NCBI GenBank assembly: GCA_022648545.1
Contig: JALCMP010000018.1
Location: forward strand, 1 to 42,183
Source: Bacteroidales bacterium
GTDB taxonomy: Bacteria; Bacteroidota; Bacteroidia; Bacteroidales; UBA932
Length of the DNA: 42,183 nucleotides
Direction of reading: 5' to 3'
Shown: positions 1 through 42,183 of the stretch, piece after piece
How positions within the stretch are numbered: position 1 is the stretch's first letter
Layout: every line of letters starts with the position of its first letter
Notes under the pieces: generated by a model
Seen by the model: only the letters and a program-made list of their open reading frames with translations
What the model was told of the DNA's origin: nothing
Database searches by the model: none
Position numbers and translations under genes: made by a program

Positions 1-2064
1 ATAATCTTCGGAAATATCAACGGGCTTAATGCCTTCGATCCTTCCAGGATGATAACTAACGAGCAAGACCCCGATATCATTCTAACCGATTTGCTCATAT
101 TTAATAGATCGGTAAAAATAAATTCGGAAAAATCGCCGCTGAAAAAAGAGATCCGTTACACAAAAAGAATAACATTAAAACACAGACAATCGGCATTCAG
201 TATCCGTTTTGCTACCTTAAGCTTCATAAATTCAATAAAGACACAATATTTTTACAAACTACAAGGGTTCGACAAGAACTGGAATAAGGTAAAATATCCG
301 CAGGCCACTTACACTAATCTTCCTGCAGGAAATTATAAATTCATCGTAAAGACAGGATTCAATGATAATGACCTCTCACAAAAAGAAGCGACACTGGAAA
401 TAAAGGTTCTTGCGCCGGTAATGCTGTCCATGCCCTTTATCCTTTTATATATAATATTGCTGATTTCCTTATGCATTTACGGATATGAAAGGGTAAGGAA
501 AAACCATGAAAATAAAATAAAGCAGATAAATCTTGAAAACGAAAAAGCTCTGTACGATTCCAAAATGAAACTATACACAAATATAGTACACGAATTACGA
601 ACACCTCTGACTCTTATAATGGGACCGTTGAATCTTATAATGAAAGGCAAGGGCCCGGTTTCCGACTATGCCTCAGAACTCGGAGTAATAAAGAGCAACA
701 GCAAAAGACTGCTGGATCTTATAAATTCACTAATGGATTACAGAAAAATTAAGGCCGGCGGCGAAAACCTTAAAATAGGGAAAACAGATATCTGCTTTAT
801 TTTACTTCAGATATACAACAGATTCAAGATTTCAGCCGAACTTAAAAACGTTAACATCTATATAAATCTTCCGGATGAAAACTGCTACGCCATGGTAGAT
901 CCCGAAGCTTTTACTAAAATTATAAGCAACCTGATTTCAAACGCATTAAAATTCACATCGTCATTTGTTAAAATATCTCTTGTCAAGACGGAAGATCGTT
1001 TGGATATAACCGTTGAAGACAACGGAATCGGGATTTCCCGGGAAAATCAATCCAAAATATTCGAAGCATTCTATCAGGTAAAAGAAAATACCCCGTCAGA
1101 CAATATTGGTTCCGGAGTCGGACTCGTAATAGTAAAAGAATTAGTATACAAAATGAACGGCACAATAAAACTCGACAGTTCTCCCTGTAAAGGAGCAAAA
1201 TTCATCGTTTCATTTCAAAACGGAGAAACGGAGGAAGAAGAGACCGGTCTGCCTTCCTCCCATATATCAAAAGAGCTACCACAGGAGCCCGATATCCGTA
1301 ACAAAATATACACCATACTCATTACAGAGGACAACACCGACATGCGGAATTATCTTAAGACCCTTTTCGACAAAGATTACGAAATAATAACCGCAACAGA
1401 CGGCAGAACTGCATATGAGAAACTTTCCGAAAGAAAAACAGACCTGGTTATAAGCGATATAATGATGCCGGGAATAGATGGCATAGAATTATGCAAAAAA
1501 ATAAAAACAAACATAGAATTCAGTCATATTCCGGTAATCCTTCTTACTGCAAAAGTCGATCCCGTGGACAAAATAGAAGGATACAGGAATTTTGCAGACG
1601 CTTACATAGAAAAGCCATTTGACGAAGATATATTAAAGACACAGGTAAAAAGCATAATACTGAACAGAGAAAAGCTAAAAGAAAATTTCATAAAACAACC
1701 CACCAGCCTTATAAGCTCCATTGCTTCGTCCGACGCAGATAAAACTTTTCTAAACAAAATAACCTCTATAATCAACAAAAACATAAACGATCCGTCATTT
1801 TCCGTAGACGCTCTGGCTTCTGATCTATGCATGGGCAGATCAAATTTTTATAACAAGGTAAAGGCTGTCTCCGGAACTACACCTAACGAACTTCTAAAAA
1901 TAATGCGGCTTAAGAATGCAGCATTACTCCTTGCAAAAAGAAAAGGCAACATAAACGAAATCAGCTACATGGTAGGATTTTCTTCTCCTTCTTATTTCGC
2001 CAAATGTTTCCTGCAGCAATTCGGATTAAACCCTTCCGAATACATGAAGAAGATAAAGAAATAA
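1..2064 (+). CDS. Hybrid two-component system sensor/regulator (HTCS), 5' end cut off
   Basis: The reading frame is open from the first base (before the first ATG it reads FGNINGLNAFDPSRM, typical of the end of an HTCS beta-propeller), so the N-terminal sensor half lies outside the window. Counting from the ATG at 49, the domains are: a Y_Y_Y immunoglobulin-like domain (about 45-122), one membrane segment (about 124-146), HisKA with the phospho-acceptor in HELRTPL, HATPase_c with N-box (ISNLISNALKF), DNGIGIS and GSGVGL boxes, a receiver domain with the acceptor Asp in SDIMMPG and Lys in EKPF, and a C-terminal AraC-type helix-turn-helix (about 575-670). These inner-membrane proteins sense periplasmic glycan fragments and activate PULs. 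It points away from the PUL at 16-33 kb, with a CRISPR array between, so its target is probably to the left, outside the window. All catalytic motifs look intact. Confidence 0.95.
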   Translation: MIFGNINGLNAFDPSRMITNEQDPDIILTDLLIFNRSVKINSEKSPLKKEIRYTKRITLKHRQSAFSIRFATLSFINSIKTQYFYKLQGFDKNWNKVKYPQATYTNLPAGNYKFIVKTGFNDNDLSQKEATLEIKVLAPVMLSMPFILLYIILLISLCIYGYERVRKNHENKIKQINLENEKALYDSKMKLYTNIVHELRTPLTLIMGPLNLIMKGKGPVSDYASELGVIKSNSKRLLDLINSLMDYRKIKAGGENLKIGKTDICFILLQIYNRFKISAELKNVNIYINLPDENCYAMVDPEAFTKIISNLISNALKFTSSFVKISLVKTEDRLDITVEDNGIGISRENQSKIFEAFYQVKENTPSDNIGSGVGLVIVKELVYKMNGTIKLDSSPCKGAKFIVSFQNGETEEEETGLPSSHISKELPQEPDIRNKIYTILITEDNTDMRNYLKTLFDKDYEIITATDGRTAYEKLSERKTDLVISDIMMPGIDGIELCKKIKTNIEFSHIPVILLTAKVDPVDKIEGYRNFADAYIEKPFDEDILKTQVKSIILNREKLKENFIKQPTSLISSIASSDADKTFLNKITSIINKNINDPSFSVDALASDLCMGRSNFYNKVKAVSGTTPNELLKIMRLKNAALLLAKRKGNINEISYMVGFSSPSYFAKCFLQQFGLNPSEYMKKIKK

Positions 2065-2181
2065 AAAGCCCCAATGTAGACTCCGGATCTAAAAAACCAT
2101 CAAAACATCTCCTCACGAAGCAAAAAAGGAGTCGGCACCCCTCCTCCCTATCATTCCCCTAAATCCATTCCGCCCTCCTGC

Positions 2182-3441
2182 TCCCGAATTCCAACTGGTT
2201 CGATTAAAAGAACAGCATACCGCTCCAGTGGTATGCGCAAATCCAGGTTTCAATTCCAACTGGTTCGATTAAAAGCTGCAAGGTTGCTGGATATTGGAAA
2301 TACCGGAACTCGAGTTTCAATTCCAACTGGTTCGATTAAAAGAAATGAACCTATTGATGCAAAGCAGATATTTACTGCCGTTTCAATTCCAACTGGTTCG
2401 ATTAAAAGGGGGACTAGTTTGCTAAACTGAGTAATCCATAAGGATTGTTTCAATTCCAACTGGTTCGATTAAAAGAGGCACATAAAGGCCTTTTGCGGGC
2501 TGGATAAAAAGTTTCAATTCCAACTGGTTCGATTAAAAGTGCGTTAATCCGCATGAGTGCGTTAGCCACCATGCAGTTTCAATTCCAACTGGTTCGATTA
2601 AAAGTCTAATATTCATATTAAGAGAGAGAATGAATGTTCGTTTCAATTCCAACTGGTTCGATTAAAAGAAAGAAGAAATTGATAAAATGGATGAAGATAA
2701 GCGGTTTCAATTCCAACTGGTTCGATTAAAAGAAATCAGAATCAATATATATTACATAAGAGAAAGAGTTTCAATTCCAACTGGTTCGATTAAAAGTGAG
2801 TATCAACACAACCCGGAAGATTCGTACTATGTTTCAATTCCAACTGGTTCGATTAAAAGAGAATATGGAAGTGTAAATAAAGACAAGGTGACTTTGTTTC
2901 AATTCCAACTGGTTCGATTAAAAGAAGCCAAAACACAAAATATGTAGGCAGACCAACAAAAGTTTCAATTCCAACTGGTTCGATTAAAAGAGGGGATGTT
3001 GAGCGATATGGGGGATCCGAGAAAATGTTTCAATTCCAACTGGTTCGATTAAAAGACCCCGGTCCGAACATAAGAAGTTCCCGAACGTAGGTTTCAATTC
3101 CAACTGGTTCGATTAAAAGATTCATGACAAAAAAATTAAAGCCCGAAGTTTCCTCGTTTCAATTCCAACTGGTTCGATTAAAAGAACAGCCGAAAGAGCC
3201 ATCGCCCCATCAGCCGTAAGTTTCAATTCCAACTGGTTCGATTAAAAGGTTTGGGCTTGTGTGCGTATCCTTTCCGATACCGTGTTTCAATTCCAACTGG
3301 TTCGATTAAAAGTTAGGGGCCTTTTCTTTGCCAGAGGGGTCTCTTGGTTTCAATTCCAACTGGTTCGATTAAAAGCCATGCGTTTACAAAGAATAGCAAT
3401 CGCGAATACCAGGTTTCAATTCCAACTGGTTCGATTAAAAG
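2182..3441 (-). CRISPR. CRISPR array: 20 repeats of 29 bp, 19 spacers, no cas genes in window
   Basis: Nineteen identical 29-bp repeats (plus strand begins GTTTCAATTCC, ends CGATTAAAAG) start at 2247, 2314, 2380, 2447, 2511, 2576, 2640, 2704, 2768, 2831, 2896, 2962, 3027, 3091, 3156, 3220, 3284, 3347 and 3413. A twentieth at 2182-2210 is degenerate in its first five bases (TCCCG for GTTTC). Spacers are 34-38 bp, all different. On the minus strand the repeat ends in ATTGAAAC, the usual 5' handle left by Cas6 in type I-B and III systems. The degenerate copy lies at the far left, as expected for the trailer end. Both facts, plus a -7 promoter box to the right, argue for leftward transcription with the newest spacers on the right. 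Subtype is inference from the handle only. Short ORFs across the array are artefacts of the repeat. Confidence 0.97.
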
Positions 3442-3776
3442 GGATAAAAGTGGAGATATTGAGCAACGTTTCAAGGAACTCTGTGCTGTATTTGCCTTAC
3501 AAATATACATTTTTTTCGTGATTGTTTTCTGTCGATGTGCAATTGTATGAAAAGGCCCGGGGATCGACAGACTTTTGTTGTTTGAAATAACAGGACCTGC
3601 GTTTATATTATTCTTATTTATTGTGCGTTATACCGGTGCTTCGAGCGTTTTGAATATCTGCGCTTTTCTGCTCGTTTTATGTGTTTTTTTCTTGTTGCAT
3701 TGCAACAGCTTTCTGCGATCTGTTACCTAAAATCAGGGAAAGGTAATAGTAAAAAGGCTGTGACTTCTTAAATTCC
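3442..3776 (-). promoter_or_regulatory. Putative CRISPR leader and flanking non-coding DNA
   Basis: No credible gene lies here. Reading on the minus strand towards the first repeat at 3441, there is a TATATTTG box (plus strand 3500-3507) that matches the Bacteroidota -7 consensus TAnnTTTG, which would start transcription about 45-50 nt before the first repeat. I see no clear -33 TTG at the right distance. Further upstream, 3528-3536 and 3563-3571 form a 9-bp perfect inverted repeat (TCTGTCGAT/ATCGACAGA) with a 26-nt gap. The part beyond about 3580 is T-rich on the plus strand and shows nothing I can name. Confidence 0.55.
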
Positions 3777-4029
3777 GTCAGGATGCGAATTGACCCCGTA
3801 ACAACTTTACACATAACATATTGTATATAACCATCTTAACCCCAAAACCCGACAGAAATGTTTTCGCATCCTGATTTTACGTTTTTTCACAATGTGCCTT
3901 GTATGTACCTGTGGAGCCGATTCGCAAAAAACAGGCTGTCAGGATGCTATTTTTGCTTTTTGGGAAGTGCTTTATCTGTAGTATTTTAGGATAATCGGGC
4001 AATCGCATCCTGACTCGTCCTGAAAAAAG

Positions 4030-4188
4030 TTGGCACCAAAACGAGTAAAAAGGGGAACAACTATCAAAGACAGGCAGGCGATTCTAAACCGGAAGATGTT
4101 GCATGAATATTTATTCGGAAAAACCCTTGAGACAATAAGCAAAAGATATGGAATAAAAAGTCGCAGAATAGAAACCATATTCAAGTAA
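4030..4188 (+). pseudogene. Transposase-like helix-turn-helix remnant
   Basis: A 52-residue frame runs from a TTG at 4030 (or an ATG at 4096, giving only 30 residues) to TAA at 4186. It is basic at the N-terminus (APKRVKRGT) and then reads RKMLHEYLFGKTLETIS followed by KRYGIKSRRIETIFK. This has the shape of the HTH that opens many transposases: a helix, GKT, a second helix, then a recognition helix after YGI. There is an in-frame stop directly upstream at 4021 and no catalytic domain downstream. It sits inside the 10-mer repeat cluster, so a decayed insertion sequence is the likeliest reading. It could also be a chance ORF. The IS family is not identifiable from this. Confidence 0.45.
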
Positions 4189-4214
4189 ATGCCAGGGAAT
4201 AAAAACATTATCTT

Positions 4215-4258
4215 AAAAAAAGAGAAGACACCCACTATTAGGACGCGGTGTCTTCTCT
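4215..4258 (-). terminator. Rho-independent terminator, probably for pgk
   Basis: A 12-bp perfect stem AGAGAAGACACC (4221-4232) / GGTGTCTTCTCT (4247-4258) with a 14-nt loop is followed, on the minus strand, by a run of Ts (4215-4220). The orientation fits termination of leftward transcription from pgk, whose stop codon lies 119 nt upstream. One 10-mer repeat copy (4302-4311) lies between them, so the hairpin might instead belong to the inserted element. Confidence 0.75.
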
Positions 4259-4376
4259 AAACAATTATTAATCAAAATCTGTGAACCTCTTTCAGAACGA
4301 GGCATCCTGACTAATTTCACGAAATGTTTATAAACCGGTATGCTTTAACCGGAGTGTAAAATTTTAGAAAAGGTTT

Positions 4377-5633
4377 TTAATACCCTCTTATGGCTTTTAT
4401 GCCAGGGAGAACTTTGCCTTCCATGTATTCGAGCATTGCTCCGCCGCCGGTTGAGACGAAACTGATTTTGTCGGCCAGTTTGTTTTTGTTTATTGCAGCT
4501 ACGGAATCACCTCCGCCTACAAGCGAGAATGCTCCGTTTTCGGTTGCTTTTGCAACGGCCTTTGCTATTGCCGATGTTCCGGCAGCAAATTTATCCATTT
4601 CGAAAACACCCATAGGCCCGTTCCAAACGATTGTTTTTGATTTGGCAATTACATCTTCGAATGTTTTTACGGATTCGTCTCCGATATCTAGACCCATCCA
4701 TCCCAGAGGAGTCTTGTCTATTCTTGAGAGGCATGTTTTTGCATCGGGAGCAAATTTATCGGCATTTACGCCGTCTACGGGAAGGTAGACATTAACACCT
4801 TTGGCTTTTGCTTTTTTTAATATATCCAAGGCTACTCCGAGTTTATCTTCCTCGCAAAGTGAATCACCTATTTTTCCGCCCTTGGCCTTGATGAACGTAT
4901 ATGTCATGCCTCCGCCGATAATCAGATTCTGAACCTTATCGAGAAGATTTTCTATAACCATTATCTTGTCGGAAACTTTTGCACCTCCCATTATGGCGGT
5001 AAAAGGAGCTTCGGAACTATTCAAAACCTTGTCCATGGCTTTGAGTTCGCTGTTTATGAGATATCCGAACATTTTGTTTTCAGCGGAAAAATAATCTGCG
5101 ATAAGCGCTGTGGAAGCATGCGCTCTGTGCGCCGTGCCGAAAGCATCGTTTACGTATACCTCAGCATATGAAGCCAGATGTTTGGCAAATTCCTTTTGTT
5201 TTGGTTTTAATGCAGCTTTTGCTGCAGCTTTTTCTTCGTCGCTGGCAAATGTTCCCATCGGTTTGCCCTGCTCTTCTTCGTAGAAGCGCAGATTTTCAAG
5301 AAGCAGAACTTCTCCCGGTTTGATTCCGGAAGCCTGTTCGTCGGCATGAGCACAATCCGGTGCGAATGCTACTTTCGTCCCCAATAATTTTTCCAGAGCA
5401 GGTATTACCTGTTTCAGAGATAATTTAGGGTCCGGATTTTTTTTAGGTCTTCCCATGTGTGACATCAGTATTGCACAACCGCCGTCGCTCAGTATCTTTT
5501 TGATAGTAGGAAGTGCGCCTCTCAGACGGGTATCGTCTGAGACTTCCCCCGTTTCTTTGTTTAGAGGGACGTTGAAATCCACGCGTACGATCGCTTTCTT
5601 GCCTTTAAAATTAAAATCGTCAATTAATTGCAT
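4377..5633 (-). CDS. pgk: Phosphoglycerate kinase
   Basis: Cytoplasmic glycolytic enzyme that transfers phosphate between 1,3-bisphosphoglycerate and ADP. The 418-residue length is normal for the bacterial family. Visible motifs are RVDFNVPLN near residue 17 (N-terminal substrate-binding signature), SHMGRPK, the GGAKVSDK and GGGMTYTF motifs in the middle, WNGPMGVFE, and the C-terminal nucleotide-binding GGGDSVAAI. No motif is broken. It is a monocistronic leftward gene: the nearest coding gene on its 3' side is beyond the CRISPR array, and mdh diverges from it on the 5' side. A TAACTTTG -7 box lies 62 nt upstream of the ATG. Confidence 0.98.
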
Positions 5634-5694
5634 CGTATTAATATTATTTTGTATTTATAATGAAAAATCCTCCTCTGAAAGAAAAAATTCTTTT

Positions 5695-5702
5695 CAAAGT
5701 TA
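5695..5702 (-). promoter_or_regulatory. Putative pgk promoter, -7 box
   Basis: On the minus strand the sequence is TAACTTTG, an exact match to the Bacteroidota -7 consensus TAnnTTTG, giving a leader of about 55 nt before the pgk ATG at 5633. No convincing -33 element is seen at 19-20 nt upstream. Confidence 0.55.
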
Positions 5703-5794
5703 CGAAAAATTTTATGCAGCCGATAAATTATTTTTCTACATAAAACGTACCGTAATATGTGCTTGTAAACGCCTGCAATAAAACTTTTAAAAAA

Positions 5795-5824
5795 TTGTTA
5801 TATCATAAAAAAAGGCTAACTTTA
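5795..5824 (+). promoter_or_regulatory. Putative mdh promoter
   Basis: TTG at 5795-5797 followed after 19 nt by TAACTTTA (5817-5824) fits the Bacteroidota -33/-7 layout with one mismatch in the -7 box. It would give a leader of about 85 nt before the mdh ATG at 5917. Confidence 0.45.
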
Positions 5825-5916
5825 CCACGTGAATTAAAGTTACAACTTCGCCATTTTTTTGTAAAATGGATTTTATTTCGGAACGATTCAATTAACGTTT
5901 TTACAAATATATAATT

Positions 5917-6915
5917 ATGAAGTACTTAACAAACGACAAATTAACAATAGTAGGTGCAGCCGGAATGATCGGCTCAAATATGGCGCAAACCGCTGCTATG
6001 TTGGGCCTGACACCTAATCTCTGTTTATATGATCCATATGCAAAAGGACTCGAAGGAGTTGCAGAAGAATTATATCACTGCGGCTTCGAATCTTCTCATA
6101 TAACTTTTACCAGCGATATAAAGGAAGCCTTTAAGGATACCAAGTATATTGTTTCTTCGGGCGGTGCTCCCCGTAAGGCCGGAATGACCAGGGAAGATCT
6201 GCTTGCAGGGAATTCCCAGATAGCAGAACAGCTGGGCAAAGATATAAAGTCATACTGTCCGGATGTAAAGCATGTTGTAATTATTTTCAACCCGGCCGAT
6301 ATAACTGGTCTGGTAACCTTGCTTTATTCAGGACTGAAACCTTGTCAGGTTACTACTCTTGCGGCATTGGACAGCACGAGGTTGAGAAATGAACTTACAA
6401 AATATTTCCATGTAAATCCTGAAGATGTAACAGGTTGTAGGACATATGGCGGACATGGAGAGCAAATGGCAGTTTTTGCTTCAACTGCAAAAGTTGCAGG
6501 GAAACCGCTTGCTTCCCTCATCGGTAATGAGATCTCTCAGGAAGAATGGGCAGCTCTGAGAGTAAGAGTTATCCAGGGAGGAAAGAAAATTATCGAATTA
6601 AGAGGACGTTCTTCATTCCAGAGCCCTGCATATCTTGCTATAAGAATGATTGAGGCAGCCATGGGAGGCAGCGAATTCGGCTGGCCTGTTGGTACATATA
6701 TCAATAATGGTAAATATGCCAATATTATGATGGCCTGGGAAACGAAACTCGGTAAGAACGGGGTAGAGCTTCAAGAACTCGACGGAACTGCGGAAGAGAT
6801 GAAAGAGCTTGACCAAAGCTATGTACACCTTTGTAAATTAAGAGACGAAGTCATTGAGATGGGAGTCATGCCTAAGATATCCGACTGGCCTTCTATCAAT
6901 CCGAATCTTAAATAA
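5917..6915 (+). CDS. mdh: Malate dehydrogenase (NAD-dependent, Bacteroidota type)
   Basis: Cytoplasmic enzyme interconverting malate and oxaloacetate; in anaerobic Bacteroidales it normally works in the reductive branch towards fumarate and succinate. The protein has 332 residues. It opens with a Rossmann nucleotide-binding loop (VGAAGMIGSNM, residues 12-22), has the substrate-side Arg in GGAPRKAGMTREDLL, the NPAD motif in the middle, and the catalytic His in YGGHGEQM. It is a lactate/malate dehydrogenase superfamily member, and the assignment to malate rests on the APRKAGMTR-type loop and family resemblance. It is a single gene: promoter upstream and a strong terminator 22 nt after the stop. 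Confidence 0.95.
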   Translation: MKYLTNDKLTIVGAAGMIGSNMAQTAAMLGLTPNLCLYDPYAKGLEGVAEELYHCGFESSHITFTSDIKEAFKDTKYIVSSGGAPRKAGMTREDLLAGNSQIAEQLGKDIKSYCPDVKHVVIIFNPADITGLVTLLYSGLKPCQVTTLAALDSTRLRNELTKYFHVNPEDVTGCRTYGGHGEQMAVFASTAKVAGKPLASLIGNEISQEEWAALRVRVIQGGKKIIELRGRSSFQSPAYLAIRMIEAAMGGSEFGWPVGTYINNGKYANIMMAWETKLGKNGVELQELDGTAEEMKELDQSYVHLCKLRDEVIEMGVMPKISDWPSINPNLK

Positions 6916-6936
6916 ATATTTTTTAAGAATGATTTA

Positions 6937-6967
6937 AAGGGCCGTTTTTTTAACGGCCCTTTTTTTA
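6937..6967 (+). terminator. Rho-independent terminator after mdh
   Basis: A 10-bp perfect stem AAGGGCCGTT (6937-6946) / AACGGCCCTT (6952-6961) with a 5-nt loop, followed by a run of Ts to 6967. Textbook form, directly behind mdh. Confidence 0.93.
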
Positions 6968-6978
6968 TAAATTGTAGA

Positions 6979-7881
6979 ATGAAAAACATTGAAATATCCA
7001 CTGTCCTTTTGTCTTTTGCGTTATGTCTTATTATATGTATCGGTATATCTTCCTATAACTGTTACCATGTAAATGAACAAATTGCGAAAGATTGGTCTAC
7101 CAGGAGCGGATGTCTTAATGATTTTTCTCTTGATGACTCGTTAAAAAAATATTGCAGCAATGAGAAGGAAAGGGAAGCTCTAAGGTTTATTTATGCATAT
7201 ATGCCTCTTGGTGATATTGCCGATTATTCTACCGGTTTTTTTGCCGTCCAGGCAGAATGTTCTCTCAGTGCCCAAAAAGAGATGCCTTGGGGCGGAAAGA
7301 TTCCCGGTGTAATATTCAGACATTTCGTCCTTCCGATAATAGTAAATAATGAGACTATAGAGACTGCCAGGCTTGTAATGTTCCGCAGCCTGAAGATACG
7401 GGGAGGAATCTGTATTTGCCGTATCCGCTCTTATGTCAGTAGGTATCCCTGCAAGGCAGGTCTATACTCCGCGTTGGGAACATAGCGACGATAATCCTTA
7501 TAATGTTGTCGTTTCTCCGCGTGGTGTGGTGAGACTTGGATGTGCCGATGAACTGTCGAAAAAAATATTGTTTGTTGCATTATGCCGTACTGCGGGTATT
7601 CCGGCAAGAATAGAAGAAGTAGAAAGAAAATTACAGTATTGGGATAAAAGTCTTGAACCATGATAATGCTCGACTGTGGATATTATTTTTTAACAACCGG
7701 ATACAGGCTTGAAAATGGGAGTGCGCTGGCGACAATGACGTTTTTCAACATAAAAGCCGGAGAAAACAAGAAAGTGGAACTTGTAATCAGGAACAGAAAA
7801 AGTCATTTAAACGCAATAGGGAAAATAAACGTGTCAAATGAATTTTTGCCTGTTGAAAATACTATAAAGGGGAACGTTTAA
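6979..7881 (+). pseudogene. Decayed double-transglutaminase-like protein with internal deletions
   Basis: Three consecutive frames carry pieces of one family (secreted Bacteroidales transglutaminase-like proteins, usually about 850-900 residues). Piece 1 (6979 to about 7396, frame 1) has an N-terminal hydrophobic segment and the MPWGGKIPGVIFRHFVLP region. Piece 2 (about 7404-7663, frame 2) begins GEESVFAVSALMSVGIPARQ, runs to WEHSDDN and then jumps to NPYNVVVSPRG...AGIPARIEEV, which in relatives belongs to the second transglutaminase-like repeat. Piece 3 (about 7660-7881, frame 1) is the C-terminal CGYYFLTTGYRLENGSA part. The catalytic Cys (before GEES in relatives) and the His (after DDN) are both gone. 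I infer at least three deletions and two frame changes; only about 300 residues' worth remains. Piece boundaries are approximate. Confidence 0.85.
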
Positions 7882-7941
7882 AGAGGGCAGTGGACAATTA
7901 ATAAGAACAGAATAAAACAGACACAATTAAAAATTTTTAAT

Positions 7942-8643
7942 ATGAAAAGTAGAATTACTGAAGCCGTAATACTTTCTCTGGGTATTATTATTATGGGAAT
8001 GTCGTTAAGGGCAGGAATTAATGACTTTAAGGACAAAGAACGTACCGTAAGCGTAAAAGGATTGTCGGTAAAGGAAGTTAAGGCCGATAAGGTTGTATGG
8101 CCGCTTATTTACAAGCTGTTGGGAAATAATATCCCGTCTTTGTATGACCAGATACAGAGTCAGAATGCAAAGATATTACAATTCCTTAAGGAGAAAGGAA
8201 TAAGCGATGAAGAAATAAGCATAAATCCTCCGAAAATAATAGATCTGAACGCCGACAGGTATAATCAGAATAAAACGGGATTCAGGTATAATTCAACCTC
8301 AGTAATTATTGTAACGTCTTCTAAGGTGGACCTTGTGCGCAAGCTAATTGCGGAGCAGGGCGAACTCTTGAAGAAAGGGGTAGTTATTACCGGAGGAGAT
8401 TATCAGTATAACATTGCTTACGGATTTACCAGACTTAATGAAATAAAACCCGAGATGATAGAAGAAGCAACGAAGAATGCCAGAGCAACCGCGGAAAAAT
8501 TTGCAAGAGACTCCGACAGCAAACTCGGAAAAATCAAATATGCTTCACAGGGACAGTTTTCAATTTCAGACCGTGATTCATATACGCCGTACATTAAAAA
8601 AATACGCGTAGTCTCGTCCATTCAATACTATCTAAAGAAATAA
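7942..8643 (+). CDS. SIMPL-domain (DUF541) protein, membrane-anchored or secreted
   Basis: The 233-residue protein has an N-terminal hydrophobic segment (about 7-24: AVILSLGIIIMGMSLRAG) with no cleavage site I trust, so it is probably anchored and facing the periplasm. The remainder fits the SIMPL/DUF541 family: the opening RTVSVKGLSVKEVKADKVVW, then a helix with SQNAKILQFLKEKGIS, and near the C-terminus EEATKNARATAEKFARDS followed by the strand pair ending in the protein's last residues. The biochemical function of the family is poorly defined. It stands alone, 60 nt after the pseudogene and 34 nt before metY. Confidence 0.88.
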   Translation: MKSRITEAVILSLGIIIMGMSLRAGINDFKDKERTVSVKGLSVKEVKADKVVWPLIYKLLGNNIPSLYDQIQSQNAKILQFLKEKGISDEEISINPPKIIDLNADRYNQNKTGFRYNSTSVIIVTSSKVDLVRKLIAEQGELLKKGVVITGGDYQYNIAYGFTRLNEIKPEMIEEATKNARATAEKFARDSDSKLGKIKYASQGQFSISDRDSYTPYIKKIRVVSSIQYYLKK

Positions 8644-8647
8644 CTGT

Positions 8648-8655
8648 TATTTTTG
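8648..8655 (+). promoter_or_regulatory. Possible metY promoter, -7 box
   Basis: TATTTTTG matches TAnnTTTG and lies 22 nt before the metY ATG. No -33 TTG is visible at the usual distance, and the box lies in the short gap after the preceding gene, so chance is possible. Confidence 0.35.
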
Positions 8656-8677
8656 CAATATATCTCTAATAAAAAAC

Positions 8678-9961
8678 ATGAACAGAAAAAGACATATAGA
8701 AACATCCTGTGTTCAGGCCGGATGGAATCCGAAAAACGGAGAACCGAGAGTCCTTCCCATTTATCAAAGTACTACGTTCAAATATGATACGAGCGAAGAG
8801 ATGGGTAAACTTTTCGATCTTGAGAAAGAAGGTTATTTTTATACCAGGCTACAGAATCCTACGAACGATTGTGTTGCAGCTAAAATAGCCGAATTGGAAG
8901 GCGGAGTTGCAGCCATGCTAACATCCTCGGGACAGGCTGCTTCGTTTTATTCCGTATTCAATATTTGCGAGGCAGGTGATCATTTCGTAACCACTTCCCA
9001 GATTTACGGCGGGACTTACAATCTTTTCGGAGTTACCATGAAGAAACTCGGTATAGATTCTACATTCGTGGACGAAAATTCGGACGAAGAAGAAATATCA
9101 GCTGCATTCAGACCTAATACTAAAGCTCTTTTTGCTGAAACAATATCCAATCCGACGCTTGCTGTTCTTGATATAGAAAAGTTCGCAAGAATTGCACATG
9201 AACACGGTGTCCCACTTATCGTTGATAATACTTTTGCAACTCCTATAAACTGCCGTCCGTTCGAATTTGGTGCCGATATAGTAATACATTCTACTACAAA
9301 ATACATGGATGGTCATGCTACGAGTGTAGGCGGAGCAATAGTGGACAGCGGCAATTTCGACTGGGAGAAATACGGAGACAAATACAAGGGCCTTACGGAG
9401 CCTGATCCTTCTTATCATGGACTGGCATATACCAGAGCCTTCGGAAAGAAAGCATATATTACCAAGGCTACCGCACAGCTTATGAGGGACCTGGGCTCCA
9501 TTCCGTCTCCGCATAATGCATTTTTGCTTAACCTCGGCCTCGAAACTCTTCATTTGAGAATGCTCCGTCACTGTGAAAATGCGCAGAAGGTGGCCGAATA
9601 TCTTAAGGGGAATCCAAAGGTTGCCTGGATAAATTACAGCGGACTTCCCTATGATAGATATCATGCTCTTGCACAGAAGCAATTCGACGGGGGAAGAAGC
9701 TGCGGCGTAGTTACCTTCGGGCTGAAGGGCGGAAGGGATGTTTCCATAAAATTCATGGATAATCTTAAACTTTGCGTAATCGCAACACATGTTGCCGATT
9801 GCCGTACGTGTGTTCTTCATCCGGCAAGCCATACTCACAGACAGCTTACTGACGAGCAGCTTCTTGAAGCAGGAATCCAGCCGGATCTTATAAGATTCTC
9901 TGTGGGAATAGAGAATGCAGAAGATATAATAGCCGACATAGATCAGGCATTAAAAGCATAA
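8678..9961 (+). CDS. metY: O-acetylhomoserine sulfhydrylase (aminocarboxypropyltransferase)
   Basis: Cytoplasmic PLP enzyme that makes homocysteine from O-acetylhomoserine and sulfide, feeding methionine synthesis. At 427 residues it has the length of the OAH sulfhydrylase branch, longer than cystathionine gamma-synthases (about 390). Motifs: the YxR phosphate-binding motif in YFYTRLQNPT, TSSGQAASFYS, the DNTFATP loop, and the PLP lysine in HSTTKYMDGH. The C-terminal LHPASHTHRQL motif and the ending IRFSVGIENAEDIIADI are typical of the Cys/Met metabolism PLP family. Only 3 nt separate it from the next gene, so the two are probably co-transcribed. Confidence 0.95.
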   Translation: MNRKRHIETSCVQAGWNPKNGEPRVLPIYQSTTFKYDTSEEMGKLFDLEKEGYFYTRLQNPTNDCVAAKIAELEGGVAAMLTSSGQAASFYSVFNICEAGDHFVTTSQIYGGTYNLFGVTMKKLGIDSTFVDENSDEEEISAAFRPNTKALFAETISNPTLAVLDIEKFARIAHEHGVPLIVDNTFATPINCRPFEFGADIVIHSTTKYMDGHATSVGGAIVDSGNFDWEKYGDKYKGLTEPDPSYHGLAYTRAFGKKAYITKATAQLMRDLGSIPSPHNAFLLNLGLETLHLRMLRHCENAQKVAEYLKGNPKVAWINYSGLPYDRYHALAQKQFDGGRSCGVVTFGLKGGRDVSIKFMDNLKLCVIATHVADCRTCVLHPASHTHRQLTDEQLLEAGIQPDLIRFSVGIENAEDIIADIDQALKA

Positions 9962-9964
9962 ATC

Positions 9965-10915
9965 ATGATATTGTCCGAAGAAACCAAGATTGAGATATAT
10001 CGTTCTCAACAGAACGAAATTACGGAAAGCGTATTGTACAGACGTCTGGCTTCCATTGAAAAAAATGAATCGAACAGGAAGGTTCTGGTGCGTATAGCCG
10101 AAGAAGAAAAGACACACTATGAGATTCTGAAGCAGTTTACCGGACGTGAAGCTTCCCCAAAGAAATTCCAGATACGGAAGTATTATCTTATGGCCCGTAT
10201 TCTCGGACTTACATTTACCATCAAGTTGATGGAAATGCATGAAGGTTATGCTAATAATAATTATAACCGAATTGCCGATGAAGAAGAGCAAAGAGAACAT
10301 ACTGAAGGTGTTTCGGGGAAGAATGAATCCGGCGAAGAGATGTCGGCGAATTCTCCCGTAAAGGTTCTGCGTAAATTGTCCGTTGATGAAGATTCGCACG
10401 AGCAGAGACTTATTGCACTTATTAATGAAGAAAGGTTAAGCTATATGGGGTCTGTCGTACTGGGACTTAACGATGCCCTCGTTGAATTTACAGGAGCTCT
10501 CGCCGGCTTTACCCTGGCTCTTAGCGATAATAAACTTATTGCCCTTACCGGATGTATTACCGGAGTCGCGGCAGCCCTGTCCATGGCTTCGTCGGAATAC
10601 CTTTCTACCAAAACGGAAGCCGATGGCAGCAAACATCCAGTAAAAGCTGCCGTATATACAGGAATAACGTATTTTATAACAGTAATAGCCCTTATCCTTC
10701 CTTATATACTTATAAGCCGTGTTCTTGTAGCTCTTGCAGTAATGCTTGTAATCGCAATATTGATTATAGCTCTTTTCAATTATTACTATGCAATAGCCCG
10801 CAGCGAAAGCTTTAAAAGAAGATTCATGGAAATGGCTGTCCTTAGTTTCGGTGTTGCCGGAATAAGTTTCGTCATAGGTTATCTGTTGAAATTATTTACC
10901 GGAATTTCGTCATAA
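9965..10915 (+). CDS. Ferritin-like/VIT1-CCC1 fusion, membrane metal transporter
   Basis: A 316-residue fusion. Residues about 1-145 form a rubrerythrin/ferritin-like helical domain with metal-ligand candidates in EITESVLYRRLASIE, EEEKTHYEIL (ExxH) and DEDSHEQRL. Residues about 150-316 are a VIT1/CCC1-type membrane domain with about five hydrophobic segments, beginning MGSVVLGLNDALVEFTGALAGF and including ALSMASSEYLSTKTEAD. Related fusions (MbfA of rhizobia) export iron, with the ferritin-like part acting as metal sensor in the cytoplasm. Iron or manganese export is therefore a fair inference here, with the metal uncertain. It follows metY by 3 nt, which may link sulfide/methionine metabolism and metal handling or may be only transcriptional convenience. 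Confidence 0.88.
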   Translation: MILSEETKIEIYRSQQNEITESVLYRRLASIEKNESNRKVLVRIAEEEKTHYEILKQFTGREASPKKFQIRKYYLMARILGLTFTIKLMEMHEGYANNNYNRIADEEEQREHTEGVSGKNESGEEMSANSPVKVLRKLSVDEDSHEQRLIALINEERLSYMGSVVLGLNDALVEFTGALAGFTLALSDNKLIALTGCITGVAAALSMASSEYLSTKTEADGSKHPVKAAVYTGITYFITVIALILPYILISRVLVALAVMLVIAILIIALFNYYYAIARSESFKRRFMEMAVLSFGVAGISFVIGYLLKLFTGISS

Positions 10916-10958
10916 AAACTCGGGATTCTTCCGTGGTCTTAACATAATGTTAATTAAT

Positions 10959-10986
10959 AAGGGGCTCTTTAAGTAAAGAGCCCCTT
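10959..10986. terminator. Bidirectional hairpin terminator between convergent genes
   Basis: A 12-bp perfect stem AAGGGGCTCTTT (10959-10970) / AAAGAGCCCCTT (10975-10986) with an AAGT loop lies between the rightward VIT-type gene and the leftward TetR gene. The U-tract is short in both directions, but the symmetrical placement 43 nt and 30 nt from the two stop codons fits a shared terminator. Confidence 0.8.
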
Positions 10987-11015
10987 TGTCGTTGAACATA
11001 CAAAGAAAGGGTTCT

Positions 11016-11609
11016 CTATACGGCGAGTATGTCAGTGAATTGTTCTACTGCCTTTATACAAGCCTTCTCGGCTTCCTTTACACTGTTAAACATCATAATG
11101 GCATCAAGTATTGTTCCATCTATCAGAGTGAAAAAATGTATGCTGAGGATGTGAGCGTCAATTGTTCTTCTTATAGAGCCGTTTTGTTGTGCTTCTTTAA
11201 TTATTTTTTCAAGGAAGTTAGTAGATTCTTTAAATTTTTCCAATCTTTTCTCTTTCAGGATAGAATGCTTTGGATATTCAGCCATTATGCTTAAATAATT
11301 TAGTCCGTCTGTTTCGGGGATTGATTCTGATATTGCATTGAAAGGCTTATACGAAAATTTTACAATGGAAAGCAACTTGTCCTTGAATGATTTATCTTTG
11401 GCACAGGCAATACTTTCATATTCGGCGCTTCCGAAAAAGAATTTGTCTATAATTTCCACAAAGAGTTTTTCCTTGCTTTTAAAGTAATGATAAAATGTTC
11501 CTTTTGAAGTATCGGATTTGTTGATTATTTCATTTATTCCTACGGAATAGCCCCTTGTCAGGAAAAGTTTGAAGGCGGTTTCTATGATTCTATCCTTTGT
11601 ATTGGGCAT
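11016..11609 (-). CDS. TetR/AcrR family transcriptional regulator
   Basis: The 197-residue protein has a canonical TetR DNA-binding domain at residues about 4-50 (DRIIETAFKLFLTRGYSVGINEI, then STFYHYFKS-like GTFYHYFKSKEKLF). The C-terminal ligand/dimerisation part is all helical and divergent, so the effector cannot be predicted. It is the second gene of a two-gene operon, 9 nt downstream of the radical SAM gene. A perfect palindrome ahead of the operon (13084-13097) is a strong candidate for its operator, so the pair is probably autoregulated. Confidence 0.93.
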   Translation of the reverse strand: MPNTKDRIIETAFKLFLTRGYSVGINEIINKSDTSKGTFYHYFKSKEKLFVEIIDKFFFGSAEYESIACAKDKSFKDKLLSIVKFSYKPFNAISESIPETDGLNYLSIMAEYPKHSILKEKRLEKFKESTNFLEKIIKEAQQNGSIRRTIDAHILSIHFFTLIDGTILDAIMMFNSVKEAEKACIKAVEQFTDILAV

Positions 11610-11618
11610 ATTATTTTT

Positions 11619-13049
11619 TTAAGATTTGGACAGATATTCTTTGTCCCATATTTCATTTGTCAAAGTAAGTAATTCTTTATCATAATTAACTAAGTTGTCG
11701 TAATATTTTTTGTCTTTGATAATATCCTCTGCAGCTGAGTTTTCCCCCATGGCGTTTGCCGTAAGTATGTTTTTTCTAAAATTAGCATAATGATCCCTTA
11801 TAGAGCAGGGCATTAAGAGATTGTTTGCATGCATCTTATCCTTGAGTTGCGTATCGTATTGCCATTGACGGCCGTTTTTCATAAATTGAGAACTTAATGC
11901 GTCTCCAAAAGATTTTCCGTTGGAGTATAATTCGTTAAGATTATCTATTTTATAAGGGACGAATACACAAGGCATTATATCTCCGTTCCAGTCGATATAA
12001 AGGTATCCTCCGCTTCTTCCGTAGGCTATGCAGCCGTTTGTTAATACGCCGCTGTTCCAGAAATCTGCAACAGGATATTTCCTTGAATTCATCATATCCT
12101 CCCATTTTCTGTATAGTTTTATTCGCTGTTGCGGTGACGGCATCATATTAAATGCAGCTTCGCCGCGGCCTATAGGCATTAACTGGAACTGCCACATGAA
12201 GGTTGCGCCCAATTCATCGAAGTAGTATTTGTAAAAGTCGTCGGAAAGCAGCAGGTCAGTATTTTCAGAGGTCGCAGTAACTGATATAAGGAAAGGAAAA
12301 CCTGCATTTCTCATGTTTCCCATTGCCTGAAGTATCCTTTTATAAACACCTTTTCCACGCCGTGCATCGGTCTCTTTTTCGTAACCTTCTACGGAAATAG
12401 CAGGTACGGCATTTCCCAGTTCCGCCAGACGTTCGGCCATTTCTTTATTAATTAATGTTCCGTTTGTATAGAACATAAAGAAAACATCATTGTATTTTTC
12501 AAAGATATCCAGAAGAGTTTTGTCCCCGTCTTTATACATGAGTGGTTCTCCTCCGCTAATTACAATGAAACGTCCTCCTCCTTCGTTCCTGAATTCGTTT
12601 ACAAGTCTGTCGAAAGTCTCGTAAGAAAGGTGGGGTACAGTTTCACTGTTGCTGCAAGCGTAGCAGTTGGTGCATTTTAGGTTGCATTTCTGACTTGGAG
12701 AAATAACCAGAAAGCCAGGTGTTTCAGCACCATATTTAGAGTAAAAGCTGTCCTTGTATTTCTGAAATGCCGTTTGATCGCTTTGGAAGGCACCGTTTAT
12801 GAATACATCGGATAATTTTCGAAGTGATTTACCGGAGAAATAGTTTTTGTTCATATTTATTACAACCCTGTTCAAAAGGGCGGAAGACCACTGGTATTTT
12901 TTCAGTTTTATTGCCTTAAGGTCTTCTTCCTGATTGTTTTTCACAATACTATAGTACATTTTTGAGTCCAGCCTTCGTGCTATGAACTTTCTTCCTAATT
13001 TATTGTCCGCCATTTTAAGCAGAACATCACTTATTTCACTTAGTTTCAT
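11619..13049 (-). CDS. Radical SAM/SPASM-type enzyme
   Basis: The 476-residue protein has an N-terminal extension of about 110 residues without a recognisable domain, then a radical SAM core: CNLKCTNC (Cys 122, 126, 129) binds the catalytic [4Fe-4S] cluster, followed by the SAM-binding SGGEPL motif and the TNGT and ISVEGY strands. The C-terminal region has spaced cysteines (NGCIAYG, IMPCVF, LMPCSI) that fit a SPASM or twitch-like auxiliary cluster domain. Such enzymes often modify peptides, but no precursor peptide is visible within the neighbouring intergenic DNA, and related TetR-linked proteins are uncharacterised as far as I know. Substrate unknown. It is the first gene of the operon with the TetR gene. 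Confidence 0.9.
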   Translation of the reverse strand: MKLSEISDVLLKMADNKLGRKFIARRLDSKMYYSIVKNNQEEDLKAIKLKKYQWSSALLNRVVINMNKNYFSGKSLRKLSDVFINGAFQSDQTAFQKYKDSFYSKYGAETPGFLVISPSQKCNLKCTNCYACSNSETVPHLSYETFDRLVNEFRNEGGGRFIVISGGEPLMYKDGDKTLLDIFEKYNDVFFMFYTNGTLINKEMAERLAELGNAVPAISVEGYEKETDARRGKGVYKRILQAMGNMRNAGFPFLISVTATSENTDLLLSDDFYKYYFDELGATFMWQFQLMPIGRGEAAFNMMPSPQQRIKLYRKWEDMMNSRKYPVADFWNSGVLTNGCIAYGRSGGYLYIDWNGDIMPCVFVPYKIDNLNELYSNGKSFGDALSSQFMKNGRQWQYDTQLKDKMHANNLLMPCSIRDHYANFRKNILTANAMGENSAAEDIIKDKKYYDNLVNYDKELLTLTNEIWDKEYLSKS

Positions 13050-13083
13050 AATATAAAATTTAATATTTAGTTTACGGTCTTAG

Positions 13084-13097
13084 ACAGACCGGTCTGT
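13084..13097. promoter_or_regulatory. Palindromic operator for the TetR regulator (predicted)
   Basis: ACAGACC/GGTCTGT is a perfect 14-bp palindrome without a spacer, 35 nt upstream of the radical SAM start codon. The form (ACCGGT-centred) is common for TetR-family operators. It lies where it could block transcription of the radical SAM-TetR operon. The surrounding DNA is very AT-rich; I see no exact TAnnTTTG box. Confidence 0.7.
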
Positions 13098-13159
13098 AAA
13101 TATAAGTATAATTTTATAATATGTTGCGTATTATTAAAGAATAGAGAAATTTATCGCAG

Positions 13160-14242
13160 TTAAGAAAATACAACATTTTCCATTTCATGGAAATGTTCTT
13201 CAATACTTTTGAAAAGTGCCGTTTGTGAATGAGCTCTTACAAGATTATGTTTTTCGTATTTTGTCTTATAGTAGGTATCTCCGTTTATGTAATCCATTAA
13301 GAATCTAAGTGCTTGTTCATAGGTTATGTAAAGGACGGAAAATGGCAGGGATTGTTTTTCGGAAGATGTCAATGTTTTATTCATGTATTTTAAGTATCCT
13401 TTGGTAAAAGCTTTGTACATGTTCATGTCAAGGGCTATTTTTGAAATATCCGGTTCGTCTTCTGCTGCAGTAGATGCATATGTTCTTATGGCATCACCGA
13501 AATCGTTGAAAGCCGGAGCTCTCATTACTGTATCGAGATCAACCATCCCTAATATATTATTGTTCTTGTCGAAGAGTATATTGCTTATTTTTGTATCGTT
13601 GTGAGTAATTCTACGCGGAATTTTTCCATTCTCTACATCTTTGTAGAATTCGGTCATATTGTTGCGGTATTTTTCTATCCAGTCTATTTCTTTTTTACAT
13701 TCCGAAATTCTGCCTGCAGGATCGTCCTTAAGACATTTATCCCATTCCCGCAGTTTAAATATAATATTATGGAATCCTTTTATCGTTTCGTCCAGAGGCA
13801 AATCAAAATCTGATAGCATTTGCTGGAAATCACCTATTCCGGTGCCTCCCTTGTATGCAAGTTTAGCATCGTCAACAATATTATAAGAAACGGCATCGGG
13901 TATTAAAAGGCATACTGTCCAGAAATTGCCGTCGGGGTCCTGAAAATACGATTTGCTTCCTTTTTTTGTTTTAATTATGGTAAGAGTTCCCTTGTAAGGG
14001 TCGTCGTTTCTGGCTTTAAGTTTTTTCTTTATATGTGCAGTAACTTTTTCAATATTGGACATCATGCCCGGAATATCAGGAAATACCGATTTGTTTTTTT
14101 TCTGCAATAAATAATCCGGAGAATTTCCACAGGTGGTGATAGTATATGTGTCGTTTATGAAACCTTCGCCGAGCGTTGTTATTTTATAAATAACTCCTTT
14201 TATTTCGAATTGTCCCAAAATATCGTTGATTTTCATCTTCAT
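13160..14242 (-). CDS. APH-fold phosphotransferase, probable amino-sugar kinase
   Basis: A 360-residue protein of the aminoglycoside-phosphotransferase superfamily. The start was set at the ATG ending at 14242 because the frame extends upstream only to a TTG, which would overlap the previous gene by 20 nt. It has GEGFINDTY near the N-terminus, the catalytic loop HNDTKISNILFD (about residues 214-225) and the metal-binding DLD (about 235-237). This pattern resembles N-acetylhexosamine 1-kinases (NahK-like). It is the last gene of the DeoR-EamA-kinase operon next to a galactosamine-type catabolic operon, so GalNAc or GalN is the likely substrate. Whether it phosphorylates C1 or C6 matters for the pathway (AgaS needs the 6-phosphate) and cannot be read from the sequence. 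Confidence 0.82.
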   Translation of the reverse strand: MKMKINDILGQFEIKGVIYKITTLGEGFINDTYTITTCGNSPDYLLQKKNKSVFPDIPGMMSNIEKVTAHIKKKLKARNDDPYKGTLTIIKTKKGSKSYFQDPDGNFWTVCLLIPDAVSYNIVDDAKLAYKGGTGIGDFQQMLSDFDLPLDETIKGFHNIIFKLREWDKCLKDDPAGRISECKKEIDWIEKYRNNMTEFYKDVENGKIPRRITHNDTKISNILFDKNNNILGMVDLDTVMRAPAFNDFGDAIRTYASTAAEDEPDISKIALDMNMYKAFTKGYLKYMNKTLTSSEKQSLPFSVLYITYEQALRFLMDYINGDTYYKTKYEKHNLVRAHSQTALFKSIEEHFHEMENVVFS

Positions 14243-14252
14243 TGATTTATGG

Positions 14253-15134
14253 TTATTTGTTTTCTTTTTCAAAGCTTAACAGTAATACAGATATTATTGC
14301 GGCTGCGATTCCGAATATTTGTATTGCGGGAGGGACAACCCTGTAAATTATTAATGATATTATTACGGTAAGAACCGGAGCCAGAGCGTTGGTTAGAGGC
14401 GAAACTATCATTGCCTTACCATACCTCATGGCATATACCAGACATAAGGCCCCTATAGCATTGAGAATCTGAACCATAAAGGCCAGGTAAGGGCCCTTGA
14501 ATCCCAAATAGATATTTGCGGAAAAATTTGTCATAAGTAACGCTATGGGAACCAGAATTATTCCGGAAATTACCATATAAACGAATATGCTTTCGGCCTC
14601 GGGACTGTAGTTGTTTGCAACTTTCATTATGAAACCCTGGATTCCCCAGAAGGCGAAAACCAATAGAGAAAGTATCAACCAAAGATATCCCGAAGTTCTT
14701 GCTTCGACCGGACTGGAGTATGAAATGCAGAAAATGGCAATGAAAGCCAGTATTATGCCAAGAATGCTTTTTATGCCGGCCCGTTCATGCAATATGATAG
14801 TTGATAATATAACCGTAAGTATGGGAGAAAGAGAAATAAGCGGAAATATTATATATGCAGGCCCTTCCATAAGGGCTTGAAAAAGTATTAATTGGCCACC
14901 TGCTCCCAGTAGCCCGGTTGCCATGCCCAGAGCAACCGATTTTATTCTTGTGTCAAGTTTGAATTTTATATTTACGAGAGCTGCGATCCCGCAGATAAAC
15001 ATTGTTATTGCCCAAACTACGTATGTAAGGGTGGGGGGAAATCCTGCCTTTTCCGGAATTTCGGAAAAAGCACCCCATACGCCCCATGTCAGTGTTGTTA
15101 CAAGAGCATAAAATAGCCAATTCTTTTTTACCAT
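14253..15134 (-). CDS. EamA/DMT-family inner-membrane transporter
   Basis: The 293-residue protein is almost wholly hydrophobic with about ten membrane segments arranged as two EamA-type halves. It begins WLFYALVTTLTWGVWGAFSEIPEKAGFPPT and the second half begins at about residue 150 (YLWLILSLLVFAFWGIQGFIMK). Drug/metabolite superfamily members of this type move sugars, amino acids or nucleotide sugars. The position between a DeoR repressor and a sugar kinase suggests that it imports the free sugar released in the periplasm, in place of a PTS or MFS permease. The start codon overlaps the DeoR stop by one base (TAATG), so translation is probably coupled. Confidence 0.88.
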   Translation of the reverse strand: MVKKNWLFYALVTTLTWGVWGAFSEIPEKAGFPPTLTYVVWAITMFICGIAALVNIKFKLDTRIKSVALGMATGLLGAGGQLILFQALMEGPAYIIFPLISLSPILTVILSTIILHERAGIKSILGIILAFIAIFCISYSSPVEARTSGYLWLILSLLVFAFWGIQGFIMKVANNYSPEAESIFVYMVISGIILVPIALLMTNFSANIYLGFKGPYLAFMVQILNAIGALCLVYAMRYGKAMIVSPLTNALAPVLTVIISLIIYRVVPPAIQIFGIAAAIISVLLLSFEKENK

Positions 15135-15943
15135 TATATATTAAAGTTGTTTTCTTTCTGGTTAATATCTACGACATAAAGTTTTATTCCCTGTCTTTCT
15201 ATATTATCACGGCTTTCCTGAGATATACCGCTGTCGGTTACTATTGTGTTTATTGCAGAAAGAGGAGCTATAAAGGAAAAACTTTTCTTTTCGAATTTGC
15301 TTGAATCCATTATGGCGATCACCTCATCGGCTGCTTCTATCATAGTTTGATTTAAACGTGCTTCTTCTGCATTAGGCGTAGATAATCCGCGGGTAAAATT
15401 GCAGCTGTCTACTCCAAGAAACAATTTGTCGCAGAAATGAGATTTCATGGTGGATTCCGCCTGTATTCCTATCGTTGAAAGAGACTCGTTCCTTAAATAT
15501 CCGCCCAAGACTATAACATTGAATTTATCATATTCAGCAAGCCGGGACGCAATATTAATTCCGTTTGTTATTATCGTAAGATTGTCGAATTCCGACAAAT
15601 TATTTGCTACCTGCAACGATGTTGTCCCGGAGTCTATTATTATTGTTTCTCCGTTTTTTATGAGAGAGGCCGCTTTTTCCCCTATTAGTTGTTTTTCACG
15701 AATTTTTCTCTGTGTCTTATTGGAAATAGGGATGTCGGTATAATTATCCTGTTTTACAAGGACAGCACCTCCTTTAACCCTTATGAGAAACTTTTGCTCT
15801 TCTAATATAGCCAGGTCTTTCCTTATTGAGACTTCGGAAATTCCATACATCTTTACCATCTCCTTTATGGAGAATCTGTCTTTTTTGTGCAGAAGATCTA
15901 TTATTTGTGATCTTCTTTCCTTAGCCGTCAGTTTATTTTGCAT
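15134..15943 (-). CDS. DeoR/GlpR (AgaR-like) family repressor
   Basis: A 269-residue regulator with an N-terminal winged HTH (residues about 6-60: AKERRSQIIDLLHKK, ISEVSIRKDLAILEE) and a C-terminal DeoR sugar-phosphate sensor domain (DSGTTSLQVANNL, TNGINIASRL, LGGYLRNES, FLGVDSCN). In enterobacteria the GalNAc/GalN regulon is controlled by AgaR of this same family. It is the first gene of the leftward operon and diverges from the amidohydrolase and the large PUL operon. It is the only regulator beside the PUL, so repression relieved by a sugar phosphate is the simplest model for both operons. Confidence 0.92.
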   Translation of the reverse strand: MQNKLTAKERRSQIIDLLHKKDRFSIKEMVKMYGISEVSIRKDLAILEEQKFLIRVKGGAVLVKQDNYTDIPISNKTQRKIREKQLIGEKAASLIKNGETIIIDSGTTSLQVANNLSEFDNLTIITNGINIASRLAEYDKFNVIVLGGYLRNESLSTIGIQAESTMKSHFCDKLFLGVDSCNFTRGLSTPNAEEARLNQTMIEAADEVIAIMDSSKFEKKSFSFIAPLSAINTIVTDSGISQESRDNIERQGIKLYVVDINQKENNFNI

Positions 15944-16179
15944 AGAAATAATTTTTATTTCCGTAAAGATAATATTTTATATTAAAAAATAAAACATATA
16001 TGGTCTTTTTGAAATATTATATTTCATTTTTTAACATAATTGGGCTGTATGTTGCATTTTGTTATTGCAAAATTAATGAATTTATTTATAAAAAATAATT
16101 ATATGCTGTAAAATATTATTAAAATAAATACTTTATTATATCTTTACAAAAATAAAATATCATATTATAATAATTTATC
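15944..16179. promoter_or_regulatory. AT-rich divergent promoter region (deoR / amidohydrolase)
   Basis: No gene is seen. A TATCTTTA box on the minus strand (15964-15971) lies about 20 nt before the deoR ATG, and the same TATCTTTA on the plus strand (16139-16146) lies 33 nt before the amidohydrolase ATG. Both differ by one base from TAnnTTTG and both are followed by C. The central part is extremely AT-rich with no evident palindrome that I could assign to the DeoR protein. Confidence 0.45.
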
Positions 16180-17358
16180 ATGAAGAAAATAATAAAAAAC
16201 GTACTGACATTTTTATCGGTTTTTATCTTTTTTGTTTTTGCAAACGATCTGGTGCTTGCGCAGAATAAGAGCAGGAATTCCGGAAAGAACTCAAAGACAG
16301 CGAAACTTACCATGAATCCAATCAAACCTACAGGATGGAAGGCTCCTGACATCGACAAACTTTATCCTGATACATGTGCGGATCATTCTTCCGAACCATA
16401 TATATCACGCTACCCTGATATTCCGATAATAGATGCACATACACATGCATCCGGGAAATATAGTACTGTAAGAAATTACCTTAAAATAAGTTCAATTATA
16501 AAAAAAGAATATCACTCCGATCTTGCCTGCTGGATTGATCTTGATAAATGGGAAAATCCTATCACTTCTGTTGATTCGGTTGAAACAGCAGCAGATGGCC
16601 GTATTTTATGCTCTTTTGGAGATTATGACGTACATATATATAATAGAAGGGATATAGCTGAAAAGAAAAAAGAAGGTTATATCGGGTGTAAGTTTTGGTT
16701 CGGTCCGTATTACAGAAGAATGACCGACAGCAGTCATCTTATAAAAAACATAGATGATCCGCGATTGTCTTCCATGTTCAGGGCAATGGAAAAAGAACAT
16801 ATGCCAATGACCTCTCTGCATATTGCCGATCCAAACGGTCCGTTTTCCCGGAGAGGTGAATGGTGTGCGGATCCGGTTTTCTTCTGGGGGCAGATAAGGT
16901 CTTTGGAGAACATCGTAAAAAAATATCCACGGCTTACTTTTGTGATTGCGCATGGCGCCTGGCTGAATAATCAGGACGCGCAATTAGATTATATGAGATA
17001 TCTACTTGACACATATCCTAATTTATATATAGATATTGCGGCCACCTTCCAGTATTATTATTTGCTGGATCGTAAGAATCTCCGTGATTTCATGATAGAA
17101 TACTCCGATAGAATAATTTATGGAACAGATGTATCTGACGAAGGAGATAATGATCCTGAAGGCATTGCCGCCAGGTATGCAAGAACCTTCAGAATACTCG
17201 AAACCGCAGATACCGTAATAGGCGGAGGGTTTTTCAATGGGCCAGATATAAAGGGGCTTGCTCTTCCGCGTGCAGTTCTTGAAAAAATATATTACAAGAA
17301 TGTACTTAGGATTTATTCCCTAACATTGAAAAACAGGAGACTTTCTATAAAGAAATAG
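16180..17358 (+). CDS. Secreted amidohydrolase (amidohydrolase_2 / PF04909 type)
   Basis: A 392-residue protein with a cleavable-looking signal peptide (hydrophobic residues about 8-27, VLAQN cleavage region), then a TIM-barrel metal-dependent hydrolase: DAHTHA (Asp85, His87, His89), the SLHIAD strand, FVIAHGAW and YGTDVSDE, which together supply the usual His/Asp metal ligands. Location is periplasmic or outside. It has its own promoter and a strong terminator, so it is a separate transcript from the operon that follows. The family includes hydrolases and decarboxylases. Given the neighbours, removal of the acetyl group from an N-acetylgalactosaminyl residue is an attractive but unproven role. 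Confidence 0.85.
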   Translation: MKKIIKNVLTFLSVFIFFVFANDLVLAQNKSRNSGKNSKTAKLTMNPIKPTGWKAPDIDKLYPDTCADHSSEPYISRYPDIPIIDAHTHASGKYSTVRNYLKISSIIKKEYHSDLACWIDLDKWENPITSVDSVETAADGRILCSFGDYDVHIYNRRDIAEKKKEGYIGCKFWFGPYYRRMTDSSHLIKNIDDPRLSSMFRAMEKEHMPMTSLHIADPNGPFSRRGEWCADPVFFWGQIRSLENIVKKYPRLTFVIAHGAWLNNQDAQLDYMRYLLDTYPNLYIDIAATFQYYYLLDRKNLRDFMIEYSDRIIYGTDVSDEGDNDPEGIAARYARTFRILETADTVIGGGFFNGPDIKGLALPRAVLEKIYYKNVLRIYSLTLKNRRLSIKK

Positions 17359-17374
17359 TTTCTATTTTAAACAT

Positions 17375-17420
17375 ATGGTTAATAAATGGAATGCGATATT
17401 TCATTTATTAACCATTTTTT
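17375..17420 (+). terminator. Rho-independent terminator after the amidohydrolase gene
   Basis: A 14-bp perfect AT-rich stem ATGGTTAATAAATG (17375-17388) / CATTTATTAACCAT (17402-17415) with a 13-nt loop is followed by Ts to 17420. It separates the amidohydrolase transcript from the agaS operon. Confidence 0.85.
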
Positions 17421-17493
17421 GTTTGTTATAGTGTAAAATGCATTTTAAAATGAAATATTATTGAAATAATGTTATGAAATTAAATATTTTAAT

Positions 17494-17501
17494 ATACATT
17501 T
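17494..17501 (+). promoter_or_regulatory. Promoter (-7 box) of the agaS-PUL operon
   Basis: TACATTTG is an exact TAnnTTTG match between the terminator at 17420 and the first gene. It would give a leader of about 15 nt to the ATG at 17521 or about 36 nt to the ATG at 17542. No clear -33 TTG is present at 19-20 nt. Confidence 0.6.
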
Positions 17502-17520
17502 GTGTCGAAACAAAATAAAT

Positions 17521-18699
17521 ATGGGATTAATCGTATCAGATATGATAAATAAAATAACATTTAACCAAACCTACAAGGAAATAATGCAGCAGCCCTATAC
17601 ATTATATGCAACATTTGAAACCATAAGGAGTAACAAGGAGCAAATCGTTAAATTCTTAAGAGATCGCGACATTGATAGGAATTCTAAAATTATCTTTTCA
17701 GGAGCAGGTTCTTCTGCCTATATCGCCGATTCTATAGTATGTCTTTATAAAAAGGATGGTTTTTTGGATGTCCGTTCGGTCCCTACTACGGATATAATAA
17801 CAAATCCTGCATTTTATCTGGATCGGGAAAAAAGGGTAGTCGATATTTCATTCGGACGTTCCGGAGATAGCCCAGAGAGCGTTGCTGCATATGATATAAT
17901 AAATAAGTTTTGCAACAATCCCTCACATATAATAATTACTTGTAATTCCAAAGGCGCTCTTGCCGAAAAGGCGCGTAATAATAAAAATACACTGGCCCTG
18001 ATAATGCCTGATCTTACAAACGACAGAAGTTTGGTTATGACGAGTAGTTTTACCTCAATGATGTTGGCTGGCCTGCTTCTAAAGAATATAAAAGTAATAG
18101 AAGAAGAAAAAAACAGGATTGAAGAAGCCGTTGCCTTTGGAAAATCTCTTTTGGAAAATCCATCTTTTGCCGCTCATGTAAGCAAAATGACGGAATTACC
18201 GATAGAAAGGGCAGTCTTTCTCGGAAGCGGACCGCTGAAGGGAATAGCCAGGGAATGCAATCTTAAACTCCAGGAAATGACAGATGGAAGGATAATATGT
18301 GAATATGATTCTTTTATGGGACTTAGACATGGCCCCAAGGCCGTTATAAAGCACAATACCATGGTAGTTTATTTGTTGTCAGATGAAAATTATACAAACA
18401 TGTATGAATTTGATCTAATCAAACAGGTGAATACAGAAAATCATCCGGCTCTTCAGGTCGTCGTATCAAGATCTAAAATGCCTGTCGATTTTTCAGATAT
18501 CGTGGATATGGAATTGAATGATCCTACTTCTTTTTCTCTGGCCGACAACGAATATAAGTATATACCGTTCGTCTTTGTCGGTCAGTTGCTAGGATATTCA
18601 TTTTGTACGGAAAAAGGTCTGAATCCCGATAATCCGTCCGTGTCGGGAACAATTTCAAGAGTTGTGAACGGAGTAAAAATATATGAATATAAAATATAA
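17521..18699 (+). CDS. agaS: AgaS-type SIS-domain sugar isomerase/deaminase
   Basis: The protein (392 residues from this ATG; a second ATG at 17542 gives 385 and may be the true start, given the promoter position) closely follows E. coli AgaS along its length: SGAGSSAYI, VPTTDIITNP, ISFGRSGDSPESVAA, ITCNSKGALAE, the second SIS half with FLGSGPLKGIAREC and GLRHGPKAV, and the final NPDNPSVSGTISRVV. AgaS is the cytoplasmic galactosamine-6-phosphate deaminase/isomerase producing tagatose-6-phosphate. It heads a run of ten co-directional genes. This assignment is the strongest pointer to a galactosamine substrate for the locus. Confidence 0.9.
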   Translation: MGLIVSDMINKITFNQTYKEIMQQPYTLYATFETIRSNKEQIVKFLRDRDIDRNSKIIFSGAGSSAYIADSIVCLYKKDGFLDVRSVPTTDIITNPAFYLDREKRVVDISFGRSGDSPESVAAYDIINKFCNNPSHIIITCNSKGALAEKARNNKNTLALIMPDLTNDRSLVMTSSFTSMMLAGLLLKNIKVIEEEKNRIEEAVAFGKSLLENPSFAAHVSKMTELPIERAVFLGSGPLKGIARECNLKLQEMTDGRIICEYDSFMGLRHGPKAVIKHNTMVVYLLSDENYTNMYEFDLIKQVNTENHPALQVVVSRSKMPVDFSDIVDMELNDPTSFSLADNEYKYIPFVFVGQLLGYSFCTEKGLNPDNPSVSGTISRVVNGVKIYEYKI

Positions 18700-18711
18700 A
18701 AATACTTGATT

Positions 18712-19962
18712 ATGGAACATTATAATGATCTTCCCAAAGTGGAAAAGATTATGAATCGCATTGAGATTCTTAAGAATAAAGGCATGAAACCTATGACCCT
18801 TCTTGGTGTTTGCCCTAACTCTCCCTCTGTAATAAAAGCCGGATTCCGTGCCGCTAAAAGAAATAATGCACCTATTCTTTTTGTGGCAACTCTTAATCAG
18901 GTGGACTGCGATGGTGGTTATACCGGGATGACCCAGGAAGATTTTATTAAAGTGCTAAAGATGGAAGCCCGTAAAAACGATTATGACGGACCTTATGTAG
19001 CAGCCGTAGATCATGGCGGACCATGGCTCAAGGATAAGCAGACAATTGAAAAATGGAGCTATGAGCAAGCTATGAAAGGAGTCAAAAAATCTTTCGAAGC
19101 TGCTGTTCTTGCCGGATATGATATGATACATGTGGATCCCACCGTTGACAGAACTCTGTCAGAGGGGGAAAAGATAAAAATAGAGACAGTTGCAGACAGG
19201 ACCGTGGAACTTATTTCTTATGTTGAGAAATTCAGAAGGGAAAGAGATCTTCCTTCCATATCATATGAAGTCGGGACAGAAGAAGTACATGGAGGTCTGG
19301 CAGATGAAAAGACTTTTGATAAATTTCTCGTATTATTGAAATCCGGTTTGAGAAAGGTCGGTTACGAAGATGTCTGGCCATGCTATATTGTTGGAAAGGT
19401 TGGAACTGACTTGGATACTGCATATTTCGACAAAGAAGTAGCCAGCGAACTCACTGCAAGAGTGAAGCCTTACGGAAGTTATATAAAAGGGCACTATACT
19501 GATGGTGTGGAAAATCCTCAGGATTACCCCCTGTGCGGTATGGGCGCCGCAAATGTAGGACCTGAATTTACTATTTCCGAATATGATGCGATTGCCGAAC
19601 TGGAAATACTGGAAAAACGATTCTATGAAAATAACAGGGTCGCCCTGCCATCCAAAATAGCAGAGGTAATAGAGAAACTGGTCGTTTCTTCCGGCCGATG
19701 GAAAAAATGGCTTCATCAAAACGAATCCGGCAAAGACTTTTATTCCCTGGATCCTAATCGCAGAAACTGGTTGATTAAAACTGGAGCCAGATACATATGG
19801 CAGCAACCTGAGACGATAGCGGCAAGAGGCCTGCTGTATGATAATCTTAAGGACAACGGCATAGATGCGGAAACAATCGTTCTTTCAAGAATCGAACACG
19901 ATATTGATAAATATTATAATGCATTTAACATAGTTAATCTCAATGATTATCTAAAAGATTAA
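18712..19962 (+). CDS. GatZ/KbaZ-like tagatose-bisphosphate aldolase subunit
   Basis: A 416-residue protein of the tagatose-6-P kinase/aldolase-subunit family (PF08013). Recognisable segments are LLGVCPNSPSVIKAG, NQVDCDGGYTGMTQEDF, AVDHGGPWLKD and the later SYEVGTEEVHGG. The start is the ATG at 18712; the frame reaches a TTG two codons earlier. In E. coli GatZ/KbaZ is needed for full activity of the class II aldolase GatY/KbaY. No GatY/KbaY homologue is in this window. In Shewanella the related AgaZ has been assigned as an aldolase in the GalNAc pathway, so this divergent member may act alone (inference). It sits between agaS and a PfkB kinase, exactly where tagatose-1,6-bisphosphate cleavage is expected. 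Confidence 0.85.
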   Translation: MEHYNDLPKVEKIMNRIEILKNKGMKPMTLLGVCPNSPSVIKAGFRAAKRNNAPILFVATLNQVDCDGGYTGMTQEDFIKVLKMEARKNDYDGPYVAAVDHGGPWLKDKQTIEKWSYEQAMKGVKKSFEAAVLAGYDMIHVDPTVDRTLSEGEKIKIETVADRTVELISYVEKFRRERDLPSISYEVGTEEVHGGLADEKTFDKFLVLLKSGLRKVGYEDVWPCYIVGKVGTDLDTAYFDKEVASELTARVKPYGSYIKGHYTDGVENPQDYPLCGMGAANVGPEFTISEYDAIAELEILEKRFYENNRVALPSKIAEVIEKLVVSSGRWKKWLHQNESGKDFYSLDPNRRNWLIKTGARYIWQQPETIAARGLLYDNLKDNGIDAETIVLSRIEHDIDKYYNAFNIVNLNDYLKD

Positions 19963-19973
19963 ATCTATTCAGA

Positions 19974-20927
19974 ATGAAGAAAACGGATATAATAGCTCTG
20001 GGAGAACTTAACGTAGATCTCATATTAAATGATATCAACGGTCTCCCAACGGTTGGCAAGGAAATAATTGCCGAAAAAATGGTAATGACCCTCGGTAGTT
20101 CCACGGCTATTTTCGCCGCCAATGCTGCTACTCTTGGGGCCGAAGTTGCCTTTATGGGAATGGTGGGACATGACGATTTTGGTGCGTTCGTAAAAAATAA
20201 TCTGCGACAAAAAGGAGTAGAAACATCATTTATATCTGAGTCTGATAATTATTCCACGGGACTGACCGTCGTTCTTAGTTATAAAGAAGACAGGGCTAAC
20301 GTAACGTATCCGGGAGCTATGAATTTTATGGGAATAAATGAAATAAACGGAGATGCAATTAAAAATGCCAAGCATGTTCATATATCTTCATTATTCATGC
20401 AGGAAGCATTGCATCGTGATATTGTAGGAATACTAAAGCTTATAAAGAAAAGCGGTGCAACTATATCGCTTGATACACAATGGGATCCTTCCGAAAAGTG
20501 GGATCTGGATTACAGGCAGATACTTCCAATGGTAGACGTCTTTATGCCTAATGAAACTGAATTAAAAGCGCTGACCCGTACTGATAATATAAAAGATGCA
20601 ATTGAAAGAATTCGTGATTATGCAAATGTTGCGGTAATAAAAAAAGGTTCGAACGGATCTCTTATGCTTAAGCAAAATGGGGAATTAAAGAATCTTCCTG
20701 CATGTATAAATATAAATGTCGTAGATACCGTTGGTGCCGGAGATAGTTTTAATGCGGGTTTTATTCATGCATTTGTAAAAGGGGAATCTCTTGAGGAATG
20801 TCAGGAAGCCGGAAATATTACCGGAGCCGTAAATACAACGGCGGCAGGAGGTACAGGGGCATTTATTTCAAAGGACAAAGTGTCCGAAATAGCTTGTCGT
20901 CAATTCGGAAAAATTTTATCGTTATGA
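19974..20927 (+). CDS. PfkB-family sugar kinase, probable tagatose-6-phosphate kinase
   Basis: A 317-residue ribokinase/PfkB protein. The N-terminus has ALGELNVDLI, the middle SLDTQWDPS and PNETELKAL, and the C-terminal signature is DTVGAGDSFNAGF with the catalytic Asp, followed by GAVNTTAAGGTGAF. Fold and motifs are intact. The step between AgaS (tagatose-6-P) and the aldolase-like protein calls for a tagatose-6-phosphate kinase, so that is the likely role, though PfkB substrate specificity cannot be read from motifs. Its stop codon overlaps the next gene's ATG (ATGA, 20924-20927). Confidence 0.9.
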   Translation: MKKTDIIALGELNVDLILNDINGLPTVGKEIIAEKMVMTLGSSTAIFAANAATLGAEVAFMGMVGHDDFGAFVKNNLRQKGVETSFISESDNYSTGLTVVLSYKEDRANVTYPGAMNFMGINEINGDAIKNAKHVHISSLFMQEALHRDIVGILKLIKKSGATISLDTQWDPSEKWDLDYRQILPMVDVFMPNETELKALTRTDNIKDAIERIRDYANVAVIKKGSNGSLMLKQNGELKNLPACININVVDTVGAGDSFNAGFIHAFVKGESLEECQEAGNITGAVNTTAAGGTGAFISKDKVSEIACRQFGKILSL

Positions 20928-22990
20928 AAAGATACTTACAAAAAAATTCCGGATTTCTGATTCTGTTCATACTGCAATTCGTCTTTTTGTCATGTTCCGG
21001 ACCGAAAGAAATATGTTCGGGGGAATTATCGGTTTCTGTTGATAATAATATGCAATTGCAATTTTCTTCCGGGTATGCTTCGGATTTTTTCGGTAAAAAA
21101 CCGATATCGCCCGACAGTGTCGTTTTCAAGAATGGAGCGGCAGAAAATTTTTTATTGACCGGAATTAAAAGAAAGAAAATTTCAGATGAATTCGGGGCCG
21201 GGTACGAATATATCATAACGGGAGAAGGGAATGTGGCGGACTCCAAAATAAGAAAAGAAATAACTATTTCATCTTATAATACAATTCCGTCGACATTGTT
21301 TTTCAAATATAAATATACAAATATATCGGATGATACGCTTTTGCTATCAGATGTGAAAACCGATATGATTGACGTAGTATCAAAAGGGGACGATCCCGAT
21401 TTCTGGTCTTTTCAGGGAGAATCCACATCATTTAGGAAATCCTGGATACTGCCGGTAAAAAGTGGTTTCAGTCAGAGAAATTTCATGGGGATGAGTAACT
21501 CTGATTATGGCGGAGGTATTCCGTTGACATGTCTTTGGCGCAAGGATGCAGGAGTTTCTCTCGGACATATTTCCGACGTACCGCAATTGATTTCCTTACC
21601 TGTCAATATGAAAAAAGAAGATAAGAGAGCAAAAATATGTATGGAAAGAAATATGAGGGATTCTGTTGTAATACCGGCCGGACATTCTTTTTCTACAATA
21701 ACTTCTTTCGTGCACGTGTATTCTGGCGATTGTTTTATGCCTCTTAGAGAATATTCCGCACTGATGGCTAAAAGAGGAATAATAATGCCTGTATCCGAAC
21801 CCGATGCTTTTGAATCGGCATGGTGCGCATGGGGCTATGAAAGACATTTTACGACATCGGAAATTCTTGCGACTCTTCCCAAGGTAAAGGAATTGGGAAT
21901 AAAATGGGTAACGCTGGATGACGGATATCAGATTGCCGAAGGCGACTGGAATTTGAACAAGACCAAATTCCCTCATGGTGATATAGATATGAAACGGTTA
22001 GTTGATTCAATACATTCATATGGCCTTAAAGCCCAGATATGGTGGGCTCCGCTTGCAGTCGATCCCGGAACGACATTCCTTAAGGAGCATCCCGATTGCA
22101 TTATGACCGACAAGAATGGCAAACCTTATGATATATCATGGTGGAACAGTTATTATATGTCTCCGATAGATACGGATGTGATAGCGGAAACAAAGCGTTT
22201 GGTTATAAAATTCATCAAGTATTATGGATTCGACGGTTTGAAACTCGACGGCCAGCATCTTAATTCAGTCCATCCCGATTATAATCCCGCTCATACGCCC
22301 GATGATCCAGACAAGGCTAATCGTATGCTTCCTTTATTTTTTAAGATGATATATGATACTGCCAGAGATCTTAATCCTCATGCATTAATACAGCTTTGTC
22401 CGTGCGGGGATTGCTTTTCCCTTTATAATATGCCTTACGTTAATCAGTTTGTTGCGTCCGATCCGCAGAACAGCTGGCAGGTAAGGAGCAAGGGTTATGT
22501 CCTGAGGGCCATGGCTCCCAATACAGCTTATTTTGGCGATCATGTTGAACTTACTGATAACGGAAATGATTTCCGGACCCAGCTTGGAATAGGAGCTGTT
22601 CCGGGCAGTAAATTTACCTATCCAAAGAATGATCCGCATGTAAAAGAAGATTATTCGTTGTCCCCAGACAAGGAAAAGCTGTGGAAAAAGGCCTTTGGAA
22701 TATACATGATGACTAAAATTTCGGAAGGTGAATATGTACCCGGGTACTATGATATCGGTTATGACAGACCGGAAACACATTTTATAAGGAAAGGAGATAC
22801 GCTTTATTATGCCTTTTATGCAAAAAATTATTGTGGAGATCTGGATATAAAAGGACTAGACGGAAATACTTCCTGGCGGGTTTATGATTATTTCACTGAA
22901 AAGGATATGGGACAAGTCGATGCTTCAAACCATATTATAAAGAATATGAGCATAAAAGGTGCGCTTTTGTTAAGACTTACAAAAATATAA
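20924..22990 (+). CDS. GH36-like alpha-galactosidase/galactosaminidase lipoprotein, copy 1
   Basis: A 688-residue clan GH-D enzyme. The start is the ATG at 20924 (ATGA overlap) because it gives a lipoprotein signal peptide with lipobox FLSC (Cys24); the upstream extension reads through the kinase gene. An N-terminal beta-sandwich (about 30-290) precedes a TIM barrel: AWCAWGYE, VTLDDGYQIAEGDW, WWAPL, the predicted nucleophile Asp442 in GLKLDGQHLN and the predicted acid/base Asp513 in FVASDPQNS. The loop before it reads LCPCGDC (Cys492, 494, 497) where classical alpha-galactosidases have a Cys-SGGGR-type motif. GH36 includes alpha-galactosidases, alpha-N-acetylgalactosaminidases and an alpha-galactosaminidase. 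It is exported and lipid-anchored, and forms a tandem pair with the next gene. Confidence 0.85.
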   Translation: MKRYLQKNSGFLILFILQFVFLSCSGPKEICSGELSVSVDNNMQLQFSSGYASDFFGKKPISPDSVVFKNGAAENFLLTGIKRKKISDEFGAGYEYIITGEGNVADSKIRKEITISSYNTIPSTLFFKYKYTNISDDTLLLSDVKTDMIDVVSKGDDPDFWSFQGESTSFRKSWILPVKSGFSQRNFMGMSNSDYGGGIPLTCLWRKDAGVSLGHISDVPQLISLPVNMKKEDKRAKICMERNMRDSVVIPAGHSFSTITSFVHVYSGDCFMPLREYSALMAKRGIIMPVSEPDAFESAWCAWGYERHFTTSEILATLPKVKELGIKWVTLDDGYQIAEGDWNLNKTKFPHGDIDMKRLVDSIHSYGLKAQIWWAPLAVDPGTTFLKEHPDCIMTDKNGKPYDISWWNSYYMSPIDTDVIAETKRLVIKFIKYYGFDGLKLDGQHLNSVHPDYNPAHTPDDPDKANRMLPLFFKMIYDTARDLNPHALIQLCPCGDCFSLYNMPYVNQFVASDPQNSWQVRSKGYVLRAMAPNTAYFGDHVELTDNGNDFRTQLGIGAVPGSKFTYPKNDPHVKEDYSLSPDKEKLWKKAFGIYMMTKISEGEYVPGYYDIGYDRPETHFIRKGDTLYYAFYAKNYCGDLDIKGLDGNTSWRVYDYFTEKDMGQVDASNHIIKNMSIKGALLLRLTKI

Positions 22991-23006
22991 TCCTGAGGTC
23001 GTAACT

Positions 23007-25064
23007 ATGAAAACTATCGGATATATAATTCTTCAGTTAAGCGTAATTTTTACATTGTCGTGTTCAAGGTGCATGAATTTGAGCACCGGAGGTATGTCTG
23101 TTTCCATAAATAAAAACATGCAGTTCCATTTTGCCGTCGGAAATTCCGTTAATCCTGTAGAAAAAGGGTATTCTGATATAGATAGTCTTTTTTCGGAAAA
23201 AGGATCTTCCGGGAAATTTGTTCTTAAAAATATAATAAGAATCAAAGTAAATGAAGAACCGGGCCCTGGGATACGTTATATTATTAAGGGAGAAGGAAAA
23301 GTTGGCGGTTCTAAAATAAGAAAGGAAATCTTTCTTACCGATTATGAGAAGTATCCATCCGTGGTTTTTATTTCATTCAGATATACGAATCTTACTTCTG
23401 CTACTATTTCGCTGAGAAAAATTAAGTTCGATATTTTACATTTTTCTTCCGGGGGAGATGATCCGGATTTTTGGTCTTTCCAGGGGGAATCATCTCCTTT
23501 AAGAAAATCGTGGATATTGCCGGTGAGAAAAGGCTTTTACCAGAAAAATTATATGGGAACCAACGAATCCGATTATGGCGGCGGAATCCCGGTTTCATGT
23601 CTATGGCGAAAAGATGCGGGGTTTTCCGTTGGTCACATATCAGGAATGCCCGAGATAGTATCTCTACCTGTATTGATGGGTGAAAATGATAAATCGGCTG
23701 AAATGTGTATTGAAAGAAATTTTGATTTGCCTTTCAAACTTGCCGGAGGTGAATCTTTTTCTACCATAACTTCCTTTATTGAATCATATAACGGAGATTG
23801 CTTCATGCCTCTTAGAAGATACGCTTCTATTATGGCCAAGCATGGTATTATAATGCCGGAATCAGAGCCGGATGCGTTCGGATCAGCTTGGTGTACGTGG
23901 GGATATGGTAGTAATTTTACCGTAAAAGAAATAATGGAAACCTTGCCCATGGTAAAGAGAATGGGTATAAAATGGGTTACCGTAGACGATGGCTTTCAGA
24001 GGGCAGATGGTGACTGGAGGCTCAACAAAAAGAAATTCCCCGAGGGCGATTCCGATATGAAAAAACTGGTGGATGTCATTCATAATATGGGAATGAAGGC
24101 CCAGATATGGTATAAACCGCTTGTGACGGAACCGGACGTCCCTTTTCTTAAAGAATATCCAAATTGTCTTGTAGAAGATATTTCAGGGCAACCTTACAAT
24201 ATAACCGGAAACGGAAAATACGAAATGTCGCCGGCCGACAATGATGTTATTGCCGAAACCAGGAGTCTTATAACCAGATATATAAGATATTATGGATTCG
24301 ATGGTATAAAACTCGACAGCCATCATTTGAATTCTATCAATCCTGATTATAATTCATTTCATTCGCCCAAAGATCCATATCGTGCGAACCGCATGTTGCC
24401 TCTATTTTATAAAATGATATACGATACTGCACGGAATCTTAATCCCCACGCCGTAATACAATTATGTCCATGTGGCTGTTGTTTCTCGTTTTATGATATG
24501 CCATATGTGAATCAGTTCGTTAGTTCCGATCCTCTGGACAGTCGTCAGGTGAGGACACGTGGATATGTTTACCGTGCCATTGCACCAAATACAGCCTATT
24601 TTGCAGATCATGTGGAATTGATAGATGGAGGAGATGATTTTGCCTCTCAAATAGGAATAGGAGCTGTCCCGGGGACCAAATTTACTTATCCGGCCGATAA
24701 TCCGTCGCAAAAAGAAAGTTTCCTTCTTACTCCTGAGAAACAAAAAATATGGAAGAAGGCTTTCGTCTTATATGAAAAACATAAATTATCCGTGGGGGAA
24801 TATGTCCCCGGTTACTATGATATCGGTTATGACAAGCCCGAAACTCATTTAATAAAAAAAGGAGATACGCTCTATTATGCTTTCTATGCAGATGATTATT
24901 GCGGAGATATTGATTTCCGGGGATTGAAAGAAGGAAGGTACGAAGTATATGATTATTATCACAACAGATGTATGGGAGAAATTGATGCTTCGGATCATAT
25001 TATGAAAAACATAAAATTTCATGGATCATTATTGATCGAATTAAATAAAAAACTTAACCGTTAA
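23007..25064 (+). CDS. GH36-like lipoprotein, copy 2 (tandem paralogue)
   Basis: A 685-residue paralogue of the preceding gene, collinear over its whole length and starting 16 nt after it. Lipobox TLSC (Cys19). Shared landmarks are DDPDFWSFQGES, SDYGGGIPVSCLWRKDAG, WVTVDDGFQRADGDW, GFDGIKLDSHHLN (nucleophile), LCPCGCC and FVSSDPLDS (acid/base). Differences fall at the active site: KLDG-QH becomes KLDS-HH, CGDC becomes CGCC, the barrel WWAPL becomes WYKPL. The pair is best explained by local duplication followed by specialisation, for instance one for the acetylated and one for the deacetylated sugar, or for different linkages (inference). Confidence in family is high, in substrate low. Confidence 0.85.
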   Translation: MKTIGYIILQLSVIFTLSCSRCMNLSTGGMSVSINKNMQFHFAVGNSVNPVEKGYSDIDSLFSEKGSSGKFVLKNIIRIKVNEEPGPGIRYIIKGEGKVGGSKIRKEIFLTDYEKYPSVVFISFRYTNLTSATISLRKIKFDILHFSSGGDDPDFWSFQGESSPLRKSWILPVRKGFYQKNYMGTNESDYGGGIPVSCLWRKDAGFSVGHISGMPEIVSLPVLMGENDKSAEMCIERNFDLPFKLAGGESFSTITSFIESYNGDCFMPLRRYASIMAKHGIIMPESEPDAFGSAWCTWGYGSNFTVKEIMETLPMVKRMGIKWVTVDDGFQRADGDWRLNKKKFPEGDSDMKKLVDVIHNMGMKAQIWYKPLVTEPDVPFLKEYPNCLVEDISGQPYNITGNGKYEMSPADNDVIAETRSLITRYIRYYGFDGIKLDSHHLNSINPDYNSFHSPKDPYRANRMLPLFYKMIYDTARNLNPHAVIQLCPCGCCFSFYDMPYVNQFVSSDPLDSRQVRTRGYVYRAIAPNTAYFADHVELIDGGDDFASQIGIGAVPGTKFTYPADNPSQKESFLLTPEKQKIWKKAFVLYEKHKLSVGEYVPGYYDIGYDKPETHLIKKGDTLYYAFYADDYCGDIDFRGLKEGRYEVYDYYHNRCMGEIDASDHIMKNIKFHGSLLIELNKKLNR

Positions 25065-25087
25065 ACTAATATTAATTTTTAACAATT

Positions 25088-28087
25088 ATGGCTAAATACA
25101 AATCAGCCTCCAGGATGATTTCCCTCATCGGTATTTTTGTGCTTCTTGCGACATCGGTTTTCGCGCAGGAGATAACCGTTTCCGGGAAAATCATATCCTT
25201 AACTGACAAACAGCCTTTGCCTGGCGTGTCTATATTTGTCAAAGGAACGACCATCGGTACAACTTCCGATATAGACGGGATGTATACTTTGAAAGTGAAA
25301 AAGGGTACGGATCAGCTCCGGTTTTCATGTATGGGATATAAAACCCTTGAAAAAAAATTTTATGGGAACATACTTAATGTTGAAATGGAAGAAGATGTTA
25401 TCGGACTTGATGCTATAATAGCAGTTGGATATACATCCAAGTCCAAGGCCGAGATATCCAGTGCTATTACGACTGTCTCTTCTGACAAACTTACGGATAT
25501 TTCTTCTTCAGATGTTGGCTCCATGCTGCAGGGTAAGGTCTCTGGAGTCTCGGTTTCGAGTTCCAGCGGACAGCCCGGAGAGTCGGCGCAGATTCGTATA
25601 CGCGGAACGGGCTCTATTACTGCACAATCTGATCCTTTATATGTTGTGGACGGTATTGCAGGAGGAGAATTTAATCCAAATGATGTAGAAAGCATTACCG
25701 TATTAAAAGATGCCGGTGCTACTGCCATGTATGGATCAGAAGCTGCAAACGGAGTTATCGTAGTAACTACGAAACATGCTGCAAAAAACGAGGGGATTAT
25801 GGTAAATTTAAAGGCTTATACAGGTATAAAGGTAGCCAATCAGGGTAATTTCGAAATGATGAACGGGCGTGAACTTTATAAAACACAAAGAGAAATGATG
25901 AGTGCTTCTCTATTTTCTCAGTTGCGTCCGATAGAGCTTGCTTCTAGAAATTTCGACTGGGAGAATAAATCCTTTAAGGCCGCACCTATGAGCGATGTTT
26001 TTATGTCGGTCAGTTCCGGAACAAATAAACTCAGATATTATGCGAGTATTGACATGTATAACGAAGATGGTACTTTTATAAAGACCGATTTCCGAAAATT
26101 GAGTTCGCGTATAAATGTTGATGCTGATTTGTCGGATAAGATCAGTCTTAGAACAAGTATATCCCTTACATCTTCAAGGGGAAGTTATCCCGCAAGTTAT
26201 ACATGGCTGGAAGGAGCATATAAGAATATGCCATGGGATAATCCTTATTCTACTACCGGAAGTGGTTATGTTTATATAAACAGTGATACCAGAAGTGATA
26301 ACGGTGAGAAATGGTACGGACAGGACAAAATAAATTTCCTTCAAAGTTCAGAATATAATTTCAACAGATCCAAATATTATGGGATGGTGGGGGATGCTGT
26401 CCTTAAGGTTAACATATTGCCGGGGCTCATATTTACGAGTTCAAACCGTGTTTCAAGTTCCCTGTCTAAAACAGCAAGTTATGTTGATACGAGAACCAAC
26501 GATCCTTCTTGGAACAATGGATATGTTGATAATGTCGTTTATCAGTCAAACAGTGTAGGAACTTCCGATCTGTTGAAGGCAAATTATCATTTTGGAAAAC
26601 ATGCTCTTAGTGGTTTCGTAGGATTTGAATACGGAGAATCTCATTCCGACAATGTTGATGCAAGTGGAACCAATCCTCCGCAGGGACTGAGCGTTCTTAA
26701 CGTTGTTGTCCCCCTTGATGTAAACGGTTATAAAATACCCGGGAAGACTGCATCCTTCCTGTCGCAATTTCAATATAGTTTTGAGAATAAATTATTTGCA
26801 ACTATTTCATATAGAAGGGACGGCTCTTCCATATTCGGACAGAATAATCGCTGGGGAAACTTCCCTGCAGCAGCTGTTTCGTGGCTTGCAAGTCAGGAAA
26901 AATTTTTGAAAAGTTCAAATATTCTAACATATTTAAAATTGCGTGCCAGCTACGGAGTTACCGGCAATTCAAATATAGGGGCATTCAAATATCTGGCTCT
27001 TTATAGCTTTAGTTCTCAATATAACAGTCATGTAGGAGCGATACCGGTGACTCTTTCCAATCCTGATCTGGGATGGGAAACCGCATATATGACCAATTTT
27101 GGAATCGATATGGAATTTTATCACAGAATTAATCTTACAGTCGATTTTTACAATAACGAGAATAAGGATCTTCTTCTGGATGTTCCTGTTTCGTTCTCCA
27201 GCGGCTTCGATTACCAGACCAGAAATGCCGGACATGTTCGCAACAGGGGATTGGAAATAGACGTTTCTACTGTAAATTTCAATAAAAAATTCAAGTGGAA
27301 TACGAGTTTTAACATATCGTTCAATAAAAACAGGGTAATGTCATTGCCTGCCGGGCAGGATTATATACTTCAGACCGTAGACAATGTAAATCAGAAGATA
27401 AGTGTTGGAAAAGACATGTTTACATGGTATATGCCAAAATGGGCCGGAGTAGATTCGGAGAACGGAGATCCTTTATGGGAATGCCAGACTTTGGATGAAA
27501 AGGGAAGAGTTGTTTCCACGGAGCTTACGAATGATTATACTAAGGCTAATCTTCAGGAAGTGGGATCAGCTTCTCCGAAATTTACAGGAGGATTTGATAA
27601 CAATTTTAATTATGGTGGATTCGGATTATCCATAACCACTAATTTCGTTTACGGGAATAAAATATATAATTACGACAGGCAGGAACTCGATTGCGACGGA
27701 GCTTATCCCGGATATAATATGATGAAATTGAAGACGGGCTGGTCGCGTTGGGAGAAAGTCGGTGATCATGCAACTCATCCTAAACTTGTTATGAACGGAA
27801 ACAAGGAATCCAATAAAACTTCTTCCAGATATCTTGAAAACGGAAGTTTCCTGCGGATCAGAAATATCAAGCTGTCTTACGATTTACCGCAATCATGGAT
27901 AAAATCACTCAGACTCTCGTCTGCAAAAGTTTATGTATCGGGAGATAATCTGTTTACATTCACCAAGTTCTCCGGGACGGATCCGGAAGTGAATATGAGG
28001 ACAGAAGAGTGGCAACTTGCAGGGTTTTATCATTCTTCTTACCCTATAAGCAGACAGTATATGTTCGGTATAGAATTGAAGTTTTAA
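25088..28087 (+). CDS. SusC-like TonB-dependent outer-membrane transporter
   Basis: A 999-residue protein with signal peptide (ISLIGIFVLLATSVFAQ), an N-terminal carboxypeptidase-regulatory-like domain (about 29-105, SGKIISLTDKQPLPGVSIFVKG), a plug domain (about 115-225, IRGTGSITAQSDPLYVVDGI, SITVLKDAGATAMYGSEAANGV) and a long beta-barrel ending in the aromatic YPISRQYMFGIELKF. It imports oligosaccharides across the outer membrane together with the SusD-like lid encoded next. It follows the second GH36 gene by 23 nt within the same operon. No plug or barrel region appears broken. Confidence 0.97.
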   Translation: MAKYKSASRMISLIGIFVLLATSVFAQEITVSGKIISLTDKQPLPGVSIFVKGTTIGTTSDIDGMYTLKVKKGTDQLRFSCMGYKTLEKKFYGNILNVEMEEDVIGLDAIIAVGYTSKSKAEISSAITTVSSDKLTDISSSDVGSMLQGKVSGVSVSSSSGQPGESAQIRIRGTGSITAQSDPLYVVDGIAGGEFNPNDVESITVLKDAGATAMYGSEAANGVIVVTTKHAAKNEGIMVNLKAYTGIKVANQGNFEMMNGRELYKTQREMMSASLFSQLRPIELASRNFDWENKSFKAAPMSDVFMSVSSGTNKLRYYASIDMYNEDGTFIKTDFRKLSSRINVDADLSDKISLRTSISLTSSRGSYPASYTWLEGAYKNMPWDNPYSTTGSGYVYINSDTRSDNGEKWYGQDKINFLQSSEYNFNRSKYYGMVGDAVLKVNILPGLIFTSSNRVSSSLSKTASYVDTRTNDPSWNNGYVDNVVYQSNSVGTSDLLKANYHFGKHALSGFVGFEYGESHSDNVDASGTNPPQGLSVLNVVVPLDVNGYKIPGKTASFLSQFQYSFENKLFATISYRRDGSSIFGQNNRWGNFPAAAVSWLASQEKFLKSSNILTYLKLRASYGVTGNSNIGAFKYLALYSFSSQYNSHVGAIPVTLSNPDLGWETAYMTNFGIDMEFYHRINLTVDFYNNENKDLLLDVPVSFSSGFDYQTRNAGHVRNRGLEIDVSTVNFNKKFKWNTSFNISFNKNRVMSLPAGQDYILQTVDNVNQKISVGKDMFTWYMPKWAGVDSENGDPLWECQTLDEKGRVVSTELTNDYTKANLQEVGSASPKFTGGFDNNFNYGGFGLSITTNFVYGNKIYNYDRQELDCDGAYPGYNMMKLKTGWSRWEKVGDHATHPKLVMNGNKESNKTSSRYLENGSFLRIRNIKLSYDLPQSWIKSLRLSSAKVYVSGDNLFTFTKFSGTDPEVNMRTEEWQLAGFYHSSYPISRQYMFGIELKF

Positions 28088-28103
28088 TTAAAAACTTAAT
28101 ATT

Positions 28104-29789
28104 ATGAATATTTCTAAAATAAAAATATTTTTTGCTCTCGGACTATTTTTTATGGGAATTTACTCCTGTGATTTGGGAGTAAGTCCGTCGGACAGTATAT
28201 CAACATCAAAAATGCAGGATCCCTCGAGTATCGTTTATGCTACCGACGGCAATTATTCAATGATGAAGGATATTCTGGAATTCCAGGGCAGCGAAAATGA
28301 CGGTAATACCTATGTAAGACATCTTACGCAATTGTGCGAATTCAACGGCGACAATACTTGCCTTAGCGGACGTACTTCCGATCCATTATATGAAACGGCT
28401 ACTTATAAACTGGATGCTACAATGAGCAATATAAGCTATTTCTGGTGGTGCGCTTACAAAATAATTTACGGAGCCAACAATATAATAGCAAGTGTAAGCG
28501 AGAGCGACGATCATTCAATGAACGAACTTCTTGGCGAAAATTATTTCCTGAGGGCCATGTGCCATTTCGATCTGGTACGCCTGTTCGCCCGTCCTTATAA
28601 TCAGGGACGCGATAATCCTGGAGTAGTACTTATGGATTCCCCTGTAAAGGAGAGCGTTACACGCGCAACTGTGGGAGAGGTCTATGATCTGATAGTAAGC
28701 GATCTTCAGAGAGCGTCATCTCTTATGCAGCAGAAGTACAGCAGGGGAAATTCATATGCGAATCAGGCTGCAGCTCTAGCTCTCCTTTCCAGAGTATATC
28801 TTTATATGGGAGAAAATGAGAAAGTTGTGGAAACGGCGGACAAGGTTTTCGATCTGGTGCCGATATCTAATTTGGAACCTACATCGACCTTCCCGGATTA
28901 TTTTGCAAATGCTCTTTCTTCGAGTGAAACATTATTTGCCGTTGCTCATACGGCTGCCGATAACAAGGGACAGGCTTCCATAGGATCAATGTATCTGAAT
29001 GACGGAATAGGCTGGGGCGAAGTCTATGCTTCAGAATCTTATCTGGATCTGCTGGAACAATATCCCGAAGATGTGAGAAATAAATTCATAAGACCTGTCT
29101 ATACTTATGACGGCAGCGGCAAACATAAATATTGGATTTATTATTCTGTGTTGAACATCGATAATAATAATCTGGAAGATGTGAATTACGAAGTTACATA
29201 TGATACATCTGCTGGGAGATATAAGTTTACGGACGAAAACGGCAATATCGTATATGTAAATAAGAGCACATCGGAAGGGAAGGATGTTTATTCTATTGTT
29301 CTTAATGGTAAAACGCAAATTGTACATTTTGGATATGAAATGGATGAGCGCAACGGTTATCCTAAATATTATGTGTTGAAATATTCTTATCAGGATGACG
29401 ATCCCATGTTAAGTTCTCCTGTAATATTACGCCTGGCCGAAGTCGTCCTGAACAGAGCAGAAGCTTATGCAAAACTAGGAAAAACCGATGAAGCACTTGC
29501 CGATGTAAATACTATTAGAGAAAGGGCAGGATTAAGCGGAGATGAATTGTTCTCTAGCACAAATATGCATGGATATGATAATGTGCTTGATGTTGTTCTC
29601 GACGAGCGCAGACTCGAACTTGCTTTCGAAGGACAAAGAGCGTTCGACGTATTTCGCAACGGCAAAAGTCTGGACAGAAGATATCCCGGAGTTCAGCCGG
29701 CTGTAGTAATAAGTCCCGATGATGAGAGAATAATAAATTATATTCCTCAGAGCGAGATTCTCGTTAGTAATATAGAACAGAATCCATAA
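28104..29789 (+). CDS. SusD/RagB-family surface glycan-binding lipoprotein
   Basis: A 561-residue lipoprotein (lipobox GIYSC, Cys22) starting 16 nt after the SusC stop. It has SusD_RagB features: SYFWWCAYKIIYGANNI, LGENYFLRAMCHFDLVRLFARPY, TPR-like helices with NQAAALALLSRVYLYMGENEKV, and the C-terminal VILRLAEVVLNRAEAYAKLGKTDEAL, VNTIRERAG and DERRLELAFEGQRAFD segments. It forms the hinged lid of the SusC transporter and binds the incoming glycan. Surface-exposed aromatic residues will set specificity and cannot be assigned from sequence alone. Confidence 0.96.
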   Translation: MNISKIKIFFALGLFFMGIYSCDLGVSPSDSISTSKMQDPSSIVYATDGNYSMMKDILEFQGSENDGNTYVRHLTQLCEFNGDNTCLSGRTSDPLYETATYKLDATMSNISYFWWCAYKIIYGANNIIASVSESDDHSMNELLGENYFLRAMCHFDLVRLFARPYNQGRDNPGVVLMDSPVKESVTRATVGEVYDLIVSDLQRASSLMQQKYSRGNSYANQAAALALLSRVYLYMGENEKVVETADKVFDLVPISNLEPTSTFPDYFANALSSSETLFAVAHTAADNKGQASIGSMYLNDGIGWGEVYASESYLDLLEQYPEDVRNKFIRPVYTYDGSGKHKYWIYYSVLNIDNNNLEDVNYEVTYDTSAGRYKFTDENGNIVYVNKSTSEGKDVYSIVLNGKTQIVHFGYEMDERNGYPKYYVLKYSYQDDDPMLSSPVILRLAEVVLNRAEAYAKLGKTDEALADVNTIRERAGLSGDELFSSTNMHGYDNVLDVVLDERRLELAFEGQRAFDVFRNGKSLDRRYPGVQPAVVISPDDERIINYIPQSEILVSNIEQNP

Positions 29790-29826
29790 TAGAATTAAAT
29801 GATCTTGATAGCTAAAAACATTTTTA

Positions 29827-30738
29827 ATGAAAATAATTAATAAAATATCGATTATATCGGGCGTAATCCTGTCGGGAATATTGATTTTGATTTGTATTGC
29901 GTCCTGCGGCAAAAACGAAACCTTTGATCCGGTAGCATATTTTACTTATGAAACTGACGGTATGAACGTCGTTTTTACGGACGGTTCCCTGGATGCCAGT
30001 ACATATAGCTGGGATTTTGGAGACGGTACTAATTCTTCTGAGCAAAATCCATCCCATACATATTCAACTGGCGGCAAGTATACGGTAACACTTAATGTTG
30101 CAGGCAAGGGGGGACATGATAGTGCAAGCAAGAACGTTTCACTTACGATTCCCGGGAAAATAACCATAGACGGAGATTTTTCCGACTGGGATCAGATAAC
30201 GGCACTGGTTGCATGTGATAAAGATTCCGGTACTCCTTCGTTGGAAATATTTAAAATATATGCCGATGACAATAATATTTACTTTTATTTGAAAATGGCT
30301 TCCGGATATACTGACGGAGTCCTGGATATGATGCTTGATACGGACTTTGATTCTACTACGGGAAATCACAGCTGGATGTGGGATGCCGGATGTGGTGTGG
30401 ATTATCTCATAGAAGGAGAGATCTTTTCCGATAAGGATGCCGCAATGTATAAATATACAGGACAGGATGGTTCAGGCGATTGGTCATGGGAAGAAGTTGT
30501 AGCAGCCGGATCCAATCTTATTAATGCAGCCGATCCTGTGACTTCCGACGGAACTACCAAATTTGAATTTTCAATTCCTAAAGAACTGATTATCAATTTG
30601 TCTTCTACAGGTATAGGAGTGGGGCTTAATCTTATGAATTCATCTTGGTCTTCGGTTGGAATTCTTCCTTCTCCGGAAGGTGGTTATACTACGGCGGATT
30701 ATAATTTTGCAAATGAAAGTCTGACGGTTAATTTATAA
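29827..30738 (+). CDS. PKD-domain lipoprotein with C-terminal DOMON/CBM9-like domain
   Basis: A 303-residue lipoprotein (lipobox IASC, Cys27). Residues about 36-105 form a PKD domain (STYSWDFGDGT, HTYSTGGKYTVTLNV). The rest begins ITIDGDFSDWDQI and continues as a beta-rich module with several Trp (HSWMWDAG, GDWSWEE), resembling the carbohydrate-binding modules that often start with an IDG-DW motif. It sits where SusE/SusF-type surface glycan-binding proteins are found, directly after SusD, so a surface binding role for the target glycan is the natural inference. The next gene's ATG overlaps its stop by one base. Confidence 0.8.
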   Translation: MKIINKISIISGVILSGILILICIASCGKNETFDPVAYFTYETDGMNVVFTDGSLDASTYSWDFGDGTNSSEQNPSHTYSTGGKYTVTLNVAGKGGHDSASKNVSLTIPGKITIDGDFSDWDQITALVACDKDSGTPSLEIFKIYADDNNIYFYLKMASGYTDGVLDMMLDTDFDSTTGNHSWMWDAGCGVDYLIEGEIFSDKDAAMYKYTGQDGSGDWSWEEVVAAGSNLINAADPVTSDGTTKFEFSIPKELIINLSSTGIGVGLNLMNSSWSSVGILPSPEGGYTTADYNFANESLTVNL

Positions 30739-32159
30739 TGCGTAAGAATATACATAGGTCCGGATTGTTGTCGTTGAGACATTCCGGACCATTTTTATTT
30801 TTTCTGTCGTGTTACCTGTTATTGTCTGCATGCGGTTCTAAAAGTGATTCGCAAAATAAATTAGCAGGCAACATAATCATTAAATACGAAGAGGATACTT
30901 TCGTATTTGCAAATCCCGACAGAGGCTTCTATATCCCCAAGGAGTGGAATTCTGAAAACGATTCTCCCTTGAATGATAAAAAACTGGAAACTATACGAGA
31001 TTTTTACAAAACCTCGCTTATAATGGCGGAGTATAAATTTCACGGTTATCAAAACCAGCGGTTATCTGACAAATGGCTCTCCCTTATAAAGGAGAATTTT
31101 GATACTATGAGAAGAAACGGCTTCAAATGTATATTGAGGTTCGCCTATACCGACGATACACTGGAAAAGCCATGGGATGCTGACGAAAGCACGGTTCTTG
31201 AACATATCTCGCAGTTGAAGCCTTTGCTTCAGACGAATGCCGATGTTATTTCTACAATGCAGGCGGGCTTTATAGGAGTATGGGGAGAATGGTATTATTC
31301 TTCTTATTTTGGATTTCCTGATGCGGATTACACTAAACGTAAAAAAGTTATAGAAGCTCTGCTTGATGCTCTTCCCGCATGCCGGATGATAGCCGTCAGG
31401 ACGCCTGCATTGAAAATGGGTGTACTGGATCTTTCGGAATATGACACGCTTACAGCGTCAGAAGCGTATGGAAATAAATCTATTGCTCGCATAGCACATC
31501 ACAACGATGCTTTTCTTTCCACATACAACGATATGGGAACTTATGATAATTTGAAGGCAGACAAGAATTATCTGGAGCATGATTCAAAATATCTTGCTGT
31601 TGGAGGCGAAACCGATATGCTTTCTTCATATTCGAAAAAAGACAATGCTCTTAAAGAAATGGCCCGCTTCCATTGGTCCTATCTTAACATGGTTTATCAT
31701 CCCGATGTTATCAAATCATGGAAAACGCAGGGATGTTTTAATGAAATAGCGCGGCGTCTTGGATATCGTTTTAGATTGATAGAGGGAGAGTATACTGAAA
31801 ATCCTAAATCAGGTTCGGACTTTGATATTTGTCTGGAAATAGCAAACGATGGTTTTGCCGCTCCATTCAATGCTCATGACGTAAAGTTTGTACTCAAAAA
31901 TAAATCTACCGGAGGCGAAATAGTAGTAAATACTAACGAAGATCCGCGTTTCTGGTTCGGCGGCGGTATTATTGAAGTATCTAATGTCATAAATATAGAT
32001 AGCCGTTTCGTTCCCGGGGATTATGATTTATACATTGCCATTACCGATCCGTGCGATTCCCTGAGAGAAAATCCTTTTTATAATATAAGATTTGCGAATA
32101 AAGGAATATGGAATACGGAAACAGGATATAATTTTCTTTTTACCATATCAATAAAGTAA
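30738..32159 (+). CDS. DUF4874/DUF4832 lipoprotein, possible glycoside hydrolase
   Basis: A 473-residue lipoprotein (lipobox LLSAC, Cys32). Residues about 45-210 match the DUF4874 pattern (ANPDRGFY near the start, then a barrel-like GFKCILRFAY, GFIGVWGEWYYSS with Glu184) and the remainder DUF4832 (YLAVGGETDM, FHWSYLNMVYHPDV, then a C-terminal beta-sandwich from about residue 350). The conserved acidic residues on barrel-like strands (RFAYTDD, WGEW, GGETDM) look like a retaining or inverting glycosidase site, but I know of no activity assigned to these DUFs and state this as inference. The gene is translationally coupled to the PKD gene and belongs to the PUL operon. Confidence 0.78.
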   Translation: MRKNIHRSGLLSLRHSGPFLFFLSCYLLLSACGSKSDSQNKLAGNIIIKYEEDTFVFANPDRGFYIPKEWNSENDSPLNDKKLETIRDFYKTSLIMAEYKFHGYQNQRLSDKWLSLIKENFDTMRRNGFKCILRFAYTDDTLEKPWDADESTVLEHISQLKPLLQTNADVISTMQAGFIGVWGEWYYSSYFGFPDADYTKRKKVIEALLDALPACRMIAVRTPALKMGVLDLSEYDTLTASEAYGNKSIARIAHHNDAFLSTYNDMGTYDNLKADKNYLEHDSKYLAVGGETDMLSSYSKKDNALKEMARFHWSYLNMVYHPDVIKSWKTQGCFNEIARRLGYRFRLIEGEYTENPKSGSDFDICLEIANDGFAAPFNAHDVKFVLKNKSTGGEIVVNTNEDPRFWFGGGIIEVSNVINIDSRFVPGDYDLYIAITDPCDSLRENPFYNIRFANKGIWNTETGYNFLFTISIK

Positions 32160-32162
32160 ATC

Positions 32163-33371
32163 ATGAAGAGGTTTGCATGTTTTCTGTTTTTTATATGTTT
32201 TTCGGTGCACCTTTTGGCTGAAGAAAGATTCCTAAAAAGACCCTACAGTATGTCTCCAACAGATTCATCCATTAGAATAGTTTGGGAAACCCCGGAAAGC
32301 AGTCCTGCAATTAGTATTGTGAAATACGGAACAACGCCAGATTTGAAATCAACAGTCAGGGGGCCTGCCGGGCGTCGTATAAAGGGTGAGGGGTATATCC
32401 ATGAAGTTGTAATAACTGGACTTGATCCTTTTACAAGGTATTACTATAAAGTAGGAGACGGTGATATTTTTAGTGATGTGTGTGAAACAAAAACAGCTCC
32501 GTCCAAAGGGATGTCGTTCAGAATTCTTTCCCTTGGGGATATTCACAATGACAGCGGAGGAGTATGGCGTAAGTTGTGTGGAAAATTGATCGGTGAGAGG
32601 ATGGATCTGACGGTATTTCTTGGTGATTTTGTAAACAACGGTTCAAGAAGGGACGAGTGGAACGACGGATTTTTCGTTCCTGGTTATCCTTTGCTTGCAA
32701 AATGTCCGATCATAAGTACCATAGGGAATCACGAAACTGCTTTCGGTTCCAGCACTTATTATGACTATTTTTCCCTTCCGGAGCATCCTGCAAACGGTGA
32801 CGATCCCGAATCATATTACGGAATGAACTATGGAGATGTGAAAATAATAGCCGTAAATCTCAATGACGACGATTACAGTCCTGCTTTTTCTTCCGGTTCC
32901 CATCAACTGGCATGGCTTGATAATGAAATAAAAAACGATGATTCAAAATGGATTTTTATTTTCTCACATGTGAATGTCATTTCTACTGGGTTCCACGGGC
33001 AATGGTCAGATAATCAAAAAAAATATATCAAGCCTCTTCTTGAAAAATATTCCCAGAAAGGGAAAAATATCATTTTTTTTGCCGGGGATGAACATAACTT
33101 TGAACATCTTTATGATAAAGGTGTTAATTATTTTCGTCCCGGTTCAGCAAATAATATAATAAGAGGCCGCTTTAATATGTCGGATTCTCCTTTTTCTGTA
33201 TTTTTTAAAGCTACGGCCGGATATTCCACAATCGATTTACTTAAAAATGGAACAAAAGTAAGAGTTGCAGCACATGATATTACCGGAAAGATATTTTACG
33301 ATGTTGAATTTACTGCCGGTCCTAAAGCATTCATAAAAGAACAAAATCGGACCGGGGGGATAATCTATTAA
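32163..33371 (+). CDS. Exported purple-acid-phosphatase-like metallophosphoesterase
   Basis: A 402-residue protein with signal peptide (about 1-19), an N-terminal fibronectin-III-like domain typical of purple acid phosphatases (about 27-112, SIRIVWETPE, GLDPFTRYYYKVGDG) and a calcineurin-like catalytic domain: GDIH (Asp126, His128), FLGDFVN (Asp155), GNHE (Asn189, His190), FSHVN and GDEHNFEH. The dinuclear metal site appears complete. It is the last gene of the PUL operon, 3 nt after the DUF4832 gene, and its final 4 nt overlap the convergent DUF3467 gene. A role in removing phosphate from decorated glycans is plausible given location, but not shown. Confidence 0.9.
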   Translation: MKRFACFLFFICFSVHLLAEERFLKRPYSMSPTDSSIRIVWETPESSPAISIVKYGTTPDLKSTVRGPAGRRIKGEGYIHEVVITGLDPFTRYYYKVGDGDIFSDVCETKTAPSKGMSFRILSLGDIHNDSGGVWRKLCGKLIGERMDLTVFLGDFVNNGSRRDEWNDGFFVPGYPLLAKCPIISTIGNHETAFGSSTYYDYFSLPEHPANGDDPESYYGMNYGDVKIIAVNLNDDDYSPAFSSGSHQLAWLDNEIKNDDSKWIFIFSHVNVISTGFHGQWSDNQKKYIKPLLEKYSQKGKNIIFFAGDEHNFEHLYDKGVNYFRPGSANNIIRGRFNMSDSPFSVFFKATAGYSTIDLLKNGTKVRVAAHDITGKIFYDVEFTAGPKAFIKEQNRTGGIIY

Positions 33372-33688
33372 GCTTCTCCTTTCGGCCCTGTTATGGGCGG
33401 AATTATATTACCAAAAGGACTCGTATTGTTCTGCCCGTTTTTTATCTGTTCGTCGAATTTTCGGATATTCTCCCCAAGGGCGCTGTAAAGCCGTTTTGCA
33501 TTATCCGGCGTAAGTATAATACGGCTTTTTACCTTGGCCTTGGCAATTCCGGGAACCAGGCGTACGAAATCTATTATGAATTCCGATTGCGAATGAGCGA
33601 TTATTGCCAGATTAGAATATATTCCTTGCGCTATGTCTTCCGGGAGCTCAATATTTATGCTTCCGTTTTTACGGTTTTCGTTTTCCAT
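33368..33688 (-). CDS. DUF3467 family protein
   Basis: A 106-residue soluble protein without signal peptide. It matches the DUF3467 pattern: an N-terminal strand NIELPEDIAQGIYSNLAIIAHSQSEFIIDFV, then a VKSRIILTPDNAKRLYSALGENI segment and a disordered Pro/Gly-rich tail. The function of this widespread small family is unknown to me. It lies 50 nt downstream of the alpha/beta hydrolase gene on the same strand and may share its transcript. It overlaps the PUL's last gene tail to tail by 4 nt, with no terminator visible between them. Confidence 0.85.
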   Translation of the reverse strand: MENENRKNGSINIELPEDIAQGIYSNLAIIAHSQSEFIIDFVRLVPGIAKAKVKSRIILTPDNAKRLYSALGENIRKFDEQIKNGQNNTSPFGNIIPPITGPKGEA

Positions 33689-33738
33689 TATTTTTCTGTT
33701 TTATTATTTGATTATACGGTTTTATCTTTTATTGAATG

Positions 33739-35199
33739 TTATTTGCCTTTTTTCAAAATATCCTTTATCCACGATGTGATGAAGTTCATTACTTCTGGAG
33801 ATAATGTCTGCTCTATTTCCGCATATTCGGCAGGCAGTCCGGTATTGCACTTTTGCAGCAAATGGTTCAATCCCGGAAAATTCTTTAAAGTTACTCTTTT
33901 ATTTCCCGCTTCGTCGAGAGCTATTCCAATCATAGCCATATTTACATCAGGCTGAACCTGAAGATCCCTGTCTCCTCCTATTGCCAGGACGGGGCATTTT
34001 ACTTTAGAAAGAGGAATAGCAGGGTCATGTTTTATAAAATATATCATCCATGGATTATCCAGTCCGGCTGCCAGTTGATTTATATACGAATCCCTTTTTA
34101 AGGAATCCGCTTCGGATTCGGCTATTTGAGGATCGGTTTCAAAATATGCTTTCAGTTTCCGGCCTATTGAATCCAGTTCCGCAGTTGATATTCTATCGTG
34201 GCAATGTGCCGATAAAATAATATCAAATGCTCCGCCGTTAATTTTCTGTTGCTCTTTTATTGCTCCGGGATCGGCTCCGGATGCCGTCGCAATTAGTTTT
34301 TCCTGAAGAAGCAATAGCTTGTCTCCCCGTATTCCGGGAGCCGACATAAGAATAATAAAATTTATGTCTTTATCTTTTGCCGCTACCATAGGTGCTATTT
34401 CTCCTCCTTCGCTGTGTCCGATCAATCCGATATGGTCTTTATTTATTTCAGGCCTTGTTCTCAGGAAGGAGACGGCGGATTCCACGTCGGTTGCAAAATC
34501 CGCAGTGGTTGCAGAGGCGAAGTTTCCTTCCGATCTTCCTACTCCGCGATCATCGAAACGCAGTACTGCAATTCCGTTTCTTGTAAGGAAATCCGACAAT
34601 ACCAAAAAAGGTTTATGCCCCATAATCTCCTCGTCTCTGTTTTGTGGCCCGCTGCCGCTGATAAGCACAACAGCCGGAAATTTGCCTTTCTCATAAGGCA
34701 GAGTAAGTGTTCCGGAAAGTGAAAATCCCTCTTTATTATTTTTAAACCTGACGGAGTCGCTTATATAAGGAAAAGGAATAGATGGTTCCTGAGGTTTTTT
34801 CATCTCTTTTTGGGTTAAGGCCAGGGGAAAAGAAAATCCGTGTTGTACAATATTACCTTCTATATTTCCGCTCTTTTTCAAAATGCCATTATAATGTATC
34901 ATAAGGCGGTTTATTTCTATGGTCACGGAAGAATCTTTCAGACCCACCGAGTCCGCCGGAATTCCGTATGCTCCCTGGTACGGACTATCCATAAGGCCCC
35001 TTATCGAACTTCCGTCTTTCCTTATGTGAAAAACAATTTTAATACTTCCGCCCGGAGTCTTAAGAAGACCGTTCCATTTTCCGGTTATGCCTGACGTATC
35101 CGCTGTCCTTGAACATTTGCCGGAAGATATTTGGGGCAGCAGGCAGCCCGCAACAATAAAAACGAATAATAAAAAAGGCTTTTTCATGGCTTGATTCAT
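33739..35199 (-). CDS. Exported alpha/beta hydrolase (S33-type esterase/peptidase)
   Basis: A 486-residue protein with signal peptide (ATG at 35199; a second ATG at 35187 gives MKKPFLLFVF and is equally possible). Residues about 30-140 form an N-terminal beta-rich domain seen in many Bacteroidota hydrolases (TGKWNGLLKTPGGSIKIVFHI). The alpha/beta hydrolase fold follows: oxyanion region LISGSGPQNRDE, FDDRGVGRSEG, nucleophile Ser in IGHSEGG, Asp in AIGGDRDLQV and His in FPGLNHLLQ, so the triad is intact. Substrate is unknown; relatives act as acyl-esterases or aminopeptidases. Divergent from the DUF134 operon across a palindrome-containing gap. Confidence 0.9.
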   Translation of the reverse strand: MNQAMKKPFLLFVFIVAGCLLPQISSGKCSRTADTSGITGKWNGLLKTPGGSIKIVFHIRKDGSSIRGLMDSPYQGAYGIPADSVGLKDSSVTIEINRLMIHYNGILKKSGNIEGNIVQHGFSFPLALTQKEMKKPQEPSIPFPYISDSVRFKNNKEGFSLSGTLTLPYEKGKFPAVVLISGSGPQNRDEEIMGHKPFLVLSDFLTRNGIAVLRFDDRGVGRSEGNFASATTADFATDVESAVSFLRTRPEINKDHIGLIGHSEGGEIAPMVAAKDKDINFIILMSAPGIRGDKLLLLQEKLIATASGADPGAIKEQQKINGGAFDIILSAHCHDRISTAELDSIGRKLKAYFETDPQIAESEADSLKRDSYINQLAAGLDNPWMIYFIKHDPAIPLSKVKCPVLAIGGDRDLQVQPDVNMAMIGIALDEAGNKRVTLKNFPGLNHLLQKCNTGLPAEYAEIEQTLSPEVMNFITSWIKDILKKGK

Positions 35200-35236
35200 T
35201 CGATCGTAAATTTAATCATATTTTACAATATTTATA

Positions 35237-35268
35237 TTTGTTATTATGAACAATAGTTCATAACTTTG
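35237..35268 (+). promoter_or_regulatory. DUF134-operon promoter with internal palindromic operator
   Basis: TTTG at 35237-35240 and TAACTTTG at 35261-35268, with 20 nt between, match the Bacteroidota -33/-7 consensus and give a leader of about 15 nt before the ATG at 35287. A perfect inverted repeat TATGAAC-AATA-GTTCATA (35245-35262) fills the spacer and touches the -7 box, the ideal place for a repressor or redox-sensing regulator. The DUF134 HTH protein encoded next is the first candidate to bind it. Confidence 0.75.
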
Positions 35269-35286
35269 CAATATAAATAAGAATAA

Positions 35287-35775
35287 ATGCCCAGACCTTT
35301 AAAAACCAGATTCGTTTGTTCCGAACCAGCCGTATCGGGATTCAGACCTTATGGAGGCAGTACGGATGGAGGATCCGTTCCAGTAGTTATTCTATGCGAG
35401 GAATATGAAGCATTGAGACTTAGCGATTATGAGGGCTTGAGCCAAATGCAGGCGGCCGGGATAATGCAGGTATCCAGACCTACATTTACCAGAATATATA
35501 TTTCCGCAAGAAAAAAGATTGCTGCGGCATTTGTGGAAGGTAGAAGTATGAGCATCGAAGGAGGAAAGGTTATATACAACGACGGCTGGTACGTATGTGG
35601 AAAATGCGGATGCAAATTCGAATCCGGAAAAAAGGAACCTTCCATATGTCCCTTGTGCGGAGGGGGTGATTGCTTTAGAAAATATGATCCCGTAGGTGAA
35701 ATAAAGCGTTCGGCCGGTTTTTCGGCAATGAGAGGATGCGGGTGCGGAAAAAGAAAATGTTTAAAAAAAAGATAA
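35287..35775 (+). CDS. DUF134 family HTH protein with C-terminal zinc-ribbon-like tail
   Basis: A 162-residue protein. Residues about 1-95 are the DUF134 domain: basic start MPRPLKTRFV, a strand VVILCEEYEALRLSDYEGLSQ, and a sigma-like HTH (QMQAAGIMQVSRPTFTRIYISARKKIAAA). The tail carries two CxxC pairs (CGKCGC and CPLCGGGDC) plus a Cys-rich end (RGCGCGKRKC), suited to binding zinc or an Fe-S cluster. DUF134 proteins are predicted DNA-binding proteins commonly next to NifX-like genes in anaerobes. It heads a five-gene operon and probably autoregulates it through the palindrome just upstream. Confidence 0.9.
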   Translation: MPRPLKTRFVCSEPAVSGFRPYGGSTDGGSVPVVILCEEYEALRLSDYEGLSQMQAAGIMQVSRPTFTRIYISARKKIAAAFVEGRSMSIEGGKVIYNDGWYVCGKCGCKFESGKKEPSICPLCGGGDCFRKYDPVGEIKRSAGFSAMRGCGCGKRKCLKKR

Positions 35776-35778
35776 ATT

Positions 35779-36096
35779 ATGATAACTGCAATTTCGTGTA
35801 GCGGCAACAGCATGGACAGCCAGGTTGATACCAGATTCGGAAGATGTCCCTTTTTTGCAATTTTTGATAGTGAAAGCGGAAAACTTCGTTTCGAAGAAAA
35901 TCCCGGGAAGGAAGCCGAATCCGGGGCCGGTCCTGCCGCTGTAAAATTCATAGCTTCGCAGGGAGCACAAAAAATAGTTTCGGGAGAATTTGGATTTAAG
36001 GTAAAACCTCTGTTCGATCAGCTTGATATTCAGATGATTTCGATAGAAGGAAATAAAACGGTAAGAGAAATAATGGAATTATTAAAATCTAATTAA
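35779..36096 (+). CDS. NifX/NifB-C-like iron-molybdenum cofactor-binding family protein (1)
   Basis: A 105-residue single-domain protein of the dinitrogenase iron-molybdenum cofactor family (PF02579): N-terminal strand ITAISCSGNSMDSQVDTRFGRCPFFAIFD, a GAGPAAVKFIASQGAQKIVSGEFG segment and the final helix. In nitrogenase systems such domains carry Fe-S or FeMo-co precursors, but no nif genes are seen here, so a role in handling a non-nitrogenase Fe-S or heterometal cluster is more likely. It starts 3 nt after the DUF134 gene. Confidence 0.92.
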   Translation: MITAISCSGNSMDSQVDTRFGRCPFFAIFDSESGKLRFEENPGKEAESGAGPAAVKFIASQGAQKIVSGEFGFKVKPLFDQLDIQMISIEGNKTVREIMELLKSN

Positions 36097-36105
36097 TATT
36101 TTGAT

Positions 36106-36444
36106 ATGAAAAGAAGAATAGCCGTTCCTATGGAACACGGAGCATTATGTTCACATTTCGGACATTGCGAGTATTTCTGTTTTGTAGACGTTGAAGACGG
36201 AAAAATTTCAGGTAAAAAGGAGATTGTGCCTCCGGAGCATGAACCCGGATTATATCCCCGCTGGGTTAAGGAGCAGGGGGCCGGTGAGGTTATTTGCGGA
36301 GGAATTGGCATGAAAGCCCGCAACCTGTTCGCCGCTGAAAACATAAAGTTGTATATAGGGGTTGCAAACAAGTCTGCGGAAGAATTGGTGGAGGATTTGC
36401 TGGGCGGAGTCCTGCGGACCGGTGAAAACTCCTGCGACCATTAA
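36106..36444 (+). CDS. NifX/NifB-C-like family protein (2)
   Basis: A 112-residue second member of the same PF02579 family with RIAVPMEHGALCSHFGHCEYFCFVDV at the N-terminus, a PGLYPRWVKEQGAGEVICGGIGMKARNLF core and a Cys/His-containing tail (GENSCDH). It is only moderately similar to its neighbour and keeps different Cys and His residues (HFGHC where the first has RFGRC), suggesting that the two bind different clusters or partners. It lies 9 nt after the first and 8 nt before the ATPase gene. Confidence 0.92.
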   Translation: MKRRIAVPMEHGALCSHFGHCEYFCFVDVEDGKISGKKEIVPPEHEPGLYPRWVKEQGAGEVICGGIGMKARNLFAAENIKLYIGVANKSAEELVEDLLGGVLRTGENSCDH

Positions 36445-36452
36445 TCCGGCTT

Positions 36453-37334
36453 ATGGTAAAGATTGCAATCGCAAGCGGCAAGGGAGGAACCGGCAAGACT
36501 TTCGTTTCCACGAATTTGTATCATGTTATGAAAATGAAGGGAGAGTCAGTAATCCTGGCCGACTGCGATGCCGAAGAACCGAACGATATAAATTTTTTTC
36601 ATCCCGAAATTAAGGATGAAGAAATCGTAAAAAGGACGTTGCCAGAATTTGATTTGACAAAATGTGTCTTTTGCGGGAAATGTGCGGATTCATGTGCATT
36701 TAATGCCATATTTATGATTCCCGGCAGACGTAAGGTCAAACTTATAGATGATTTATGTCACGGGTGCGGAGTTTGTTCTTATGTATGTGATTTCAGAGCA
36801 GTAAAGGAAAAGATACATAAAACCGGAAAGGTTTCGGTCTTTTATTCTGAAACCGGTTGTAAGGACGGGAGTGTTTTTATTGAAGGCCGTATGTGCGAGG
36901 GTGCCAGGAATCCGGTTCCGGTTATTGCGGCAACCGTAAATAAAGCTGTCTCGGAATGTACGGAAGCAGGTATCGTCCTTTTGGATTCTCCTCCCGGCTC
37001 TTCCTGTTCATTTGTAAATACCGTATCCCGGGCTGATTTTGTGATATTGGTTACAGAACCCACACCGTTCGGATTGAATGATTTAAAACTGGCTTCCGAG
37101 GTCCTGGCGAAAATGAAAAAGAAATGTTTAGCCGTTATAAATAAATCAGGCATGGGGAATGGCGATGTATATTCTTTTTTACTAAGCAGACACATACCCG
37201 TACTTGCGGAATTGCCGTATGATAAGAATTCCGCATCATATTATTCCGAAGGGAAGCTTGCCGTAATGTTCGACGACCGCATGCGCAACAGGTTCTTAGT
37301 CTTGTATGATAATTTGATAAAGCTGATTAAATAG
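36453..37334 (+). CDS. MinD/ParA-type ATPase with inserted 2[4Fe-4S] ferredoxin domain (1)
   Basis: A 293-residue P-loop protein. The deviant Walker A GKGGTGKT lies at residues 9-16 and DCDAEEPND at about 38-46. A bacterial ferredoxin domain is inserted at about residues 70-115 with CVFCGKCADSC and CHGCGVCSYVC, then the ATPase fold resumes (VLLDSPPGSSCSF, LVTEPTPFGLNDL, VINKSG). These proteins belong to the MinD superfamily next to Mrp/NBP35 carriers and are thought to work in Fe-S cluster delivery or redox-linked signalling. Its stop overlaps the GTG start of the next gene. Confidence 0.92.
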   Translation: MVKIAIASGKGGTGKTFVSTNLYHVMKMKGESVILADCDAEEPNDINFFHPEIKDEEIVKRTLPEFDLTKCVFCGKCADSCAFNAIFMIPGRRKVKLIDDLCHGCGVCSYVCDFRAVKEKIHKTGKVSVFYSETGCKDGSVFIEGRMCEGARNPVPVIAATVNKAVSECTEAGIVLLDSPPGSSCSFVNTVSRADFVILVTEPTPFGLNDLKLASEVLAKMKKKCLAVINKSGMGNGDVYSFLLSRHIPVLAELPYDKNSASYYSEGKLAVMFDDRMRNRFLVLYDNLIKLIK

Positions 37335-38212
37335 TGGAAATAGCTGTAATAAGTGGAAAGGGGGGGACCGGCAAGTCCAGCATTTCTGCAGTGTTGGCAT
37401 CTGCTTCAGAAAATGTTGTCGTTGCCGATTGCGATGTGGATGCGGCCGACATGTACCTTCTGTTCGATCCGGAATTGAAAGGGAAAGAGAATATATCTCT
37501 TGGAAAATATGCGGTTATTGATGATTGCAAATGTACAAGATGTGGAAAATGTAAAAGCTTTTGCAGGTTCGATGCTATTGTTCCGGTTAAAAAGAACGAT
37601 GGAAAAAACTTGTCGTTTAATGTGGATCGTCTTTCATGCGAAGGCTGCGGTTTATGCACTATGGTTTGCGAAGAAAATGCCGTATCAATGGTGCCTTCCG
37701 ACGGTAATATTTTATACAGCGGGAAGTTCCGCTACGGCCATATTGTTTACGGAAGATTATTCCCCGGCGGAGGGAATTCCGGCAAGTTCGTAGATATTAT
37801 AAAAACGCGGGCAAGAAAAATCGCAAAGGAAGAAGGAGCCGGACATATAATACTTGACGGTCCTCCTGGTATAGGTTGTCCTGTTATGTCTACACTTGGA
37901 GGTGCAGATGCCGCAGTAATAGTTACTGAACCTACGATATCGGGATTGTCCGATATTATGCGATTGTTTAAGGTTGCAAAGTGTTATGTGGATTGTCTTT
38001 ATGTAATAATAAACAAATATGATCTAAATCCAGTGATGGCGGAAGGAATAGAATCTTTCTGTAATAAGAACGGAATCCCTGTCATTGCGAAAATTCCTTT
38101 TGATAAAGCATTTGTGGAGGCTATGATAGAGAGAAAGACACTGTTGGAATATGCTCCTTCATCCTTGGCCGCGAAAGGATTAAGAAAAGCCGTGGAATTT
38201 CTCAGATTATAA
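37334..38212 (+). CDS. MinD/ParA-type ATPase with inserted 2[4Fe-4S] ferredoxin domain (2)
   Basis: A 292-residue partner of the preceding protein with the same layout: Walker A GKGGTGKS (residues 8-15), DCDVDAADMYLLF, ferredoxin insert with CTRCGKCKSFC and CEGCGLCTMVC, then ILDGPPGIGCPVM and VTEPTISGLSDIM. It starts with GTG inside TAGTG, overlapping the previous stop by one base, so the two are translated together and probably form a heterodimer. The second Asp-rich switch (CDVDAAD) differs from the first protein's CDAEEPN. It ends the operon; the next gene is convergent, 8 nt away. Confidence 0.92.
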   Translation: MEIAVISGKGGTGKSSISAVLASASENVVVADCDVDAADMYLLFDPELKGKENISLGKYAVIDDCKCTRCGKCKSFCRFDAIVPVKKNDGKNLSFNVDRLSCEGCGLCTMVCEENAVSMVPSDGNILYSGKFRYGHIVYGRLFPGGGNSGKFVDIIKTRARKIAKEEGAGHIILDGPPGIGCPVMSTLGGADAAVIVTEPTISGLSDIMRLFKVAKCYVDCLYVIINKYDLNPVMAEGIESFCNKNGIPVIAKIPFDKAFVEAMIERKTLLEYAPSSLAAKGLRKAVEFLRL

Positions 38213-38220
38213 TCCGGGCA

Positions 38221-39180
38221 TTATTTATCTTGTGAAAATCCGTACTCCGGAGGATCGCAGCATATTAATTTATCAAACAGATCCGTTTTTCGGACTTTCA
38301 TATTAGATATTTCCAGTGCATATTTCGTTAATTCAACCAAATTATATTGCAAAAGGAACCATCCGAAGGTGTTTTTTAAATATCTTGATTTTATATGTTC
38401 TTCCTCCTTATATGATAATCCGTTTTTTCCGTGTTCCTTGATATGCTGGAAGGCATTTATATATTTTTCCGCATAAAAAGACAGGGGACGTTCTTCGTCC
38501 CCGTATTTTTGTACGAGTATAATGGAATAACAAATGCCGAATTGTCCGATATCCCCCCATTTTGTATCTCTGTAAAAATAGCTCCAGTCGAAAACCCTCG
38601 AATGACTCAGAATTATTTTTTTCAACAGGGCATCACTGTTTTCCATAAGATCGTATCCTGTATTAGAGATAGTGATTATTCCTCTATTTTCCTTTGATAT
38701 CCCGGAGACTTTAAGCAATAATCGTGTAAACTGTATTGTGTTTATATAATAATCTTCCAGCAGTTTTCTTTTTGTATCCTTGTTCCAGAATTCGTAAATC
38801 GGAAGTTCCGAGAACAATTCCTCGGCTATTTCTCGTGGGATCCTGTTGTTTCCGTCTGTTTTTACATCCCCCCGTTCTGCTATTTTTTCAGCCATTCGTT
38901 TTACCATATTCAATAGCGGAATTTCTTTATATGCAAATTCAGGAATATTGCAGATCCTTACTATTGGTTTTTCCTCCGGAGCCTGGGGGCCATATAAAAT
39001 GTTTTCAACTTCATGCGAAGAATAACCTTCGAATTCCTTCCGGGGCAATTCTCTGTATAATTTATCAAATTCCAGTCTGTATGATGCTTCTTCCGATTCG
39101 GACAGATCCTTTTTGTTTTCGTGTAACATCCTGACGGTTCTATATTCTTCGAACGAGCAGGTTAAATCGTTAATATACAT
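38221..39180 (-). CDS. Hypothetical protein, no recognised domain
   Basis: A 319-residue soluble protein with no signal peptide, rich in charged residues and mostly helical by eye. I do not recognise the family. The start is set at the ATG ending at 39180 (MYINDLTCSFEEYRTVRML), because the open frame further upstream runs through a terminator and the tRNA-Ser gene. The terminator just upstream means it is not part of the tRNA transcript and must have its own promoter within the short gap, or be expressed at a low level. The middle holds aromatic-rich stretches (SRVFDWSYFYRDTKWGDIGQ). It is convergent with the MinD-type gene. Confidence 0.75.
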   Translation of the reverse strand: MYINDLTCSFEEYRTVRMLHENKKDLSESEEASYRLEFDKLYRELPRKEFEGYSSHEVENILYGPQAPEEKPIVRICNIPEFAYKEIPLLNMVKRMAEKIAERGDVKTDGNNRIPREIAEELFSELPIYEFWNKDTKRKLLEDYYINTIQFTRLLLKVSGISKENRGIITISNTGYDLMENSDALLKKIILSHSRVFDWSYFYRDTKWGDIGQFGICYSIILVQKYGDEERPLSFYAEKYINAFQHIKEHGKNGLSYKEEEHIKSRYLKNTFGWFLLQYNLVELTKYALEISNMKVRKTDLFDKLICCDPPEYGFSQDK

Positions 39181-39202
39181 TGTTAACGGAGCAAAGTGAA
39201 GT

Positions 39203-39236
39203 AAAAAAGGCTGCCTGGCTAAAATGCAGGCAGCCT
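39203..39236 (-). terminator. Rho-independent terminator of tRNA-Ser
   Basis: On the minus strand a 10-bp stem AGGCTGCCTG / CAGGCAGCCT (plus-strand arms 39208-39217 and 39227-39236, 9-nt loop) is followed by TTTTTT (39203-39208). It begins 14 nt after the 3' end of the tRNA. Confidence 0.9.
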
Positions 39237-39249
39237 CTGAAAATAGTTG

Positions 39250-39336
39250 CGGAAAGAGAGGGATTCGAACCCCCGGTACGGAAATCCGTACAACGGTTTT
39301 CGAGACCGTCCCGTTCGACCGCTCCGGCATCTTTCC
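39250..39336 (-). tRNA. tRNA-Ser (anticodon CGA)
   Basis: On the minus strand the gene starts GGAAAGATGCCGGAGCGGTC and ends with the T-arm GGTTCGAATCCC and acceptor strand TCTTTCC plus discriminator G. The 7-bp acceptor GGAAAGA/TCTTTCC pairs perfectly, the anticodon stem ACGGT/ACCGT flanks CTCGAAA with anticodon CGA, and there is a long variable arm (GTACGGA...TCCGTAC), all diagnostic of a class II serine tRNA reading UCG. CCA is not encoded. Length is 87 nt. Confidence 0.96.
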
Positions 39337-39405
39337 TCTCTATGGAAAAAGGTCCGCAAAAATACTGTTTTTTTCAATATTATCATAATGTCAGGCTTAT
39401 TTTTA

Positions 39406-39413
39406 TATATTTG
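39406..39413 (+). promoter_or_regulatory. Putative promoter (-7 box) of the LtaS-like gene
   Basis: TATATTTG is an exact TAnnTTTG match 51 nt before the ATG at 39465. No clear -33 TTG is seen at 19-20 nt upstream. Confidence 0.5.
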
Positions 39414-39464
39414 CCACCCGGAGATAAGTCTATCTTATTTGGTAGATAAAATAATATCTATTTG

Positions 39465-41537
39465 ATGAAAAAGTTCGGCATTTACAAACCTTTGCTGAAA
39501 TATATGGCAACGCTTCTTGTTGTTCTGTCGGTCAGCAGGCTAATATTATCCTTCATATATTTTTCACGTGTCTATGCCGTACCGGATTGGTACCGCATGT
39601 TCACGCTGGGTGTCAGGATGGACATGATTATGATTGGGTATTTGTGCTTTATTCCGGCCGTGTTTCTGTTCCTCCTGCCGGACAAGGCTGTTAAGAAGAT
39701 AAGTTGGATTTTCCGTTGGTACTTTATCCTTACCATTTTCTATATGGTATTTATGGAACTTGTTACCGTACCTTTCGTTAATGAATACGATACCCGTCCC
39801 AACAGGCTTTTTGTAGATTATCTGCAGTATCCGCATGAAGTGGCGAGCATGCTTGTGAAAGGGTTTACAATGGATCTTATTGTTGTTTCCGTACTTTCCG
39901 TAATAATATTTTACTTTCTTATAAAGCTGTCGAGGTCCTGGATGAAATTCGACGGAATTCGCTACGGCTACAAATTGGCTATGTTTCCATTTGCCGGGGC
40001 CCTGCTTTTTCTTTTTGCCCGTTCTTCTTTTTCTCCCCATCCGGCAAGCCCCGGTACCGCTGCGTTCGCTTCAGATCAGCTTGTTAACAGCCTTGCGTTA
40101 AATTCGGGTTATTCTTTGGCTACGGCAATACACTATATGAAAGATGAAAAGGATGTTGCGGATCTGTATGGCAAGATGGATTTCGGAAAGGCTTTGCCGA
40201 TAGTAAAAAAGGATACCGGTATAGCGGATTCCCTTTTCGTTTTTCCGGAAGAAACCTTTTCCGGAAACGGCGGACTTAGCAGCCGGAATGAAATATACGG
40301 ATCCGAACTCAGCGGCAACAATAATGTTAAATGTCCGCTTTTGCATCGTCAGAGACCCTTGAAAGAACATATGTCATCCCGTCCGTATAATCTGGTTATA
40401 ATGCTTCAGGAAAGCCTTGGGGCTGAGTTCGTGGGAGCCCTGGGAGGTTTGAAACTTACACCAAATATAGATTCCCTTGCAAGGGAAGGCCAGCTGTTTA
40501 CCAATCTGTATTGTACAGGAACGAGGAGCGTAAGGGGAATAGAAGCCATGGTTTCTGGATTTCCGCCTACGCCGTCGAGAAGCGTGGTCAAACTCGGAAA
40601 ATCCCAGACCGGGTTCTTTACAATGGCGGAACTGCTCGGGCGTCTGGGGTACCATACCTCTTTCATATATGGAGGAATGGCAAGTTTCGACAACATGTCC
40701 ACATTTTTTACCGGCAATGGATTTGACAGTATAATAGATGAAAAGGATTTTAAAAACTATGTGTTCAAGGGGACATGGGGTGTTTCAGACGAGGATCTTA
40801 TGAGAAAGGCCGACGAGGTCTTCAAAGGATACGGAAACGAACCTTTCTTTTCCATGGTATTTTCAAGTTCCAATCATACTCCCTTCATGTATCCCGACGG
40901 CCGCATAACCTTATATGACAAGGATAATAAATATTCTTTACATAATGCCGTGAAGTATGCCGATTATTCTTTAGGTTTATTCTTCCGGCTTGCCGAAAAA
41001 TCGGAATATTACAGGCATACCATCTTCATAATAGTTGCGGATCATAATACCAGGACTTACGGAGATATGCTGGTTCCAATACACAAATTCCATATACCGG
41101 CCCTTATCATAGGACCAGGTGTTCCAAAGGAAGCTTATACAAAATTGTGCAGCCAGCTTGACATGGCGCCGACTCTGCTTGATTATATGGGAGTCGACAA
41201 TGAAAATCCTATGCCCGGACGTGATCTTTGTCAGTTGCCGGATAGCATACCGGGGCGGGCAATAATGCAGTTTTACCAGATAAATGCATATATGGAAGAA
41301 TCGCGGACAAAAGATTGCTTATTAAAGGCTGCTGACGGATATCCACTTAACGGGTGCAGCGTTCTCATAATGCAGCCTAAGAAAAAACCGGCCTCGTTCA
41401 TATACGACCAGGCCGATTCTACTCTTGTACCATCCAAAATCCCGGATTGGAAAATGGCTCTAAAAGCTCTTTCCCTTGAAACCCTTATGACTGACATGTA
41501 CAATGCCAGAATTTATGACATCCCATCTGCAAAATGA
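39465..41537 (+). CDS. LtaS/MdoB-like membrane phosphotransferase (sulfatase superfamily)
   Basis: A 690-residue protein (ATG at 39465; a TTG precedes it). Residues about 1-190 contain five hydrophobic helices, and the rest is a periplasmic alkaline-phosphatase/sulfatase-fold domain: LVIMLQESLGAEF (metal-ligand Glu), TNLYCTGTRSVRGIEAM (the Thr at the position of the LtaS catalytic Thr), FSSSNHTPF, IIVADHNTRT and a closing LDMAPTLLDYMG. LtaS polymerises glycerol phosphate in Gram-positives, and the MdoB/OpgB and EptA relatives add phosphoglycerol or phosphoethanolamine in Gram-negatives. In Bacteroidota the acceptor is uncertain; modification of lipid or surface glycan with a phospho-headgroup is the probable role. 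It is a single gene. Confidence 0.9.
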   Translation: MKKFGIYKPLLKYMATLLVVLSVSRLILSFIYFSRVYAVPDWYRMFTLGVRMDMIMIGYLCFIPAVFLFLLPDKAVKKISWIFRWYFILTIFYMVFMELVTVPFVNEYDTRPNRLFVDYLQYPHEVASMLVKGFTMDLIVVSVLSVIIFYFLIKLSRSWMKFDGIRYGYKLAMFPFAGALLFLFARSSFSPHPASPGTAAFASDQLVNSLALNSGYSLATAIHYMKDEKDVADLYGKMDFGKALPIVKKDTGIADSLFVFPEETFSGNGGLSSRNEIYGSELSGNNNVKCPLLHRQRPLKEHMSSRPYNLVIMLQESLGAEFVGALGGLKLTPNIDSLAREGQLFTNLYCTGTRSVRGIEAMVSGFPPTPSRSVVKLGKSQTGFFTMAELLGRLGYHTSFIYGGMASFDNMSTFFTGNGFDSIIDEKDFKNYVFKGTWGVSDEDLMRKADEVFKGYGNEPFFSMVFSSSNHTPFMYPDGRITLYDKDNKYSLHNAVKYADYSLGLFFRLAEKSEYYRHTIFIIVADHNTRTYGDMLVPIHKFHIPALIIGPGVPKEAYTKLCSQLDMAPTLLDYMGVDNENPMPGRDLCQLPDSIPGRAIMQFYQINAYMEESRTKDCLLKAADGYPLNGCSVLIMQPKKKPASFIYDQADSTLVPSKIPDWKMALKALSLETLMTDMYNARIYDIPSAK

Positions 41538-41556
41538 TGGAATTCTTTTGTAAGAT

Positions 41557-41958
41557 TCAATCCCACAGGCTCTTTCTTGATACGGCATATTTGCCGGCTC
41601 CGGAAAACATTAAAGCGGCGGCTCCGAACATATAGAGAAACAATAATTCATTTGCATATCCTCCATAGGAATTTAAAGCCAGAAGGTCTTTCGCATGTAC
41701 CATCAATAAAGCTACAAGGCAGTTGAAAGCCAGTATTGCGGATGCTATTCTGGTTCTGAATCCTATTATAATTGCAATCGGCGCCAGAACTTCTCCAATA
41801 TATACTCCATAGGCCATTGATCCGGCCATTTCTTTTATAAATCCTATTCCATTTAAAATCTTAAAAATTCCGTGGATAAGCATAAGACCTGCAACGCTTA
41901 TGCGTAATATCAGCAATCCAAAATCGGTGCTTTTTGTTTTCAAAATCATATTTTTCAT
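41557..41958 (-). CDS. DoxX family membrane protein
   Basis: A 133-residue protein with four hydrophobic helices. It fits DoxX: LLILRISVAGLMLIHGIFKI, then YGVYIGEVLAPIAIIIGFRTRIASAILAFNCLVALLM and a last helix ELLFLYMFGAAALMFSGAGKYAVSRK. The ATG ending at 41958 was chosen; the open frame continues upstream to a TTG through a basic, low-complexity stretch that looks non-coding. DoxX proteins are linked to redox and stress responses, but their exact activity is mostly unknown. It is convergent with the LtaS-like gene. Confidence 0.88.
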   Translation of the reverse strand: MKNMILKTKSTDFGLLILRISVAGLMLIHGIFKILNGIGFIKEMAGSMAYGVYIGEVLAPIAIIIGFRTRIASAILAFNCLVALLMVHAKDLLALNSYGGYANELLFLYMFGAAALMFSGAGKYAVSRKSLWD

Positions 41959-42183
41959 AATTATTCGACTTTTGGTTTTCTGTTGCAAGATACGAATTCT
42001 ATTTATAATTATTATAATCTTACGGCGTGCAACCGTTTTTTTACTGTTCAAATTATTATTTGACGGCTCATAATTATTTTATATCTACAGATCAGTGTAT
42101 CATATAGATTTGCATAAAAAATGAAGCAAATAATATTTCTTTTTCTGATTACCCATGGGAGATGGGTTATGAAGGGAACTCAT
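41959..42183. other. Non-coding stretch at the right edge
   Basis: AT-rich DNA upstream of the DoxX gene. I see no ORF with support, no hairpin with a T-tract and no exact promoter box. It presumably holds the DoxX promoter. Confidence 0.4.

What the first reader, a model, noticed from the sequence alone, without database searches (positions are those of the whole stretch)
13160..33371. Galactosamine-type PUL joining SusCD uptake, tandem GH36 enzymes and an Aga-like catabolic route
Fourteen genes combine an AgaS-type isomerase, PfkB kinase and GatZ/KbaZ-like protein (cytoplasmic galactosamine route), two GH36-like lipoproteins, SusC/SusD, two further lipoproteins, a phosphoesterase, an APH-fold kinase, an EamA transporter, a secreted amidohydrolase and a DeoR repressor. 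Known: AgaS acts on galactosamine-6-phosphate and AgaR is a DeoR-family protein. Inference: the target carries alpha-linked GalNAc or GalN, e.g. mucin O-glycans, blood group A or a galactosamine-containing polysaccharide. The combination in one locus is unusual enough to merit a close look.
Basis: partly seen in the sequence, partly recalled or inferred. Interest (0 to 1): 0.7.

Follow-up and report, generated by a model that had tools for sequence, protein, structure and literature searches.

The report
Gene set for eating galactosamine polymers
An uncultured bacterium, by its genes one of the Bacteroidota, carries a compact gene set that appears to cut up, import and burn a sugar polymer made of galactosamine, probably a microbial biofilm or fungal polymer rather than host mucus; the activities are predicted and untested.

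Summary
In detail: 14 genes, as described. The galactosamine reading is supported and sharpened; mucin or blood group A is not favoured. Both GH36 lipoproteins match FpGalNase, an alpha-galactosaminidase, far better than any other solved relative (E 1e-54, 2e-52). The lipoprotein at 30738-32159 is DUF4874-DUF4832; a DUF4832 TIM-barrel protein, SIR_1591, breaks up aggregates held by Pel, an alpha-1,4-GalNAc/GalN polymer (PMC12345266). The APH-fold kinase resembles N-acetylhexosamine 1-kinases. Much of the set recurs in other Bacteroidota PULs. No NagA-type deacetylase was found in 9 of 14 related genomes, this one included, which fits free GalN as substrate. Relatives follow AgaS with PF08013, with a LacC-like kinase, or with neither, often plus a class II aldolase; this genome has PF08013 and only one housekeeping-type aldolase. 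Best model: DUF4832 cutting, GH36 release of GalN, then PfkB (GalN kinase), AgaS (to tagatose-6-P) and PF08013 (4-epimerase, to fructose-6-P). Nothing was assayed. My paper searches showed no described PUL for Pel or galactosaminogalactan.

The parts
13160..14272 (-). NahK-like N-acetylhexosamine 1-kinase (APH fold): would handle released GalNAc (inferred)
   Evidence: PF01636; PDB N-acetylhexosamine 1-kinases 4ocj/4wh1, E about 3e-72, residues 17-367. B. theta BT4240, of the same domain family, is a GalNAc kinase (PMC11992087, passages); not compared with it directly
14253..15134 (-). EamA/DMT permease, candidate inner-membrane amino-sugar carrier (inferred)
   Evidence: PF00892; EamA homologue (>=80 bits) in 25 of 80 named DUF4832 loci
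15134..15943 (-). DeoR-family repressor, AgaR-like
   Evidence: NF040755 AgaR 252.7 bits, cut-off 260; 36% identity to E. coli AgaR
16180..17358 (+). Secreted amidohydrolase (PF04909) with conserved metal-ligand-like residues; role unknown, deacetylase conceivable
   Evidence: H87, H89, H214, H258, D317 invariant in an 8-row alignment in which the other rows are only 25-32% identical; signal peptide read by eye
17500..18699 (+). AgaS-like galactosamine-6-phosphate deaminase/isomerase
   Evidence: TIGR02815 328 bits, cut-off 529; PDB 3odp E 4e-71; 35% identity to E. coli AgaS
18706..19962 (+). PF08013 GatZ/KbaZ-like protein, proposed stand-alone tagatose-6-phosphate 4-epimerase
   Evidence: PF08013 126.6 bits, cut-off 26.7; GatZ C20, D87, H88, E171 and, one column off, H257 conserved; E44 and K279 not
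19974..20927 (+). Ribokinase/IolC-type PfkB kinase, proposed galactosamine 6-kinase
   Evidence: IolC model 146 bits, ribokinase 141, LacC 21; in L057 and L104 a homologue coexists with a separate LacC/1-PFK-like kinase
20924..22990 (+). GH36 lipoprotein a, FpGalNase-like alpha-galactosaminidase
   Evidence: PDB 8x1b/9awt E 1e-54
23007..25064 (+). GH36 lipoprotein b, FpGalNase-like (59% identical to a)
   Evidence: PDB 8x1b/9awt E 2e-52, 2e-51; alignment A2
25088..28087 (+). SusC-like TonB-dependent transporter
   Evidence: PF07715, PF00593, PF13715
28104..29789 (+). SusD-like lipoprotein
   Evidence: PF07980, PF14322
29827..30738 (+). PKD lipoprotein, candidate surface glycan-binding protein
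   Evidence: PF18911; its C-terminal part has BLAST matches (E 2e-9 to 2e-4) in the C-terminal extensions of DUF4832 proteins in 5 of 8 relatives tested
30738..32159 (+). DUF4874-DUF4832 lipoprotein, proposed endo-acting alpha-GalN(Ac) hydrolase; candidate catalytic E184 and E291
   Evidence: PF16173, PF16116; E184 and E291 invariant in 45 sequences; model with pLDDT 92
32163..33371 (+). Purple-acid-phosphatase-N plus calcineurin-like phosphoesterase, accessory
   Evidence: PF16656, PF00149; weak PDB purple acid phosphatase match E 2e-5

Best explanation
This is a polysaccharide utilisation locus for a polymer rich in alpha-linked galactosamine, most likely a partly de-N-acetylated alpha-1,4-GalNAc/GalN polymer such as Pel or galactosaminogalactan. 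Proposed order, every step inferred from homology and gene context: the DUF4874-DUF4832 lipoprotein cuts the chain; PKD protein, SusD and SusC capture and import the pieces; the two FpGalNase-like GH36 enzymes release GalN; EamA carries it inward. PfkB phosphorylates GalN to GalN-6-P, AgaS converts that to tagatose-6-P and ammonia, and the PF08013 protein epimerises tagatose-6-P to fructose-6-P for glycolysis. GalNAc residues would go through the NahK-like 1-kinase. An AgaR-like DeoR protein represses the set.
For: FpGalNase is the best solved relative of both GH36, about 130 bits ahead of the next. By my hand reading, 8 of the 9 residues named for FpGalNase (W317, D346, D347, W387, K461, D463, C513, D532) fall on invariant columns of 11 proteins (the window's two and nine relatives). 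SIR_1591, a TIM-barrel/DUF4832 protein, breaks up Pel-dependent aggregates (PMC12345266, section 21 and passages). A search of 395 class genomes with AgaS alone (E <= 1e-40) found 3 besides this one: L109 has the PUL with GH36 and DUF4832, L104 has SusCD and GH109, L107 runs off its contig. GH109 also sits beside DUF4832 in L051, L060 and L062 (Pfam for L060; BLAST for the rest). No NagA match (E <= 1e-8) in 9 of 14 genomes, 8 of the 11 in which AgaS itself was seen in the fetched stretch; PMC5583593 (passages) takes agaS without agaA as GalN use. Only a housekeeping-length class II aldolase was found in this genome and in those of L038, L040, L076, L090 and L098, all holding AgaS and PF08013. 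L057 and L104 carry a LacC/1-PFK-like kinase where PF08013 sits in others, with PfkB kept (L057: 1-PFK 223 bits, cut-off 216; L104's is 40% identical to it). In E. coli, loss and expression of gatZ and expression of kbaZ support F6P-to-T6P conversion, and T6P-to-F6P is cited (PMC11907403, passages).
Against: No activity is tested for any protein of the locus. FpGalNase Y464 is not conserved. AgaS and PF08013 fall below NCBIfam cut-offs (328 of 529; 97.8 of 568.8). GatZ E44 and K279 are replaced. In the fetched stretches L046, L074 and L109 have AgaS, PfkB and aldolase without PF08013 or LacC-like kinase, and L066, L069 and L085 have AgaS with neither PF08013 nor aldolase, so the swap is not strict; PF08013 was not sought in the rest of those genomes. 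L104 and its extension L105 show no DUF4832. 43 of the 80 named DUF4832 loci show none of AgaS, PF08013, PfkB, aldolase or GH36, some for lack of flank, so DUF4832 is not tied to GalN alone. GH31 homologues of L005's alpha-galactosidase-like protein lie in 13 of 108 stretches. The solved folds nearest DUF4832 are loose (TM by query 0.16-0.36 in the 50 rows shown). SIR_1591's strain makes GalNAc-rich Pel that an alpha-1,4-galactosaminidase did not disperse, and deleting SIR_1591 had no phenotype. The NagA model is also silent in the control Bacteroides ihuae.
Confidence: 0.62

Rival explanations
1. Mucin or blood-group-A PUL: GH36 acts on alpha-GalNAc/GalN caps of host glycans after deacetylation, as in Flavonifractor plautii.
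For: FpGalNase is studied for removal of blood group A (PMC11762096, part 1 of 2 read); an APH-type GalNAc kinase and a GH109 work in the B. theta mucin locus BT4240-50 (PMC11992087, passages); several relatives are rumen or hindgut MAGs by their record titles.
Against: No sialidase, fucosidase, beta-galactosidase, hexosaminidase or M60 gene among the 14; large parts of the set also occur in Proteiniphilum, Alkaliflexus and Cytophagales/Cyclobacteriaceae records (L024, L026, L051, L060, L062, L074). An FpGalNAc-deacetylase homologue was not recognised in the locus, but that family was not searched for in the genome.
Confidence: 0.15
2. Plain alpha-galactoside or galactosaminogalactan PUL in which GH36 removes alpha-galactose and the aga genes serve a minor branch.
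For: GH31 proteins homologous to L005's, which matches solved GH31 alpha-galactosidases (8j50, E 4e-164), lie in 13 of 108 stretches examined; galactosaminogalactan holds galactose as well as GalNAc/GalN (recalled).
Against: The window's locus has no GH31 gene; its GH36 proteins match FpGalNase about 130 bits above the next solved alpha-galactosidase.
Confidence: 0.13
3. Tagatose-bisphosphate route: PfkB is a tagatose-6-P kinase, PF08013 only an aldolase helper, and the housekeeping aldolase cleaves tagatose-1,6-bisphosphate.
For: Ten of the PF08013 loci listed in the full report keep an aldolase next to PfkB (class II by Pfam in L001 and L006, the rest by BLAST to L001's); E. coli GatY/KbaY have low activity without GatZ/KbaZ (PMC10101011, passages).
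Against: PfkB scores 21 bits on LacC and 141-146 on ribokinase/IolC models, and a homologue coexists with a LacC-like kinase in L057 and L104; on this reading no GalN kinase would be left in the locus.
Confidence: 0.25

Closest known systems
Escherichia coli aga/gam cluster (agaR, kbaZ, agaS, kbaY)
   Same: AgaR-like DeoR repressor, AgaS, PF08013 protein
   Different: Here no PTS, agaA or kbaY; PfkB kinase, GH36 and SusCD instead; PF08013 protein only 24-26% identical to GatZ/KbaZ
B. thetaiotaomicron BT4240-50 mucin O-glycan PUL (PMC11992087, passages)
   Same: SusCD and an APH-type N-acetylhexosamine kinase
   Different: That PUL has M60 protease, GH2, GH109 and an MFS carrier; here GH36, DUF4832, AgaS, PF08013, PfkB
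Flavonifractor plautii FpGalNase (GH36) with FpGalNAcDeAc (PMC11762096)
   Same: 8 of 9 named GH36 active-site residues
   Different: No deacetylase partner recognised; the GH36 are lipoproteins in a SusCD locus
Streptococcus intermedius SIR_1591 of the pel operon (PMC12345266)
   Same: TIM barrel plus DUF4832
   Different: There part of a polymer-making operon, here of an uptake locus; the two sequences were not compared directly

Membership tests
Bacteroidota SusCD-type PUL | Adjacent SusC/SusD pair with secreted glycosidases | tested here: met
FpGalNase-type GH36 alpha-galactosaminidase | Closest solved relative and conserved active-site residues | tested here: met
   8 of 9 residues by hand reading, Y464 not
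FpGalNase-type GH36 alpha-galactosaminidase | Hydrolysis of alpha-GalN | not testable with these tools
   needs an enzyme assay
AgaS | Score above the TIGR02815 cut-off | tested here: not met
   328.2 against 529.2; the best of its NCBIfam matches, so AgaS-like only
GatZ/KbaZ-like family (PF08013) | Pfam gathering score | tested here: met
   126.6 against 26.7
GatZ/KbaZ-like family (PF08013) | Active-site residues C20, E44, D87, H88, E171, H257, K279 of GatZ | tested here: inconclusive
   C, D, H, E kept, H kept one column off; E44 and K279 not kept
Tagatose-bisphosphate aldolase subunit (GatZ/KbaZ equivalog) | TIGR02810 cut-off and a KbaY/GatY partner in the locus | tested here: not met
   97.8 against 568.8; no PF01116 gene in the locus, one copy in the genome at C33
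LacC tagatose-6-phosphate kinase | LacC or 1-PFK model match | tested here: not met
   21 bits LacC; 66.7 bits 1-PFK against 216.4
Pel hydrolase of the SIR_1591 kind | TIM barrel plus DUF4832 | tested here: met
Pel hydrolase of the SIR_1591 kind | Cleavage of Pel | not testable with these tools
   needs an assay
N-acetylhexosamine 1-kinase (NahK) | Full-length homology to solved NahK | tested here: met
   E about 3e-72, residues 17-367
Mucin PUL | Enzymes for capping sugars (sialidase, fucosidase, beta-galactosidase, hexosaminidase) | tested here: not met
   none among the 14 genes

The most novel reading that the evidence does not exclude
An undescribed, recurring class of Bacteroidota PULs eats cationic alpha-1,4-GalN/GalNAc biofilm polymers (Pel, galactosaminogalactan), using DUF4874-DUF4832 as an endo-glycosidase and, in this genome, a three-enzyme route GalN -> GalN-6-P -> tagatose-6-P -> fructose-6-P that by-passes deacetylase, tagatose-6-P kinase and tagatose-bisphosphate aldolase.
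Probability: 0.4. Interest if true: 0.82.

Novelty: new variant of a known kind. Interest (0 to 1): 0.64.

Why it matters
If true, it names a bacterial consumer of polymers that hold biofilms together, gives DUF4874-DUF4832 a testable digestive role, adds FpGalNase-like enzymes of use for blood-group and biofilm work, and shows how Bacteroidota could use free galactosamine without NagA, PTS or tagatose-bisphosphate aldolase.

Tried and rejected
Folding the DUF4832 protein alone gave a useless model (pLDDT 37) and spent one of two jobs; the 45-row job worked. Foldseek against the PDB gave only loose TIM-barrel matches. phmmer of the DUF4832 protein against PDB chains gave nothing below E 0.3. 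Some DUF4832 loci without aga genes were inspected for a pel-like context: the neighbours scanned in L028, L032 and L042 (Flavobacterium, Capnocytophaga) were not glycan genes, and L049 (Bacteroides congonensis) is a GH31 locus with a hybrid two-component regulator. An 11-mer shared by two intergenic stretches, picked after looking at the sequence (2 of 100 shuffles had as many), is too weak to call an operator. Promoter-like sites were no more frequent than in shuffles by much (78 against 68, sd 8.7). The mucin reading was ranked lower. Paper searches, seen as listings only: PUL with galactosaminogalactan and PUL with Pel gave 1 paper each, neither about such a PUL by title and start of abstract; AgaS/SusC/GH36/galactosamine (48 papers, 12 listed), galactosamine kinase/PfkB (40, 12 listed), tagatose 6-phosphate/epimerase/galactosamine (9 listed) and galactosaminidase/SusD (54, 12 listed) showed none in the listed titles.
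Full report
What is there. The region holds 14 genes in the order described. Divergent units face each other: NahK-like kinase, EamA and the AgaR-like DeoR protein on the minus strand, and on the plus strand a secreted amidohydrolase, a terminator-like hairpin (17375-17415), then AgaS to phosphoesterase with gaps of at most 37 bases. The window lies in an 85% complete, 2.37 Mb assembly of 56 contigs.

The enzymes outside the cytoplasm. Both GH36 proteins begin with a lipobox (read by eye). Their three best PDB sequences are 8x1b, 9awt and 9ayu. 9awt and 9ayu are named A type blood alpha-D-galactosamine galactosaminidase; 8x1b aligns almost letter for letter with them, and I take it to be the same enzyme. 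The next solved alpha-galactosidase scores about 130 bits lower. PMC11762096 (part 1 of 2 read) names nine active-site residues; eight fall on invariant columns of an 11-protein alignment, by my hand reading. Y464 is not kept. The protein at 30738-32159 is DUF4874-DUF4832. PMC12345266 (section 21 and passages) reports that SIR_1591, a TIM-barrel/DUF4832 protein of the S. intermedius pel operon, breaks up Pel-dependent aggregates, and states that cell-free Pel is mainly a GalNAc-GalN repeat. PMC7112168 (passages) places DUF4832 genes next to streptococcal and clostridial pel genes. My 45-row model has pLDDT 92; E184 lies after the fourth barrel strand and E291 at the end of the seventh, by my count of strands, and both are invariant in the 45 sequences. 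That is where many TIM-barrel glycosidases keep their acid pair (recalled). The C-terminal part of the PKD lipoprotein matches the C-terminal extensions of DUF4832 proteins in 5 of 8 relatives tested, which ties the two proteins together.

The same set elsewhere. In 295 genomes of the order, DUF4832 has a match at E 0.001 in 24 (21 over its cut-off), GH36a at E 1e-20 in 12, PF08013 in 14. GH36 and PF08013 share 9 genomes (0.57 expected), GH36 and DUF4832 9 (0.98 expected), PF08013 and DUF4832 8 (1.14 expected). GH36 and PF08013 lie on one contig in 7; in G000, G109, G217 and G167 DUF4832 lies there too. G014 and G228 count in the overlaps but have the genes on different contigs and a PF08013 of another type. 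Counting matches of at least 80 bits, 18 hold AgaS, 16 PF08013, 17 PfkB, 9 aldolase, 19 GH36 and 43 SusC; 43 show none of AgaS, PF08013, PfkB, aldolase or GH36. These 80 were ranked by likeness to the window's own protein, so they are not a neutral sample. A more neutral test used AgaS alone in 395 class genomes: 4 had it at E 1e-40, this one included. Of the other three, L109 carries AgaS, PfkB, aldolase, GH36, DeoR, two DUF4832 genes, PKD, SusCD and EamA; L104 carries AgaS, LacC-like kinase, PfkB, aldolase, amidohydrolase, GH109, DeoR and SusCD but no DUF4832 in L104-L105; L107 ends after an amidohydrolase.

The inner route. In the fetched stretches relatives follow AgaS with: PF08013, PfkB and aldolase (L001-L004, L006-L008, L011, L012, L041); PF08013 and PfkB without aldolase in view (window, L013, L038, L040, L090, L098, the last four with PfkB divergent); a LacC-like kinase, PfkB and aldolase without PF08013 (L057, L104); PfkB and aldolase only (L046, L074, L109); or neither PF08013 nor aldolase (L066, L069, L085). 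The aldolase was checked by Pfam in L001 and L006 and elsewhere called by BLAST. Genome-wide, L038, L040, L076, L090 and L098 gave only one class II aldolase each, of housekeeping length (334-355 aa frames), as did the window's genome (323 aa); most are MAGs, so absence is not proof. The genome of L013 was not searched. PfkB scores as a sugar kinase, not a sugar-phosphate kinase. Together this suggests that PfkB makes GalN-6-P, and that PF08013 or kinase-plus-aldolase are alternative ways to spend tagatose-6-P. PMC11907403 (passages) shows in E. coli that gatZ is needed for tagatose made from F6P and that kbaZ can replace it, and cites T6P-to-F6P epimerisation by such proteins. The window protein keeps C36, D102, H103, E192 and, one column off, H263, but not GatZ E44 and K279.

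GalN rather than GalNAc. TIGR00221 (NagA) had no match at E 1e-8 in 9 of 14 genomes: this one, G217 and G616 (97 and 99% complete), and the genomes of L026, L038, L040, L041, L076 and L098. It matched in 5, one a fragment with stops, so the model does see NagA in some carriers. AgaS itself was seen in 11 of the 14 (not in L024, L026, L030, where the stretch ends first); 8 of those 11 lack NagA. The control Bacteroides ihuae was silent, so the model may miss some forms. PMC5583593 (passages) takes agaS without agaA as the mark of GalN use. The NahK-like kinase would cover GalNAc (compare PMC11992087, passages). A GalNAc-GalN polymer would need just these two routes; that fit is inference.

What is shown and what is not. 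Shown: gene content, homology, conserved residues, recurrence and co-occurrence. Inferred: every activity, the direction of flow, the polymer, and the roles of EamA, the amidohydrolase and the phosphoesterase. Against: sub-cut-off model scores, lost GatZ residues, DUF4832 loci without any aga gene, an aga/GH109 locus without DUF4832, loci with neither PF08013 nor aldolase in view, GH31 alpha-galactosidase-like neighbours, and SIR_1591's GalNAc-rich substrate.

Noticed in passing
window 17375-17415: A 19-pair, A+T-rich terminator-like hairpin followed by T's separates the amidohydrolase from the AgaS unit.
   Followed up: partly
window 16010-16020 and 17451-17461: TGAAATATTAT occurs twice in the window, before the amidohydrolase and before AgaS (0.21 expected, 2 of 100 shuffles as many); possible DeoR operator.
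   Followed up: partly
window 39249-39336: tRNA-Ser(CGA) overlaps the start of an ORF 38221-39330(-) that has no Pfam match.
   Followed up: partly
window 1-2064: Hybrid two-component regulator cut by the window edge.
   Followed up: no
window 36453-38212: Tandem ParA/MinD-type ATPases with ferredoxin domains after a DUF134 gene.
   Followed up: no
L049 1-11431; also L027, L036, L063: Other loci pair DUF4832 with a GH31 alpha-galactosidase-like protein; in L049 (Bacteroides congonensis) with SusC/SusD-like genes and a hybrid regulator.
   Followed up: partly
L022, L046: Records titled Leptolinea sp. and Rickettsiales bacterium carry typical Bacteroidota PULs; possibly mislabelled or misbinned contigs.
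   Followed up: no
L110 10611-11768: An AgaS-like gene beside another type of GatZ and an aldolase is split into two ORFs.
   Followed up: no
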